From: Actinomadura sp. 6K520
GTDB taxonomy: Bacteria; Actinomycetota; Actinomycetes; Streptosporangiales; Streptosporangiaceae
Direction of reading: 5' to 3'
DNA: 64,000 nt
NCBI RefSeq assembly: GCF_004349245.1
Contig: NZ_SMLC01000021.1
Span: 1-64,000 of the forward strand
A program made the position numbers and the translations under genes. The notes beneath the pieces were generated by a model. That model did no database searches and was not told the DNA's origin. It worked only from the letters and a program-made list of their open reading frames with translations. Position 1 is the stretch's first letter; every line of letters begins with the position of its first letter. This document shows positions 1-64,000 of this stretch, in pieces.

Positions 1-52
1 GCCACCTACACGCGTAACATCGTCGGCAGCCTCAGCTGTGTATAAGAGACAG
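1..52 (+). other. residual Illumina Nextera/P5 adapter at contig end
   Basis: Bases 20-52 match the Nextera read-1 transposase adapter at 31 of 33 positions; the mosaic end GTGTATAAGAGACAG is exact at 38-52, with mismatches only at 31 and 36. Bases 6-11 read CTACAC, the end of the P5 oligo, followed by eight bases (12-19) GCGTAACA that differ by one base from the index I remember as S517 (GCGTAAGA). This is library artefact, not genome, and it shows that the window starts at a raw contig edge. The adapter and index comparison is from memory. Confidence 0.95.
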
Positions 53-858
53 CCCCCCGAACACCGCAAACCGGCTTTCCAGCCAGAAGCCACCACAAAA
101 CCACCGGTCCCTGACACCGACAAGCCTCACTACCGCCACCCGGGCAGCCCGCGGGATCGTGCCGCGTGATCTCAATCGTGCCGCGCGATCTCGCTGGTGC
201 TTCCCTCGAAGGCAGGCCAGCCCGTCATTGATGACGGCATTGATGACGGCAATGTCGAAGGTGACCTGGTAGCGGACGGCGATAACCGCCGTCCCGGAGA
301 CCTCGCTGTTTAGCGATCACGACACACCGTCACACACGGGACTCCGAGTCACGCTGTGAGTCTGCTGCTGGCACGCTGTGAGTCTTCTGCGGGCTGGTCG
401 TGGGATCGGCTGGCAAGGATGGAGTCGGCTGCTGCGACGCTGGGCGTGACTCGAGACGCGCTCGGCCCCTGCAGGGTGCTCTTCTAGCCGCGTGGGGGAC
501 TCCGGGCGCGGCGCGCAGGAAGGCGGCATTGGCCGCCGCCGATCCCACGCGCGCGGTACGGCCCCCGCGACGGGCGAGGGATCTGTCCGTCCAGGGTCCG
601 GGGCGGCCGGCGCCGGCTTGGCACCCGAATCTTCTCTCACCCGGGTCGGCGTCGGCCGTCAGTGGCCGGACCGCTGTTCCGTGACCGGCGGTCCGGGAGT
701 CCGGTCGCGATGGTGGCCCTGGCAGGAGGCCACGGTGGTCTGGCTGTCCGACGGACGTTCTTCGTTCCCGGGCAGGTCGTACATGTAACCGGGGTCGGTA
801 TGCGGGCGGGGGCCTCACGCACGCCCGCCGATCAAGCACTGCAGAATGCCTCGGGACC
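53..858. other. stretch with no supportable gene; short tandem repeats
   Basis: No open frame here has convincing start context or recognisable protein features; the long frames are compositional shadows rich in Arg, Pro and Ala. The stretch holds a 19-base tandem repeat (156-174 and 175-193, two mismatches; core ATCGTGCCGCG) and a perfect 12-base tandem repeat CATTGATGACGG at 226-237 and 238-249. A hairpin with arms 802-808 and 822-828 lies just upstream of the small membrane-protein gene at 859. The repeats and the contig break suggest an unassembled repeat or a decayed element nearby. Confidence 0.5.
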
Positions 859-1212
859 ATGACGTGCACGACCTTAGGGAATTCGGTGGGCGCCTTTCTT
901 TGGGTGACGGGAGTGTCACTCTTCACCGCCGTTCCGATCATCCTGATCGCGGCGGCCGGCTACCGGAACGCCCGACTCCTCGATCGACGCGGTGTTCGGG
1001 TGACAGGTGTCTACTACGACCGTATGCAGCCAGGCTGGATCTACTGCACCTGGGACATCGCACCCGGCAGGCGCATGTCGGGAAGGGTCGCCTACGACGG
1101 TCCGTTTCTGCTTTCGGGAGCGCCGATCGACCTTGTCTACGACCCTCGTAAGCCCAAGCGTGTCCGCTGGGACGGGGCGGTGGCAACGAGACAAGGAACA
1201 GCGTCGCCCTGA
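859..1212 (+). CDS. DUF3592-like membrane protein, N-terminal part (probable frameshift)
   Basis: Small membrane protein of 117 residues. Residues about 9-33 form one hydrophobic helix, followed by a soluble beta-rich stretch containing RGVRVTGVYYDR and VYDPRKPKRVRW, which resembles DUF3592 proteins. That family normally has a second membrane helix at the C-terminus. Here the frame ends in VATRQGTASP, while the -1 frame directly behind encodes a good membrane helix (see 1173-1277). Loss of one G in the GGGG run at 1174-1177 would explain this. Codon 6 is TTA, a rare codon in such GC-rich genomes. The start at 859 has only a weak ribosome site; a GTG at codon 10 is an alternative. Function unknown. 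Confidence 0.6.
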   Translation: MTCTTLGNSVGAFLWVTGVSLFTAVPIILIAAAGYRNARLLDRRGVRVTGVYYDRMQPGWIYCTWDIAPGRRMSGRVAYDGPFLLSGAPIDLVYDPRKPKRVRWDGAVATRQGTASP

Positions 1213-1277
1213 TGTGCTTCGGGCTCGTGCTGATCGTCGTGTTCGCGCTCGTGGCCGTCTTCACCGGCCCCGATTAG
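1173..1277 (+). pseudogene. C-terminal membrane helix of the DUF3592-like protein, out of frame
   Basis: In the frame shifted by -1 relative to the gene at 859, the sequence continues GGNETRNSVALMCFGLVL and ends with a strongly hydrophobic helix and GPD before a TAG stop at 1275-1277. This would complete the two-helix DUF3592 layout. An internal ATG at 1212 overlaps the upstream TGA, so a separate 21-codon peptide is formally possible, but a homopolymer indel (real or a sequencing error) is the simpler reading. Confidence 0.5.
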
Positions 1278-1289
1278 GGCCCGGCGGAG

Positions 1290-3119
1290 CTAGGTGGTCT
1301 CGGGACGATGGTCGAGGGTGTCGACTTCGGCGGAGGTCGGGCCGCCGGAGAGTTCGGGGTAGCCGGGGCCTCGGTCGAAGAAGGGGGCGGGGCCGCGTTG
1401 GGCGCGTAGGCGTTGGCGTAGGGCCGTGGTCGCTTCCTCGTCCACCGTGCCGTCGGTCAGGATGACGCCGTAGTCGGTGCGCGCGCCTTCGGTCGAGACC
1501 TTGCCGTCGCGGACGTCGGCCGCCACCTGGGACGGGTCTCGGTTCAACGGATCTCCCCAGCCGCCGCCGCCCGTGGTGCGGATGCGGATGACCTGGCCTG
1601 CCTTGACCGGGTGGTCGTCCACGAGCCCTTCCATCTCCTCGCCGTCGATGTCGACGCGGAAGGGGCGGCCCGCGCGGCCGCCGTTGACGCCCCAGCACGA
1701 CAGGATCGAGCGGTCCGCGATCGACATGTAGTGGGCGTCGCGGAGCATCCGGATGTGCTTGTCGTAGCCGAGGCCGCCGCGGTACTCCCCCGGCCCGCCG
1801 GAGTCGACCGCCAGGCCGAGGCGCTCGACGACGAACGGCCAGCGGGCCTCGGCGAACTCGGCGGGGATGTTGCGGGAGTCGGGGACGACGTGGATGGTGT
1901 CCTCGCCGTCGGCGTAGTAGCGGCCGCCGGAGCCGCCGCCGAGGACCTCGCGCATCAGGTACGGGCCGCGGTCGTCCTCCCCGTAGACGCCGGTGTAGCG
2001 GATCGTCTCCTGGTCGGCGGGCATCCGGCCTCCCGTGGCCTTGGCCAGGACGCCCGCGAGGACGCCGAGGAGGCGCAGGATGACGAACGTGCGGGCGTTG
2101 GTCGGGGCCGGGAAGACGGGCGTGAGCAGCGTGCCCTTCTCCGGGAACCGCATCTCGATGAGGGGCACCACGCCCTCGTTCACGTCGAGTTCGGCGGCGC
2201 GTTCGGGGGTGTCGGCCAGGTTCCGCAGGACGGGCGCCAGCCACTTCTTCAGGAACACCCCGTCCGCGTAGTCGCCCGCGTGGTTGATGGGGCCCTTGGC
2301 CTGCGGTGACGTGCCGGCGAAGTCGATGACCAGGGGGACGTCCGCAGATTTGTCGACGGTCAGCGTGATGCGCTGGGCGTGCAGGCGGGGCGGGTCGACG
2401 CCGTCGTGCTCGGCGTAGTCCTCCCAGACGAACGTCCCGTCCGGGATCTTGGCGAGCAGCTCGCGGCGGAACGTCTCGGTGGTCTTGTCGATGACGGCGT
2501 CGAAGCACGCCTCGATGTCCGCGCGGCCGTAGCGGTCGAACAGCTCGCCGAGGCGGCGGGCGCCCATGAGGCACGCCGAGCATTCGGCGTCCAGGTCGCC
2601 CGCGAGGGAGTCGGGCATGCGGGAGTTGCGGGTCATGATGGTCAGCGCGGCCTCGTTCGGGACGCCCTGGTCCCACAGCTTGATCGGGGGGACCATCAGG
2701 CCCTCCTCGAACGCGCTGCGGGCATGGCTCGGCATCGACCCCGGGACGGCGCCGCCGATGTCGTCGTGGTGCCCGAACGCCTGCACGAACGCGACGACCT
2801 CGCCGCCGTGGAACACCGGGACGGTGACGCACAGGTCCGGCAGGTGCCCGATGCCGCCTTCCGACAGGTACACGTCGTTGTGGAAGAACACGTCCCCGGG
2901 ACGCATCTCTTCGAGGGGGAAGTCGCGGGCGACCGGCTGGACGAGGGCGGAGTACGAGCGTCCGGTGAGCTTGCGAAGGCGGCGGTCGTGGATGCCCGCG
3001 CGGAAGTCGTGCGCGTCCCGGATCATCGGGGAGCGGGCCGTGCGCGCGATGGCCGTCTCGACCTCGCGCTCCACCGACGCGAGCGTCCCTTCGACGATCT
3101 CCAGCAGGATCGGGTCCAT
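1290..3119 (-). CDS. hyuB: hydantoinase B / oxoprolinase family protein
   Basis: 609 residues, the usual length for the HyuB (hydantoinase_B) family, starting MDPILLEIVEGTLASVE. Conserved stretches visible are RPGDVFFHNDVYLSEGG, the glycine-rich GGGSGGRYYADGED and TGGGGWGDPLNRD near the C-terminus. With HyuA it forms a cytosolic ATP-dependent cyclic-amide hydrolase acting on N-methylhydantoin, 5-oxoproline or related rings; some relatives are acetone or acetophenone carboxylases, so the substrate cannot be read from sequence. Its ATG overlaps the hyuA stop as ATGA, indicating one operon and a complex. It ends facing the DUF3592-like gene with a gap of about 12 bases. Confidence 0.93.
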   Translation of the reverse strand: MDPILLEIVEGTLASVEREVETAIARTARSPMIRDAHDFRAGIHDRRLRKLTGRSYSALVQPVARDFPLEEMRPGDVFFHNDVYLSEGGIGHLPDLCVTVPVFHGGEVVAFVQAFGHHDDIGGAVPGSMPSHARSAFEEGLMVPPIKLWDQGVPNEAALTIMTRNSRMPDSLAGDLDAECSACLMGARRLGELFDRYGRADIEACFDAVIDKTTETFRRELLAKIPDGTFVWEDYAEHDGVDPPRLHAQRITLTVDKSADVPLVIDFAGTSPQAKGPINHAGDYADGVFLKKWLAPVLRNLADTPERAAELDVNEGVVPLIEMRFPEKGTLLTPVFPAPTNARTFVILRLLGVLAGVLAKATGGRMPADQETIRYTGVYGEDDRGPYLMREVLGGGSGGRYYADGEDTIHVVPDSRNIPAEFAEARWPFVVERLGLAVDSGGPGEYRGGLGYDKHIRMLRDAHYMSIADRSILSCWGVNGGRAGRPFRVDIDGEEMEGLVDDHPVKAGQVIRIRTTGGGGWGDPLNRDPSQVAADVRDGKVSTEGARTDYGVILTDGTVDEEATTALRQRLRAQRGPAPFFDRGPGYPELSGGPTSAEVDTLDHRPETT

Positions 3120-5161
3120 CAGCGCGTCACCACCAGGTTGCCGTAGCCGTCGAGGGTCGCGGTGAAGCCCGGGTGGAGCGGGAGGGTCGAGCCGAACTCC
3201 TCAATGACGGCCGGGCCCTCGACGGTGTCGCCCGGGGCGAGTTTCTCGCGCCGGTAGACGGGCGTCTCCGCCCAGGCGTCGAAGTAGACGGGCCGGGTGC
3301 CGGTGCGGGCGCGGGCGGCGTCGCCGTCCCCGGGCGGACGCTCGGCCAGGCGGGGCCGGGCGATCGGGCCGATCCCGGAGACCCGCAGGTTGACCCACTC
3401 GACGGGGTGCCGCGGGTCGTCGCGGTAGCAGTACCCGTAGAGGGACTCGTGGGCGTCGTGGAAGCGGCGCACGACCTCGGCGCGGAACGCGTCGTCCGGC
3501 GGCCCGGCGGGGGCGGGGACCCGGACCTCGAACGCCTGCCCGTAGTACCGCAGGTCGGCGGAGCGGGCGAAGCGGTGCCGGTCCGGCGGGAACCCCTCGC
3601 GGGACAGCGTGCTCGCGGCGTCCGATTCGAGGCCGGTGTAGATCTCGTCCAGCAGCGCGGGGTCGAGTTCGGCGTCGCGGACGACCCGCGTCCGGACGTA
3701 GTCGTTCTTCACGTCCACCGTGAGCAGCCCGAACGCCGACAGGTTGCCGGGGTTCTCCGGGATCACGGCGGCGGGCAGCCCGAGGACGTCGAGCAGCCGG
3801 CACGCGAGCAGCGGGCCGGAGCCGCCGAACGCGACGAGCGGGTAGTCGCGGACGTCCAGGCCGCGCTTCACGGTGATCTGCCTGATGGCGTTGGCCTGGT
3901 TCCACGCGGAGATCTCCAGGATCCCGGCCGCGGCCCGCTCGACGGGGAGGCCGAGGTCGCCGGCGAGGGTGTCGAGGCCGGTCCGGGCGGCGGCCACGTC
4001 CAGGGGGACCTCGCCGCCGAGCAGGTGCGGCGGGATGCGGCCGAGGACGGCGTGCGCGTCGGTCACCGTGACCTCGGTGCCGCCGCGCCCGTAGCAGAGC
4101 GGGCCGGGGTCGGCGCCCGCGCTGCGCGGGCCGACCTTCAGCGCGCCCTCCGGCGACCGCCACGCGACCGAGCCGCCGCCCGCCCCGACGGTCACGATGT
4201 CGATCATCGGGATCTTGACGGGGTGCCGCCCGATCGTCCCCTCGGTGGTGAGGGTCGGCTCGCCGTCCAGGACGACCGCGACGTCCGTGGACGTCCCGCC
4301 GCCGTCCAGCGTGACCACGGAGCCGTGCCCGCTGCGGGCGACGACGAACGCCGCGCCGAGCGCCCCCGCGGCCGGGCCGGACAGCACCGTCGTGATCGGC
4401 TGCCGGGCGACCTCGTCCGCCGACAGCACTCCCCCGTTGCTCTTCATCACCAGCAGCGGGGTCGCGACCCGCCCGGCGATGCGCGTCAGGTAGCCGTTCA
4501 TCGCGGGTTTGACGGCCGCGTCCACCAGCGTCGTCACCGACCGCTCGTACTCGCGGTACTCGCGCAGCACCTCGCACGACAGCGACACCACCGCGTCCGG
4601 GTGCTCGCGGGCCAGCACGTCCCGCATCGCCAGCTCGTGCGACGGGTCGGCGTAGGAGTGCAGGAGGCACACGCCGATCGCGAGGATGCCCGCGTCCCGG
4701 AACCAGCGGGCCGCCGCGACCGCCGACTCCTCGTCGAACGGGCGCAGCTCCGCGCCGGTGTGGTCGAGCCGCCCGCCGACCGTCCGGACCCGGTGCACCG
4801 GGACGATCCGCGGCGGCTTCACCCAGAAGTAGCTGTTGCCGTAGCCGTCCGGAACGCTCTGCCGCGCGATCTCCAGGATCGAACCGAAGCCCTCGGTGGT
4901 GACGAACCCGAGGTCGTCGAGGCGGTCCTCCAGGAGCCGGTTCGTCGCGACGGTCGTGCCGTGCGTCAGCGCCGCGACGTCGTCCGGTTCGCCGCCGAGC
5001 AGGCCGAGCACCTTGGCGACGCCCGCCGCGAACCCCTCCGCGGGGTCGGCGGGCGTCGAGGGCGTCTTGGTGGTGACGAGCCCTCCCCCGTCCTCGTCCA
5101 GCGCGACGACGTCGGTGAACGTCCCGCCCGTGTCGATCCCGATCCGCAGCCGCCGTGCCAT
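3119..5161 (-). CDS. hyuA: hydantoinase A / oxoprolinase family protein
   Basis: 680 residues. The N-terminal actin-like ATP-binding motif RIGIDTGGTFTDVVALD (residues 6-22), the central SGPAAGALGAAFV and the LDGGGTSTDVAVV motif identify the HyuA family. It uses ATP to activate a cyclic amide or carboxylate substrate in partnership with HyuB. The ATG at 5161 is chosen because the next in-frame upstream codon is only a TTG. It is the first gene of a two-gene leftward operon and is divergent from the FKBP gene. Location beside a molybdenum hydroxylase and oxamate carbamoyltransferase suggests a ring-opening step in N-heterocycle catabolism, which is inference. Confidence 0.93.
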   Translation of the reverse strand: MARRLRIGIDTGGTFTDVVALDEDGGGLVTTKTPSTPADPAEGFAAGVAKVLGLLGGEPDDVAALTHGTTVATNRLLEDRLDDLGFVTTEGFGSILEIARQSVPDGYGNSYFWVKPPRIVPVHRVRTVGGRLDHTGAELRPFDEESAVAAARWFRDAGILAIGVCLLHSYADPSHELAMRDVLAREHPDAVVSLSCEVLREYREYERSVTTLVDAAVKPAMNGYLTRIAGRVATPLLVMKSNGGVLSADEVARQPITTVLSGPAAGALGAAFVVARSGHGSVVTLDGGGTSTDVAVVLDGEPTLTTEGTIGRHPVKIPMIDIVTVGAGGGSVAWRSPEGALKVGPRSAGADPGPLCYGRGGTEVTVTDAHAVLGRIPPHLLGGEVPLDVAAARTGLDTLAGDLGLPVERAAAGILEISAWNQANAIRQITVKRGLDVRDYPLVAFGGSGPLLACRLLDVLGLPAAVIPENPGNLSAFGLLTVDVKNDYVRTRVVRDAELDPALLDEIYTGLESDAASTLSREGFPPDRHRFARSADLRYYGQAFEVRVPAPAGPPDDAFRAEVVRRFHDAHESLYGYCYRDDPRHPVEWVNLRVSGIGPIARPRLAERPPGDGDAARARTGTRPVYFDAWAETPVYRREKLAPGDTVEGPAVIEEFGSTLPLHPGFTATLDGYGNLVVTR

Positions 5162-5305
5162 GCCCAAGGTCTACCGGACGGCCCCCACCTGCGAAACCGT
5201 CGTGATCTGCCAACGGACGCGATGTTCTTTCGTCAGGCCCCGCTCCCGCTAGGCTGGGCGGTTCCATCCGACCGACGCATTCCACGAGACCGCTGGAGCC
5301 CCTAC

Positions 5306-5680
5306 ATGGCGCTTGAACGCCCCGAGATCGACTTCCCCGAGGGCCGGCCGCCCGAGTACCTCGACATCACCGACATCACCGAGGGCGACGGCCCCGAGGC
5401 CGCCAAGGGCTCGAACGTGTCGATGCACTACGTCGGCGTGTCGTGGTCGACGGGCGAGGAGTTCGACGCGTCCTGGAACCGGGGCTCCACCCTCGACTTC
5501 CAGCTCGGCACCGGCCGCGTCATCAAGGGCTGGGACATGGGCATCGCCGGCATGAAGGTCGGCGGGCGCCGCAAGCTCGTCATCCCGCCGCACCTCGCCT
5601 ACGGCGACCGCAGCCCGAGCCCCGCCATCAAGCCCGGCGAGACCCTCATTTTCATCGTCGACCTGGTGGACGTGAAGTAG
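5306..5680 (+). CDS. FKBP-type peptidyl-prolyl cis-trans isomerase
   Basis: 124 residues, a single FKBP domain without signal peptide, so cytosolic. Typical active-site residues are present: Y42, D54, F65, the GRVIKGWDMGIAGM core (I73, W76) and HLAYGD (Y99). It catalyses rotation of X-Pro bonds during folding. ATG 5306 gives MALERPEIDFPEG, the usual start of actinobacterial single-domain FKBPs. A TAGGCT hexamer at 5250-5255 may be its -10 box. It converges on the coxG-like gene with a single base between the stops. Confidence 0.95.
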   Translation: MALERPEIDFPEGRPPEYLDITDITEGDGPEAAKGSNVSMHYVGVSWSTGEEFDASWNRGSTLDFQLGTGRVIKGWDMGIAGMKVGGRRKLVIPPHLAYGDRSPSPAIKPGETLIFIVDLVDVK

Positions 5681-5681
5681 C

Positions 5682-6362
5682 TCAGCGGTTGCGGGCCCTT
5701 CCCAGGAGATAGCCGAGCGCCACCCCGGTGAGGGCGGCGGCCGCGCCGGCGCCGAACGCGGCGGCCATCGGCCAGGCCACGGACGGCCGCTCCAGCCGGG
5801 GGTCCGGTGCCGCCGCGGCGCGTCCCGCGTAGACGGTGCCGGTCCCGGCGGGAGTCCCCGGGGCCGGTGCCGCCGCGGCCTCGGGCGGTGCGGCGGGCGG
5901 GGCGGCGGGTCCGGGAGCCGCCGCCGGGGCCGTGAGGTCGCGTTCGACGGCCGCGAAGAACTCGCCGGCGGTGCGCTTGGCGACGCTGCCGAGCATCCGC
6001 TGGCCGACGCCGCCGACCATGCCGCCCACGGTCGCGTCCGCGTCGTAGTCGATCCTGGTCGAGCCGTCGCCGTCGGTCAGCCGCACGCGGACGGTGGCGT
6101 CCACCGTGCCGGGTGCGCCCTGCCCGCGCGCCCGCAGCACGAACGAGCGCGGCGGGTCGGGCTCGGCGAGTTCGACATGGCCCACGTAGGTGCCCTGGAT
6201 CGAGGCGACGCCCGCCGTGACGGTCATGCGGTACGTGTCGGGGCCCGTCTCCTCCAGCGAACTGCATCCGGGGATCGTCCTCGCCAGGACGGCCGGGTCC
6301 TGGAGCGCGTCCCACACGCGGGCGAGCGGCGCGGCGACGGTGACACTGCCGTTGAGCTGCAT
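5682..6362 (-). CDS. coxG: CoxG-like SRPBCC protein with C-terminal membrane anchor
   Basis: 226 residues. Residues 1-145 form an SRPBCC lipid/ligand-binding fold of the CO dehydrogenase subunit G family (MQLNGSVTVAAPLARVWDAL, PGCSSLEETGPDTYRM, DYDADATVGGMVGGVGQRML). An Ala/Pro-rich linker (about 146-195) leads to a membrane helix (about 199-220) ending LLGRARNR. In cox clusters CoxG tethers the molybdenum hydroxylase to the membrane; the anchor fits this. The hydroxylase genes lie 1.2 kb away on the same strand but are separated by the deacetylase gene, so it is probably a separate transcript. Confidence 0.88.
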   Translation of the reverse strand: MQLNGSVTVAAPLARVWDALQDPAVLARTIPGCSSLEETGPDTYRMTVTAGVASIQGTYVGHVELAEPDPPRSFVLRARGQGAPGTVDATVRVRLTDGDGSTRIDYDADATVGGMVGGVGQRMLGSVAKRTAGEFFAAVERDLTAPAAAPGPAAPPAAPPEAAAAPAPGTPAGTGTVYAGRAAAAPDPRLERPSVAWPMAAAFGAGAAAALTGVALGYLLGRARNR

Positions 6363-6607
6363 GACCCGACTTTAGGGAATGACACCGCCGGGCCGAACGG
6401 CAACTTCTGCCGACCACACGCCGAGGTTTGGGCGAAGCTGCCCCGGAAGCGCCGGGAAATGGTCAGATAAGTCCGGCGGGTTCCGTCGGCTGCGAACTCA
6501 CGTCGGCACCGGCGCGTCAACCGAGGAAGATCCCCGGCCGAACCAACCACACCAGAACGAGCCACAACAGAACGAACCGCAAACCGAACGGACGGAGTGC
6601 GCGGCAG

Positions 6608-7453
6608 ATGCGAGGGAAGACGCCCGTCATCACCATGGTGGCCGCCGGAGTGCTCGGCGTGGCCGCGGGCGGCTGGCCCGTCGCCGCCGCCGTCGCGGGC
6701 GGGTCGGAGCCGCCGATGCGGGCGCAGCTCGCCTCGGTGATCGGCCACCGGACGTGGGCGACGCCGAAGCCCGGCTCCTGGACGGTCCCGCAGCCCGCCA
6801 AGGACGGGCTGCCCGCCGTCATCAAGAACATCGAGACGCAGGAGCGCGTCGTCTTCCTCACCATCGACGACGGCTACACCTACGACTCCGAGTTCGTGGA
6901 CCTCGTCCGGAAGGAGAAGGTCCCCATCATGACGTTCCTGACCTCCACCTACATCAAGGGGCAGGGGCAGTACTTCTGGGCCATGCGCAACGCGGGCTCG
7001 GTGATGGAGAACCACACCGTCAGCCACCCCAACATGGCGACGCTCGGGCCCGAGGAGCAGAAACGGCAGATCTGCGAGGCGTCCGACGAGATCGCGAAGA
7101 GCTACGGCCGCCGTCCCGAGATCCTCCGCCCCCCGTTCGGCAGCTTCAACGAGACCACCCGCCACGTGGCCAAGGAGTGCGGCATCAAGTCGATCCTGCT
7201 GTGGTCGGCGGAGTTCTACAACGGCACGTCCGGGCCCGGCGTCGGCTTCAACGGCTTCGCCCGCGGCGACGGCGGCAAGGGGTTCAAGCCCGGCGACATC
7301 ATCCTCATGCACTACCGCAAGGGCCTCGCCGGGCAGCTCAAGATGATCCTCACGTGGATCGAGCAGGCCGGCTTCCGGCCCGCCGCCGTCGAGAACTACC
7401 TGCCGAGGTCCCTCGGCGGCAACGCGCCCGACAAGCCGCCGGCGCACGGCTGA
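6608..7453 (+). CDS. secreted polysaccharide deacetylase (NodB domain)
   Basis: 281 residues. The N-terminus (MRGKTPVITMVAAGVLGVAA, then an Ala-rich stretch) is a signal peptide or anchor. The NodB domain shows TIDDGYT (D87, D88), the metal site HTVSH (H136, H140), RPPFGS (174-179) and a late LMHYR histidine. Members remove N-acetyl groups from peptidoglycan or other cell-surface glycans. The ATG at 6608 is preferred over an upstream GTG-type extension because it places the signal peptide first. It lies between coxG and coxL on the opposite strand and has no obvious link to their pathway. Confidence 0.9.
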   Translation: MRGKTPVITMVAAGVLGVAAGGWPVAAAVAGGSEPPMRAQLASVIGHRTWATPKPGSWTVPQPAKDGLPAVIKNIETQERVVFLTIDDGYTYDSEFVDLVRKEKVPIMTFLTSTYIKGQGQYFWAMRNAGSVMENHTVSHPNMATLGPEEQKRQICEASDEIAKSYGRRPEILRPPFGSFNETTRHVAKECGIKSILLWSAEFYNGTSGPGVGFNGFARGDGGKGFKPGDIILMHYRKGLAGQLKMILTWIEQAGFRPAAVENYLPRSLGGNAPDKPPAHG

Positions 7454-7521
7454 AAGACGACCTTCCCGGAGGAATCACGTTAACGCCGAGCGCCCAGGCC
7501 GGCGTTCACTAGGGTCAACAC

Positions 7522-7568
7522 GCTGGCGGGGTTGAGGTCCCCCGCAAACCCGAGCCGACCCCGCCAGC
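7522..7568. terminator. hairpin between convergent genes
   Basis: A perfect 11-base inverted repeat GCTGGCGGGGT (7522-7532) / ACCCCGCCAGC (7558-7568) with a 25-base loop sits between the deacetylase stop and the coxL-like stop. There is no T tract; position suggests a shared transcription barrier. Confidence 0.55.
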
Positions 7569-7569
7569 A

Positions 7570-9984
7570 TCACCCCATCGGGACGTTCTCCCCGACGCGC
7601 AGCGACGGGTCGGCGGCGGCGCGCAGCCGGAGCCTGTAGAGGCCGTCCGGGGAGATCGGCATCGCGTCCACGCGGACGCCCTCCGCGTCCTCGATCGCCG
7701 ACGCGATCACCGCCGACACCGGGATGACGCCCGCCTCCCCCGCGCCCTTGATGCCCAGCGGGTTCAGCGGCGACGGCGTCTCCAGATGATCGGTCTCGAT
7801 GCGGGGGATCTCCGTCGCGTACGGCATGAGGAAGTCCATGAACGAGGCGTTCAGCAGCTGGCCCCCCTCGTCGTAGACCATCCGCTCGTACAGCGCGCCG
7901 CCGATGCCCTGCGCGACACCGCCGTGGATCTGCCCCTCGACCACCATCGGGTTGATCAGCCGCCCGCAGTCGTGGACGACCGCGTACCGCAGGACGGCGA
8001 CCTCCGCCGTGTCGGGATCGACCTCCACGATCGCGGCGTGCGCCCCGGCCGCGAACGTGGAGCGGACCGGCGAGTAGTAGTCGCGCCCCTCCAGGCCGGG
8101 CTCGTCACCGGCCGCGACGGGCGGCTCGGTGACCGGGCGGCCGACCGCGAACTGCGTCGCCGCCGCGGCCTCCTCGTCGAACGCGTACCGCAGCGGGTTC
8201 GACAGCACCGCGACCGTCCGCAGCGGCACCGCGGCCGACGGGTCGCCGCGCACGTGGACGACGCCGTCGGTGATGTCGAGGTCCCCGGGGTCGGCCTCCA
8301 GCGCCTCTCCGGCGATGCGCAGCGCCTTGGCGCGCACCTTCCGGGCGGCGAGCGCGATGGCGTTGCCGCTCATCACGGCCGCGCGGGACGCGAACGTCCC
8401 GACCGCGTACCCGAACCGGCGGGTGTCGCCCGTGGTGACCCGCACGTCCTCGATGGGGACGCCGAGCTCCGCGGCCGCGATCTGCGCGAAGACGGTCTCG
8501 TGGCCCTGCCCCTGCGAGGTCAGGCCCGTGGAGACGTGCACCCGCCCGGCCGTGTCGATCTCGACGTGCCCGCCCTCGTACGGGCCGACGCCCGTCCCCT
8601 CGACGTAGATGCCGAGCCCGATGCCGACGCGGCGGCCCCGGGCCCTCGCCTCGGCGCGTGCGGCCGCGAAGCCGTCCCAGCCGATCAGCTCCCGGACCTT
8701 GCGGAGCAGCTCCGGGTAGTCGCCCGAGTCGTAGATCAGCGGGCGGCCGTCCTGGAACGTCAGGCCCTGGTCGTAGGGGAACTCGTCGGGCTGGATGAGG
8801 TTGGCCTCCCGCACCTCGGCGCGGTCGCGGCCGAGGTGGCGGGCGACGCGGTCCATCGTCCGCTCCATGCAGAACACGCCCTGCGGGCGGCCCGCGCCCC
8901 GGTACGGCGTGACGATCAGGGTGTTGGTGTAGAGGCTGACGACCTCCGCCCGGTACGCGCCGATCTTGTACGGGCCGAGCAGCTGGGTGGACGTGATGAT
9001 CGGGATGATGATCCCGTACGGGGTGTAGGCGCCGTGGTCGTGCCGGATCCGCACGTCCAGGCCGAGGATGCGGCCCTCGCCGTCGAACCCGACCCGCACG
9101 TCCTGGAGCTGGCCGCGTTCGTGGGCGGCGGCGACGAAGTGCTCGCGGCGGTCCTCGGTCCACTTGATCTCGCGGTCCAGCAGCCGCGCCGCCCACGGGA
9201 CCAGGATCTCCTCCGGCCACGGGTGGACGATCTTGACGCCGAACCCGCCGCCGACGTCCGGCGCGACCACCTCGACCTTGCCGTTCGGGAGCCCGAGCCG
9301 CGCGGCGATCGCGGCGCGCACGCTGGTGGACGCCTGCGTCGACGAGTACACGCGCAGCGAACCGTCGGCGGCGTCCCACCGCGCGTACACCCCGCGCCCT
9401 TCGAGGGGCATCGACGCGCTGCGCTCGATCGCCAGGCTGAACTCCAGCACGTGGGGGGCGGCCTCGATCGCGGCGGCCGCGTCCCCGTTCTCCTGGACGA
9501 GGACCGCCCCGACGTTGCCGGGCACGTCGTCGTGGACGAGCCGTTCCGCCCGGGAGGCCGCCTCGATGCCGACGACGGCGGGGAGCGGCTCGTACTCCAC
9601 GCGGATGCGCTCGGCGGCGTCCTCGGCCAGGTAGCGGTCACGGGCGACGACCATCGCGACGGGCTCGCCGACGTGCCGGACGACGTCGCGGGCCAGCGGG
9701 TACCCGGTGCGGCCGTGCGTCAGGGCCGGGTGCGGGATCAGCAGCGGCAGCGGCTCCCCGACCCGGCCCGGCAGGTCCTCCCAGGTGTAGATGGCGACGA
9801 GGCCGTCGACGTCCAGCGCCTCCGACACGTCGATGTCGGCGATCCGGGCGTGCGCGTGCGGGGACCGGACGAACGCCGCCGCGAGGGCGCCGGGGCCGAG
9901 GTCGTCCAGGTAGCGGCCCCGGCCGGTGGTGAGCCTGCCGTCCTCGCGGCGCTCGACCGGCTCCCCGAAGAATCGCGTCGCCAC
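7570..9984 (-). CDS. molybdenum hydroxylase large subunit (xanthine dehydrogenase / CoxL family)
   Basis: 804 residues, full length for the molybdopterin-cytosine-dinucleotide large subunit. Visible motifs are VGGGFGVK (244-251) and PYRGAGRP (360-367), and the catalytic glutamate in KGAGEAG (E750). True CO dehydrogenase (form I) has AYRCSFR; the cysteine is absent here, so this is not a CO oxidiser but a form II-like hydroxylase. It would hydroxylate an N-heterocycle or aldehyde, and purine context favours a xanthine-like substrate. GTG start directly follows the small-subunit stop (TGAGTG). It is the third gene of the M-S-L set, probably co-transcribed with the NCS2 permease. Confidence 0.93.
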   Translation of the reverse strand: MATRFFGEPVERREDGRLTTGRGRYLDDLGPGALAAAFVRSPHAHARIADIDVSEALDVDGLVAIYTWEDLPGRVGEPLPLLIPHPALTHGRTGYPLARDVVRHVGEPVAMVVARDRYLAEDAAERIRVEYEPLPAVVGIEAASRAERLVHDDVPGNVGAVLVQENGDAAAAIEAAPHVLEFSLAIERSASMPLEGRGVYARWDAADGSLRVYSSTQASTSVRAAIAARLGLPNGKVEVVAPDVGGGFGVKIVHPWPEEILVPWAARLLDREIKWTEDRREHFVAAAHERGQLQDVRVGFDGEGRILGLDVRIRHDHGAYTPYGIIIPIITSTQLLGPYKIGAYRAEVVSLYTNTLIVTPYRGAGRPQGVFCMERTMDRVARHLGRDRAEVREANLIQPDEFPYDQGLTFQDGRPLIYDSGDYPELLRKVRELIGWDGFAAARAEARARGRRVGIGLGIYVEGTGVGPYEGGHVEIDTAGRVHVSTGLTSQGQGHETVFAQIAAAELGVPIEDVRVTTGDTRRFGYAVGTFASRAAVMSGNAIALAARKVRAKALRIAGEALEADPGDLDITDGVVHVRGDPSAAVPLRTVAVLSNPLRYAFDEEAAAATQFAVGRPVTEPPVAAGDEPGLEGRDYYSPVRSTFAAGAHAAIVEVDPDTAEVAVLRYAVVHDCGRLINPMVVEGQIHGGVAQGIGGALYERMVYDEGGQLLNASFMDFLMPYATEIPRIETDHLETPSPLNPLGIKGAGEAGVIPVSAVIASAIEDAEGVRVDAMPISPDGLYRLRLRAAADPSLRVGENVPMG

Positions 9985-10473
9985 TCAGCCCTCCCCCTCC
10001 CGCAGCAGGTCGGCGGCGCGGTGCACCGACTTCACGATGTTCTGGTAGCCGGTGCAGCGGCACAGGTTCCCGGAGATCCCCTCAAGGACCTGGTCGTCCG
10101 TCGGGCGCGGCGTCTCCCGCAGCAGCGCGGTGACGGTGCACAGGAACCCGGGGGTGCAGAAGCCGCACTGCAGTCCGTGGCACTCGCGGAAGGCCCGCTG
10201 CACCGCCGAGGGGGTGCCGTCTTCCGCCGCGAGGCCCTCCACGGTCGTGATCTCGTGCCCGGCGGCGGTGACGGCGAACATCAGGCACGACCGCACCGGC
10301 TCCCCGTCCAGCAGGACGGTGCAGCAGCCGCACACGCCGTGCTCGCAGCCGACGTGCGTGCCGGTGAGCCCGAGGTCGTGCCGGAGCAGGTCCGACAGCA
10401 GCCGCCTGGCCGGGACGCTCGCCGTCCGCGGGGCCCCGTTGACGGTCAGCGCGACCTCGAAGCACTCCTCCAT
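9985..10473 (-). CDS. molybdenum hydroxylase 2Fe-2S small subunit (CoxS family)
   Basis: 162 residues with both iron-sulfur clusters of the family. The plant-type cluster has C43, C48, C51 and C63 (VGCEHGVCGCCTVLLDG), and the alpha-helical cluster has C103, C106, C138 and C140 (QCGFCTPGF, GNLCRCTGY). It passes electrons from the molybdenum site of the L subunit to FAD in the M subunit. The ATG at 10473 overlaps the upstream gene's TGA by one base (TGATG), so translation is coupled; the TTG one codon earlier is unlikely to be used. Confidence 0.96.
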   Translation of the reverse strand: MEECFEVALTVNGAPRTASVPARRLLSDLLRHDLGLTGTHVGCEHGVCGCCTVLLDGEPVRSCLMFAVTAAGHEITTVEGLAAEDGTPSAVQRAFRECHGLQCGFCTPGFLCTVTALLRETPRPTDDQVLEGISGNLCRCTGYQNIVKSVHRAADLLREGEG

Positions 10474-11336
10474 CAATCTCCCGCCCTCCGCAGCGCCTCG
10501 GCCGCCGCGATGCTCAGGGTGCGCTCGGTGAGCACACCGGCCAGATGGCGCCGGTACCCGGCGCCCGCGTGGATGTCGGGCTCGGGGTCGACGCGTTCCC
10601 GCGCGTGCGCGGCGGCCGCCGCCCAGTCGCCCGCCGGCCCCGCCGCGCCCGCCAGGTCGAGGACGAGCGGCACCCCGCAGATGCCGAGGTACCCGGCGCG
10701 GGCCGCCGACACCCGCAGGTCCTCGTCCAGGGTGACGACCGCGGCGACCCCCGCGAGCGCGTAGTCGCCGTGCCGCCGCGCCGTCTCGGCGAACGCGCTG
10801 CCGGTGCGCGGCGGCGCGGCCGGGAAGAACGCCGACACGGCCAGCTCGCCCGGTTCGAGCGCCGATTCGAGCGGGCCCCGGAAGAGCTCGGCGGCCGGGA
10901 TCGTCCGGCGGCCCCGCGCCGACGCCGCCTCCACCGTCCCGCCGAGGACCGCCAGCACGGCGGGCATCTCCCCGGCGGGGTCGGCGTGCGCGAGGCTCCC
11001 GACGACCGTGCCCCGGTTCCGGATGACGGGGTGCGCGACGTGCCGGAGCGCCCGCCCGAGCAGCGGCTGGATCGCCGCGGCCTCCGGCGAGCGCTCCACC
11101 CGGGCGTGCCGGGCGAGCGCGCCGACCCGCACCCCCTCGTCCCCCGCGTGGACGGTGTCGAGCCCCGCCACGCGGTTGATGTCGACGAGGTGGGACGGGG
11201 CGGCGAGCCGCATGTTGAGCAGCGGGATGAGGCTCTGCCCCCCGGCGAGCACCTTGCCCGACGGTACGGCGGCGAGCGCGTCCAGCGCCTCGTCGAGCGT
11301 GCGCGGGGCGTGGTAGCCGAACGGGGGTGGTTTCAC
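10473..11336 (-). CDS. molybdenum hydroxylase FAD-binding medium subunit (CoxM family)
   Basis: 287 residues. FAD-binding motifs AGGQSLIPLLNMR (about 31-43) and HPVIRNRGTVVGSLAHADP are clear. It accepts electrons from the FeS subunit and hands them to an external acceptor. The GTG start (VKPPPFGYHAPRTLDEAL) is set by a strong GAGGAGG ribosome site 6-12 bases upstream and by the normal N-terminus of the family. Order M-S-L matches cox-type operons. Its start is only 11 bases from the stop of the nucleobase permease, so import and oxidation are encoded together. Confidence 0.94.
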   Translation of the reverse strand: MKPPPFGYHAPRTLDEALDALAAVPSGKVLAGGQSLIPLLNMRLAAPSHLVDINRVAGLDTVHAGDEGVRVGALARHARVERSPEAAAIQPLLGRALRHVAHPVIRNRGTVVGSLAHADPAGEMPAVLAVLGGTVEAASARGRRTIPAAELFRGPLESALEPGELAVSAFFPAAPPRTGSAFAETARRHGDYALAGVAAVVTLDEDLRVSAARAGYLGICGVPLVLDLAGAAGPAGDWAAAAAHARERVDPEPDIHAGAGYRRHLAGVLTERTLSIAAAEALRRAGD

Positions 11337-11347
11337 CGGCCGCCTCC

Positions 11348-12901
11348 TCAGCCCGGCCCGGTGCCGGGTTCGTTCTTTCCGGGCTCGTCCTTGCCCGGCT
11401 CGTCCTTGCCCGGCTCGCTCTTGCCGGGCTCGCTCTTGCCGGGCCCGTTCCCGCCGGGCTCGTGGCCGCCCGCGCGGCGCACCGGGCCGCCGATCTCCCG
11501 CTCGGCCGGCGCGATGATCCCGGCGCCCGAGGCGTCCGGCCGGCGCAGCGCGTTGAGGACGTGGTACCCGAGCAGGACGGCGATGGTGCCGAACGCGATG
11601 CCCTGCAGCGGGAAGTCGTCGGTGATCCGCAGGGTCACGTCCCCGATCGCCAGGATCACCCCGGCCGCCACCGGGACGAGGTTGACCGGGTCGGCGAAGT
11701 CCACCCGGTTCTCGACCCAGATCTTCGCGCCGAGCAGGCCGATCATCCCGTAGAGGACGACGGTGATGCCGCCGAGCACGCCGCCCGGCGTGGCGGCGAT
11801 CAGCGCGCCGAACTTGGGGCACAGCCCGAACAGGATCGCCACGGCCGCGGCGACGTAGTACGCGGCCGTCGAGTAGATCCGCGTCGCGGCCATGACGCCG
11901 ATGTTCTCGGCGTAGGTGGTGGTGGGCGCGCCGCCGACCGCGCTGGCGAGGGCGGTGCCGACGCCGTCCGCGCCGATCGCCCGGCCGAGGACGGGGTCGA
12001 GGTCCTCCCGGGTCATCGCGGCGACGGCCTTGACGTGCCCGGTGTTCTCCGCGAGCAGCGCGATGACCGCCGGCAGCGCCAGCAGGATCGCCGAGGTCTT
12101 GAAGTCGGGGCCGTGCATGCTCGGCAGCCCGAACCAGTCGGCGCCGCTCACGCCGCCGAAGTCGACCCGGTCGTGGGGGAAGGCGGTCGCGATGCAGTAC
12201 GGCCCTTCGGCGGTGCACGGCTGACCGTTGGCGTCCAGCAGGTTCTGGCCCGGCAGCACCGAGGTGATCTGGCCGACGGTCTTGTCCAGGATCCACGACA
12301 GGGCGTACCCGAACACCAGCGCCAGCAGGATCGTGATGCGTCCCCAGAACCCGCGCAGCAGCACCGCGCACAGCACGGCGAAGCCCAGCGTCGCCAGCCC
12401 GACCCACTGGTCCTGCGGCCAGTAGACGTTGGCGACCACCGGGGCCAGGTTGAACCCGATCAGCATGACCACGGCGCCGGTGACCACGGGCGGGAAGACC
12501 CGGTGGATGACCTCGCCGCCCACGAAGTGGATCAGTACGCCTATCAGCGCCAGCACGAGACCCGCGACGAGGATCGCACCGGTCACCGTGGCGGTGTCGC
12601 CGCCCGCCGCGCGGATCGCCGCGACCGCGCCGACGAACGACGCGCTCGTGCCGAGGTAGCTGGGCACCCGGCCGCCGACGATGAGCAGGAACAGGATCGT
12701 CGCGACCCCGGACATCATGATGGCGAGGTTGGGGTCCAGGCCCATCACCACGGGGAACACGAACGTCGCCCCGAACATCGCCACGACGTGCTGCGCGCCG
12801 ATCCCGGCGGTGCGCGGCCACGACAGCCGCTCGTCGGGTCTGACGACCTCCCCTGGCGGCGGTGTTCGTCCGTCGCCGTGCAGCTTCCAGCCGATCGCCA
12901 T
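11348..12901 (-). CDS. NCS2 family uracil/xanthine:cation symporter
   Basis: 517 residues with about 12-14 hydrophobic helices. NCS2 features include AQHVVAMFGATFVFPVVMG near the start, ENTGHVKAVAAMTRED and the SAVGGAPTTTYAENIGVMA signature. It imports a nucleobase (uracil, xanthine or urate) using an ion gradient. After the last helix the tail (about 470-517) is a low-complexity hydrophilic run with repeated PGKSEPGK / PGKDEPGK units, unusual for the family. It is upstream of and adjacent to the hydroxylase operon, which points to the hydroxylase substrate being the imported base. Confidence 0.92.
   Translation of the reverse strand: MAIGWKLHGDGRTPPPGEVVRPDERLSWPRTAGIGAQHVVAMFGATFVFPVVMGLDPNLAIMMSGVATILFLLIVGGRVPSYLGTSASFVGAVAAIRAAGGDTATVTGAILVAGLVLALIGVLIHFVGGEVIHRVFPPVVTGAVVMLIGFNLAPVVANVYWPQDQWVGLATLGFAVLCAVLLRGFWGRITILLALVFGYALSWILDKTVGQITSVLPGQNLLDANGQPCTAEGPYCIATAFPHDRVDFGGVSGADWFGLPSMHGPDFKTSAILLALPAVIALLAENTGHVKAVAAMTREDLDPVLGRAIGADGVGTALASAVGGAPTTTYAENIGVMAATRIYSTAAYYVAAAVAILFGLCPKFGALIAATPGGVLGGITVVLYGMIGLLGAKIWVENRVDFADPVNLVPVAAGVILAIGDVTLRITDDFPLQGIAFGTIAVLLGYHVLNALRRPDASGAGIIAPAEREIGGPVRRAGGHEPGGNGPGKSEPGKSEPGKDEPGKDEPGKNEPGTGPG
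11357..11445 (-). repeat. in-frame repeats coding GK(S/D/N)EP at the permease C-terminus
   Basis: The permease tail consists of five consecutive five-residue GK(S/D/N)EP units made by 15-base DNA repeats such as CCGGGCAAGGACGAG. It forms a flexible, charged cytosolic tail by inference. Copy number probably varies between strains by slippage. Confidence 0.75.
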
Positions 12902-12941
12902 CGGGCCCCTCCCAGCTCAACCGTCCGCGGTATGCGGGCAA

Positions 12942-12953
12942 GGTAGATCTACC
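12942..12953. promoter_or_regulatory. palindromic operator-like site upstream of permease
   Basis: GGTAGATCTACC is a perfect 12-base palindrome 41 bases upstream of the permease ATG, in the 169-base gap after pucR. It could be the binding site of PucR or another regulator; no binding data are available. Confidence 0.35.
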
Positions 12954-13029
12954 CTGGTGGGCGGGCATCGGCGACATCTGCCAAAGCCCGCGCCCCCGAT
13001 TGGGAGGAGCGGCCGGTGCGAGCCGCCGC

Positions 13030-13054
13030 CCGGCGCGCCTGGGGGACGCGCCGG
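13030..13054 (-). terminator. hairpin downstream of pucR
   Basis: Perfect 8-base arms CCGGCGCG (13030-13037) and CGCGCCGG (13047-13054) with a nine-base loop lie just after the pucR stop codon. No T tract follows, as is common in GC-rich actinomycetes. Confidence 0.45.
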
Positions 13055-13070
13055 TGAGCGTGTACTACCG

Positions 13071-14873
13071 TCAGATACCTCGCATGCGCAGAACGTGAAG
13101 AGCGAGGGTGAGGTTGAGCCGCAGATGCGCGTCCTCGGTGAACGCGCCGAGCATCCGTTCCAGTTTCCCGATGCGGTAGCGCAGCGTGTTGTAGTGGAAG
13201 TGGAGCCGCCGCGCGGTCTCGGCGACGTTGAGGTTGGTCTCCAGCAGCACCTGGAGGGTGCGGCGCAGGTCGACCAGTTCCGGCTCGTCGTCCGAGGCCA
13301 GGTCGCCCAGCGTCTCCCGGACGAACGCGTGCAGCTCCGCCGGGTCGGACACGAGGCTCAGCAGCCGGTACACGCCGAGCTGGTCGAAGTGCGCCCGCGC
13401 GCCCGCGCCGTTGAGCTGGCGCCCGACCCGGACGGCCTTGACCGCCTGCTCGTACGCCTCGGGCAGCGCCGCCGGGGACGTCACCGTCCGGCTGATGCCG
13501 GTGGAGAACGTGCGCCGCACCGGCAGATGCTCGGCGAATATCGACGACGCCTCCTTGACCATCGCCTGGACGGGCCCGGCCGTCAGCTCGGCGGAGTCGA
13601 AGCCGTCCGCGCCGACGACCGCGACGACCTCGTGCGCGAAGCTCGCGACGGCCGCGCCCCGGTCGTGGCGCCGGACGGCCGTCGTCCACGCGGCGGCGAG
13701 GCGCTCCTGCGCGGTGCGCTCCTCGGCGCCGCGGCCGCGGGTCCCGCCGTCGGCGTCGGGCCCCTTGCCGCGGCCCTTGCCGTCGGCGTCGGCGCCCGCG
13801 GCCGGTGCGGTGGCGGGTGCGGCGGCCGGCTGGGCGGCCGGTGCGCCGCGCGGGCGGCCGTCGAGCTCGGCGACGACGACCATCACCGGGCGGTCGAGGT
13901 TCCAGCCGAACCCGTCGCAGTGCGCGATGACCCGGTCGTCGTCACCGGCGCGGCCCGCGAGGATGTCGCGCAGGAAGTCGGCGCGGTACTTGCTCTCGAC
14001 GGCGGCGACGGCCTGCTGCTTGGTCACCACCAGCGCGGCGACGGTCGCCGCGCGCTCCAGGATGCCGAGGTCGGTGCCGCGCAGCGTGCCGGCCGGGCTG
14101 AACGCGACGATCCGGCCGTGGTCGAAGCCGCCCGCCATCACGGGCACGACCAGGTGGTCGCCGGTGCCGTGCGCGCCGATGATGCCGCAGCCGCCGCGCC
14201 CGCACGCCGCGTGCCGGCCCGCGTCGAACGCGCGCATCGCCTGGACGTGCTCGTCCGGCCCGGCACCGGCGAGGACGCGCTGCTCGCCGTCCAGGACGAC
14301 GACCGCCACGTCGAGGAGGGTCGCGACCTCGTCCACGACCTCCTGGAGGCCGCCGCCGCACAGCACGATCTGGACGAGCGCCCGGTGCACCTCCTCGGTG
14401 CGCGCGAGCACGGCCGCCTGCCGGTTCAGGATGTCGGTCAGGACCTGGTTGAGGATGTCGTCGAAGCCGACGTCGTTCGGGAGCAGGATCAGCGGGAAAC
14501 CGCGCCGGTCCGCCTGGGCGATCATCTCGGCGGGCAGCGAGTCGAGGTAGCGGCCCAGCTTGATGGCCAGCGCCGCCAGGCCGCGCTCGTCCAGGTCCGC
14601 GACCAGGTTGTCGAGCGACTGGGGTGTGTTGCGCAGGGGGTAGCCGGTGGTCAGGAGCAGCTCGTTGGGTTTGACCCACGACAGGATGTCGGGGACCTCC
14701 ATCACGTTGAGCCGCTGGACGATGCGGTCGAGTCCGGTCCGTCCCGCGATGAGGCGGGCGCCGTTGAGGGTGCTGACGCCGAGGACCTCACCGACCGACA
14801 GGCCATAGGTCAGTGTTCCGGTGCTCGCGAGCCTGAGGGCCGGTGGGCCCGGGTCCGCGCTGGTGTAACTCAT
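13071..14873 (-). CDS. pucR: PucR family transcriptional regulator
   Basis: 600 residues. The N-terminal PucR sensory domain (VSTLNGARLIAGRTGLDRIV, EVPDILSWVKPNELLLTTGY) is followed by a GGDEF-like middle domain with an Ala/Gly-rich insert (about 360-400). The C-terminus is the PucR helix-turn-helix (NLNVAETARRLHFHYNTLRY). PucR proteins activate purine-degradation genes in response to pathway intermediates. It lies between the permease/hydroxylase operon and the divergent all operon and probably controls both. The ATG 14873 has a GAGGTGA site upstream; an ATG at 14906 adds 11 residues. Confidence 0.92.
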   Translation of the reverse strand: MSYTSADPGPPALRLASTGTLTYGLSVGEVLGVSTLNGARLIAGRTGLDRIVQRLNVMEVPDILSWVKPNELLLTTGYPLRNTPQSLDNLVADLDERGLAALAIKLGRYLDSLPAEMIAQADRRGFPLILLPNDVGFDDILNQVLTDILNRQAAVLARTEEVHRALVQIVLCGGGLQEVVDEVATLLDVAVVVLDGEQRVLAGAGPDEHVQAMRAFDAGRHAACGRGGCGIIGAHGTGDHLVVPVMAGGFDHGRIVAFSPAGTLRGTDLGILERAATVAALVVTKQQAVAAVESKYRADFLRDILAGRAGDDDRVIAHCDGFGWNLDRPVMVVVAELDGRPRGAPAAQPAAAPATAPAAGADADGKGRGKGPDADGGTRGRGAEERTAQERLAAAWTTAVRRHDRGAAVASFAHEVVAVVGADGFDSAELTAGPVQAMVKEASSIFAEHLPVRRTFSTGISRTVTSPAALPEAYEQAVKAVRVGRQLNGAGARAHFDQLGVYRLLSLVSDPAELHAFVRETLGDLASDDEPELVDLRRTLQVLLETNLNVAETARRLHFHYNTLRYRIGKLERMLGAFTEDAHLRLNLTLALHVLRMRGI

Positions 14874-14923
14874 GCCAGGGGTCACCTCGCCTTTTGGTGC
14901 GTACATCGCCCGTTACGGCGTGA

Positions 14924-14953
14924 TCGCTACCGGTTCCTGATCAACAGTGACAA
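14924..14953 (-). promoter_or_regulatory. candidate pucR promoter
   Basis: On the minus strand TTGTCA (14953-14948) and TAGCGA (14929-14924) are spaced by 18 bases and would start transcription just upstream of pucR. The match to the housekeeping consensus is partial. Confidence 0.4.
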
Positions 14954-14972
14954 CAAAGACGAACGATGACAA
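14948..14972. promoter_or_regulatory. TGACAA direct repeats in the pucR-allH divergent region
   Basis: TGACAA occurs at 14948-14953 and 14967-14972, starts 19 bases apart and so on nearly the same DNA face, in an AT-richer pocket of the divergent intergenic region. The first copy doubles as the reverse complement of the pucR -35 box. This fits a binding site for an autoregulated PucR. Confidence 0.4.
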
Positions 14973-15085
14973 CCATCCTTGGCAGCTTTCCCCATACGTC
15001 CGCCGCGGGGGCCGTTCTACGGTCTCCGCAGAGGCCGGTCCGCCCGCGTGCCGGACGGCCACCGTCACCGGCCTCGGGAGGATCC

Positions 15086-16099
15086 GTGACTGCCCTCGTC
15101 CGCGACCCGATCCCGCTCCCGGCACGGCCGGGCGGGCGGCCGCCCGCCGCCGGCGCGGCGAGCCTCGCGCTGCGCCCGCTGCTGGACCCGCCGCGCCGCC
15201 CGGCGCGGGTCATCGCCGTGTTCCCCTCGGCGCTGTACCTGGAGATGCGGGACGGCCCCGAGCCGCGCGTGCTCGCCGTCGTCACCTCCGACGCGCACCG
15301 GCTGCCGAACGCCGTGGTGGTCGTCGCGACGCGCCGCGAGCACCCCTTCCGCTCCGTCCGCGAGGGCGGCGACGCGCTCGTCGGCGACGGCCGGGTGGAG
15401 GCCGACGGGCTGCGGGTGCGCGTCCGCCGCTGGTGGGACCCCTCGCCCGCGCTCGGCGCGCTGCAGCCCGCCGCGCTCGCCGCCGGCGTCCGGTCCCTGG
15501 AGGCCGCACTGGAGGCCGCACTGGACGGCCCCGGGATGACGGGCGGCGGCCTCGCCGGCCACCCGGACCCGGTGGAGCTCGCCGGGGCCTGCGCCGCCGG
15601 CGACCTCGCGGGCGCCGTGGAGGCGGCCGAGCGGATCGTGGGCCTCGGCCCGGGACTCACGCCGAGCGGGGACGACATCCTGTGCGGCCTGCTGGTGTCG
15701 CTGCGGCTGGTCGGCGACGCGGTCCGGCACGACCGCGCGGTCCCCTTGCGGGGGAACGACCCCCCGCACCCCACGGTTCGCTCCGCTCATGGGGCGGTGT
15801 GGCTGGCCGACTGGCTCGGCGCCGCCGTCACCGCCGACGCCGGCACCCGCACGACCGCGCTGGCCGCGACGCTGCTGCACTGCGCCACCGCGGGGGGCGC
15901 GGGCGCCGAGGTCGCCGCCGTCCTGCGCTGCGTCGCGGGCCATGAGCCGCCCGGCACGGCGGTCCGCCGCCTTCTCGCGGTCGGCCACACCTCGGGCGCC
16001 GACCTCGCGCAGGGCGTCCTCGCCGGCTGCCGCGCCACCCTCGCCCTGACCGCGCACGCCTCGCACGCCGGCCGGCCCACCCCGAGGGTCTCCGCATGA
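15086..16099 (+). CDS. allH: oxamate carbamoyltransferase subunit AllH-like (DUF2877)
   Basis: 337 residues. The signature GLGPGLTPSGDDILCGLL (186-203) defines DUF2877, the family of E. coli AllH (YlbF), one of three subunits of oxamate transcarbamylase, which moves a carbamoyl group between oxalurate, phosphate and oxamate. The GTG start at 15086 follows a GGGAGGA site and places MTALVRDPIPLPARPGG first. Residues 219-236 (VPLRGNDPPHPTVRSAHG) come from a repeat element found elsewhere in the window and look like an insertion in a loop. First gene of a tight operon with allF and allG. Confidence 0.85.
   Translation: MTALVRDPIPLPARPGGRPPAAGAASLALRPLLDPPRRPARVIAVFPSALYLEMRDGPEPRVLAVVTSDAHRLPNAVVVVATRREHPFRSVREGGDALVGDGRVEADGLRVRVRRWWDPSPALGALQPAALAAGVRSLEAALEAALDGPGMTGGGLAGHPDPVELAGACAAGDLAGAVEAAERIVGLGPGLTPSGDDILCGLLVSLRLVGDAVRHDRAVPLRGNDPPHPTVRSAHGAVWLADWLGAAVTADAGTRTTALAATLLHCATAGGAGAEVAAVLRCVAGHEPPGTAVRRLLAVGHTSGADLAQGVLAGCRATLALTAHASHAGRPTPRVSA
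15743..15790 (+). repeat. interspersed GC-run repeat element, copy inside allH
   Basis: About 48 bases built from TTGCGGGGGAACGACCCCCC followed by GCACCCC and CGCTCCGCTCAT closely match the two tandem copies at 62161-62262. Read on the minus strand it encodes MSGANRGVRGVVPPQ, matching MSEAPRGVWGVVPPQ of the CoA-transferase start. Here it is read in the opposite sense and stays in frame within allH. Confidence 0.8.
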
Positions 16100-16127
16100 G
16101 CGGCCCCGAGCACGCGGGGGGCGCCCC

Positions 16128-17579
16128 GTGAGGGACTGGGTCGAGGTGCGGCGGGGGGCCTACCACGATTCGGTGACGCTGATGCGGGTGAGCCGTTCCC
16201 TGACGGAGCGGCCGGAGGTCGCCGCGGCGATGGTGGCGATGGGCACCGAACTCAACCGCGAGATGGTCGCGGGCATGGGCTTCGAGGTGCCCGCGGGCGC
16301 GGGCCCGGACGACCTGGTCGTGGCGATCCGGGTCGCGGACGCGGGACGCGGCGAAAAGCTCGACGCGGCGCGGGAGGCGCTGGACGGGCTGCTGCGCGCC
16401 GCGTCCCGCCCGCCGGCCGGAACCGGGGTGCTGGGCGCCGCGGTCCCGGCGCGGACGACCGGGTCCGCGGCGGCGCGGGCCGACGCGACCGTGGCGCTGC
16501 TGTCGGTGCCGGGCCCGCACGTGTTCCCGGAGGCGATGGACGCCCTCGACGCCGGCCTCAACGTGATGATCTTCAGTGACAACGTGCCGCTCGACCAGGA
16601 GATCGCGCTGAAGGAGGCGGCGGCGCGCCGCGGCCTGATCGTGATGGGCCCCGACTGCGGCACCGCCGTGATCGGCGGCGCCGGCCTGGGGTTCGCGAAC
16701 GCGGTGCGCCCGGGGCCGGTCGGCATCGTCGCGGCGTCCGGGACGGGCGCGCAGCAGCTGATGTGCCTGCTGGACGCGGCCGGCGTGGGTGTCACCCATG
16801 TGCTGGGCGTCGGCGGGCGCGACCTGTCGCCGGAGGTGAGCGGCCGGTCCGCGCTGGCGGCGCTGGCGGCGCTGGACGCCGACCCGGGCACCGAGCTGAT
16901 CGTGCTGGTCTCCAAGCCGCCCGCGCCGCAGGTGGCGGACCTGATCCGGGAGGCGGCGCGGCGGCTCGACACCCCGGTCGTCTTCGCGCTGCCGATGGCC
17001 GGCGAGGACGACATCACGCAGGCGGCGGAGAAGGCGGTGCGGGCGCTCGGCCGGGCGGTCCCGCGGTGGCCGCGGTGGGCGGCCCGGCGGCGGCCGGTGC
17101 CGGCGGGCGGCCGGGCGCTGCGCGGGCTGTTCGCCGGCGGGACGCTGCGCGACGAGGCGGAGATGATCGCGCGGGGCGTGCTGGGCTGGGACCTGGAGAC
17201 GCGCGGTCACCGGTTCACCGACTTCGGCGACGACGCCTACACGCGCGGCCGCGCCCACCCGATGATCGACCCGACGCTGCGGCTGGAGGCGGTGCGGGCG
17301 GAGGCGGCCGACCCGGAGACCGGGGTCCTCCTGCTGGACGTGGTGCTGGGATATGGGGCCGAGCCGGACCCGGCGGCGTCGCTGGCCCCGGCCATCGCCG
17401 AGGCGGTGAAGGACCGCCCCGACCTGGCCGTTGCCGTCTCACTGTGCGGAACGCCCGCGGACCCGCAGGACCGCGACCGGCAGGCGGCGGCCCTGTCCGA
17501 GGCGGGCGCGGACGTGTTCGCCTCCAACGCCCAGGCGACCCGGCACGCCCTCGCGACGGTGGAAGGGACGCCCGGATGA
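16128..17579 (+). CDS. allF: oxamate carbamoyltransferase subunit AllF-like (FdrA family)
   Basis: 483 residues of the FdrA family, which resembles succinyl-CoA synthetase alpha folds. Visible landmarks are VEVRRGAYHDSVTLMRVSRS at the start, ALDAGLNVMIFSDNVPLDQE, IVMGPDCGTAVIGGAGLGFA and GIVAASGTGAQQ. E. coli AllF (FdrA) is part of the oxamate transcarbamylase complex. The GTG start is used because an ATG 32 bases upstream is in another frame and stops after 11 codons. The gap to allH is 28 bases, and the stop overlaps the allG ATG as ATGA. Slightly shorter than the roughly 550-residue E. coli protein. Confidence 0.88.
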   Translation: MRDWVEVRRGAYHDSVTLMRVSRSLTERPEVAAAMVAMGTELNREMVAGMGFEVPAGAGPDDLVVAIRVADAGRGEKLDAAREALDGLLRAASRPPAGTGVLGAAVPARTTGSAAARADATVALLSVPGPHVFPEAMDALDAGLNVMIFSDNVPLDQEIALKEAAARRGLIVMGPDCGTAVIGGAGLGFANAVRPGPVGIVAASGTGAQQLMCLLDAAGVGVTHVLGVGGRDLSPEVSGRSALAALAALDADPGTELIVLVSKPPAPQVADLIREAARRLDTPVVFALPMAGEDDITQAAEKAVRALGRAVPRWPRWAARRRPVPAGGRALRGLFAGGTLRDEAEMIARGVLGWDLETRGHRFTDFGDDAYTRGRAHPMIDPTLRLEAVRAEAADPETGVLLLDVVLGYGAEPDPAASLAPAIAEAVKDRPDLAVAVSLCGTPADPQDRDRQAAALSEAGADVFASNAQATRHALATVEGTPG

Positions 17580-18988
17580 ACAACCAGCGGCACCGGCTGG
17601 GCGGTCTGCTCACGCGGGAACCCGGCGTCGTCGCCGCCGGGGTGGAGGTCCTCGCCGGGGCGCTCGCCGAGCAGGCCGTTCCGGTGGAGACGGTCGACTG
17701 GAGGCCGCCGCCCGCCGGGACGGAGCAGGCCCTCGCGGCGGTGCTCGGCGACCCCGGCCACGCGGACGCCAACGCCCGCGCCGTGCGGCGCATGGTGACG
17801 GCCCGTCCCCACCTCGTGGACGTCCGCCCGGCACGGGAGGTCCTCGGCCTGGACGCCGGGACGTTCCTGCACGCGGGGCCGCCGCTGGCGTGGGAGCAGG
17901 CGTCCGGGCCGATGCGCGGCGCGCTGATGGGCGCGATGCTGCTGGAGGGCCTGGCCGCCACGCCGGAGGACGCGGAACGCGAGCTGGCACGCGGTGCGGC
18001 GACACTCGAACCGTGCCACCACCACGCCACGGTCGGGCCGATGGCCGGGGTCGTCAGCCCGTCCATGTGGATGTGGGTCGTGGAGGACGCCGAGCACGGC
18101 GGCAGGTCCTACTGCTCGCTCAACGAAGGGCTCGGGAAGGTCCTGCGGTACGGGGCGTACGGGCCGGAGGTCATCGAGCGGCTGACGTGGATGGGCGAAT
18201 TCCTCGGCCCCGCGCTCCGGGCGACCGTGCGCCGCCACGGCCCCCTCGACCTGATGGCGCTCATCGCGCAGGCGGTCCAGATGGGCGACGAGCTGCACAA
18301 CCGGAACCGGGCGGCGACGTCGCTGCTGCTCCGCGAGCTGGCGCCCGACCTCGCCGCCGCCGAGGATGTGCCGCGCGAGCTGGCCGCCGAGGCGCTGCGG
18401 TTCGCGGCGGGCAACGAGCACTTCTTCCTGAACCCGGGCATGGCGGCGGCGAAGGCGTGCGCGGACGCGGCCCGCGGCGTCCCCGGCTCCAGCCTGGTCG
18501 TGGCGATGGCCCGCAACGGCACCGAGTTCGGCATCCAGGTGTCCGGCACGGGCGACCGCTGGTTCACCGGCCCGGCCGGGGTGCCCGACGGCCTCTACCT
18601 CGGCGGCTACGGCCCGGCCGACGCCAACCCCGACATCGGCGACTCGGCGATCACCGAGACGGCCGGGATGGGCGGGTTCGCGCTCGCCGCCGCGCCCGCC
18701 ATCGTCCGGTTCGTCGGCGGTGAGGTGCCGGACGCGGTGGCCGCCACCCAGCGGATGTACGAGATCACGCTGACCGAGCACCCGGCGCTGCAGATCCCCC
18801 TGCTGTCGTTCCGCGGCACCCCGGCCGGGATCGACGTGACCCGCGTCGTCCGCACCGGGATCCTGCCGGTCATCGACACCGGGATCGCGGGCCGCGAGGC
18901 GGGTACGGGCCAGGTCGGCGCCGGGCTCGTCGAACCCCCGCCGGGCGTGTTCACCGACGCCCTGCACGCCCTCGCCGAGATCGCGTAG
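17576..18988 (+). CDS. allG: oxamate carbamoyltransferase subunit AllG-like (DUF1116)
   Basis: 470 residues, DUF1116 (YlbE/AllG) family. Recognisable stretches are GALMGAMLLEGLA, ATLEPCHHHATVGPMAGVVS with a histidine cluster, AVQMGDELHNRNRAATSL, GNEHFFLNPGMAAAKA and VVAMARNGTEFGIQVSG. Third subunit of the oxamate transcarbamylase set. ATG 17576 overlaps the allF stop (ATGA). With all three subunits in one operon beside pucR, oxamate, oxalurate or carbamoyl-phosphate chemistry is well supported, although no carbamate kinase or ureidoglycolate dehydrogenase gene is in view. Confidence 0.9.
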   Translation: MNNQRHRLGGLLTREPGVVAAGVEVLAGALAEQAVPVETVDWRPPPAGTEQALAAVLGDPGHADANARAVRRMVTARPHLVDVRPAREVLGLDAGTFLHAGPPLAWEQASGPMRGALMGAMLLEGLAATPEDAERELARGAATLEPCHHHATVGPMAGVVSPSMWMWVVEDAEHGGRSYCSLNEGLGKVLRYGAYGPEVIERLTWMGEFLGPALRATVRRHGPLDLMALIAQAVQMGDELHNRNRAATSLLLRELAPDLAAAEDVPRELAAEALRFAAGNEHFFLNPGMAAAKACADAARGVPGSSLVVAMARNGTEFGIQVSGTGDRWFTGPAGVPDGLYLGGYGPADANPDIGDSAITETAGMGGFALAAAPAIVRFVGGEVPDAVAATQRMYEITLTEHPALQIPLLSFRGTPAGIDVTRVVRTGILPVIDTGIAGREAGTGQVGAGLVEPPPGVFTDALHALAEIA

Positions 18989-19017
18989 CGGTCGCGGCAC
19001 GGGGTAACGTCCCCGGC

Positions 19018-19983
19018 ATGAGCGAGTCGATCATGGGGGAGCAGATCGCCGGGGGGCCGATCACCGGCGAGCAGTACGCCCTCCGCGCCGGGCCCTACCA
19101 GGCGGTCATCACCGAGTCGGGCGCGAGCCTGCGCGAGCTGACGCACGAGGGCCGGCCGCTGGTGCTGTCGCACGGCGCCGACGAGCCCGCCCCGGCGGCG
19201 TTCGGGCACCTGCTGCTCCCGTGGCCGAACCGCGTCGACCGGGGCCGCTACGAATACGGCGGCGTCTCGCACCGGCTCGACATCTCCGAGCCCGCCCGCG
19301 ACTGCGCGATCCACGGGCTGGTCCGCTGGGCGCCGTGGCGGGCCGCCGAGCACGAGCCGGACCGGGTGCGGCTGACGCACCGGCTGCTCGGCACGGCCGG
19401 GTACCCGTTCCGCCTCGACCTGGAGGCCGAGTACGCCCTGGACGCGGCGGACGGCCTCCGCGTCCGCGTCACCGCCCGCAACGCCGGGACGGCGACCGCC
19501 CCGTACGGGCACGGCGCGCACCCCTACCTCACGGTCGGGGAGCCCATCGACGCCTGCGAGGTGACCCTCGGCGCCGACCGCTACCTCCCGGTGGACGAGC
19601 GGATGATCCCGTCCGGGCCGTCCCTGGACGTCACCGGCACCCGGTACGACCTGCGCACGGGGCCCGTCCTGGGCGACCGGGTGATCGACAACGCGTTCGC
19701 CGACCTCAACCGCGACGGCGACGGCCGCGTCCGGGTCACCCTCTCCGGAGGCGCCGCCCCGGAGCGGCGCGCGGTCCGGCTCTGGGCGGACGAGGCGTAC
19801 CCCTGGATGATGATCTACACCGCCGACCACGCGCCCACCCCCCGCGCGGGCCTCGGCGTGGAGCCCATGACGTGCCCGCCCAACGCGTTCGCCTCCGGTG
19901 AGGGCGTGATCGACCTGGCCCCCGGCACCGTGCACACCGGCACCTATGGCATCCAGGCGGTCGACGTCCAGGCCGTGTCCTGA
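19018..19983 (+). CDS. aldose 1-epimerase family protein
   Basis: 321 residues with the galactose mutarotase-like beta-sandwich motifs: LLLPWPNRVDRGRYEYGGV, RDCAIHGLVRW, the active-site histidine region YGHGAHPYLTVG and the glutamate in GVEPMTCPPNAFASG. It would interconvert anomers of an aldose or act on a modified sugar. It begins 29 bases after allG on the same strand, so it may be read through from the purine operon; a nucleoside-derived sugar is one possible reason, but this is speculation. Confidence 0.9.
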   Translation: MSESIMGEQIAGGPITGEQYALRAGPYQAVITESGASLRELTHEGRPLVLSHGADEPAPAAFGHLLLPWPNRVDRGRYEYGGVSHRLDISEPARDCAIHGLVRWAPWRAAEHEPDRVRLTHRLLGTAGYPFRLDLEAEYALDAADGLRVRVTARNAGTATAPYGHGAHPYLTVGEPIDACEVTLGADRYLPVDERMIPSGPSLDVTGTRYDLRTGPVLGDRVIDNAFADLNRDGDGRVRVTLSGGAAPERRAVRLWADEAYPWMMIYTADHAPTPRAGLGVEPMTCPPNAFASGEGVIDLAPGTVHTGTYGIQAVDVQAVS

Positions 19984-20066
19984 CCCGGTCCGGTTCCGGC
20001 CTGAAGGGGGACATTCCCCCGGCCAGCCGGTTTCCCAGCCGGTGCGGGTTGCGGGATCATGGCGGG

Positions 20067-21284
20067 GTGGTGAATCTCAGCGTCTCCTCGTTCGACGACC
20101 TGTCCGCGCGCATCGCCGCCGTCCGTGACGAGCACCGCGAGCGCCACCCCGGCGGCGCCGACGGGCGGCAGCCGGTGCACACGGTGTACGTGCCGGCCGA
20201 CCGGTTCTCCCGCTCGACCCCGGCCGACTTCGGCGCGGAGGCGCTGCGGCTGCTGAACACGCACACGCCGGGCGCCGGGTCGTTCGGTTCGGCGTTCGCG
20301 CTCGACCCCGAGATCGCCGGGCTCGTCCGGGAGCGGGTCGCGGCGAAGCTGTCCGCCGAGCCGGTCGAGGACGTGCGGATCGACTTCGAGGACGGCTACG
20401 GCGTGCGGCCCGACGCCGAGGAGGACGCGCACGTCGCGCAGGTCGTCGAGGCCGTCGCCGCCGCGTACCAGGTCAAGGGCCTCCCCCACTACTGGGGCGT
20501 GCGGGTCAAGTCGTTCGCCGACGGCGGGCACGAGCGCGCGATGCGCACACTCGACGCGTTCCTCACCGCGCTGCGCGACCGGCTCGGGCGGCTGCCCGGC
20601 GGGTTCACCATCACGTTCCCGAAGGTCGTCGCGGCCGAGCACGTCGCGCTGTTCACCGAGTACCTGGAGCGGCTGGAGACCGCGCTCGGCCTGCCGTCCG
20701 GCATCCTGCGGTTCGAGGTGCAGGTCGAGACGCCCGAGTCGATCCTGGACGGCGAGGGCCGGACCGCGCTGCGCGCCATCGCGGCCGCCGCCGGGGGCCG
20801 CCTCACCGCCGCCCACTTCGGGGTGTTCGACTACACCGCCGCGCTCGGGCTGCCGCCGCACGAGCAGCGCCTCGACCATCCCGCCTGCGACTTCGCCCGG
20901 CACGTCATGCAGGTGTCGTTCGCCGGAACCGGCGTGCGGCTGTCGGACGGCTCCACCAACGTCATCCCCCGCAACGACGGGCCCGACGAGGTCAACGCGA
21001 CGTGGGCGGCGCACGCCGCGCACGTCCGGCACTCACTGCGGCACGGCTTCTACCAGGGCTGGGACCTGCACCCCGCGCACCTGCCGAGCCGGTACGCCGC
21101 CGTGTACGCGTTCCACCTGAGCGGCGTCGACGACGTCATCGGGCGGGTCCGGGCGTGGCACGAGCAGGCCGCCGGCAACGCGGGGGTCCTGGACGAGCCA
21201 GCCACCATCAAGGCGCTCACCGACCGCCTCCGCCGCGCCGTCGACTGCGGCGCCCTCGACGAGAGCGTCCTGCCCGCCTCCTAG
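20067..21284 (+). CDS. DUF6986 / HpcH-HpaI aldolase-like protein
   Basis: About 405 residues resembling the CitE/HpcH aldolase and malate synthase barrel: RIDFEDGYGVRPDAEED carries an acidic metal/acid-base site, and FEVQVETPESILD matches the phosphoenolpyruvate-binding-like strand. Bacterial relatives are annotated DUF6986 or loosely as phosphoenolpyruvate kinase or aldolase. A role in using glyoxylate or another C2 product of purine breakdown is plausible from context only. The start is one of two adjacent GTG codons (20067 or 20070). Its end overlaps the convergent cytidylyltransferase gene by four bases. Confidence 0.8.
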   Translation: MVNLSVSSFDDLSARIAAVRDEHRERHPGGADGRQPVHTVYVPADRFSRSTPADFGAEALRLLNTHTPGAGSFGSAFALDPEIAGLVRERVAAKLSAEPVEDVRIDFEDGYGVRPDAEEDAHVAQVVEAVAAAYQVKGLPHYWGVRVKSFADGGHERAMRTLDAFLTALRDRLGRLPGGFTITFPKVVAAEHVALFTEYLERLETALGLPSGILRFEVQVETPESILDGEGRTALRAIAAAAGGRLTAAHFGVFDYTAALGLPPHEQRLDHPACDFARHVMQVSFAGTGVRLSDGSTNVIPRNDGPDEVNATWAAHAAHVRHSLRHGFYQGWDLHPAHLPSRYAAVYAFHLSGVDDVIGRVRAWHEQAAGNAGVLDEPATIKALTDRLRRAVDCGALDESVLPAS

Positions 21285-21916
21285 CCTTCCCCCGAGCCTG
21301 CCCCGGGCGGCTCTCCGGCGCGGCGGTCCAGTGCGGCCCGTTCGACGGTGCGCAGGTCGTCGGGGGTGTCGATGTCGTCGGGGGCCGCGACGTCGTCGCA
21401 GGGGACGCGCGTGATCCGGTCGGGGTGGGCGCGCAGGTAGGCGCGGGCGCCCTTGTCGCCGACGGCGGCCTCGGCCACGGCGGGGAAGTGCCCGGCGCTC
21501 AGCAGGACGGGGTTGCGCGGCGCTCCCCCGTAGGTCGCGACGGCGAGCTCGGCCCCGTCCTCGTACGCGGCGATCAGCCGCTCCACCGCCGCCGCGGTGA
21601 CGAGTGGCTGGTCGACCAGCGCGACGACCACCGCGGGGCAGGCGGGCGGCAGCGCGGCCAGCCCGGCGCGCAGCGACGACCCCATCCCGTCCCGCCAGCC
21701 GGCGTTGGGCACGACGACGGCGCCGATGACCTCGACCGGCTCGGCCCCGGCGACCACCAGGACCGGGGAGCAGCCCGCGTCCCGCAGCATCCGCACGCCC
21801 CGGTCGACCAGGCGCTCACCCGCCAGCTCCAGCGTCGCCTTCGGACGCCCGAGCCGGCTTCCCTCCCCCGCCGCGAGCAGCAGTCCCGCCGGAGGCTCCG
21901 CACCGTGCAACGTCAT
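21281..21916 (-). CDS. MobA/MocA-like molybdenum cofactor nucleotidyltransferase
   Basis: 211 residues. The nucleotide-binding signature LLLAAGEGSRLGRPKATLEL (12-31) and the metal-site region ALVDQPLVT identify the MobA-like NTP transferase family. MocA-type members attach CMP to molybdopterin, making the MCD form that CoxL-type hydroxylases need. It is the last gene of a leftward operon with xdhC, coxE and coxD, all maturation factors for the hydroxylase at 7570-11336, although the two operons are separated by the all genes. Confidence 0.88.
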   Translation of the reverse strand: MTLHGAEPPAGLLLAAGEGSRLGRPKATLELAGERLVDRGVRMLRDAGCSPVLVVAGAEPVEVIGAVVVPNAGWRDGMGSSLRAGLAALPPACPAVVVALVDQPLVTAAAVERLIAAYEDGAELAVATYGGAPRNPVLLSAGHFPAVAEAAVGDKGARAYLRAHPDRITRVPCDDVAAPDDIDTPDDLRTVERAALDRRAGEPPGAGSGEG

Positions 21917-21934
21917 CCCGCGAGGGTAGTCCCG

Positions 21935-23059
21935 TCACGGCGCGTCGGCGTGGATCCGGCCCGTGGTGTCGGAGAGCGGGCGCCCGGAGCCGCCCCAGCG
22001 GAGCTGGACGAGCTCGGCCGCGATCGACACCGCCGTCTCCTCCGGCGTGCGGGCGCCGAGGTCGAGGCCGATCGGGGAGCGCAGCCGGCCCAGCTCGGCC
22101 TCGGTCATGCCCGCCTCGCGGAGCCGCGCGAGACGGTCCTCGTGGGTGCGGCGCGAACCCATGGCGCCGACATAGCCCGCGCCGGTGCGGAGCGCGACCT
22201 CCAGCAGCGGGACGTCGAACTTGGGGTCGTGGGTCAGGACGCAGATCGCCGTCCGCTCGTCGACGGCGCCGCGTGCCTCCTCCAGGAACTTGTGCGGCCA
22301 CTTCACCACGACCTCGTCGGCCTCGGGGAACCGCTTGGGCGTCGCGAACACCGGCCGCGCGTCGCACACCGTCACGTGGTAGCCGAGGAACTTTCCGATG
22401 CGGGCGACGGCGGCGGCGAAGTCGATCGCGCCGAACACCAGCAGCAGCGGCGGCGGGGCGAACGAGTGCACGAAGACCGTCAGGTCGTCCAGGCGCCGCT
22501 CCCCCTCCGCGCCGTAGTGGCGCTGGCCGGTGAGCCCCTGGGCGAGCATGCCGCGGGCGTCGTCGTCCACCGCCGCGTCGAGGCGCCCGGCGTGCGGGGC
22601 GCCCGGTGCGAGCGACCCGGAGGCGCGGTCGGCCCAGATGACGCGGCGCGCGCCGAGGCGCCCCGGACCGGCGACGACGGTGGCGACGGCCACGGGCTCG
22701 TGCCGCTCGATCGCGGCAGCGACCTCCGCGAACTCCGGAAATGTCGCGGGGCCGACCGGCTCCACCAGGACGTCCAGGATCCCGCCGCAGGTCAGGCCGA
22801 CGGAGAACGCGTCGTCGTCGCTGACCCCGTACCGCTGGACGACGGGCTCGCCGCTCGCCATCACCGACTGCGCAAGGTCGTAGACGGCGCCCTCCACGCA
22901 GCCGCCGGACACGCTGCCCGCGACCTCCCCGCCGGGCGACACCGCCATCGCCGCGCCCGGCGGGCGCGGCGCGCTGCGGAAGGTGTTCACGACGGTCGCG
23001 AGCCCGAACGTCTCCCCGGACGCGTACCAGCCGGCGATGTCGCCGAGGACGTCACGCAT
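21935..23059 (-). CDS. xdhC: XdhC/CoxF family molybdenum hydroxylase maturation protein
   Basis: 374 residues. The N-terminal XdhC domain has SVSGGCVEGAVYDLAQSV, and the C-terminal Rossmann-like domain has GAMGSRRTHEDRLARLRE and SPIGLDLGARTPEETAVSI. XdhC proteins bind molybdopterin cofactor, assist its sulfuration and insert it into the hydroxylase. The start at 23059 (MRDVLGDIAGWY) is chosen over an upstream in-frame codon because of the GGGGAGGG site just before it and because it overlaps the coxE end by only eight bases. Confidence 0.93.
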   Translation of the reverse strand: MRDVLGDIAGWYASGETFGLATVVNTFRSAPRPPGAAMAVSPGGEVAGSVSGGCVEGAVYDLAQSVMASGEPVVQRYGVSDDDAFSVGLTCGGILDVLVEPVGPATFPEFAEVAAAIERHEPVAVATVVAGPGRLGARRVIWADRASGSLAPGAPHAGRLDAAVDDDARGMLAQGLTGQRHYGAEGERRLDDLTVFVHSFAPPPLLLVFGAIDFAAAVARIGKFLGYHVTVCDARPVFATPKRFPEADEVVVKWPHKFLEEARGAVDERTAICVLTHDPKFDVPLLEVALRTGAGYVGAMGSRRTHEDRLARLREAGMTEAELGRLRSPIGLDLGARTPEETAVSIAAELVQLRWGGSGRPLSDTTGRIHADAP

Positions 23060-24191
23060 GTGCCCTCCCCTTCCCGAGGTTCCCTGAGCCACGTCCGGCA
23101 CCGGCCACCAGGCGGGCCAGCTCTTCCAGCGCCGCGAGGCTGTGCCCGGACGTGAAGTCGTCGACGTGCGGCAGCGCCGCGGCCATCCCCGCGGTCAGCG
23201 GCTCGTACCCGGGACGCGCCTTGTGCGGGTTCGCCCACACCACCCGGTGCGCGAGCCGGTGCAGCCGCGCCATCTGCTCGCCGAGCAGCGCCGCGTCGCC
23301 GCGCTCCCAGCCGTCCGAGGCGATCACGACGATCGCGCCGCGGGCGAGGCCGCGCTGCCCGAACCGGTCGAGGAACTCCTTCAGCTCCGCGCCGAGCCGG
23401 GTGCCGCCGCTCCAGTCGGGGATGGCCGCGGACGCCGCCGCCATCGCGGCGTCCGGGTCGCGGTGCCGCAGCTCGCGGGTGAGGCGGGTCAGCCGCGTCC
23501 CGGCGCTGAACACCTCCACGTCGCGCCCGGAGCGGGCGGCGGCGTGCGCGAACCGCAGCAGCGCGTCGGCGTACGGGCTCATCGATCCGCTGACGTCCAC
23601 GATCAGCACGACGCGGCGGGGGCGGGTGCGGTGCGTGCGGTGCCGCAGCAGCGCGGTCTCGCCGCCGCGCCGCAGGGTCTCCCGGATGGTCCGCGCCGGG
23701 TCGAGCCGCCCGGTGGAGGCGGCCGTGAACCGCCGGGACCGGCGCCGTTCGGCGCCCGCGTGCAGCATCGCGATCAGCCGGGCGACCTCGGCGCGCTCGG
23801 CGGCGCTGAGCCGCGCCACGTCCCGGTCGCGCAGCACCTCGACGGCGCTGGCGGTGGCGGCCTTCAGGTTCCCGGACTCCTCCGCGCCGTCCCCGGCGCC
23901 CGGGTCGGGCACCGTCACCCGGCGGACGACCACGGGCGGTGGCGGGCGGCGCCCCGGGCGGGCGGTCGCGCCGGAGAAGTACGCGGCGAAGCACCGGTCG
24001 TAGCGGGCGAGGTCGTCGGGGTCGGCGCAGAGCGTCAGGCGGCCCGCCCAGTACACGTCGGCCGGGTCGAGGACGTCGAGGTGGTCGAGGGCGGCGAGCA
24101 TCGCCTGCACCCGCTCGGGATCGGCGCTCCCGCCCGCCGCGCGCACCGTCCTGGCGAAGCCGACCATCGTCTCGGTGACGTCCCGCTCCAC
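23052..24191 (-). CDS. coxE: CoxE-like von Willebrand factor A domain protein
   Basis: 379 residues. The C-terminal half is a VWA domain with an intact metal-ion-dependent adhesion site: DVSGSMS at 199-205, a threonine in SGGTRLG and the SDGWERGD loop. The N-terminal half is variable and Arg-rich. CoxE works with the MoxR ATPase CoxD to mature the active site of Cox-type hydroxylases. GTG start. It overlaps xdhC downstream and follows coxD by four bases, so the order is D-E-XdhC-MobA. Confidence 0.92.
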   Translation of the reverse strand: MERDVTETMVGFARTVRAAGGSADPERVQAMLAALDHLDVLDPADVYWAGRLTLCADPDDLARYDRCFAAYFSGATARPGRRPPPPVVVRRVTVPDPGAGDGAEESGNLKAATASAVEVLRDRDVARLSAAERAEVARLIAMLHAGAERRRSRRFTAASTGRLDPARTIRETLRRGGETALLRHRTHRTRPRRVVLIVDVSGSMSPYADALLRFAHAAARSGRDVEVFSAGTRLTRLTRELRHRDPDAAMAAASAAIPDWSGGTRLGAELKEFLDRFGQRGLARGAIVVIASDGWERGDAALLGEQMARLHRLAHRVVWANPHKARPGYEPLTAGMAAALPHVDDFTSGHSLAALEELARLVAGAGRGSGNLGKGRAHA

Positions 24192-24195
24192 GCGC

Positions 24196-25080
24196 TCACC
24201 CCCCGTTGAGCAGGGCCTCTAGGCCGCCGCTGAGGACGCGCTGCTGGTCCTCGCGGTACTTGAGGACGGCGCCGAGCGTCACCGCCGCGGTCCCCGGGTC
24301 CAGGTCGCGGACGCCGAGGGCGACGAGGGCCTCGGTCCAGTCGATGGTCTCGGCGACCCCGGGCGGCTTCAGCAGGTCGGTCTCCCGCATCCGCTGCGCG
24401 GCGCGGGCGACCTGCCCGGCGAGCCGCTCCGCCGCGCCGGGCAGCCGCCGCCGGATGATCGCCACCTCGCGGTCGAACGACGGGTGCTCCAGCCAGTGGT
24501 ACAGGCAGCGCCGCTTCAGCGCGTCGTGGACCTCGCGGGTGCGGTTGGAGGTGACCACGACGACCGGCGGGCGCTCGGCCCGGATCGTGCCCAGCTCGGG
24601 AACGGTGATCGTGAAGTCGCTGAGGACTTCGAGGAGGAACGCCTCGAACTCGTCGTCGGCGCGGTCGAGCTCGTCCACCAGCAGGACGCTCGGCGAGGTC
24701 TCCAGGGCCTGGAGCAGCGGCCGGGCCAGCAGGAACCGCCGGTCGTACAGCTCGCCCTCCAGCCGCGCGACGTCGCTGACGCCCGCCGCCTCGGCCGCGC
24801 GCAGGTGCAGGAGCTGGCGCGGGAAGTCCCAGTCGTACAGGGCCTGGGACGCGTCGAGGCCCTCGTAGCACTGCAGCCGGATCAGTGGTGCGCCGAGGCC
24901 CCGCGCAAGCGTTTTGGCCAGCTCGGTCTTACCGACCCCGGCCTCGCCCTCCAGGAACAGCGGGCGGCCCATGCGCAGTGCGAGGAAGCACGCCGTCGCG
25001 AGCCCCTCGTCGCACAGGTAGGCGTGCCTGTCGAGCAGGCCCGCGAGATCCGCGGGCGATCCGACCTGGTCCAGTGTCAT
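24196..25080 (-). CDS. coxD: CoxD-like MoxR-family AAA+ ATPase
   Basis: 294 residues. Walker A is GEAGVGKT (45-52), Walker B is VLLVDELDRADDE, and sensor 1 is VVTSNRTREV. MoxR ATPases pair with VWA proteins as metal-chaperone or activase systems; CoxD is needed for sulfuration of the Cu/Mo centre in CO dehydrogenase and for maturation of related hydroxylases. The ATG at 25080 has a GGGGGAGA site nine bases upstream and gives the usual N-terminus; longer readings add a low-complexity extension. It is the first gene of the maturation operon. Confidence 0.94.
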   Translation of the reverse strand: MTLDQVGSPADLAGLLDRHAYLCDEGLATACFLALRMGRPLFLEGEAGVGKTELAKTLARGLGAPLIRLQCYEGLDASQALYDWDFPRQLLHLRAAEAAGVSDVARLEGELYDRRFLLARPLLQALETSPSVLLVDELDRADDEFEAFLLEVLSDFTITVPELGTIRAERPPVVVVTSNRTREVHDALKRRCLYHWLEHPSFDREVAIIRRRLPGAAERLAGQVARAAQRMRETDLLKPPGVAETIDWTEALVALGVRDLDPGTAAVTLGAVLKYREDQQRVLSGGLEALLNGG

Positions 25081-25278
25081 CGCTGCCGTCTCCCCCACGG
25101 CTTTCAGGCTACTCAGCCCGAGGCGCAACTCACATGGTCCGGCCCCTTGCGTTTTCGCCGCCCGCGCATGCTTCCCACGAAGGGTCACGCGCGATGGGAG
25201 GTTGACTGGATGATCCGACTGAACTGGTAGGGAATATGCGCTCCGTGACCCCCAGCGGGCCGGCGGTCCGCAGAGCAC

Positions 25279-25905
25279 CTACCGGCGCTTGGTGACCGCG
25301 GTGAGGTCGATCTCAATGGGAAACGGCCCCGTCACCTTGAGCAGGTCATGGTGGATGCCCGTCATGACATATGCGGCGCAGGCGGGGTCGAACTCGTACA
25401 CGTAGACGATCGTGCTCCCCTCGTTCTCCTCGACGCGCCAGTAGTGCCGGATGCCGGCTTCCCGGTATCTGCGCGGCTTGATCTCCCGGTCCCGGATCTG
25501 CGAATCAGGGGAGACCGCCTCGACCACGAGTACGACGTCTTCCGGGAGGTAGTAGGTCGACGGCTCCTCCCGCTCGTAAGCCTCCGTTGAGACGATCAGC
25601 ACGTCCGGCTCGGGCGCGTGACGCTCGGAGAGCCTGACCGTCATCTCGCGGTCCGCGCACAGCTGCTCCGGTGCCTGGCGGTTGAGTTCGGTCCGCAGCA
25701 GGTCGATCACTCGGACGTGCCACTTGCGTTGCGGACTCACGAAGACCAGGCTCCCGTCGATCAGCTCCGTGTGCCGGGGCAGACCGTCCATGCGCAGGAA
25801 GACGTCGGCCGTGTAGCCGTCCGGCGGGGGGAGCACCCAGTCTGGCAGCGGATCAAGTTCCATGGAGCCACTTTCCGCGATCGCCTCAACACTCTGAGCG
25901 GTCAT
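25279..25905 (-). CDS. Uma2 family restriction-endonuclease-like protein
   Basis: 208 residues of the Uma2 (DUF820) PD-(D/E)XK fold. Typical features are HTELIDGSLVFVSPQRKWH, the EPDVLIVSTEAYE metal-site aspartate, VLVVEAVSPDSQIRDREIKP with E and K of the nuclease core, and YREAGIRHYWRVE. These genes occur as many paralogues in actinomycetes and cyanobacteria, and their role is not established. ATG 25905 is preferred over the GTG two codons upstream because the GAAGG site is then eight bases away. No partner gene is evident. Confidence 0.9.
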   Translation of the reverse strand: MTAQSVEAIAESGSMELDPLPDWVLPPPDGYTADVFLRMDGLPRHTELIDGSLVFVSPQRKWHVRVIDLLRTELNRQAPEQLCADREMTVRLSERHAPEPDVLIVSTEAYEREEPSTYYLPEDVVLVVEAVSPDSQIRDREIKPRRYREAGIRHYWRVEENEGSTIVYVYEFDPACAAYVMTGIHHDLLKVTGPFPIEIDLTAVTKRR

Positions 25906-25965
25906 GAGCACTACCTTCGCACAAGAACGCGCTCTGGTCCGGGCAACAGCCTAAGCCAGGCATGT

Positions 25966-26412
25966 TCAGGTGGGGTCGGGGGCTTCGCCTCGGGTGTGGA
26001 GGAGGGTTCTCAGTTCGGCGAGCTGGTGGGCGGCGAGGGCCTTCTCGGTGCCGTTGATGCCCATCGCGCTGACGGAGGTGCCGTCGGCCAGGTCGAGGGT
26101 GGGCCAGGGCTCGCCATCGGACATGGTGACGTCCAGGACCTCGGGCCATTCGAAGCCGCGGGTGCGGAACGCGTTGACGACCGTGAGGCCCGCCTCGTCG
26201 GCGACGACGCGGCAGCGGGCGAGCATGTGCAGGACCCACGCGACGAAGGCGCCGAACACCACGATGAGGATGCGGTCGAACAGCTTGAACTGGGGCGCCA
26301 CCACCACGGCGAGCACGATCAGGGCCAGCATGATCACGCCCGCCGCGGTGTAGGCGACGATCCGGGTGACGTGCGGACGCCACACGGTCGGCAGCGCCGG
26401 GGTCTCAGTCAA
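25966..26412 (-). CDS. PH-domain membrane protein
   Basis: About 148 residues with two hydrophobic helices (around RIVAYTAAGVIMLALIVL and LIVVFGAFVAWVLHML) followed by a small bacterial PH domain (CRVVADEAGLTVVNAFRT, FEWPEVLDVTM). This gene commonly follows hisG in actinomycetes. The most likely start is a TTG (26412) overlapping the hisG stop; a GTG 27 bases further in is the alternative. Function unknown, probably a membrane-associated binding or scaffold protein. Confidence 0.78.
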   Translation of the reverse strand: MTETPALPTVWRPHVTRIVAYTAAGVIMLALIVLAVVVAPQFKLFDRILIVVFGAFVAWVLHMLARCRVVADEAGLTVVNAFRTRGFEWPEVLDVTMSDGEPWPTLDLADGTSVSAMGINGTEKALAAHQLAELRTLLHTRGEAPDPT

Positions 26413-27280
26413 CGATCTTCGCGATGGGGATCTCGAGGATGTCGTGCGCACCGGCCGCCTTCAGCGCCGGGATCAGCCGGTTGACGCCGCGCTTGGCGAC
26501 CACGGACTCCACGGCGTGCGAGTCGCCGCCCGCCAGGGACGTGACCGTGGGCGAGGACATCGACGGCATGATCTCCAGGACGCTCTGCAGGTCGGCCTGG
26601 GCGACGTTCAGCTTCAGCAGGACCTTGCCGCGCGCGCGGATCGCGCCCTGCAGCAGCAGGGAGATGTCCTCCATCGCGGCGCGCTTCTCGGGGTCCTCGT
26701 AGGCGGTGCGGTTGGCGACCAGTTCGGTGTAGCTGGTCAGCAGCGTGTCGAGGATGCGCAGGCCGTTCTTGCGCAGGGACGAGCCCGTCTCGGTGAGGTC
26801 GACGATCGCGTCCACGATGTCGGGGACCTTCGCCTCCGTCGCGCCGTAGGACGGGACGACCGTGGCCTTGACGCCGTGCTTGTCGAGGAACCGCCTGGTC
26901 AGTTCCGGGAACTCGGTGGAGATCCGGACGCCCTCCGGCAGGTCGGACACCTTCTGCCACGGCGCGCCGTCCGGCACCGCCATGATCACGCGGACCGGGT
27001 TGGACGTCGCCTTGGAGTACTGCAACTCGCCCAGGCTCGCGACGTCGGCGTCGGTCTCGGTGATCCAGTCGCGGCCGGTGATGCCGAGGTCGAACAGCCC
27101 CTGCTCGATGTAGGTGGGGATCTCCTGCGGGCGCAGGACCCGCACCCGGTCGATGCGCGGGTCGTCGATGGAGGCGCGGTAGTCGCGGTCCGACGAGCGC
27201 TGGACGGTGAGGTCGGCGGCGTCGAACAGCTGGATGGTCGCCTTCTCCAGCGACCCCTTGGGCAGGACTAGTGACAGCAC
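26405..27280 (-). CDS. hisG: ATP phosphoribosyltransferase, long form
   Basis: 291 residues. It catalyses the first step of histidine synthesis, joining ATP and PRPP. Starts LSLVLPKGSLEKATIQLF; the PRPP site region DIVDAIVDLTETGSSLRKNG is present, and the final 75 residues form the regulatory domain for histidine feedback seen in long-form HisG. The GTG at 27280 is set by a GAAAGG ribosome site. It lies directly after ribH, whereas relatives carry hisE in between; no hisE fragment can be found in the 74-base gap. Confidence 0.96.
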   Translation of the reverse strand: MLSLVLPKGSLEKATIQLFDAADLTVQRSSDRDYRASIDDPRIDRVRVLRPQEIPTYIEQGLFDLGITGRDWITETDADVASLGELQYSKATSNPVRVIMAVPDGAPWQKVSDLPEGVRISTEFPELTRRFLDKHGVKATVVPSYGATEAKVPDIVDAIVDLTETGSSLRKNGLRILDTLLTSYTELVANRTAYEDPEKRAAMEDISLLLQGAIRARGKVLLKLNVAQADLQSVLEIMPSMSSPTVTSLAGGDSHAVESVVAKRGVNRLIPALKAAGAHDILEIPIAKIVD

Positions 27281-27354
27281 GGAATTGCCTTTCGATGAGA
27301 TGGAAGTGCGAGGGCCCGGAGGCTCAGAAGCTCGAATGCGCGGTCGTCCCGGAC

Positions 27355-29122
<1,768 letters not shown>

Positions 29123-29126
<4 letters not shown>

Positions 29127-29245
29127 GCGGTCACCGCCTTCCGCCCGGGGGCGTGCGGGGCCCGGACGTCCCGGAGCCGCTTGTCGAACCTGAACGTCTC
29201 GAACCTGATCGTCACGGTCGTGGTATGCAGCCGGGGCCGGTTCAT
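29123..29245 (-). CDS. 40-residue basic protein coupled between ribE and ribBA
   Basis: The ORF runs ATG to TGA for 40 codons. Its start overlaps the ribE stop as ATGA and its stop overlaps the ribBA start as ATGA. The peptide starts [20 protein letters not shown] and ends APGRKAVTA; it is rich in Arg and Thr, with no membrane helix, so it is not the PnuC-like transporter often found here in relatives. It may be a coupling ORF that keeps ribosomes moving from ribE to ribBA, or a small functional protein. I recognise no family. Confidence 0.5.
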
Positions 29246-29835
29246 GAGCGGTCTCCCAGCATGCGCTCGACGTACTTGGCCACGACGTCCACTTCGAGAT
29301 TGACCGGGTCGCCGGGCTTCTTGTGGCCCAGCGTCGTCAGCGCGAGCGTCGTGGGGATGAGGGCGATGCTGAAGCGGTCTGCGCCGGCCTCCACGACGGT
29401 GAGGCTGATGCCGTCCACGGTGATCGAGCCCTTGTCCACGGTGTAGCGCGCGAGGTCGTGCGGGAGGGACACCGTGACCACGTCCCACCGCTCCCCCGGC
29501 TCGCGGGAGATGATGGTGCCGACGCCGTCCACGTGGCCCTGGACCAGGTGGCCGCCGAGCCGGTCGGAGAGCCGCAGCGGACGTTCGAGGTTGACCTTGG
29601 AGCCCGGTTCCAGCGCGCCGAGGCTGGACTTGCCGAGGGTCTCCTTGATGACGTCGGCGGTGAAGACGTCGTCCTTGACGTCCACGACGGTGAGGCAGAC
29701 GCCGTTGACGGCGATCGACGCGCCGTGCACGGCGTCCTGCGTGACGAGCGGCCCGCGGACCGTGAGCGCTACCGAATCCCCCTGGGGCTCGACCCCCACG
29801 ATCTCGCCGAGTTCCTCGACGATGCCGGTGAACAT
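29242..29835 (-). CDS. ribE: riboflavin synthase alpha chain
   Basis: 197 residues. Converts two lumazines to riboflavin and the pyrimidine intermediate. It has the two lumazine-binding repeats: [29 protein letters not shown] and [14 protein letters not shown] in the first, [20 protein letters not shown] and [15 protein letters not shown] in the second. First structural gene behind the FMN riboswitch. A GGGAGG site abuts the ATG, and an AGGAGG lies about 11 bases upstream. Confidence 0.97.
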
Positions 29836-29903
29836 CCTCCCGGGCCTCCTAGGTCAGGGCTCCGGGGACGTCCATACATCGGCGCACGCCCCCAGGTCAG
29901 GGA

Positions 29904-30035
29904 CGTGCCGCGCGCTGCCTCCCATCCGGACTTTGACCGTCGGTCCCGGAGTTCCACCGGGTCAACCGGCCGATGGCTTCGGCCGGGTCGCGGACTGTAA
30001 CCGCCGGTTCGGAATTTCACCGACCCCGGAGCACG
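29904..30035 (-). promoter_or_regulatory. FMN riboswitch (RFN element)
   Basis: Reading the minus strand from 30035 the conserved RFN blocks appear in order: GGGGTCGGTGAAATTCC, GAACCGGCGGTTACAGTC CGCGA, a GGCC-closed variable hairpin, ACCCGGTGGAACTCCGGGAC, then CGACGGTCAAAGTCCGGATG. The outer P1 stem pairs 30031-30035 with 29904-29908. It should sense FMN and shut down ribE-orf40-ribBA-ribH expression. No T-rich terminator lies between it and ribE, so translational control is likely. Confidence 0.95.
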
Positions 30036-30140
30036 CGTTCATGCTTTGCCATCCAGTGTGCCACGCCGTCCATACCCGCCCGATGTGACCATCGCCACGA
30101 AATCGGCCCGTTCCAACGGCGTATCCCAGGTGATTCAACG

Positions 30141-30168
30141 TTCAACGATCAAGAGGGGCGGGTAGATC
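30141..30168 (+). promoter_or_regulatory. candidate promoter of the doxX gene
   Basis: TTCAAC (30141-30146) and TAGATC (30163-30168) are 16 bases apart and 45 bases upstream of the DoxX ATG. The -35 lies in a short direct repeat TTCAACGTTCAACG. The match is moderate. Confidence 0.35.
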
Positions 30169-30212
30169 ACGGGACACAAGTGACGCATGACGACAATCCC
30201 GCAGGAGGAGTC

Positions 30213-30623
30213 ATGGACGTCGTCGCCCTCATCGCCCGCATCGTGTTCACAGCGATCTTCATCGGGGCCGGCATCGGCCATCTCACCGCCACCGGCGCCA
30301 TGGCCGGTTACGCGGCGGCCAAGAAGCTTCCGCAGCCGAAGCTCGCCGTCCAGGTCTCGGGCGGCTACATCCTCGTGGCCTCGGCCATGCTGATCCTCGG
30401 CATCTGGCCCGACCTCGCCGCACTGGCCCTCGTCCCGTTCCTGCTGATCACGGCGTTCGTGTTCCACGACTTCTGGAAGCAGGAGTCCCCGGAGACGCGC
30501 CAGCAGGAGCAGCTCCAGTTCCTCAAGGACCTCTCCCTGGCCGGTGGTGCGCTGGCCCTCTTCGTCCTCTACGCCTCGGAGTCCCACCCCGGCCTGAACC
30601 TCGTGGGCCCCCTCTTCGGCTGA
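30213..30623 (+). CDS. DoxX family membrane protein
   Basis: 136 residues with four membrane helices; DoxX-type features are GAGIGHLTATGAMAGYAAAK, LAVQVSGGYILVASAMLILG and HDFWKQESPETRQQEQLQFL. Family members are linked to thiosulfate oxidation or membrane redox stress complexes, but the function of this type is uncertain. ATG 30213 follows a strong AGGAGGAG site. It is a single gene on the plus strand between the rib operon and the P-loop ATPase. Confidence 0.9.
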   Translation: MDVVALIARIVFTAIFIGAGIGHLTATGAMAGYAAAKKLPQPKLAVQVSGGYILVASAMLILGIWPDLAALALVPFLLITAFVFHDFWKQESPETRQQEQLQFLKDLSLAGGALALFVLYASESHPGLNLVGPLFG

Positions 30624-30720
30624 CCCACGACACCGCCCGACGGCGAGTCTTGCCGGAGATGGGGCCAGGGGTGAAACTCGGTGACGAAGCCCCTCCGCCA
30701 CCGACTCGGGGAACAGGCCC

Positions 30721-32214
30721 ATGGCCAAGCTGACCTTGTCGCCGAAAATCCTGGACGTGCTCGATTTCGGCACCCCCTCCGCCGAGCGCGACATCTCGCG
30801 GGGGCTGGAGAAGTGCTTCGTGGAGTCCCCCGCCTACCAGCGGGTGCGCACGGGTGCGAAGACGATCCTGATGGGCAACCGCGGGGCCGGGAAGAGCGCG
30901 ATCTTCAAGGTGCTGGCCAAACGGGAGCGCGCCGCCGGGAGCCACGTGATCGAGCTGTCGCCGGAGGACTACTCGTACGAGCTGCTCAACTCGACGATGG
31001 CCGCGGAGGACGCGGGCTCGTGGGCGAAGCAGGGCGCCTACGCCGCCGCCTGGAAGTACCTCATCTACGTCCTGGTCATGAAGGCGCTGGCCAGGAAGGG
31101 GATGCGGCTGACCAAGGGCGGCGGCAGGGAGATCCACAAGTACGTCAGGGACAGCCACGGCGCCCAGCAGCTCGGCACGCTGTCGCTGCTGATGTCGTAC
31201 CTGAAGCGGCTGGAGGCCGTGAAGATCGGGCCGATCGAGGCGGGGCTGCGCACCCGGGAGCTCGACCGGCTCTACAAGCTGGAGGAGATCCAGAACCTGC
31301 TCCCGGCGCTGCGGAGGGTCCTGGAGAATCAGCGAGTCGTGGTCCTCGTGGACGAGCTGGACCGCGGCTGGGACTCCTCCGAGGACGCCAAGGCGTTCGT
31401 CTCCGGACTGTTTCAGGCGTGCGTCTCCGTCAACGGGCTGCACCGGAACCTGCGCGTGTACATGTCGCTCAGGCAGGAGCTCTACGACGACATCCCCGCC
31501 CTCTACGAGGACGCGCAGAAGCACCGGGACCTGGTGGAGAAGATCTACTGGTCGGAGGAGTCGCTGCTCGAACTCATCGCCAAGCGGATACGGTACTCGG
31601 CCCACGAGAAGGGGTTCGACGTCGAGGCGCTCGAACGGGCCGGAGACCGGGCCTGCTGGTCCGCGGTCTTCGCCCCGCCGCCGGTGGACAGGACGCGGGA
31701 CGGCTCGTTCCGATACATGGTGGACCGGACGCTGTACCGGCCGAGAGAGCTCATCCAGTTCTGCTCGGAGGCCCTGGATCTGGCCAGGGGGCGGACGTCG
31801 CGCCTGCCCGTGCCGTACTCGGCGATCGAGCGGTCCGAGTACGGCTACTCCGCCGAGCGCACGAAGGACATCGCCGCCGAGTACCGCTCCCAGTACCCGG
31901 GCCTGCTGAGCGTCTTCGAGGTCTTCCGCAGCCATCCGCACACGTTCGGCCGCGAGGAACTCGAGATGCTCTGCCTCGAACTGGCCTTCGGGGACATCCC
32001 CACGCGCGGCACCGAGTCATGGCTGCCCCTGCGCGAACCCAACGACCTCATCGAGATCCTGTGGCGTGCGGGGCTGCTCACCGCGCAGGCCACCAGCAAC
32101 GGCCGCTTCCTGGGAAGCCATCAGGTGCAGCACCTCAACCTGGCGGCCGTCCGGCGTTTCCGGGTGCACGAGATGTTCCACGCCTCCCTCGGAATCGTCC
32201 CTGCCCCGGGGTGA
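30721..32214 (+). CDS. Sll1717-type P-loop ATPase
   Basis: 497 residues. Walker A is GNRGAGKS (52-59), Walker B is VVVLVDELDRGWD (206-218), with an arginine-rich helical second half. The DELDRGWD motif and layout match what I know as the Sll1717 family, STAND/AAA-like ATPases of unknown role, some next to defence genes. There is no membrane helix. It stands alone between doxX and the convergent HAD phosphatase, inside an otherwise conserved housekeeping block, so it is probably an acquired gene. The start ATG has a poor ribosome site. Confidence 0.8.
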   Translation: MAKLTLSPKILDVLDFGTPSAERDISRGLEKCFVESPAYQRVRTGAKTILMGNRGAGKSAIFKVLAKRERAAGSHVIELSPEDYSYELLNSTMAAEDAGSWAKQGAYAAAWKYLIYVLVMKALARKGMRLTKGGGREIHKYVRDSHGAQQLGTLSLLMSYLKRLEAVKIGPIEAGLRTRELDRLYKLEEIQNLLPALRRVLENQRVVVLVDELDRGWDSSEDAKAFVSGLFQACVSVNGLHRNLRVYMSLRQELYDDIPALYEDAQKHRDLVEKIYWSEESLLELIAKRIRYSAHEKGFDVEALERAGDRACWSAVFAPPPVDRTRDGSFRYMVDRTLYRPRELIQFCSEALDLARGRTSRLPVPYSAIERSEYGYSAERTKDIAAEYRSQYPGLLSVFEVFRSHPHTFGREELEMLCLELAFGDIPTRGTESWLPLREPNDLIEILWRAGLLTAQATSNGRFLGSHQVQHLNLAAVRRFRVHEMFHASLGIVPAPG

Positions 32215-32233
32215 AGGTCAGCGGAGCCGCAGG

Positions 32234-32872
32234 TCAGGGGGTGGCCAGGCGGAGGCCGTCCGGGGCGGCCGACACCCGTGTCAGGTTCTCGACGACATGG
32301 TCGGCCGCCGTCAGCACCTCCGGCAGGTGGCTGGTGAGGACCGCCAGGACGGTGGCGCCCGCGGCGCGGCCGGCGGCCACGCCCGCGGGGGCGTCCTCGA
32401 TGACCACGCAGCGTGCGGGGGGCACGCCCAGGTGTCCGGCCGCCCGCAGGTAGCCGGACGGGTCGGGTTTGCCGTCCGGGACGTCCTCGGCGGTCACCAC
32501 CACGGGAGGGAGCGGTACGCCGGCCGCTGCTGCGCGGAGTTCCAGCTGCGCCCTGCCCATCGAGGTGACGAAGGCGCAGGGCAGGCCGTTCATGCCGGTC
32601 AGGAGGTCCACGGCGCCGGGCAGGGCGGTGATGCCGTCCGTGCCGGTGCCCTCCAGGGCGTCAAGGCGTGCGGTGGCCTCCCCGACCTGCCCGGGTGGGA
32701 GGAAGTCGGCCACGCGGTCGGCGGTCCGGCGACCGTGGGCATCGGACAGGAACTCGTCCGGGTCGATGCCGTATTCGGCGGCCCATTCGCGGGCCGCGCG
32801 TTCGACGAGCGGCGTCGAGTCGACGAGGGTGCCGTCCACGTCGAACAGGACGGCGTCGCAGGGCAGGATCAC
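32234..32872 (-). CDS. HAD-superfamily sugar-phosphate phosphatase/phosphoglucomutase-like
   Basis: 212 residues. HAD motif I is [13 protein letters not shown] (D10, D12), motif II is FVTSMGR (S/T), motif III the lysine in [10 protein letters not shown], and motif [16 protein letters not shown] helical cap lies between motifs I and II, as in beta-phosphoglucomutase and sugar phosphatases of the GPP/DOG group. GTG start overlaps the rpe stop (GTGA), so it is co-transcribed with rpe and may clear sugar phosphates. Confidence 0.88.
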
Positions 32873-33546
32873 CAGTCCGCCTTGGCCGTGGCCTCCTCGG
32901 CCTGGCCGCGGAGCCTGCGGACGGCCTCGGCGGGGTCGTCGGCTCCGTAGACGGCGTTGCCCGCGACGAACACGTCGGCGCCCGCTTCGGCGCAGCGTTC
33001 GATGGTCTCCGTGCTGACACCCCCGTCGACCTGGAGCCAGACGGGAAGGTCGCGGCCCTTGATGAGCTCGCGGGCGCGGCGGACCTTCGGCAGGACGACG
33101 TCCAGGAACTTCTGGCCGCCGAAGCCGGGCTCGACGGTCATCAGGAGCAGCATGTCGATCTCGCCGAGGATGTCCTCGAAGCCGTCGACGGGGGTGGCCG
33201 GGTTGACGCCCAGGCCCGCGCGCGCGCCCGCGGCGCGGATGGCGCGCAGGGTGCGGATCGGGGCCTTCGCCGCTTCGGCGTGGATGGTGACGCTCTTCGC
33301 GCCCGCCTCGGCGTACTCAGGGGCCCAGCGGTCCGGGTCCTCGATCATGAGGTGGCAGTCGAGGGGCAGCGCGCTGTGCCCGAGCAGCGCCTGGACGACC
33401 GGCAGCCCCAACGTGAGGTTGGGGACGAAGTGGTTGTCCATGACATCGACGTGGACCCAGTCGGCGGAGTCGGCGATGCGCGCGATCTCGTCGGCCAGGC
33501 GGGCGAAGTCCGCGGACAGGATGCTGGGTGCGATCTGAGGAGCCAT
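32869..33546 (-). CDS. rpe: ribulose-phosphate 3-epimerase
   Basis: 225 residues. Interconverts ribulose 5-phosphate and xylulose 5-phosphate in the pentose phosphate pathway. The TIM-barrel active-site pieces are visible: [56 protein letters not shown] and LQVDGGVS (acid-base Asp residues and metal-binding His). ATG 33546. Confidence 0.97.
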
Positions 33547-33558
33547 GATGGACCGAGT

Positions 33559-34509
33559 CTATTGGCGCAGTTCCGACTGCTCCTCACCCGGCCGGGTGAG
33601 AGCGGGGGTGGGGCGGGCGGCCAGGCGGAGGCGGACGAAGGCTTCCGGTGCACCCGCCGTCACCCACAGGCCCAGCGCCGCCTGGAGGGCGAACGCCGGG
33701 AACAGCCCGGAGGCGTCGAGCAGGAGGGCGGGCAGGTAGATGACCGCGGCGCCGGCCATCGCCACGGCGACGCGCGCCAAGAGCTGCCACGGTCGCCCAC
33801 GAGGGTCGAACCAGCCGCGGGCCGCCAGGATGGACAGCCCCGCTAGAACTCCGCAGAGGCCACCCGCGGCCCGGGCCGAGTCGATGAGCGTGATGGGTTC
33901 GGTCTCGCCTCCGGCCTCCCTGATCTCCTGCGCCCACCCGTGCGGCCATCGCCAGCCTTCGAGCGGCTGTATCGCCGCCCACGCCGCCCCCAGGAGCAGC
34001 AGGGACAGTCCCAGAGCGAGCGCCAATTGCAGGCCCAGGGGACGTCGTGTCCACCACGAGACCACGAAGGGTTCCGCGAATAGGGCGACCACCAGCAGGG
34101 TCAGGCCTATGCCCCAGCCGCCCAGGACCTGCCCCACCGAGTGGACCCCCAGTTGGACGCGGGAGATCCCGATCAGCGCGACGAGCACCGCGGCGGCCAC
34201 CCACAGGACCCGGCGCCGGGTCAGGGTGGCGGCGAAGCCCCAGCCGACCACGGCGTTCTGCGCATGGCCCGATGGCATGCCGAACGACGAATACGCCTGC
34301 TCGCCCTCGACGCTGGGGTTCGTCCAGTAGGGGCGGGGATCGTGGAAGACGAACTTGAGGACGGCGTTGAGATACCCGCCGACCAGCAGGAGCACGGCGG
34401 CCCGTGCCACCACCCGCGGAGCCGCGCACCAGAACAGCACGAGGAGCACGGGTACGTAGAAGCCCGCGCTGCCCAGGAACGACACGGCGTGCCAGAAGCC
34501 GGTCAGCAC
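33559..34509 (-). CDS. PAP2-type membrane phosphatase
   Basis: 316 residues and about eight membrane helices. The three PAP2 phosphatase motifs are intact: KFVFHDPRPYW, PSGHAQN with the catalytic histidine, and SRVQLGVHSVGQVLGGWGIG. It would dephosphorylate a lipid pyrophosphate or lipid phosphate on the outer membrane face, for example undecaprenyl pyrophosphate. GTG start. It sits 12 bases upstream of rpe's ATG on the same strand and 16 bases after rsmB, so it is part of the def-fmt-rsmB run. Confidence 0.92.
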   Translation of the reverse strand: MLTGFWHAVSFLGSAGFYVPVLLVLFWCAAPRVVARAAVLLLVGGYLNAVLKFVFHDPRPYWTNPSVEGEQAYSSFGMPSGHAQNAVVGWGFAATLTRRRVLWVAAAVLVALIGISRVQLGVHSVGQVLGGWGIGLTLLVVALFAEPFVVSWWTRRPLGLQLALALGLSLLLLGAAWAAIQPLEGWRWPHGWAQEIREAGGETEPITLIDSARAAGGLCGVLAGLSILAARGWFDPRGRPWQLLARVAVAMAGAAVIYLPALLLDASGLFPAFALQAALGLWVTAGAPEAFVRLRLAARPTPALTRPGEEQSELRQ

Positions 34510-34525
34510 GGAAACCTCCAGGAGG

Positions 34526-35932
34526 TCAGGTGCGGCGCAGCAGAGCCAGGAACATCGCGTCTGTACCGTGGCGGTGCGGCCAGAACTGGGCGTAAGGGCC
34601 GTTCCCCAGTTCGGTCAAGTCATGCGCCAGTGACGCCAGGACGGACGGCGCGTCGAGCCGTTCCACGTCTTCACGCTTGCGCAGGACGTCGTCCACTACC
34701 ACCCGGGTCTCGGCGATGTGGGGCGAGCAGGTGACGTAGGCGACCACGCCACCGGGCCGGACGGCGTCCAGGGCCGAGGCGAGCAGCCCGCGCTGGAGCG
34801 GACCGAGTTCGGCGACCGACTGCGGGCCGCGCCGCCAGCGGGCCTCGGGGCGGCGCCGGAGCGCGCCCAGACCGGTGCAGGGCGCGTCCAGCATGACCCG
34901 GTCGAAGGAACCGGGGCGCCACGCGGGCACGGTGCCGTCGGCGGCGACCACCCCCGCGCGGTCATCGACCGCGCGGCGGACGAGGGCGGCGCGGTGCGGC
35001 TGGATGTCGGCCGCCAGGAGCCGCGCGTCGCGCTGGGTCGCGAGGCCGGAGAGCAGGCCCGCCTTTCCTCCAGGGCCCGCACAGAGGTCCGCCCAACGCG
35101 CGTCCGGGCCGTCCAAGGGAGCTTCGGTCAGGGCCAGGGCGACCATCTGGCTCGCCTCGTCCTGGACGGCGGCGCGCCCGTCACGGACGGCGGCGACGTC
35201 CGCCGGATCCCCTTCGGACATGATGGCGGCGTAAGGCGAGTACGGCGCGGGCTTGGCTCCCGCCTCGTGCAGCTCCTGCACGGTGGCCCGGCCTGGGCGA
35301 GCGACGAGGGTGACGCGCGGACGGTCGTTGTCGGCGGCGAGCAGATCCTCGATCTCGGCGGCGCCGACGGCGTCCCGCAGAGCGGACACGATCCATTTGG
35401 GGTGGCTGTGCGCGACCGACAGGCGGGTCGTCGTGTCGGCGTCGGCGGGTGCCACGATCTCCAGCCACGCGTCGAGGTCGCGGGTGGCGACCTTGCGGAG
35501 CACCGCGTTGGCGAACTTGGCCTGCCCCGGGCCGGAGACCGACCGCGCCAGCTCGACCGTGGTCGCCACCGCGGCGTGCGAGGGGATGCGGGTCGCGAGG
35601 ACCTGGTGCGCGCCGAGGCGCAGGACGTCCAGGAGCGGAGCGTCGATGCGGCGCAGTTCGCGGTCGCTGCACAGCGCGAGCACCGCGTCGTAGGTGCCGC
35701 GGCCCCGCAGCGTGCCGTAGGTCAGCTCGGTGGCGAGGGCGGCGTCGCGTCCGGTGAGCCCGCGGTCGCGGAGCCGGGAGGGCAGCAGCAGGTTGGCGTA
35801 GGCGTCGCGTGTCTCGACGGCGCGGATGACGTCGAAGGCGGTGCGGCGGACGAGGTCCTGCGGACGTCCCGTCTTGCGGGGACCGCCGGGCCTGCGGTTC
35901 TGGGTGTGTCGGCGGTTGCGTGCGGGCGGCAT
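34526..35932 (-). CDS. rsmB: 16S rRNA (cytosine-967-C5)-methyltransferase
   Basis: 468 residues. The N-terminal NusB-like RNA-binding domain (DVIRAVETRDAYANLLLP) is followed by the RsmB/NOP2 methyltransferase domain: SAM site LCAGPGGKAGLLSGL, catalytic motif IV DAPCTGLGALRRRPE and motif VI VTCSPHIAETR (two cysteines used in the covalent mechanism). It methylates C967 of 16S rRNA. The first 25 residues are basic and Asn/Arg rich. ATG overlaps the fmt stop (TGATG). Confidence 0.95.
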   Translation of the reverse strand: MPPARNRRHTQNRRPGGPRKTGRPQDLVRRTAFDVIRAVETRDAYANLLLPSRLRDRGLTGRDAALATELTYGTLRGRGTYDAVLALCSDRELRRIDAPLLDVLRLGAHQVLATRIPSHAAVATTVELARSVSGPGQAKFANAVLRKVATRDLDAWLEIVAPADADTTTRLSVAHSHPKWIVSALRDAVGAAEIEDLLAADNDRPRVTLVARPGRATVQELHEAGAKPAPYSPYAAIMSEGDPADVAAVRDGRAAVQDEASQMVALALTEAPLDGPDARWADLCAGPGGKAGLLSGLATQRDARLLAADIQPHRAALVRRAVDDRAGVVAADGTVPAWRPGSFDRVMLDAPCTGLGALRRRPEARWRRGPQSVAELGPLQRGLLASALDAVRPGGVVAYVTCSPHIAETRVVVDDVLRKREDVERLDAPSVLASLAHDLTELGNGPYAQFWPHRHGTDAMFLALLRRT

Positions 35933-36858
35933 CAGTGCAGCGTGTCCTTGCCGGTGAGGTCGGCCCCGCGTACCCAGTCGGCGGCGCCCATGCGGCGCTT
36001 CCCCTGCGGCTGGACCTCGCCCAGGGCGACGGGGTGTGTGGCCGTCCCCACCAGGACTTCGTTCTTCCCCGGACGCAGTTCGCCGGGTGAGAGCTTCTCC
36101 GCGTCGGGCCTGAGGCGGACCGGCCCCAGCTTGACCCGCATGTCACGGAACGTCGTCCATGCACCCGGGGCGGGGGTGCAGGCGCGGATGAGGCGATCGA
36201 TGTGCAGGGCGGGGCCGTTCCACTCGACGCGGGCGTCCTCGGGCGTCAGCTTGGCCGCGTGGGAGACGCCCTCGGTGGGCTGCGGCCGGGGCTCCAGGAC
36301 GCCTTGCTCGATGCCGTTCATCGTGTCCAGCAGGAGGGCGGCGCCGGCGTCCGCCAACCGGCCCAGCAGGTCACCGGTGGTGTCATCGGGGCGGATCGGT
36401 TCGGTGAGGACGCCGTAGACGGGCCCCGTGTCCAGGTCCTCCTCGATCTGGAACGTGGCCGCGCCGGTCATGTCGTCGCCGTGCAGGATGGCGCGCTGGA
36501 CGGGAGCGGCGCCGCGCCACGCGGGCAGCAGCGAGAAGTGCAGGTTCACCCAGCCGTGGCGCGGGACGTCCAGGGCCGCGCGGGGCAGCAGCGCCCCGTA
36601 CGCGACGACCGGGCAGCAGTCGGGCGCGATCTCGCGGAGCCGGTCGAGGAACTCTGGATCGCGGGCCCTGGCGGGCTTGAGCACCTCGACGCCGGCCTCG
36701 GCGGCGAACGCACCCACCGGGCTGGCGCTCAGACGGCGCCCACGGCCCGAACGCCCGTCCGGACGGGTCACGACCGCGGCGACCTCGTGCGAGGACTCCA
36801 GAAGCGCTCTCAGCGACGGCAGCGCGGTCTCGGGGGTGCCCGCGAAGACGAGCCGCAC
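35932..36858 (-). CDS. fmt: methionyl-tRNA formyltransferase
   Basis: 308 residues. Formylates the initiator Met-tRNA. Shows [18 protein letters not shown] at the start, the catalytic [20 protein letters not shown] motif (Asn, His) and the C-terminal OB domain. The GTG start follows the def stop directly (TAG then GTG), so def and fmt are translationally linked, as is usual for this enzyme pair. Confidence 0.97.
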
Positions 36859-37404
36859 CTAGATCGCCTTCCCGAAGGTCCGGTGCGGCGACTCCTTGAC
36901 GACGGGGACCGGGTCGCCGAACCACTCGGCCGTCCTGATCGCCTTCATCGCGGCCTTGCGCTGCTCGGGGTCCATCCGGTCGATGAAGATGATGCCGTCG
37001 AGATGGTCGGTCTCGTGCTGGACGCAGCGGGCCAGCATGTGCGTGCCCTCAAGCGTGATGGGCTCCCCGTACATGTTGAACCCCTTCGCCACGGCGCGGA
37101 CGGCCCGCGGCGTGGGGAACGCGAGGCCGGGCAGGGAGAGACAGCCCTCGTCGTCGGTCTCCTGCTCGTCCGACAGGTCCAGGGTCGGGTTGACCACGTG
37201 GCCCAGCCGGTCGTCGACGTAGTAGGTGAACACCCGCAGGCCGACGCCGAGCTGCGGCGCGGCGAGGCCCGCGCCGGGAGCGTCGATCATCGTGTCGGTG
37301 AGATCCTTGACGAGCTGCCGCAGCTCCTTGTCGAAGTCCTTCACCGGCTCCGCGGGCGTGCGCAGCACGGGATCGCCGAAAAGGCGGATGGGCTTGACGG
37401 CCAA
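36859..37404 (-). CDS. def: peptide deformylase
   Basis: 181 residues. Removes the formyl group from new proteins. The three metalloprotease motifs are GAGLAAPQLG, EGCLSLPG (Cys metal ligand) and HETDHLDG (His, catalytic Glu, His). The start is a TTG (MAVKPIRLFGDPVLR) with a GGAG site about 8 bases upstream; no ATG or GTG gives a better N-terminus. First gene of the def-fmt-rsmB-PAP2-rpe-HAD group. Confidence 0.96.
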   Translation of the reverse strand: MAVKPIRLFGDPVLRTPAEPVKDFDKELRQLVKDLTDTMIDAPGAGLAAPQLGVGLRVFTYYVDDRLGHVVNPTLDLSDEQETDDEGCLSLPGLAFPTPRAVRAVAKGFNMYGEPITLEGTHMLARCVQHETDHLDGIIFIDRMDPEQRKAAMKAIRTAEWFGDPVPVVKESPHRTFGKAI

Positions 37405-37524
37405 CGAAGGCTCCGTTTCCTACGAGATTCCCCGGGGGTTCCTGCGGTTCGTGCACGGCGGGATGCTCCGTCCGGCTCCGTCCAGTCTACGGAGGCCGAC
37501 CGTGAACAGTTACCCGCTGAGCAT

Positions 37525-39333
37525 TCACACGCCGCGGCCCGCTCCTTGATTGGCCGAACGCGCCTTGTAGGCGGCGGTGCGGGCCGCCTTGGCGGTCGCC
37601 TTGTCGGGGTGATGCGCGCCCAGGGCCTCCAGGACGTCGGCCACACCGGGATGGTCGGTGCGCCACAGCTCGTCGACCATCTTCTCCATCTCCGCTCCCG
37701 GCGGCAGGTCAAGGAGTGCCGCCTCGACCGCCTCCTCGGGTTCGGCGGTCTCCAGCATCCCTGCGACGGTGTCGACGAACACCCACAGGTACTCCTCGCG
37801 GGCCAGCTCCCGTCCCGATGGGTCGCCCGTGGCGTTCAGCCAAAGCGCGGCGTAGGGCGAGACAAGCGGATGCTCCTGCGCGGCGCGGACCACGGCTGCG
37901 GCCTCCGGGCCGACGCGGTGCAGGACGGCCGCCGCCAGGTTGCGCGCGCCCGGACCGCCGGTGCGCATGACGTCCAGGAGGTCGGCGGCGGCGTCCTTGG
38001 GGTCCTGGCCGGCCAGCCAGCCGCCGATCTCCTCGTCCGCGGCCTCGGGCCGGTACCAGGTGAGACCGGCGATGAGCTCGGAGGCCCTGGCGCCGGCCAG
38101 CTCACCGACGACCGGCGCGGTGAACCCGTCCGCGATCAGCAGTTCCCGAACGGCCCACACGCCCAGCGGTGTCAGCTCGCGCCCCTCACCGGACTTTCGG
38201 ACGACGCCCCATTCCTCAAGGGCCGCCAGCTCAAGGGCGAACGCGTCCGACACGAGCGCCGGCATGCCGTCGGCGTCGGAGAGGTCGTACGCCTCCTCGA
38301 CGTGGTCGAGCAACGCCCCGAGAAGGGTCTCGGGCTCCGTCGGCTCTTCCTGCTCGTACAGGTGGATGAGGACGCCGGTCATCTCGTTCTGGACGAGTTC
38401 CACCGCGTCCAGGCCGTCCGCGTAGTCGTGGCCGGGCACCGCAAGCGCGTCGAACATCGGCAGCCAGGCGCCGAGCAGGGTCGCGTCGTCGGTGGAACGG
38501 AGGCCGTCCAGGGCGGGGCCGGGGCCGGCCCTACCGTCAGCGGCCGTTATCACCTCGGCCTCTACGGCGGCCCACCAGAACCGCTCCAGCTCCCCCGAGT
38601 CCTCCATTTGGCCGTGGCTCCGCGGTGTCTCCAGGCCGAGCGCGGCACCGGCGGCCTCCGCGTCGGCCTCGGTGAGCGTGTCGTGCTCGGTGAGGTCACG
38701 CTCGCCCGTCCAGTCGGCCAGGGCGAGGGTGAGCCGGGTCAGGCTGGATCGGCGCGCGGCGTCGGCCAGCTCCGCCTCCGGGGCCAGCCGCACCGGCGGG
38801 ACGACCATCTCTTCGACCTGACGCAGGTAGCCCTCGGTGCGGGCGTAGCGCTCGTGCTCGGGAAGCGCCTCGAAGTCGCTGATCCACGCCTCGACCGCCT
38901 CCTGGTCGTCCAAGGAGACGCCGTCGGCCTGCATCAGCCCGCCGATGACCTCCGCGGCGGCCTGCCGTTCCACGCTGTCCACCGAGGCGACGAGTTCCTC
39001 GAACTCGGGGCCGATCCGGTCGATCTCGGCCTCCAGGCCCGCGGCGGCGTCCGCGGTTACGGCCTTGGTGTCGCGCAGGTAAGCGGCGATCCGGCGGAGC
39101 ACGTCCAGGATCGTGGGCACGTCCTCGCGCCCGGCGACCACGGACTCGGGGAACACCTTCAGCAGGAGTTCGCGCAGATGCTCCGGAGTCAGTGCGTCCG
39201 GGCCGGTCAGGCCCATCTCCTTCTGCGCGAGATCGAGCAGGATCCGAGCTCCCGGCTCGTCCAGCGCCTTGCCGTGTTCGTCCGCCCACCGCCGCAGGTC
39301 GCCCACGGTGGTCTCCACCCAGTTGTCGGCCAC
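37525..39333 (-). CDS. acidic helical protein of unknown function
   Basis: 602 residues, strongly acidic and Leu/Ala/Glu rich, predicted all-alpha. No signal peptide, membrane helix or nucleotide motif. The C-terminal third (about 450-600) contains HEAT-like pairs such as DLLDVMRTGGPGARNLAAAV and AAVVRAAQEHPLVSPYAALW. Trp-containing starts (NWVETTVGDLRRWADEHG) suggest an N-terminal small domain. It lies between def and priA on the same strand and is probably cytosolic, perhaps a scaffold. I do not recognise a named family. GTG start. Confidence 0.7.
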   Translation of the reverse strand: MADNWVETTVGDLRRWADEHGKALDEPGARILLDLAQKEMGLTGPDALTPEHLRELLLKVFPESVVAGREDVPTILDVLRRIAAYLRDTKAVTADAAAGLEAEIDRIGPEFEELVASVDSVERQAAAEVIGGLMQADGVSLDDQEAVEAWISDFEALPEHERYARTEGYLRQVEEMVVPPVRLAPEAELADAARRSSLTRLTLALADWTGERDLTEHDTLTEADAEAAGAALGLETPRSHGQMEDSGELERFWWAAVEAEVITAADGRAGPGPALDGLRSTDDATLLGAWLPMFDALAVPGHDYADGLDAVELVQNEMTGVLIHLYEQEEPTEPETLLGALLDHVEEAYDLSDADGMPALVSDAFALELAALEEWGVVRKSGEGRELTPLGVWAVRELLIADGFTAPVVGELAGARASELIAGLTWYRPEAADEEIGGWLAGQDPKDAAADLLDVMRTGGPGARNLAAAVLHRVGPEAAAVVRAAQEHPLVSPYAALWLNATGDPSGRELAREEYLWVFVDTVAGMLETAEPEEAVEAALLDLPPGAEMEKMVDELWRTDHPGVADVLEALGAHHPDKATAKAARTAAYKARSANQGAGRGV

Positions 39334-39349
39334 CCGAGAACCCTATTGG

Positions 39350-41536
39350 TCAGATCAACTCCAGGGGGTCGATCTGGACTCGTACGGTCTCCGTGGCCTT
39401 GCGCGCGCTGCGCACGCCCTGGGCCTCCTTCAGCGCGCGCGCCAAAGCGTGCCCTGCAACCCGGGGTACGCGGATCAGTGCGCGTTCCTTCTCCCGGGCA
39501 CGTTCCTTCTCGGCATGGGCACCCGCCTGCGGGCCTGGAGCCTGCGGGACGGGAACGGGGCCGAGCACCTCCGCACCGTCGGGCAGGCGGGCATCGGCCA
39601 GAAGGTCCCGGATGGCCGCGGGCGTCCCGGTCAGGGAGGCCATCCGCGCCGCGGGCGGGAAACCGACCTCCCTGCGCTCGGCCAGCTCACGTTCCGCGTA
39701 GGTGACCGGGTCCCACCGGACGAGGGCCTGGACGGCGGGCAGCGTCCCTTCCGCGGCCACCACGACCGGGCCCTGCGGGCGCACGAGCGCCGCCGCGTTC
39801 ATCCAGCGCCGCAGCGCCTCCTCCCCGGCGCGCAGATCCGGCCGCCCGAGCAGCACCCAGCCGTCCAGCAGCAGCGCGGCCCGGTAGCCGTCCTCCGCGG
39901 GCGGTTCCGCACCGGGTGTGGACACCACCAGAGCGCGTTCGGCGCCGACCCTTTCGAGGATCGCGTCGCGGCCGGAGGTGCGCACCGGCACGCCGGGGAA
40001 CGCCCTGCCCAGCTCCTCCGCCGTGCGTTTGGCGCCCACCACCACGGCGCGCACCTGGAAGAAGCCGCATTCGGGGCAGTGCCAGTCGCCCGCGATGCGC
40101 CCGCACCACCGGCAGTGCGGGGCGGCATGGGACGACGGCAGTGACAACGGCCCCTGGCAGGCCGCGCACTGGGCCGGGGTACGGCAGCGCCCGCACGCGA
40201 TGCCCGGCACGTATCCGCGCCGTGGGACCTGCACCAGGACGGGCCCGTCCTGCAGCGCCTGCCGCGCCGCTTCGAACGCGACGTTCGGCAGGCGCGCGGT
40301 ACGGGCGGCGGCGTCCCGGGCGAGCTGGGCGTCCTCGCCGACATAGCGGACGCGGGGCATGGCCGTCCGTACGCGCTGCCGGTCCGCCGCGAGCGCGTGC
40401 GCCCAGCCGGTCTCGACGAGCTGGGTGGCGTCGGTGGTCCTCGTGTAACCGCCGATCAGCGCCGCGGCGCCCGTCCTGTGGGCGCGCAGGGCCAGGACCT
40501 CGCGCGGGTGCGGGTAAGGGGCGTGCGGCTCGGCGTGGACGTCGTCCCCGTCGTCCCACAGCACGACCAGGCCGAGATCGGCGACGGGGGCGAACATCGC
40601 GGCGCGCGTGCCCACCACCGCCCGCGCGGATCCGCGCAGAACGGCCAGCCACCTCCGGTAGCGCTCCGCGGGGCCGAGTTCCGCCGTCAGCGCGACGTGC
40701 AGGCCCTCCCCCAGCTCCACCTCCAGCGCGGCGTCCATCCGCGCCACATCGCGGCCGTCGGCCACGACGACCAGGGCGCCGCGTCCGCTCCGCAGGGCCA
40801 CGGCCACAGCACGCGCTATGGCTGCCGTCCAGTCGGGCCCAGGCAGGGCCGTCCACACCGCCCGGGGCGCCCTGCCGTCGGCAAGAGCGCTCAGGAACGA
40901 GGCCCCCGCCGGGTAGTCACGCCATACGCCGATGTCCGCGTCTTCGCTGTCACCGGGTTCGTCGCTGTCACCGGAAGGTTCGGTCTCGTCGCCAGGCGCG
41001 GCCGCAGGTTCCGCCTCTGCACGGGCATGCCGCGGGGGGACGGCGAGCCGGAGCACGTCCGCGAACGTCCCCGCGTACCGGTCGGCCACCTCCCGCACCA
41101 GCGCCGCGACCTCCGGGGTGAGGACGGGCTCGGACGACGTGACCCGCTCCAGGTAGAGGAGCTTCCCGTCGTGACCGCTCTCGGCGACCCTCTCCAGCAG
41201 GAAACCGTCGACGAGCTGCCCCGCGAAACGCACCCGCACGCGGCAGCCGGGCACGGCCTTGGCGTCCAGCTCGGCCGGAACCAGGTAGTCGAAGGGCCGG
41301 TCCAGGTGCGGCAGGGACATGTCGACCGCGATCCGCGCGACGGGCAGCTCCTCGGCGGGCCGCCGCGCCCCCTTCTTCGCGGTCTTCCCCGGCTTGCCGC
41401 CCTTGGCGCCGCCGACCGGCTTGGAGGACTTGGGAGATTTGGAAGGCTGAGAAGGCTTGCCCGGCCCGTCCGCGGGGCGCTCCGGCAGATCGCCCAGCCC
41501 CGGGATGAGGTCCGTCCCCCCACCGTCCTTCGCCAC
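39350..41536 (-). CDS. priA: PriA-like primosomal protein N', helicase-inactive
   Basis: 728 residues. The N-terminal DNA-binding part (VARIAVDMSLPHLDRPFDYL, VRFAGQLVDGFLLERV) and the zinc cysteines (ACGRCRTPAQCAACQGPL, then CRWCG and CPECG) fit PriA. The Walker A region reads WTALPGPDWTAAIAR instead of GxTGSGKT, and the DEEH Walker B is replaced by VLWDDGDDVHAEPH. Actinobacterial PriA proteins typically lack ATPase motifs, so it may act as a DNA-structure recognition or loading factor without helicase activity. An acidic spacer lies near residue 190-220. GTG start. Confidence 0.92.
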   Translation of the reverse strand: MAKDGGGTDLIPGLGDLPERPADGPGKPSQPSKSPKSSKPVGGAKGGKPGKTAKKGARRPAEELPVARIAVDMSLPHLDRPFDYLVPAELDAKAVPGCRVRVRFAGQLVDGFLLERVAESGHDGKLLYLERVTSSEPVLTPEVAALVREVADRYAGTFADVLRLAVPPRHARAEAEPAAAPGDETEPSGDSDEPGDSEDADIGVWRDYPAGASFLSALADGRAPRAVWTALPGPDWTAAIARAVAVALRSGRGALVVVADGRDVARMDAALEVELGEGLHVALTAELGPAERYRRWLAVLRGSARAVVGTRAAMFAPVADLGLVVLWDDGDDVHAEPHAPYPHPREVLALRAHRTGAAALIGGYTRTTDATQLVETGWAHALAADRQRVRTAMPRVRYVGEDAQLARDAAARTARLPNVAFEAARQALQDGPVLVQVPRRGYVPGIACGRCRTPAQCAACQGPLSLPSSHAAPHCRWCGRIAGDWHCPECGFFQVRAVVVGAKRTAEELGRAFPGVPVRTSGRDAILERVGAERALVVSTPGAEPPAEDGYRAALLLDGWVLLGRPDLRAGEEALRRWMNAAALVRPQGPVVVAAEGTLPAVQALVRWDPVTYAERELAERREVGFPPAARMASLTGTPAAIRDLLADARLPDGAEVLGPVPVPQAPGPQAGAHAEKERAREKERALIRVPRVAGHALARALKEAQGVRSARKATETVRVQIDPLELI

Positions 41537-41693
41537 GTCCCCGTCCTACCAGATCAGCCCGACAGCCGACCGCGCACGCTAGGGTTGATCCGTTCGAACG
41601 GGGACGAACGGGGTGCGCATCCGCCGCTCCATTGCCCGATGCCCCCGCGCCCTAGCCGCCCGACAAGCCCGTGCAGGCGATGACAACCAGGCG

Positions 41694-43358
41694 ATGACAA
41701 CACCGCATACCCAAGAGCGGGCGGACGCTCCTGCCCTGCAGAGTCCGCCACGCCGCCCCCGGTCCCCCGCGCCCTGGAGAAGGTGGGCGAACCCGCGTCA
41801 CCCCGTAGTGGCGGCCACGTTCGCCTCGGCCGTCCTCCACCTGGTGTGGGCGCTGTACCTGGCGACGGAAGGCGGTGACCTCGCGGCGCAGGCCGCGTGG
41901 ACCGACTTCGTCTGGAAGCACCCTGACGCCGCGTACAGCTTCGCCTGGTACGGCGGGATGCACCCGGTCTCCTACAGCGTCCTGTCCCCGCACCTCATGG
42001 CGCTGTTCGGCATCCGTACGGTCGCCGTGGTGACCGGCACGGTCTCGGCGGCACTCACCGCGCACCTCCTGAGGCGGTTCAAGGCGCCCGTGGCGCTCCC
42101 CGCCTCCCTCTGGGCCGCGTTCGCGCTGGCGTGCAACGCCGCGTCCGGCCGGACCACGTTCGGGCTGGGCCTCATGTTCGCGCTCCTGGCGACGATCGTG
42201 GCGTTCACCGGCCGCGGAACCCCCGCCCTGCGCGCGGTGGGGATGGCCGTCCTCAGCCTCCTCGCGTCGCTGGCGAGCCCGGTCGCGGGCCTTTTCCTGC
42301 TCGTGCTGGCCGCCGCGCTGTTCCTGACCGGACGCCGTCGCGCCGGGGTCTGCCTCGCCGTCGGCCTGCCGCTCGTCGTGGGCACGACGAGCCTGCTGTT
42401 CCCCTTCGACGGCATCCAGCCGATCTCGTTCACCGCCATCGTCCTGCCCGCCGTCACCGGCGTGATCGCCGTGCTGACGTGTGCGCCGAAGAGCTGGACC
42501 CTCGTCCGCGTCGGCGCCGCCGTGTACCTGGCCGGGATCGTGCTGACGTGGCTGATCCCGTCCCCGGTCGGCAGCAATGTCGAGCGGCTCTCGCTGATGT
42601 TCGGCGGGATGTTCCTGCTGTCGGCCGTCGCGCGCGCGCACGGCCGCCTGCGGATCGCCGTGCTGTCCCTGGCGTTCATCGTCACCGCGTCCTGGCAGGT
42701 CGTGAAGCCCGTCGACGACCTCATCCACACCGAACCCGCCGACGAGGCCGCCGCGCACGCCAGCGGCCTCGTCACCGAGCTGACGAACCTCGGCGCCGAC
42801 AAGGGGCGCATCGAGGTCGTCCCGCTGCGCTCCCACTGGGAGGCGGCCGGAATGAGCCGCCACTTCACCCTGGCGCGCGGCTGGAACCGCCAGGTCGACG
42901 CCGAACGCCACGGGCTGTTCTACGAGGAGGGCGCGCTGACGTCCGACTCCTACCGCGACTGGCTGCACAAGTGGGCGGTGCAGTACGTCGTCCTGCCCGA
43001 GCAGGAGAACGACTGGGCGGCGCAGGAGGAGGCCGCGCTCGTCGCGGAGGGCCAGCCGTACCTGACGGAGATCTGGCACGACGAGCACTGGCGCCTGTAC
43101 CGCGTCCTGCGCGCGACGCCCCTGGTCGACCGCCCGGCGTCCGTCCGCAAGCTCGACGCGGGCGAACTCGTCGTGGACATGCCGTCCAGCGGTTCCGTTC
43201 TGGTGCGCGCCTACTGGTCGCCCTGGCTGAGGGTGACGGGCGGGGACGCTTGCCTGGCGCGCGCGGGCGAGTTCGTCCGGCTGCAGGTGGACGAGCCCGG
43301 CCGCTACACCATCGGCGCCCGCTACGGCCTGCATGGCGGCGACCACTGCGCACCCTGA
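41694..43358 (+). CDS. polytopic membrane protein, GT-C-like topology
   Basis: 554 residues. After a Pro/Arg-rich N-terminus come about ten hydrophobic helices (residues 45-345), then a soluble domain of about 200 residues containing HASGLVTELTNLG, LHKWAVQYVVLPEQENDW and HDEHWRLYRVLRATP. The first outer loop carries EGGDLAAQAAWTDFVWKHPD, reminiscent of the acidic loop of GT-C glycosyltransferases, so lipid-linked sugar transfer is one possibility. The gene faces metK in a region where actinomycetes often have such a protein. ATG 41694 is chosen over earlier codons because it starts the usual MTTP-type terminus. Confidence 0.7.
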   Translation: MTTPHTQERADAPALQSPPRRPRSPAPWRRWANPRHPVVAATFASAVLHLVWALYLATEGGDLAAQAAWTDFVWKHPDAAYSFAWYGGMHPVSYSVLSPHLMALFGIRTVAVVTGTVSAALTAHLLRRFKAPVALPASLWAAFALACNAASGRTTFGLGLMFALLATIVAFTGRGTPALRAVGMAVLSLLASLASPVAGLFLLVLAAALFLTGRRRAGVCLAVGLPLVVGTTSLLFPFDGIQPISFTAIVLPAVTGVIAVLTCAPKSWTLVRVGAAVYLAGIVLTWLIPSPVGSNVERLSLMFGGMFLLSAVARAHGRLRIAVLSLAFIVTASWQVVKPVDDLIHTEPADEAAAHASGLVTELTNLGADKGRIEVVPLRSHWEAAGMSRHFTLARGWNRQVDAERHGLFYEEGALTSDSYRDWLHKWAVQYVVLPEQENDWAAQEEAALVAEGQPYLTEIWHDEHWRLYRVLRATPLVDRPASVRKLDAGELVVDMPSSGSVLVRAYWSPWLRVTGGDACLARAGEFVRLQVDEPGRYTIGARYGLHGGDHCAP

Positions 43359-43422
43359 CCGACCCCAGCCGGCAGCCACGCCACACTCAACGCCACACAA
43401 GACTCAACGCCGCACACACGAC

Positions 43423-43452
43423 GAAGAGCCCCGCGAAACCGCGGGGCTCTTC
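43423..43452. terminator. strong bidirectional hairpin terminator
   Basis: A perfect 13-base stem GAAGAGCCCCGCG (43423-43435) / CGCGGGGCTCTTC (43440-43452) closes an AAAC tetraloop, 65 bases after the membrane-protein stop and 33 bases before the metK stop. It can terminate both convergent genes. Confidence 0.85.
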
Positions 43453-43484
43453 TCGCTTGCGGGACCGTCGGCCGGGCCGTCCCG

Positions 43485-44678
43485 CTACAGGCCGGCGGCG
43501 GAGGCCAGGGCCTTGGCGCGGTCCGTCGACTCCCAGGAGAAGTCGGGCTCGCTGCGGCCGAAGTGGCCGTACGCGGCGGTCTGCTGGTAGATCGGGCGGA
43601 GCAGGTCCAGGTCGCGGACGATCGCGGCCGGGCGCAGGTCGAAGACCTCGAAGATCGCCTTCTCGATCTTCTCGGGGGCGACCCTCTCGGTGCCGAAGGT
43701 CTCCACGAACACCCCGACCGGGTGGGCCTTGCCGATCGCGTAGGCGACCTGCACCTCGGCGCGGTCGGCGAGCTGCGCGGCGACGATGTTCTTGGCGACC
43801 CAGCGCATCGCGTACGCGGCGGACCGGTCGACCTTGGACGGGTCCTTCCCGGAGAACGCGCCGCCGCCGTGCCGCGCCATGCCGCCGTAGGTGTCCACGA
43901 TGATCTTGCGGCCGGTGAGCCCGGCGTCGCCCATCGGGCCGCCGATCTCGAAGCGGCCGGTCGGGTTGACCAGGAGCCGGTAGCCCTCGGTGTCGAGGTC
44001 GAACCCGGCGAGCACTGGGTCGACGACGTGCTCCTTGATGTCGGGGGCCAGCAGTTCCTTCAGGTCGATGTCGGGGGCGTGCTGGCTGGACACGACGACG
44101 GTGTCGAGGCGGACGCCGCGGTCGCCGTCGTACTCGATGGTGACCTGGGTCTTGCCGTCGGGACGCAGGTAGGGGACGTCCCCGCTCTTGCGGACGGCCG
44201 ATAGCCGGTGCGCGAGCCGGTGCGCGAGCGTGATCGGCAGCGGCATCAGGTCGGGCGACTCGTTGGTGGCGTAGCCGAACATCAGCCCCTGGTCGCCGGC
44301 GCCCTGCCGGTCCAGTTCGTCGACGCCCTCGCCCTCGCGGGCCTCGTAGGCGGCGTCGACGCCCTGGGCGATGTCGGGCGACTGGGCGCCGATGGACACC
44401 GACACACCGCAGGAGTGGCCGTCGAAGCCCTTCTTCGACGAGTCGTAGCCGATCTCCAGGATCTTCTCGCGGATCACGCCCGGGATGTCCACGTAGGTCT
44501 CGGTGGTGACCTCACCGGCCACATGGACCTGACCGGTCGTGATCATCGTTTCGACGGCGACCCGGCTCTTCGGGTCGTCCTTGAGCATCGAGTCGAGGAT
44601 CGCGTCGCTGATCTGGTCCGCGATCTTGTCCGGGTGTCCTTCGGTGACGGACTCGGAGGTGAACAGGCGGCGAGGCAC
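43485..44678 (-). CDS. metK: S-adenosylmethionine synthetase
   Basis: 397 residues. Makes SAM from methionine and ATP. The motifs [35 protein letters not shown], the P-loop-like [19 protein letters not shown] and metal-site aspartates are complete. The GTG at 44678 is set by an AAGGAG site and the conserved start [10 protein letters not shown]. No SAM riboswitch motif is apparent in the 208 bases upstream to coaBC. Confidence 0.97.
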
Positions 44679-44846
44679 GTACGTGAACTCCTTGCAGCGG
44701 CTGCTGACTGTCGTCGCAGGGACGGATGTCTTGTCGAGTTCGGCAGGGGACCCCGCCCCCGCCGGGTTTCCCACGGTCGTTTCGGAGTCTAGCGGGAACG
44801 TGGAACGGCACCACGATCACCGGGCGACGCCGGGCCTCCGCCGCCT

Positions 44847-44862
44847 CGGCCGGGAACGGCCG
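44847..44862 (-). terminator. hairpin downstream of coaBC
   Basis: A perfect six-base stem CGGCCG / CGGCCG with loop GGAA lies 25 bases after the coaBC stop codon. It is a weak candidate terminator between coaBC and metK. Confidence 0.35.
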
Positions 44863-44886
44863 CCGGGCCGGGCGCCGCGGCCGGCA

Positions 44887-46107
44887 TCAGTCGGCCGGCG
44901 GGGGGACGAGGCGGGCGGCGACCTGGTCCCAGACGACCTCGGCGAGCGCCTCCTTGGCGCCGCGCGGCACCTCGGTCTGCGAGCCGTCCGCGCCGAGGAT
45001 CACCGCGGCGTTGTCCGGGCGCCCGAAGGTGAGGCCCTCCCCGACCTGGTTGACGACGAGCAGGTCGCAGCGCTTGCGGGCGAGCTTGGCGCGGCCGTTC
45101 TCCAGGACGTCGTCGGTCTCGGCCGCGAAGCCGACGATCACCTGCCCGGGGCGGCGCCTCTCGCCGAGCTCGGCGAGGATGTCGGGGTTCTTGGCCAGCC
45201 GGATCGGCTCCGGCTCGCTCCCCTCGGACTTCTTGATCTTGGAGCCCTGGTAGCCGGCCGGCCGGAAGTCGGCGACGGCCGCGGCCATGACGACCGCGTC
45301 GGCGGCGCCGGCGGCCTTCAGGACGGCCTCGCGCATGTCCGCGGCCGACACGACGGGCACGATGCCGGCCCCGGCCGGGTCGGGCAGGGCGACGTTGGCG
45401 GAGACGAGCGTGACCCGGGCGCCGCGGGCCACGGCCGTGCGGGCGAGCGCGTAGCCCTGCAGCCCGGACGAGCGGTTCCCGAGGAAGCGGACGGGGTCGA
45501 GGGCTTCGCGGGTGCCGCCGGCCGAGACGACCACGTGCCGCCCGGCGAGGTCGCGGCCGTCCGCGCCGCGGGCCAGGACGTGCCGGGCGACCTCGAACAG
45601 CTCGGCCGGCTCGGGCAGCCGCCCGGGGCCGGTGTCCTTGCCGGTGAGGCGCCCGGAGGCCGGGTCGACGACGACGGCGCCGCGGTCCCGCAGCGTCGCC
45701 ACGTTCGCCTGCGTCGCGGGATGCTCCCACATCTCGGTGTGCATCGCGGGGGCGAAGACGACGGGGCAGCGGGCGGTGAGCAGGGTGTTGGTGAGCAGGT
45801 CGTCCGCCAGGCCGCCGGCGGCCCGGGCGAGCAGGTCGGCGGTGGCGGGGGCGACGAAGACCAGGTCGGCGTGCTGCCCGAGCCTGACGTGCGGGACGTC
45901 GGCGACGCCGTCCCACACCGCCGTCGAGACCGGGTTCCCCGACAGGGCCGCCCACGTGGGCTCGCCGACGAAGCGGAGCGCGTCCTCGGTCGGGACGACG
46001 GTGACGTCGTGGCCCGACTCGGTGAGCCGCCGGAGCAGTTCGCACACCTTGTACGCGGCGATGCCGGCGCTCACTCCGAGCACGACGCGCGGCTTGGGGG
46101 AGGTCAT
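44887..46107 (-). CDS. coaBC: bifunctional phosphopantothenoylcysteine synthetase/decarboxylase
   Basis: 406 residues. Coenzyme A synthesis: CoaC decarboxylase domain first (GVSAGIAAYKVCELLRRL, with the catalytic VFAPAMHTEMWEHPATQANV region), then the CoaB synthetase domain (VVSAGGTREALDPVRFLGNR, AVADFRPAGYQGSKIKK, KNPDILAELGERR). The ATG at 46107 is used; an upstream in-frame GTG would only add MGG. Third gene in the gmk-rpoZ-coaBC cluster. Confidence 0.97.
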   Translation of the reverse strand: MTSPKPRVVLGVSAGIAAYKVCELLRRLTESGHDVTVVPTEDALRFVGEPTWAALSGNPVSTAVWDGVADVPHVRLGQHADLVFVAPATADLLARAAGGLADDLLTNTLLTARCPVVFAPAMHTEMWEHPATQANVATLRDRGAVVVDPASGRLTGKDTGPGRLPEPAELFEVARHVLARGADGRDLAGRHVVVSAGGTREALDPVRFLGNRSSGLQGYALARTAVARGARVTLVSANVALPDPAGAGIVPVVSAADMREAVLKAAGAADAVVMAAAVADFRPAGYQGSKIKKSEGSEPEPIRLAKNPDILAELGERRRPGQVIVGFAAETDDVLENGRAKLARKRCDLLVVNQVGEGLTFGRPDNAAVILGADGSQTEVPRGAKEALAEVVWDQVAARLVPPPAD

Positions 46108-46172
46108 GCCGCCCACTGTGCCATCAGGCAGCGGGCGGTCTCCCGCCGGGGTCGCCCCCGGGCGGGGCGCTC

Positions 46173-46427
46173 TCAGCCCTCGATGGGCTCGGCGTTCAGG
46201 AGGCCCTCGCGCGTCTCGCGGAGCGCGATCGACAGCGGCTTCTCCTGGACCTGCGTCTCGACGAGCGGGCCGACGTACTCCAGCAGGCCCTCGCCCAGCT
46301 GGGCGTAGTAGGCGTTGATCTGCCGGGCGCGCTTGGCCGCGATGCTCACGAGGCCGTACTTGGTGTCGACGACTTCGAGGAGCTCGTCGATCGACGGGTT
46401 GGTGATGCCCTCATTGCTGGCTGCCAC
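46173..46427 (-). CDS. rpoZ: RNA polymerase omega subunit
   Basis: 84 residues. Omega helps assemble and stabilise RNA polymerase. Shows [20 protein letters not shown] and [20 protein letters not shown] with the [15 protein letters not shown] tail, usual for actinobacteria. GTG start. Sits between gmk and coaBC, the universal actinobacterial order. Confidence 0.97.
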
Positions 46428-46468
46428 TCGGTGGCCTTCCCTAGGTCTCGCTTCGGCGTTCGTTCATC

Positions 46469-46488
46469 GTCCGCCGGACACGGCGGAC
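46469..46488 (-). terminator. hairpin between gmk and rpoZ
   Basis: A perfect eight-base stem GTCCGCCG / CGGCGGAC with loop GACA lies seven bases after the gmk stop codon and before rpoZ. It may act as a partial terminator or mRNA end-stabiliser. Confidence 0.55.
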
Positions 46489-46494
46489 GCCACA

Positions 46495-47088
46495 CTAGTG
46501 GACAGCCATCAAGGCTAGCAGCTCATCGCACACGTCCCGGACGGACGTGTTGACGAGCGTGACGTCGAACTCCTTCTCGGCGGCGAGTTCCACGCGGGCC
46601 GTCGCGAGGCGGCGCTCGACGACCTCGGGGGGCTCGGTGCCGCGGCCGGTCAGCCGGCGGACGAGTTCCTCCCAGCTGGGCGGCGCGAGGAACACCAGCA
46701 GCGCCTCGGGCATGGTGCGGCGCACCTGCCGGGCGCCCTGGAGGTCGATCTCCAGGAGGACCGGTTCGCCGCGGTCCAGGCGCTCCTCGACGGGCCGCCG
46801 CGGGGTCCCGTAGCGGTTGCCCGCGAACTCGGCCCACTCGAGGAGCTCCCCCTCGTCGACGAGCCGGTCGAAACCGGCGTCGTCGACGAAGAAGTACTGC
46901 ACACCGTGGGTCTCACCCGGCCGGGGCGGCCGGGTGGTCACCGAGACCGACAGCCACACCCGGGGGTGCGCTCGCCGGATCTCGGCGACGACCGTGCTCT
47001 TGCCGACGCCCGACGGCCCGGACAGGACCGTCAGGCGCCGTGAGAGCGGGCCATGCGTTTCGGAGCCGTCCGGCACTGCGTCGAACAT
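46495..47088 (-). CDS. gmk: guanylate kinase
   Basis: 197 residues. Phosphorylates GMP to GDP. P-loop GPSGVGKST (24-32), [20 protein letters not shown] and [19 protein letters not shown] are the kinase landmarks. Located downstream of mihF in the usual order mihF-gmk-rpoZ. Confidence 0.97.
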
Positions 47089-47208
47089 TCTCAGCCGGCC
47101 CGTCCGGGGACGTGCGCCCCGCGAGGGGCGGCCGGCGATGGGAGGCGTTCGGCGCGTGCGCCGGAGCCGGGCGGGATGGTGCCGGTCTCGGGTCGCCCCG
47201 AGCCGGCC

Positions 47209-47227
47209 GCTGCGGCCTGGCCGCAGC
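47209..47227 (-). terminator. hairpin downstream of mihF
   Basis: A perfect eight-base stem GCTGCGGC / GCCGCAGC with a three-base loop lies 20 bases after the mihF stop, in the 159-base gap before gmk. It could end or reduce mihF transcription. Confidence 0.5.
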
Positions 47228-47247
47228 GCCCGCCCGTGAGTCGCGCG

Positions 47248-47574
47248 TCAGCGGTTCGCACTTCCGCCGAACTCACGCTCCAGGGATGCGCGCTGGTTGG
47301 CGCCGAGGCCCCGCACACGGCGGGACTCGGCGATGCCCAGGCGCTCCATGATCTGCTTCGCACGGACCTTGCCCACACCGGGCAGTGATTCGAGGAGCGC
47401 CGACACCTTCATCTTTCCGATGACGTCGTCGGACTGACCCTCTTTGAGAACCTCGGCGAGCGAGGTTCCCCCGTGCTTGAGCCGATTCTTAACCTCGGCC
47501 CGCTCCTTGCGTGCCTTGGCAGCCTTCTCCAAGGCTGCGGCGCGCTGTTCGGGGGTTAGGGGCGGAAGAGCCAC
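47248..47574 (-). CDS. mihF: integration host factor, actinobacterial type (mIHF/sIHF)
   Basis: 108 residues. N-terminal basic helix (PPLTPEQRAAALEKAAKARK) and the helix-two-turn-helix DNA-binding core LPGVGKVRAKQIMERLGI (64-81), with RRVRGLGANQRASLEREF after it. It binds and bends DNA without sequence preference and affects nucleoid structure and development. GTG start with a GAGGTGA site. An unusually long upstream region (about 820 bases) with a possible leader peptide suggests complex control. Confidence 0.96.
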   Translation of the reverse strand: MALPPLTPEQRAAALEKAAKARKERAEVKNRLKHGGTSLAEVLKEGQSDDVIGKMKVSALLESLPGVGKVRAKQIMERLGIAESRRVRGLGANQRASLEREFGGSANR

Positions 47575-47632
47575 GCCGGGTCACCTCAGGTTTCCACTCG
47601 ACGGAGTCGGACGGGTTGGGAAACTAGCGAGT

Positions 47633-47683
47633 TCACCGCCCATTAGGCAACGTGAAGTGCCGTTTAGCCCGCCACAAATTCAT
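47633..47683 (-). CDS. 16-codon leader peptide candidate upstream of mihF
   Basis: On the minus strand AAGGAGTG followed by six bases and ATG opens a 16-codon frame, MNLWRAKRHFTLPNGR, that stops 58 bases upstream of the mihF start. The ribosome site is among the best in this window, in an AT-richer stretch. It may be a leader peptide that modulates mihF translation. No homologue is known to me, and it could be chance. Confidence 0.35.
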   Translation of the reverse strand: MNLWRAKRHFTLPNGR

Positions 47684-48168
47684 GAAAATCACTCCTTGGA
47701 GTGTCCTGAATACAGAGTGTACCCAATCGGGACCCCTCGGGTGCCCATCCCGGCGCCTTGCTGGGACTTTCGCATGATCGTGAAAATCCCCCCTTTCTGA
47801 CCCCATATGCGGCACCCGGTACCGGTTTGCGGGCGGGGTCCGCACCCCCGCCGCGCCCCGGCCGGCGCTCCCGCGGAACGCCCGCGGGCCCCGCGGGCGG
47901 CCGCCTGTGAGGTCTCCCACAAATGATCCCGACCGAGTGACGCTCGTCACGCCGCGCCGTTCCGCACGTCGCGCCGCGAGGGTTACTGCCATCCTCGACA
48001 ACACGCCGACCGCCAAGATCGCGCACCTCCCGGAGGGCACCGCCACCGCTCCAGCTCCCCCGCCCGCCGCCAGGGCATCGCACATGGACGCGGAACCGCC
48101 GACGGTCCGCCGGGGACGCTCCCCGGCGGGAATCGTCGCCCCGCGTGAACGAGTTCGTCGTTCGGTAC

Positions 48169-48237
48169 GTATCGCAATGCGGCGGAGTCCGTCTCCGTAA
48201 TCGCATGCGGCTAAAACCACAAAGTGCGATACCGCAC
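48169..48237. promoter_or_regulatory. cluster of three related CGCA/TGCG palindromic sites
   Basis: GTATCGCAATGCGGC (48169-48183), TAATCGCATGCGGC (48198-48211) and GTGCGATACCGCAC (48224-48237) share TCGCA/TGCG half-sites. The first two are near-identical direct copies with a palindromic core (CGCA(A)TGCG); the third is an inverted GTGCG-ATAC-CGCAC. Spacing is about 26-28 bases. They look like a multi-site operator in the mihF upstream region. Confidence 0.45.
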
Positions 48238-48398
48238 ACCCTGAAACCCCTTAGCAATACCTGCTCAGAAAGCAGAACCCGTCACTTGTTCACCGGGGAG
48301 GCTCTCCGGATGCGCGGCCCGCTCCCGCGGGCGGCCGGGCCTGCGCACCCGGGTCCCGGCGCCGGGGGCGGCACGGTCCGCACCGCCGGCCCGCTCGC

Positions 48399-49100
48399 TC
48401 ACGGTGCGCCGGCGGACGTCCTGCGGAGGGCGGCGGCTATCGCGGCCGCGGCGGCTCCCGGGTCGGGTGCGGCGGTGATGGGACGGCCGATGACCAGGAG
48501 GTCCGCCCCGGCGGCGAGGGCGTCCTCCGGGGTGGCCACGCGGGCCTGGTCCTGGTTGGCGGAGCCCTCGGGGCGGACGCCCGGGGTGATGAGCGTGATG
48601 CCGGGGCCGACCTCCGCGCGGACGGCCGCGGCCTCCTGCGGGGAGCAGACGAGCGCCTGGGCGCCCGCCGCCACGGCGAGGACGGCCAGCCGGCGCACGG
48701 CGTCCGGGGCGGGACCGGCGAGGCCGAGGGCGGTGAGGTCGGCCTCGCCGAGGGACGTCAGCACGGTCACCGCGGCGATCTCCGTGGCGGGGGCCGCGTC
48801 GACGGCCGCGCGGATCATCGCGGGCCCGCCGGCGGCGTGCACGGTCAGGTAGGACGGCTTGAGGCGGGCGACGGCGCGGGCGGCGCCCCGGACGGTCGCG
48901 GGGATGTCGTGCAGCTTGAGGTCCAGGAAGACCTGGACGCGGCTGGCGCCCCGGACGCTGGCGACGACGTCCGGCCCGTAGCGCAGGTAGAGCTCCAGGC
49001 CCACCTTGACGGTGGAGACGTGCGGCGTGACCAGGGTGGCCCAGCGGGCGGCCGTCTCCAGGTCGGGCGCGTCCAGGGCGACGGCGATGGGGGCGGTCAC
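48399..49100 (-). CDS. pyrF: orotidine 5'-phosphate decarboxylase
   Basis: 233 residues. Final step to UMP. The short (type 1) form with [12 protein letters not shown], the catalytic [20 protein letters not shown] (Asp-Lys-Asp), [32 protein letters not shown] and [15 protein letters not shown] start overlaps the pyrD stop (GTGA). Last gene of the pyr operon. Confidence 0.97.
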
Positions 49101-50077
49101 AGCTTCTCCTTCTCGGGCTCTTGCGGGCGCACCTGGGGCGGGACGTACCCGGCCGGCTTGTGCGCGAGGCCGACCGCGTCGGCGAGGCGCCCGATGCGGC
49201 GGGCGGCGATGGCGTCCTCCAACTCGCGCAGGACCCGGGGCCCGGCGGAGGGGTCGTGGAAGACCGCGGTGCCGACGGCGACGGCGGAGGCTCCGGCGAG
49301 GATGAACTCCAGTGCGTCGAGGCCGGTGGCGATGCCGCCGACGCCGATGATGGGCGTGGTCGGCAGCGCGGCGTGCACCTGGTAGACGCAGCGGATCGCG
49401 ATCGGGCGGACGGCCGGTCCGGACAGGCCGCCCGACACGCCGGTGAGGGCGGGCCGCAGCGTCTTCGGGTCGATCGCCATGCCCTCCAGGGTGTTGATGA
49501 GGGTGAGGCCGTCGGCGCCCGCGTCGACGCAGGCCAGGGCTATGGTGACGATGTCGGTGACGTCGGGGGCGAGCTTCGCGAAGACGGGCACGCCGGGCCG
49601 GGCGTGGTCGCGGACGGCCCGGACGACGGACGCGGCGGCGGCCGGGTGCCAGGCGAACACGCGGCCGCGGTCCTCGGCGTTCGGGCAGGCGACGTTGACC
49701 TCGATGGCGGCGACGCCCGGGACGTTGCGGAGGCGGCGCCCGAGGTCGGCGTACTCCTCGACGCTGTTGCCGGCGACGGAGACGACCGTGCGGACGTCCT
49801 GCTCCATGAGCCAGGGAAGGTCACGTTCCAGGAACGTCTCGATTCCGGGCCCGGGGAGGCCCATCGCGGTGAGGAGGCCGCTGGGCGTTTCGGTGACCCG
49901 GGGTGTGGGACGTCCCGCGCGCGCTTGGGACATCACAGACGGGGTGACGAAGGCGCCCAGGCGGGTGAGGTCGAAGAACTGGGCGAGCTCCCGTCCCGTC
50001 CCACCGCACCCTGAGGCCGTCATGACGGGGTTGGGCAGCTCCAGGGGCCCGAGTGAGGTCCTGACCCGGTCGCTCAT
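49097..50077 (-). CDS. pyrD: dihydroorotate dehydrogenase, class 1B catalytic subunit
   Basis: 326 residues. Oxidises dihydroorotate to orotate using FMN, passing electrons to the PyrK partner encoded just upstream. Motifs: [32 protein letters not shown] (class 1B active-site region with Cys), [29 protein letters not shown] and [20 protein letters not shown]. The start is ATG 50077, overlapping the pyrK stop (ATGA). The soluble class 1B enzyme differs from the quinone-linked class 2 enzyme of mycobacteria. Confidence 0.95.
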
Positions 50078-50961
50078 CGAGGACCCCTTTCGGAGACGCT
50101 CAGGACGCGCGGCGCGCCGAGCGCGTCGAACGGGATGGTTCCGAGGTCGCCCCACCGGACGCGGTCGCCGCGCAGGACGGGCCCGTCCGCGCAGGCGCGG
50201 ACCATGCGGGTCACGCCGTCGTCGCCGTGCACGGGCAGCATGCACGTCATGCAGACGCCGATGCCGCAGGCGCCCGTCCGCTGGAGGAACTCCTCGACCG
50301 ACACCTGGGAGGGCAGGCCGAAGTCGCCGGCGACCTGCGTGACCGAGCGCAGCAGCTCGGTGGGGCCGCAGCCGTAGACGACGTCGGCGCCGGTCTCCTC
50401 GATGACGCGCGGCAGGACGTCGCGGACGGTGCCGGTCTCCCCCATCGACCCGTCCTCGGTGGCGACGGTGGAGCTGTCGCCGATGCGCTGCGCCATGCGG
50501 GAACCGAACACCTGCCGGGCGGACGGCCCGCCGAGCACGAAATGCACCTGGCAGCCGCGGCGCAGCAGCGCGTCGGCGAGGGCGAACACGGCGGCGGCGC
50601 CGGGCCCGCCGCCGACGAGCAGGCAGCTCACCGGGTCGCGGGGCAGCCGGAACGGGCGCCCGAGCGGCCCGACGATGTCGACCTGGTCGCGGGAGCGGCG
50701 CCCGGCGAGCCAGGCGGTGCCGGGCTCGGTGTCGGCGAACACCAGCTCGACGGTGCCGCCGTAGTCGGACTTGACCTCGTGCACCCCGAAGCAGCGGCGG
50801 ATCAGCCGGGACGTGTGCTCGCCGCCGACGGCGAGGGCCAGGAACTGGCCCGGCCGGAACCGCTCGGCGATGGCCGGGGCCACCAGCGTCAGCGCGTGGT
50901 AGTCCTGCACCTGGCGGACCGTCAGAACCGTCCCCGACGTCTGCACCGGTGTGTCGGACAC
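50074..50961 (-). CDS. pyrK: dihydroorotate dehydrogenase electron-transfer subunit (PyrK)
   Basis: 295 residues. The ferredoxin-reductase fold has FAD site RPGQFLALAVGG / SRLIRRCFGV, NAD site LLVGGGPGAAAVFALADALL, and the [2Fe-2S] cysteines in TGACGIGVCMTCMLPVHG plus a later RACADGP cysteine. Together with PyrD it transfers electrons from dihydroorotate to NAD+. GTG start with a GAGAGGGAGA site, 93 bases after carB. Confidence 0.95.
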   Translation of the reverse strand: MSDTPVQTSGTVLTVRQVQDYHALTLVAPAIAERFRPGQFLALAVGGEHTSRLIRRCFGVHEVKSDYGGTVELVFADTEPGTAWLAGRRSRDQVDIVGPLGRPFRLPRDPVSCLLVGGGPGAAAVFALADALLRRGCQVHFVLGGPSARQVFGSRMAQRIGDSSTVATEDGSMGETGTVRDVLPRVIEETGADVVYGCGPTELLRSVTQVAGDFGLPSQVSVEEFLQRTGACGIGVCMTCMLPVHGDDGVTRMVRACADGPVLRGDRVRWGDLGTIPFDALGAPRVLSVSERGPR

Positions 50962-51054
50962 CCGTCTCCCTCTCCTCGTCGCGTGGGCCGGCCGGCGGGG
51001 CGCGGCACGTCCCGCCCGGCCCCGCCCGCGCCGGCTCCTGTCACCCGGACGCCA

Positions 51055-54422
<3,368 letters not shown>

Positions 54423-54423
<1 letters not shown>

Positions 54424-55538
54424 TACTTCGACCCTCCCATCAGCTCGCAGAAACGGTCGAAGAGGCCGGAGGCGTCGTGCGGGCCGGCCGCCGCCTCCGG
54501 GTGGTACTGCACGCTGAACGCCGGACGCTCCAGAAGTCTCAGCCCCTCCACACAGCCGTCGTTGAGGTTGACGTGGGTCACCTCGGCGGGGCCGTAGGGG
54601 GTGTCGAACGGGCCGTCCTTGGGGGCGTCCACCGCGAAGCCGTGGTTGTGGGCGGAGATGTGGACCCTGCCGGTGGCGCGGTCCTGGACGGGCTGGTTGA
54701 CGCCCCGGTGACCGAACCGCAGCTTGTACGTCCCCAGCCCGAGCGCACGGCCGAATATCTGGTTGCCGAAGCAGATGCCGAAGAACGGGGTTCCGGCGTC
54801 CAGGACGCCTTTCAGCGCGTCCACGGCGTAGTGGGCGGCGGCGGGGTCGCCAGGACCGTTGGAGAAGAACACGCCGTCCGGTTCGAGGGCGAGGATCTCC
54901 TCGGTGGTGCTGGCCGCCGGGAGGATGTGCACCTCGCAGCCGCGGACGGCCAGTTGGTGCGGCGTCATGGCCTTGATGCCCAGGTCGACCGCCGCGACCG
55001 TGAAGCGCTTCTGGCCCTGGGCGGGTACGACGTACGGTTCGGTGGTCGACACGTCCCGCGCGAGGTCGGCGCCCTCCATCGAGGGGCTCTGCCGCACCCG
55101 CTCCAGCAGCGCCTCCACGCCCCGCTCGGCCGCCGTCCCGCTGAAGACGCCCGCGCGCATCGCGCCCCTGTCACGCAGATGCCGCGTCAGGGCCCGGGTG
55201 CCGGGGATGGCGATGCCCACCACGCCCTGCTCCCGCAGCGCGGACCCCAGGGACCCGGTGGCGCGCCAGTTGGACGCCACGCGGGCGGGCTCACGCACGA
55301 CGTAGCCCGCGACCTGGATCCGTCCTGACTCGGGGTCCTCGCCGTTGATTCCGGTGTTGCCTATGTGGGGGGACGTCATGGCCACGATCTGGCGCGCGTA
55401 CGACGGGTCGGTGAGCGTCTCCTGGTAACCGGTCATCCCGGTGTTGAAGACCATCTCGCCGAAGGTCTCGCCCTCGGCGCCGTACGCCGCCCCGTGGAAC
55501 ACCCTGCCGTCTTCCAGAACCAGCAGAGCAGGGGTCAT
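54423..55538 (-). CDS. carA: carbamoyl-phosphate synthase small subunit (glutaminase)
   Basis: 371 residues. The N-terminal CarA domain ([36 protein letters not shown]) precedes a class I glutamine amidotransferase: nucleophile Cys in [14 protein letters not shown], with His/Glu in [14 protein letters not shown]. It supplies ammonia to CarB. ATG 55538 overlaps the pyrC stop (ATGA). Confidence 0.97.
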
Positions 55539-56818
55539 TGGAGCTTCCCTTCCAGGACGGTCGGCTTTCCGCGCAGGAACGTGGCGACGACCCGTCCCGG
55601 CAGTTCCAGCCCCGCGAACGGGGTGTTGCGGCTCTTGGACGTCATGGCCGACGGGTCGACGGTGCCGCGGGGCGACGGGTCGTACAGCGTGATGTTGGCG
55701 GGCGAACCCGTCTCCAGCGGGCGGCCCTGCCCGGACAGGCGGCCGATGCGGGCGGGCGCGGCGGACATGCGGTCGGCGACCCCGGCCCAGTCGAGCAGCC
55801 CGGTCTCGACCATGGCCTCCTGGACGACCGGCAGCGCCGTCTCCAGGCCGATCATGCCCATCGCCGCCACCGCCCACTCGGTCTCCTTGGCCTCGACGGG
55901 ATGCGGGGCGTGGTCGGTGGCCACGCAGTCGATCGTCCCGTCCGCGAGGGCGTGCCGCAGGGCGGTGACGTCGTCGGCGGTGCGCAGCGGCGGGTTCACC
56001 TTGAAGATCGGGTCGTAGGTTCCGGCGCGGGCGTCGTTCAGCAGCAGGTGGTGCGGGGTGACCTCGGCGGTCACCGGGCAGCCCTTGCTCTTGGCCCAGC
56101 GGAGGATCTCCACCGAGCCCGCCGTGGACACGTGGCACACGTGCAGCCGCGATCCGACGTGCTGGGCGAGGAGCACGTCCCGGGCGATGATCGCCTCCTC
56201 GGCGACCGCGGGCCAGCCGCGCAGCCCGAGCGCGGCGGACATCTCGCCCTCGTTCAGCTGCGCGCCCTCGGTGAGGCGCGGCTCCTGCGCGTGCTGGGCG
56301 ACGACGCCGCCGAACGCCTTCACGTACTCCAGGGCCCTGCGCATGATGACCGCGTCGGACACGCAGTGCCCGTCGTCGGAGAACACCCGGACCCGGGCGG
56401 CGGAGTCGGCCATCGCGCCCAGCTCCGCGAGCTGCTCGCCGGCGATGCCCCGCGTGACCGCCCCCACGGGATGGACGTCGCAGTACCCGGCCTCGCGCCC
56501 CAGGCGCCACACCTGCTCCACCACGCCCGCGGTGTCGGCGACGGGCTCGGTGTTGGCCATCGCGTGGACGGCGGTGTACCCGCCCACCGCGGCGGCCTTC
56601 GTCCCGGACTCGACGGTCTCGGCGTCCTCGCGGCCCGGCTCGCGCAGGTGCGTGTGCAGGTCCACGAGACCGGGCAGCGCGACGAGCCCCTCGGCGTCGA
56701 CGACCTGCGCCCCGGCGGCGTCCAGCCCGGACCCCACCTCCGCGATCACACCGTCGCGCACCAGGATGTCGGCGATTTCCCCGCCGAGCACCCGAACTCC
56801 TTTGATCACGTACGTCAC
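55535..56818 (-). CDS. pyrC: dihydroorotase
   Basis: 427 residues, class I amidohydrolase form. Metal ligands in [37 protein letters not shown] and the Asp in [16 protein letters not shown]. Closes carbamoyl-aspartate to dihydroorotate. GTG start ([14 protein letters not shown]). It is separated from pyrB by a 100-base gap with a large inverted repeat, unlike the tight spacing of most of the operon. Confidence 0.97.
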
Positions 56819-56839
56819 AGTGTTCCCCCGCTCGCCTCC

Positions 56840-56908
56840 GGGCGCTCTTCGGCGCCGCCTTCCCTCGTCGCTCGTCCCTCGCTCCTCAGCCCAGGCGGCG
56901 CCGCGCCC
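56840..56908 (-). repeat. large inverted repeat between pyrB and pyrC
   Basis: GGGCGC and GGCGCCGCC (56840-56845, 56851-56859) face GGCGGCGCC and GCGCCC (56894-56902, 56903-56908), giving a 15-base-pair stem with a five-base bulge and a 34-base loop. The gap (56819-56918) reads on the minus strand as GTGAGCGAGCC plus repetitive arms. It may be an mRNA processing or attenuation element, or an inserted repeat. Confidence 0.55.
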
Positions 56909-56918
56909 TCCGGCTCGC

Positions 56919-58510
<1,592 letters not shown>

Positions 58511-58732
58511 TTAAAGGACGTCTTGTCGTCCACACGGTAGCAGCAGGCCCGGACCGGCCCGGCACCCGGACCGCTCCACGTCTTCGCAGGTGAGAGGGGT
58601 CACATTGGATGCGCCGCCAGACGGTCGGCCGGTCCCGCGTCCGGCCGGTCCCGCCCGTGCCCGCGCGGCTTGCGGACGATCCGGACCGTCCGCATCTTCT
58701 GCGGCGGATTCGCCCGCTTTTTTCCAATCAGC

Positions 58733-58761
58733 TTGACCTAGGGCCTTCTCCGTTTTACCGT
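58733..58761 (+). promoter_or_regulatory. candidate bldD promoter
   Basis: TTGACC (58733-58738) and TACCGT (58756-58761) are separated by exactly 17 bases, a good housekeeping-sigma promoter. It lies in the pyrR-bldD divergent region, about 120 bases upstream of the bldD ATG. Confidence 0.55.
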
Positions 58762-58879
58762 CACTGTCCGTAACCATCCCTGGGGACAGGCTCCTGTGAC
58801 GCGAAAGCGCACCAAATCTGTCCCCCTCCGGCAACCGCCGGGGTCCGACGACGACGAAAGTGAGCCTGGGGGCCGCACA

Positions 58880-59374
58880 ATGCCGTCTGAATACGCTAAG
58901 GCTCTCGGCGCGCGCCTGCGCGCCATCCGCACCCAGCAGGGCCTGTCCCTGCACGGTGTGGAGGAGAAGTCACGCGGCCGCTGGAAGGCCGTCGTCGTGG
59001 GTTCGTACGAGCGGGGCGACCGCGCCGTCACCGTTCAGAAGCTGGCCGAGCTCGCCGATTTCTACGGCGTGCCGGTATCCGAGTTGCTGCCCGGCGGAGC
59101 CGCGCCGAGCCCGCTCGGGCCTACACCCAAGCTCGTGATCGATCTAGAGCGGTTGCAGCAGCTTCCGAAGGACAAGGCCGGTCCTCTCGCCCGATACGCC
59201 GCGACGATCCAGAGCCAGCGGGGCGACTACAACGGAAAGGTCCTGTCCATCCGCCAGGAAGACCTGCGTTCACTCGCGGTCATCTATGACAAGTCACCGA
59301 CGGAGCTGACCGAAGAGCTCATCGGCTGGGGCGTCCTCGACCCGGAGGCGCGCCGCGCCGTCGAGTCGTTCTGA
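58880..59374 (+). CDS. bldD: BldD developmental regulator
   Basis: 164 residues. An N-terminal XRE-type helix-turn-helix (YAKALGARLRAIRTQQGLSL, residues 5-24) is followed by the BldD C-terminal domain. The c-di-GMP signature is intact: R114-G-D116, eight residues, then R125-Q-E-D128 (the numbers match the motif I recall for Streptomyces BldD). BldD dimers bound to tetrameric c-di-GMP repress sporulation genes during growth. The ATG at 58880 is used; a GTG 84 bases upstream would add a charged extension. Next to pyrR, as in Streptomyces. Confidence 0.95.
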   Translation: MPSEYAKALGARLRAIRTQQGLSLHGVEEKSRGRWKAVVVGSYERGDRAVTVQKLAELADFYGVPVSELLPGGAAPSPLGPTPKLVIDLERLQQLPKDKAGPLARYAATIQSQRGDYNGKVLSIRQEDLRSLAVIYDKSPTELTEELIGWGVLDPEARRAVESF

Positions 59375-59391
59375 CGAACCCCTCTCAGTGC

Positions 59392-59424
59392 GGACGGGGC
59401 CCGGCACCGCGCCGGGCCCCGTCC
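59392..59424. terminator. strong bidirectional hairpin terminator
   Basis: A perfect 14-base stem GGACGGGGCCCGGC (59392-59405) / GCCGGGCCCCGTCC (59411-59424) with loop ACCGC lies between the convergent bldD and MFS genes, 18 bases after the bldD stop. Confidence 0.85.
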
Positions 59425-59439
59425 CGTGTCCCAGGGGTG

Positions 59440-60870
59440 TCAGCGCCGCCTGCCCGCCGCCGACGGCGCCCCCGGCATGGGCACCGGTTCGAGGGCCCGC
59501 ACGCCGCCCCCTCGGTGGCGTCCCCGGCGCGGGATGAGGAGGGCCAGCGGAATGACCACGACCATGACGGCGGCGCTCATCGCGAAGCCCGCGGTGTAGC
59601 CGCCCTCACCGGGGACCATGACGAGGATGACCGCGCTGATCTGCGGCCCGAGGGAGGCGCCGACCGTCCGGATGAGGGTGTTGACGCCGGTGGCCACGCC
59701 CGTCTCGCTCGCGGGGACGGCGGCGACGACGAGGTTCGCGACGGCGGCGTAGGCGAAGCCCAGGCCGATGCCGCGGACCACACTGCCGGCGTAGAGCTGC
59801 CATATGGTGTCGTGCTGGAACGCCACGTAGGCGTAGCCGGCGCCCGTCATCAGGGCGCCCGCGAACAGGACCATGCGGGACCCGATCCGCCGGTCCAGCA
59901 GGCCGGCCGTCAGCCCGGCGACCGTCATGCCGATGCTCGCGGGCAGCTGCAGGAGCGCCGCCTGGGTCGCCGTCCCGCCGAAACCGTGGCCGGTGTCCTC
60001 CGGGAGCTGGACGAGCAGCGGGAACAGGAGCCCTCCCGCCATCAGCGAGTAGCCCGCCAGCAGGGACGCCGCGTTCGCCGTCCAGACGCCGCGTATCCGC
60101 ATCAGCCTCAGGTCGATCAGCGGTTCGCGGACGCGGCCCTCCACCCGCAGCCAGGCGCCGGCGGTCACCAGCGACAGGGCGAGCAGGCCGAGGACGCCCG
60201 GGGACGTCCAGCCCCAGTCCGTGCCCTGGCCGACGGCCGTCAGCGCGGCCACCAGCCAGGCCGCGAACAGGACGGCGCCCCACCAGTCGACGCGGGCGCT
60301 CGCCCGGCGCTCCGGGTGTGGAACGATCCACCACGCGAGGACCAGGCCGGGCACCAGGCCGGCCACCGGCACCCAGAGCAGCCACCGCCACCCCAGCAGG
60401 TCGATGATCGGCCCGGCGATGCACCAGGAGACGGCCCCGCCGAGCCCCAGCATGGACGACATGAGCCCGACGGCGGAGGCCCTCCTGGCGGGCGGGATGA
60501 CGTCCCTGATGATCGTGTAGGCGAGCGGGAAGACGCCGCTGCCGATGCCGCTCAGGGCCCGCCCGACCAGCATGGCCGGCACCGTCCACGCGAGGGCGGC
60601 GACCACCGTCCCGGCAGTGGCGATCGCGAGGACGGCCAGCAGGACGCGGCGCGGGCCGTACAGGTCCCCCAGGCGGCCGATCACCGGCGTGGCCACGGCC
60701 GCGGAGAGGGTCATCGCGGTGAGCGCCCACGCGGCGCCCGTGGGCGTCGTGTCCAGCCCCTCCTGGATCTGCGGGAGCGCGGGCGTCACGACGGCCATGG
60801 ACAGCGAGTAGGCCATCACGCCGAGGAACGCCAGCAGGGGCACCAGCCCCCGCACCTCGCGCGCCGCCAC
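59440..60870 (-). CDS. MFS transporter, DHA2-like
   Basis: 476 residues, about 14 membrane helices. Motifs: PALPQIQEGLDTTPTGAAWA after helix 1, GRLGDLYGPRRVLLAVLAI (motif A) and a helix-5 region ALSGIGSGVFPLAYTIIRD (motif C-like). DHA2 members export drugs or metabolites by proton antiport. The GTG at 60870 has a GAGGAGGGG site five bases away and begins right before the first helix; an earlier TTG adds an unlikely Arg-rich extension. It is divergent from nothing known; the substrate cannot be predicted. Confidence 0.93.
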   Translation of the reverse strand: MAAREVRGLVPLLAFLGVMAYSLSMAVVTPALPQIQEGLDTTPTGAAWALTAMTLSAAVATPVIGRLGDLYGPRRVLLAVLAIATAGTVVAALAWTVPAMLVGRALSGIGSGVFPLAYTIIRDVIPPARRASAVGLMSSMLGLGGAVSWCIAGPIIDLLGWRWLLWVPVAGLVPGLVLAWWIVPHPERRASARVDWWGAVLFAAWLVAALTAVGQGTDWGWTSPGVLGLLALSLVTAGAWLRVEGRVREPLIDLRLMRIRGVWTANAASLLAGYSLMAGGLLFPLLVQLPEDTGHGFGGTATQAALLQLPASIGMTVAGLTAGLLDRRIGSRMVLFAGALMTGAGYAYVAFQHDTIWQLYAGSVVRGIGLGFAYAAVANLVVAAVPASETGVATGVNTLIRTVGASLGPQISAVILVMVPGEGGYTAGFAMSAAVMVVVIPLALLIPRRGRHRGGGVRALEPVPMPGAPSAAGRRR

Positions 60871-60880
60871 CGAGCCCCTC

Positions 60881-60905
60881 CTCTTAGTTCGCCTGCCTAA
60901 CAATG
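60881..60905 (-). promoter_or_regulatory. TTAG...CTAA dyad upstream of the MFS gene
   Basis: Reading the minus strand, TTGTTAGGCAGGCGAACTAAG precedes the ribosome site. The outer TTAG/CTAA halves are dyad-symmetric, 17 bases end to end, overlapping the likely promoter. It resembles operators of TetR-type regulators and, loosely, a shortened IdeR/DtxR box (which is normally 19 bases). No regulator gene is adjacent. Confidence 0.35.
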
Positions 60906-60968
60906 TCACAGGGCGGCGAAAATCCAGCAAGCGGGTCGAGTTGGCGGAAGCCGGTCAGCGGCTCCGGA

Positions 60969-62270
60969 TCAGGCTTCTCCGGCGACGCGGCGGGCGCGGA
61001 GGGCGTCCGCCTCCTCCGGCGGCAGGGACAGGACGTCCCGGAGGACCTCGCCGGTGTCCTGGCCGAGGTCCGGGGCCGGAGCGGGCGGCAGGGCCGTTTC
61101 GCCGAGGCGGAGCGGAGAGCCCGGGGCGAGGTGCGCGCCGATGCCGGGCTGGTCCAGTTCGGCCATCAGGGGTTCGGTGTCCAGGTCCGCGGCGACCTCC
61201 GTGAAGTCGCGGTAGCGGGACCACAGGACGGACGTGCCCTTCAGCGCGTCCTCCACCTCCGCGCAGGTGCGGGACGCGAACCAGGGGGCGAGGACGCCGG
61301 CGAGCGTCTCGCGGTGGGCGTACCGGTCCCCGGCTCCGCGGAAGTCGGCGCCGAGGGCGCGTTCCAGGGCGGCGGCCACCTCGCCGAACCCGGTGGCGTC
61401 CACGAGGTCGCGCCAGTGGCGGGCGGTGAGGGCGACGACCATGACGCGTCCGTCGGCGGTGGCGAAGTCGCGGCCGAAGTCGCCGAACAGGCCGTTGCCG
61501 AGCCGGGGGCGCACTCCGCCGAGCTGTGCCTCGGCGAGGTAGCCGAGGTTCCCCGCCGTGGCGAGGGCGACGTCCTGCAGCGCGACGCGGACGCGCTGCC
61601 CCTCGCCCGTGCGCAGGCGGTGCCGCTCGGCCGCCAGCAGCCCGACGGCCAGGTAGAGGCCGCACGCGACGTCCCAGGCCGGGAGCACGTGGTTGACCGG
61701 GGTGCTCTGGTCGGCCGGGCCCGTGATGAAGGGGAAGCCGAGGGAGGCGTTCACCGTGTAGTCGACGGCGTTGCCTCCGTCCCGGCGGCCCTGGAGCTGG
61801 ACGTGGATCAGGTCGGGACGCCTCTCCCGCAGCGCCTCGTAGGTGAGTCCCTCGCGCGGCGGCGCGTTGGTCAGGACGACGCCGCTCCCGGCGACGAGGT
61901 CCGCGACCAGTTCGCGGCCTTCGGGAGAGCGTAGGTCGACCGTGACGGAGCGCTTGCCCTTGTTCAGCCCGGCCCAGTACAGGCTCCGGCCGGACGGGGC
62001 GAGCGGGCGGCGGTCGATGTCGGGGCCGCCGCCGATCTGGTCCACGCGGATCACGTCCGCGCCGAGCTGCGCGAGGGTCATCCCGCCCAGCGGCACGGCG
62101 ACGAAGCTGGACAGCTCGACCACCCGCATCCCGGCGAGCGGAAGCGCCCCCGGGCCCGCGTCGCTGCCGGCCTTCTGCGGGGGGACGACCCCCCACACCC
62201 CCCGGGGCGCTTCGCTGCCGGCCTTCTGTGGGGGGACGACCCCCCACACCCCCCGGGGCGCTTCGCTCAT
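60969..62270 (-). CDS. class III CoA-transferase (CaiB/BaiF family)
   Basis: 433 residues. Family landmarks are LAGMRVVELSSFVAVPLGG, LAQLGADVIRVDQIGG, GLNKGKRSVTVDLRSPEG and a putative catalytic Asp (D200) in LPAWDVACGLYLAVG. It transfers CoA between acyl groups. The first 36 residues (MSEAPRGVWGVVPPQKAG and its copy) come from a duplicated 51-base repeat; the native protein probably began near PLAGMRVV. ATG overlaps the stop of the alcohol dehydrogenase gene (ATGA). Confidence 0.88.
   Translation of the reverse strand: MSEAPRGVWGVVPPQKAGSEAPRGVWGVVPPQKAGSDAGPGALPLAGMRVVELSSFVAVPLGGMTLAQLGADVIRVDQIGGGPDIDRRPLAPSGRSLYWAGLNKGKRSVTVDLRSPEGRELVADLVAGSGVVLTNAPPREGLTYEALRERRPDLIHVQLQGRRDGGNAVDYTVNASLGFPFITGPADQSTPVNHVLPAWDVACGLYLAVGLLAAERHRLRTGEGQRVRVALQDVALATAGNLGYLAEAQLGGVRPRLGNGLFGDFGRDFATADGRVMVVALTARHWRDLVDATGFGEVAAALERALGADFRGAGDRYAHRETLAGVLAPWFASRTCAEVEDALKGTSVLWSRYRDFTEVAADLDTEPLMAELDQPGIGAHLAPGSPLRLGETALPPAPAPDLGQDTGEVLRDVLSLPPEEADALRARRVAGEA
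62161..62262 (-). repeat. 51-base tandem repeat forming the CoA-transferase 5' end
   Basis: Units 62161-62211 and 62212-62262 differ at one base (C or T in the TTCTGYGG segment) and a third partial copy continues to the ATG. Each contains TGCGGGGGGACGACCCCCC and CGGGGCGCTTCGCT and codes SEAPRGVWGVVPPQKAG in frame. A related copy is inside allH (15743-15790). This looks like a mobile or recombinogenic repeat that has supplied a start codon. Confidence 0.9.
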
Positions 62271-63352
62271 TTGGCGATCTCGATGAGGGACCGCGCCCCC
62301 TGCCCGGCCCGCATCCGGTCGAACGCCTCGGCGACACCGTCGAGGCCGATGCGGTGGGTGACCAGGGTGGACAGGTCGAGCCGCCCGGCCTCCATCTCCT
62401 CGACGAGCAGCGGGACGTCCCGGTCCGGGTCGGACGAACCATAGACCGAGCTGGTCAGGATCCGGTTGAAGTGGAACAGCTCCAAGGCGTTGAAACTCGC
62501 CGCGTCGTCGCGGGCTCCGACGCCCACGACCGTGCACCGCCCGCCGCGGCGCACCGACTGCCACGCCGTCCGGATCAGGTCGGCCTTGCCCACGCACTCG
62601 AAGGCGTGGTCGGCTCCGCGTCCGTCCGTCAGGGCACGGACCTGCTTGGCCAGCTTGGGGTCCGCTTCGAGGTAGTGGGTCGCGCCCGCCGTCCTCGCCA
62701 GTTCCTCCTTCTCGGTGCCGCGGTCCACGGCGATGACGGTCCCGGCGCCGGCGAGGCGGGCTCCCATGACGGTCGACAGGCCGATGCCGCCGAGACCGAT
62801 GACGAGCACCGACTGCCCCTCGCGGACTTGCGCGGTGTTGCGCACGGCGCCGATCCCCGTCAGCACGGCACACCCGAGCAGCGCCCCAAGGTCGAGTGGA
62901 GCGGACGCAGGCAGCGGCACCACCGAGCGCTCCGGCGCGACGAGCTCCTCGGCGAACCCGCCGACGCCCATGCACGCGTAGAGCTCGCCGCCGTCCAGGG
63001 TCGCACCGGACGGGGGGCTCACGGCACCCTCCACCGCGCTGCACAGCCACGGCTCGCCCTGCCCGCAGAACCAGCACTCGCCGCAGGCCGCGGCCCAGTT
63101 CAGCACGACGTGGTCGCCGGGCCGCACCTTCGTCACGTCCGCGCCCACCTCGGCGACCGTGCCCGCGGCCTCGTGCCCGAGGACGAGCGGGAACCGCGGC
63201 GCCAGCGTCCCGTTGATCATCGACAGGTCGGAGTGGCACACCCCCGCCGCCGCCACCCGGACCCTGACGTCCCCGGGGCCGACCGGGGGCAGTTCGATGT
63301 CGCGGACCTGCGGCGGGACGTCCGGCCCGGTCGCGACGACGGCCTTGACCAT
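62267..63352 (-). CDS. zinc-dependent alcohol dehydrogenase
   Basis: 361 residues, medium-chain dehydrogenase. Catalytic zinc ligands C39 and H60-E61 (GVCHSD, GHEAAG), structural zinc C90, C93, C96, C104 (CGECWFCGQGEPWLC), and NAD(P) motif GLGGIG (186-191). Oxidises an alcohol to an aldehyde; a partner aldehyde dehydrogenase lies just upstream. It overlaps the CoA-transferase gene, so the three genes form one leftward operon. Confidence 0.94.
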   Translation of the reverse strand: MVKAVVATGPDVPPQVRDIELPPVGPGDVRVRVAAAGVCHSDLSMINGTLAPRFPLVLGHEAAGTVAEVGADVTKVRPGDHVVLNWAAACGECWFCGQGEPWLCSAVEGAVSPPSGATLDGGELYACMGVGGFAEELVAPERSVVPLPASAPLDLGALLGCAVLTGIGAVRNTAQVREGQSVLVIGLGGIGLSTVMGARLAGAGTVIAVDRGTEKEELARTAGATHYLEADPKLAKQVRALTDGRGADHAFECVGKADLIRTAWQSVRRGGRCTVVGVGARDDAASFNALELFHFNRILTSSVYGSSDPDRDVPLLVEEMEAGRLDLSTLVTHRIGLDGVAEAFDRMRAGQGARSLIEIAK

Positions 63353-63373
63353 GCGGTTCTCCTCGGCTGGGGG

Positions 63374-64000
63374 TCAGAGCTGGATTGCCTTGAGCTCGGT
63401 GAACTCTTCGAGGCCGAAGCGGCCCATCTCGCGTCCGATACCGGACTGCTTGTAGCCGCCGAACGGCGCCATCGGGTTGAACGCGCCGCCGTTGACGTCG
63501 ATGGACCCGGTCCTCACCTGGCGGGCGAACGCGATGGCCCGGTCCTGGTCGGCCGCCCACACACCCCCCGCGAGCCCGTAGCGGGAGTTGTTCGCGATCT
63601 GGAGCGCCTCGTCCTCGTCCCGGAACGGGATGACGGACAGCACCGGACCGAAGATCTCCTCCTGCGCGACGGTCGCGTCCTGGTCGACGTCGGCGAGCAC
63701 GGTCGCCGCGATGAAGTGGCCGCGGTCGAGACCGGCCGGAGTGGCCGTTCCGCCGGTGACGACACGCGCCCCCTCGCAGACGCCGGTGTCGATGAAGCCC
63801 CGCACCCGGTCGAGCTGTGCCTTGGACACCAGCGGGCCCAGCTTGGTGGACGGGTCCATCGGGTCCCCCGGCGTGAAGCCCTCCGCGAAGCCCTTGGCGA
63901 GGTCGAGGGCCTGCTCGTAGTGGTCCTGGTGGACGAGCATCCGCGTCCAGGCCGTGCAGGTCTGGCCGCCGTTGAGGAAGGCGTTGGAGACACCGACCTT
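63374..64000 (-). CDS. aldehyde dehydrogenase, C-terminal part (cut by window end)
   Basis: 208 residues visible; the N-terminus lies beyond the window. The catalytic cysteine is in NGGQTCTAWTRMLVH, followed by the conserved EEIFGPVLSVIPF (active-site region) and NPMAPFGGYKQSGIGREMG near the end. It oxidises an aldehyde to an acid using NAD(P)+ and precedes the alcohol dehydrogenase by 21 bases, so the pair likely oxidises one substrate stepwise for the CoA-transferase to activate. Confidence 0.95.
   Translation of the reverse strand, partial: KVGVSNAFLNGGQTCTAWTRMLVHQDHYEQALDLAKGFAEGFTPGDPMDPSTKLGPLVSKAQLDRVRGFIDTGVCEGARVVTGGTATPAGLDRGHFIAATVLADVDQDATVAQEEIFGPVLSVIPFRDEDEALQIANNSRYGLAGGVWAADQDRAIAFARQVRTGSIDVNGGAFNPMAPFGGYKQSGIGREMGRFGLEEFTELKAIQL

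Follow-up and report, generated by a model that had tools for sequence, protein, structure and literature searches.

A conserved actinomycete gene cluster that probably serves oxidative uracil and thymine catabolism

What compound is degraded by an actinomycete gene island in which HyuAB, a molybdenum (Mo) hydroxylase, a permease and a PucR-family regulator lie together with homologues of AllF, AllG and AllH, a feature of the allantoin/oxalurate pathway? The island is found near the start of a 64,000-nucleotide stretch of Actinomadura sp. 6K520 DNA (contig NZ_SMLC01000021.1), which we refer to as the window. A sequence-only reading of this DNA had proposed a distinct route for a purine, hydantoin or other N-heterocycle, in which HyuAB and AllFGH would replace the classic purine enzymes.

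Results

Gene content of the island

Genes were called with a simple codon-usage script, 20 open reading frames (ORFs) on the island side were scanned with family profiles, and the window from 27.5 to 64 kb was covered by ORF calling and a palindrome scan. All the genes named in the sequence-only reading were recovered where it had placed them, together with three that it had not mentioned (polysaccharide deacetylase, aldose epimerase and DUF6986). The features are listed below.

1290-3119, minus strand: HyuB (PF02538), ATP-dependent hydantoinase/oxoprolinase-type beta subunit, 462 bits
3119-5167, minus strand: HyuA (PF01968/PF05378/PF19278), by family profiles
5682-6362, minus strand: CoxG (PF06240), by family profile
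6428-7453, plus strand: polysaccharide deacetylase
7570-9984, minus strand: CoxL, Mo-hydroxylase large subunit, NF040766 "group 5", by family profile
9985-10476, minus strand: CoxS, 2Fe-2S subunit, by family profiles
about 10473-11348 (start codon provisional), minus strand: CoxM, FAD subunit, named by its place and its conservation with CoxL/CoxS
11348-12901, minus strand: NCS2 permease, UraA/RutG type, by profile and permease comparison
12967-12986: PucR-site-like palindrome upstream of NCS2, score 14.8 (window's own promoters in the training set)
13071-14906, minus strand: PucR-family regulator, by family profile
14966-16099, plus strand: AllH (PF11392, DUF2877), longest ORF, 78 bits (cut-off 25)
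14978-14997: PucR-site-like palindrome near the AllH start, score 16.4 (window's own promoters in the training set)
16128-17579, plus strand: AllF/FdrA, NF004760 415 bits, slightly below the cut-off of 433
17576-18988, plus strand: AllG (PF06545, DUF1116), by family profile
19018-19983, plus strand: aldose epimerase
20049-21284, plus strand: DUF6986
21281-21916, minus strand: MocA-like Mo-cofactor nucleotidyltransferase (PF12804), MocA model 106 bits (cut-off 186)
21935-23101, minus strand: XdhC-family Mo-enzyme maturation factor, by family profile
23052-24191, minus strand: CoxE (VWA), by family profile
24196-25278, minus strand: CoxD-like AAA ATPase, MadB model 255 bits (cut-off 475)

Aldose epimerase and DUF6986 were considered as pathway enzymes and rejected: they adjoin the core only in relatives of the window, in 5 and 6 of 41 loci, respectively (window included).

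A core conserved across Actinomycetes

The sequence-only reading had proposed comparing the cluster across actinomycetes. We fetched 40 same-family loci, which represent 38 genera; CoxL, CoxS and CoxM adjoin AllG in 37 of them, NCS2 in 36, PucR in 39 and AllH in 38. Since this core is kept beside AllG in nearly all the loci while the flanking genes vary, the clustering of NCS2-CoxMSL-PucR-AllHFG is not due to chance, and the core is widely conserved in Actinomycetes. Nine of the same-family and class regions fetched were selected to cover other AllG lineages or exceptions, and counts of loci beyond the stated samples therefore do not represent rates.

We then counted orthologues in 296 Actinomycetes genomes. 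AllG occurs in 72 genomes, a barbiturase-family gene in 67, HyuA (at least 64% identity, E<=1e-170) in 61 and CoxL (E<=1e-250) in 62; by genus, the respective numbers are 38, 36, 32 and 31 of 115. All four are present in 56 genomes and none in 217, and the Fisher co-occurrence tests count related genomes as independent. A barbiturase-family gene accompanies CoxL in 61 of 62 genomes, and AllG accompanies HyuA in 59 of 61. Once four genomes lacking the full barbiturase signature are set aside, 63 genomes with a barbiturase-family gene remain, of which 61 have AllG; for 40 of the 63 the signature residues were read, and all 40 are of the Bar type. Linkage distances refer to 51 of 61 genomes with both genes, the other 10 being left out. 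"Core genomes" denotes the 56 with a fetched locus, and two of these (G175 and G281) have CoxL apart from AllHFG.

Other arrangements also occur. One genome (G366) has a PucR-NCS2-CoxMSL-CoxG-HyuAB locus with neither barbiturase nor AllG, and the Mo-hydroxylase may therefore have another or an additional partner. A second (G045) has CoxL, barbiturase and urease but lacks AllG, HyuA and an adjacent carbamate kinase, and two genomes (L215 and L258) show a second, distant Mo-hydroxylase near HyuAB or barbiturase. At the compact end, Embleya sp. NBC_00888 has the core, nitrilase, barbiturase, carbamate kinase, AccAD-like and CoA-transferase genes inside about 29 kb.

Permease, regulator and promoter palindrome

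The NCS2 permease is probably a pyrimidine importer, as judged from its sequence type. It scores 193-197 bits against UraA versus 52-58 against UapA, and a Glu at the position of UraA-290, as in UraA and RutG, is found in 53/53 core permeases, whereas XanQ, XanP and UacT have Gln. Among six E. coli NCS2 permeases, RutG comes closest to it, and 20 core permease rows (19 different) cluster with RutG (support 100/97).

A palindrome model trained on AllH and NCS2 promoters, the window's own included, ranked promoters of carbamate kinase (rank test 1e-5) and HyuA (5e-4) above 541 control promoters. Single promoters gave modest hits, with p<0.05 for 5/19 carbamate kinase, 2/14 HyuA and 2/12 CoA-transferase promoters. 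The palindrome at 14978-14997 probably lies upstream of the true AllH start because the longest ORF (377 aa) exceeds the relatives' median (276-277 aa) by about 100 aa. We infer that PucR would be the protein that binds the palindrome.

A Mo-hydroxylase distinct from CO and xanthine dehydrogenases

CoxL matches the NCBIfam model NF040766, "aerobic carbon-monoxide dehydrogenase", with 1499 bits (cut-off 950), but reaches only 482 bits against TIGR02416 (cut-off 991). A loop comparison of 53 core proteins found no CO-dehydrogenase active-site motif CSFR, and all 53 have VTPYRGAGRP. CoxL also stays below curated xanthine dehydrogenase (XDH) cut-offs (XdhA, 410 of 780; PucD, 290 of 783.65), and its nearest solved proteins are quinoline hydroxylase (494 bits) and 6-hydroxypseudooxynicotine hydroxylase (473), with xanthine dehydrogenase at 178. 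Uracil/thymine dehydrogenase was described biochemically decades ago, and we found no gene described for uracil dehydrogenase in the open-licence literature searched. By co-occurrence, CoxLMS is a candidate for this enzyme (EC 1.17.99.4).

A barbiturase paired with carbamate kinase

The barbiturase gene of strain 6K520 lies on another contig (C43), with a carbamate kinase gene directly upstream. The published barbiturase signature is N195 H321 K325 V345 S/A346 in AtzD numbering (PMC3758960), and the encoded protein has all five residues (N194 H324 K328 V348 A349) rather than R195 T321 R325 G345 G346 of cyanuric acid hydrolase. Although it passes the NCBIfam cyanuric acid hydrolase model (476, cut-off 360), its best solved match is "Barbiturase" 5hwe at 589 bits, and cyanuric acid hydrolase scores 322. 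The full signature is present in 60 of 64 family loci examined. In the four genomes in which the barbiturase-family gene is the only one of the four queries present, the signature is incomplete (RTRGG, NHKGG or NVMGG).

Upstream sequence of 500 bp or more is available for 50 genomes, most of them carrying AllG, after merging repeat entries of one genome via a hand-made table. Carbamate kinase is directly upstream of barbiturase on the same strand in 44 of these and is not immediately upstream in the other 6. Two genomes (G126 and G133) were excluded because their contigs stop within 134 bp upstream. The carbamate kinase of strain 6K520 scores 282 against NF009007 (cut-off 266) and 343 against TIGR00746, slightly below the cut-off of 358. 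Nitrilase- or amidase-family genes adjoin CoxG in several loci and could encode a ureidomalonase-like enzyme yielding malonate and urea.

The classical purine pathway is encoded elsewhere

The sequence-only reading had noted that the usual purine genes are absent. This holds for the island, where no allantoinase, allantoate amidohydrolase or ureidoglycolate dehydrogenase is found among the 20 ORFs scanned, but not for the genome: carbamate kinase is on C43, and contig C424 carries XDH, OHCU decarboxylase, HIU hydrolase, uricase, allantoinase and allantoicase together, all above curated cut-offs (PucD scores 795.7). A full allantoin pathway elsewhere was half of one observation regarded as counting against the earlier proposal, and that half is what C424 provides. 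With this cluster intact, the idea that HyuAB and AllFGH replace the classic purine/allantoin enzymes falls. Seven genomes have the core (one without NCS2 beside it) but neither uricase nor an above-cut-off allantoinase. What survives of the earlier proposal is that AllFGH, the Mo-hydroxylase, the permease, PucR and, by whole-genome counts, HyuAB form one catabolic unit for an N-heterocycle, a purine being unlikely. Permease type, barbiturase and carbamate kinase argue for a pyrimidine.

HyuAB as a more loosely linked partner

Of the 56 core genomes, 55 have a HyuA orthologue (at least 66% identity), compared with 0 of 20 AllG-negative genomes. Locally, we rejected the view that HyuAB is an inseparable cluster member: HyuA is found in 1 and HyuB in 0 of 40 same-family 20-kb neighbourhoods, both lie barely outside in one genome (G085), and HyuA and AllG are 19 kb apart in G097 and 44 kb apart in G057. 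The solved protein nearest HyuA is N-methylhydantoinase 7hk5, and equivalog cut-offs of HyuAB relatives are not reached (CapA, 483 of 1000; CapB, 210 of 1000; ApcC, 275 of 1500). HyuAB may be a second ring opener, for example for 5-methylbarbiturate, or catalyse ATP-dependent amide hydrolysis.

Discussion

Gene families, linkage, co-occurrence, the barbiturase signature, the permease residue type and a common promoter palindrome together make it probable that the island covers import, oxidation and carbamoyl transfer, one half of oxidative uracil/thymine catabolism. NCS2 would import uracil or thymine, and CoxLMS, matured by CoxG/D/E, XdhC and MocA, would hydroxylate C6 with water, turning uracil into barbiturate and thymine into 5-methylbarbiturate. 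The barbiturase encoded on C43 would open barbiturate to ureidomalonate, which AllHFG would cleave phosphorolytically to malonamate and carbamoyl phosphate; the neighbouring carbamate kinase would convert the latter to ATP, CO2 and NH3. An amidase would release malonate from malonamate, followed by the CoA-transferase, acyl-CoA synthetase and AccAD-like products, and PucR would regulate both operon sets. The substrates, the phosphorolytic step and the amidase are all predicted. Weighing against this reading are the location of barbiturase and carbamate kinase on a different contig in strain 6K520, the G366 and G045 exceptions, the 6 genomes in which carbamate kinase is not immediately upstream of barbiturase, the second Mo-hydroxylase in two genomes, the cyanuric acid hydrolase score of the barbiturase, the modest single-promoter hits, the lack of an obvious task for HyuAB, and the characterisation of AllFGH on oxalurate.

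The same oxidative route could instead end in a separate ureidomalonase, as in the published pathway with its malonate and urea (PMC3758960), with AllHFG and HyuAB serving to salvage a different ureide or a product of thymine. This we regard as unlikely. HyuAB fits no assigned step, the G045 genome combines CoxL, barbiturase and urease but lacks AllG, and a urease match is found in 34 of 56 core genomes, strain 6K520 included; yet 22 have none at E<=1e-100, AllG accompanies nearly every barbiturase-family gene once the four genomes lacking the signature are set aside, and a transcarbamylase is the simplest feeder of the carbamate kinase beside it. These urease counts also led us to reject the idea that AllHFG serves to avoid urea, the 22 genomes being suggestive only.

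A purine/hydantoin route, in which oxidation of a purine- or hydantoin-derived ring (hydantoin to parabanate, for example) is followed by HyuAB opening it to oxalurate and AllFGH forming oxamate and carbamoyl phosphate, draws on the nearest solved relative of HyuA and on the E. coli AllFGH proteins being an oxamate transcarbamylase that acts on oxalurate (PMC11326118). We consider it quite improbable, since the classical purine cluster is complete elsewhere, seven genomes with the core lack uricase and an above-cut-off allantoinase, the permease is of pyrimidine type, CoxL is distant from XDH, and the tight co-occurrence with a Bar-type barbiturase would be left unexplained. Automatic annotation, following NF040766, would label CoxLMS an aerobic CO dehydrogenase with unrelated neighbours. 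Against the missing active-site motif, the invariant VTPYRGAGRP loop, the low TIGR02416 score and the constant genomic association with AllHFG and a permease of pyrimidine type, that reading can practically be dismissed.

The predicted uracil/thymine route has clear relatives. Oxidative pyrimidine degradation dates to the 1950s, and the list of group VI barbiturases includes Streptosporangium roseum (PMC3758960). The Rhodococcus pathway (uracil dehydrogenase, group VI barbiturase Bar, ureidomalonase) is alike in the five Bar residues and in having an actinomycete host, and its first step is expected to be of the Mo-hydroxylase type, matching CoxLMS. There, however, ureidomalonase makes urea, whereas here barbiturase goes with AllHFG and carbamate kinase (and HyuAB), and the dehydrogenase gains a gene candidate. 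E. coli allFGH-allK is homologous, with identities of 41% for AllF, 49% for AllG, 28% over 179 aa for AllH and 43% for carbamate kinase. Its AllFGH splits oxalurate, one carbon shorter than ureidomalonate, into oxamate and carbamoyl phosphate, a model for the proposed step. In contrast, the island has no allantoin genes, its regulator is of PucR type, its kinase counterpart is in the barbiturase operon, and AllHFG is linked to a pyrimidine-type permease, a Mo-hydroxylase and barbiturase. The E. coli Rut pathway (rutABCDEFG) includes the pyrimidine:H+ symporter RutG, the closest to the island permease among the E. coli permeases compared; RutA represents a flavin mono-oxygenase route, and family profiles found no Rut enzymes among the island genes scanned.

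An independent parallel is the s-triazine cassette fdrA-DUF1116-trzD-arcC...DUF2877 on plasmids pSR8 of the atrazine degrader Aminobacter SR38 and pKqs_SB610_3 of Klebsiella, in which an AtzD/Bar-family ring opener adjoins AllF-AllG and carbamate kinase. Its ring opener has the cyanuric-acid signature RTRGG, unlike NHKV(A/S), and the fetched plasmid stretches contain no CoxL or NCS2 matches.

On balance, we lean somewhat towards a wider reading: a phosphorolytic, ATP-conserving pyrimidine variant would be widespread in Actinomycetes with CoxLMS as uracil/thymine dehydrogenase, and AllFGH would be a general ureide phosphorylase family that, together with carbamate kinase, acts after AtzD/Bar ring opening in two or more pathways, one for barbiturate and one, on s-triazine plasmids, for cyanuric acid; oxalurate would then be one substrate among others. 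In keeping with the earlier suggestion of an undescribed route, we found no description of this variant in the open-licence literature searched. If it is true, genes would be assigned to uracil/thymine dehydrogenase, so far a gene-orphan enzyme, and the automatic "CO dehydrogenase" label would be corrected for a CoxL group with an orthologue in about a fifth of the sampled Actinomycetes genomes. AllFGH would widen from oxalurate to a ureide-cleaving family, and the last step of oxidative pyrimidine catabolism may give carbamoyl phosphate and ATP instead of urea.

The Island and Its Conserved Core

Every gene that the sequence-only reading had named in this island of Actinomadura sp. 6K520 was present when the window was scanned by open reading frame (ORF) calling and with Pfam and NCBIfam, which added genes for polysaccharide deacetylase, aldose epimerase, and a DUF6986 protein. 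The window lies on contig C133 of an 8.19-Mb assembly of 445 contigs. The AllG of the window shares 97% identity with its Actinomadura livida counterpart, and AllG (PF06545) is present in 74/120 genomes of the same family. Across 40 AllG genomes (38 genera), in neighborhoods spanning at most 20 kb, tblastn detected CoxL, CoxS, and CoxM beside AllG in 37/40, NCS2 in 36/40, PucR in 39/40, and AllH in 38/40. Wherever CoxL, PucR, and AllG occur together (37 loci), CoxL and PucR are on the same strand and AllG is divergent. Among 80 loci fetched from named relatives, the 64 with about 10 kb of sequence 5' of AllG showed CoxL in 60, NCS2 in 61, and PucR, AllH, and AllF in all 64. The genes flanking this core (NCS2-CoxMSL-PucR-AllHFG) vary between same-family loci, and HyuA was visible in 1/40 of the 20-kb neighborhoods. 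The aldose epimerase and DUF6986 genes (window 19018-21284) lie 3' of AllG in Actinomadura and in some closely related genera and adjoin the core in 5/41 and 6/41 loci, respectively, the window included. Natural AllF-AllG fusion proteins occur in five loci (L038, L046, L052, L068, and L176, the first four being among the 40), an arrangement that suggests contact between the two subunits.

The sequence-only reading had proposed that HyuAB and AllFGH replace the classic purine enzymes. This was not supported, since contig C424 of the same genome carries the full classical set, each member of which (OHCU decarboxylase, HIU hydrolase, uricase, PucD-type XDH, allantoinase, and allantoicase) exceeds its curated cut-off. 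Moreover, uricase was not found in 10/74 AllG-positive family genomes, seven of which show the core (G004, in which NCS2 was not in view, G010, G015, G042, G057, G070, and G107), and none of these seven has an allantoinase over the cut-off. The core is thus independent of urate or allantoin.

The Permease and the Mo-Hydroxylase Point to Pyrimidines

The NCS2 permease scores 193 to 197 bits against UraA versus 52 to 58 against UapA. At the position of UraA Glu290, which we take to discriminate pyrimidine from purine carriers, all 53 core proteins examined, the window's included, have Glu, as do UraA and RutG, whereas XanQ, XanP, and UacT have Gln. A 29-row tree, in which long branches were flagged elsewhere, places core permeases and RutG in one clade (support 100/97). 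The solved structures nearest to CoxL are quinoline 2-oxidoreductase and 6-hydroxypseudooxynicotine dehydrogenase, and the loop VTPYRGAGRP and motif GxKGAGEAG are found in 53/53. The CO-dehydrogenase motif CSFR was not found in core CoxL sequences, which argues against the name aerobic CO dehydrogenase that NCBIfam model NF040766 gives to the window protein (7570-9984) despite the missing motif; for this CoxL group, the name is probably a widespread misannotation. Since both permease and CoxL bear pyrimidine signs, we looked for a barbiturase.

A Barbiturase Co-occurs with the Core

Among 80 chosen genomes, a gene of the AtzD/Bar family of ring-opening amidohydrolases (barbiturase and cyanuric acid hydrolase) was found in 56/56 core genomes versus 1/20 AllG-negative ones, and a HyuA orthologue (at least 66% identity) in 55/56 (missing in G004) versus 0/20. 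We then considered 296 genomes of the class, drawn regardless of AllG, barbiturase, HyuA, or CoxL. AllG occurs in 72, the barbiturase family in 67 (in one, G141, the match is a 25-residue fragment only), HyuA in 61, and CoxL in 62. The unit of AllG, CoxL, and HyuA seen by the sequence-only reading was borne out together with the barbiturase family: all four are present in 56/296 and none in 217/296. Ten genomes have AllG only, and no CoxLMS or NCS2 adjoins it in the eight neighborhoods examined.

The genes concerned in the 6K520 genome are on contig C43:
about C43:16117-17103, carbamate kinase, above the NF009007 cut-off and just below that of TIGR00746
about C43:17149-18264, barbiturase

The best solved match of this barbiturase is Barbiturase 5hwe (589 bits), with cyanuric acid hydrolases reaching up to 322. 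Since it also exceeds the cut-off of the NCBIfam cyanuric acid hydrolase model, a residue test was needed. Its N194, H324, K328, V348, and A349 match the barbiturase signature Asn195, His321, Lys325, Val345, and Ser/Ala346 given in PMC3758960. The full signature is present in 60/64 loci (52 genomes, repeats counted). In the class sample, four genomes with barbiturase only lack it (two have an NHKGG copy), while among the remaining 63 it was read in 40 and was Bar-type in 40/40.

Linkage, Neighboring Genes, and a Shared Palindrome

In 44/50 genomes for which 500 bp or more 5' of barbiturase was available, carbamate kinase is the gene immediately before it, in the same orientation. The other six are G045 (no AllG), G325 (an amino-acid kinase in the core locus), G003, G306, G067, and G101. 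On C43, an acyl-CoA synthetase gene is followed by those for aminotransferase, carbamate kinase, and barbiturase, in that order; the synthetase scores 333 bits with a malonyl-CoA synthase model, below its cut-off of 558. AllG-barbiturase distances were taken in 51 of 61 genomes carrying both: 36 have them on the same contig (29 within 50 kb, 30 within 100 kb, five 117 to 133 kb apart, and 1.7 Mb in the single-contig G175) and 15 on separate contigs. In Embleya sp. NBC_00888, about 29 kb hold CoxDE, XdhC, AllHFG, PucR, NCS2, CoxMSL, CoxG, nitrilase, barbiturase, carbamate kinase, an AccAD-like gene, and CoA-transferase, while the 35-kb stretch examined there gave no match to HyuAB; in Nonomuraea gerenzanensis, barbiturase and AllG span about 44 kb with HyuAB in between.

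In 20 regions around barbiturase or HyuA, family III CoA-transferase occurs in 12 and an AccAD-like carboxyltransferase in six, which is consistent with malonate use. CoxG is adjoined by a nitrilase-family gene in seven loci (L065, L163, L165, L168, L170, L171, and L172) and by an AS-amidase gene in four (L166, L167, L173, and L174), placed between HyuA and CoxG where HyuA is visible (L165, L166, L167, and L172). These genes are candidates for malonamate hydrolysis or ureidomalonase. G023 and G045 have another Mo-hydroxylase set, only distantly related (CoxL 27-28%), near HyuAB or barbiturase (loci L215, 85-3655, and L258, 4121-7697).

A palindrome derived from AllH and NCS2 promoters, gTtgGcaa.AT.ttgCcaAc, is recovered in-sample in 37/50 and 33/50 of them, respectively (p<0.05; the window's own were in the training set). 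Out of sample, and compared with 541 control promoters, it ranks higher before carbamate kinase (rank test 1e-5; 5/19 at p<0.05) and HyuA (5e-4; 2/14) but not significantly before CoA-transferase (0.07; 2/12). The carbamate kinase promoter of 6K520 scores 13.4 (about C43:16063), and scores of at least 12 occur at only 3/63,981 window positions, two being the NCS2 and AllH sites. We infer that PucR binds this palindrome. The top window score (17.1; 57960-57979) lies far from the island within ORF 57857-58477(-) and may mark another regulated gene or have arisen by chance.

AllFGH in Other Settings

Plasmid pSR8 of Aminobacter (Chelatobacter) SR38 carries fdrA, DUF1116, a ring-opening amidohydrolase, carbamate kinase, an amidohydrolase, a BMP protein with an ABC transporter, and DUF2877; atzB, atzC, and trzD are assigned to its contig in PMC8407692. 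A Klebsiella plasmid keeps this order, with an insertion element 3' of the kinase and allophanate hydrolase upstream. AllFGH and carbamate kinase thus accompany an AtzD/Bar ring opener in a second, independent setting, although the plasmid enzyme has the cyanuric signature RTRGG and that of 6K520 the Bar signature. In a Citrobacter plasmid match (L274), the ring opener adjoins an NCS2 symporter and AllG is missing. Locus L191 (1285-7246) is a second pairing of AllG (another lineage, 39%) with a Mo-hydroxylase (CoxMSL; CoxL 40%), alongside a luciferase-family mono-oxygenase and likely transporter genes. In L071, L160, L177, and L178, AllF-AllG is accompanied by a hydrolase of the isochorismatase family and by an amino-acid (carbamate) kinase, an arrangement resembling biuH-allFGHK of nitrifiers, where allFGH and carbamate kinase are reported to lie beside biuret hydrolase without upstream purine genes, interpreted as oxalurate use (PMC12625717). 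In L175 and L196, CPSase small-chain and aspartate/ornithine carbamoyltransferase domain genes lie near PucR-AllHFG, with CoxL not adjacent.

A Proposed Route for Uracil and Thymine

We propose that uracil/thymine would be imported and converted by CoxLMS to barbiturate, which barbiturase would open to ureidomalonate. AllHFG would then split ureidomalonate with phosphate into malonamate and carbamoyl phosphate; carbamate kinase would use the latter to make ATP, and an amidase would yield malonate, then malonyl-CoA. HyuAB might either serve as an additional ring-opening enzyme or hydrolyze amides at the expense of ATP. Ureidomalonate is the homologue, longer by one carbon, of oxalurate, the E. 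coli AllFGH substrate according to PMC11326118; for E. coli there is also an earlier prediction from genomic context (PMC3364942). In titles, abstract openings, and passages of the open-licence literature, we found neither a gene assigned to uracil dehydrogenase nor a link between AllFGH and barbiturate.

Two genomes depart from this scheme. G045 has CoxL, NCS2, and barbiturase and lacks AllG, HyuA, and an adjacent carbamate kinase, and G366 has PucR-NCS2-CoxMSL-CoxG-HyuAB and lacks barbiturase and AllG. A urea-releasing variant of the pathway would fit both, since urease is present in each, although it draws on two genomes. In the published oxidative route, as described in PMC3758960, ureidomalonase yields malonate and urea; in the route proposed here, by contrast, AllHFG and carbamate kinase would take the place of that ending.
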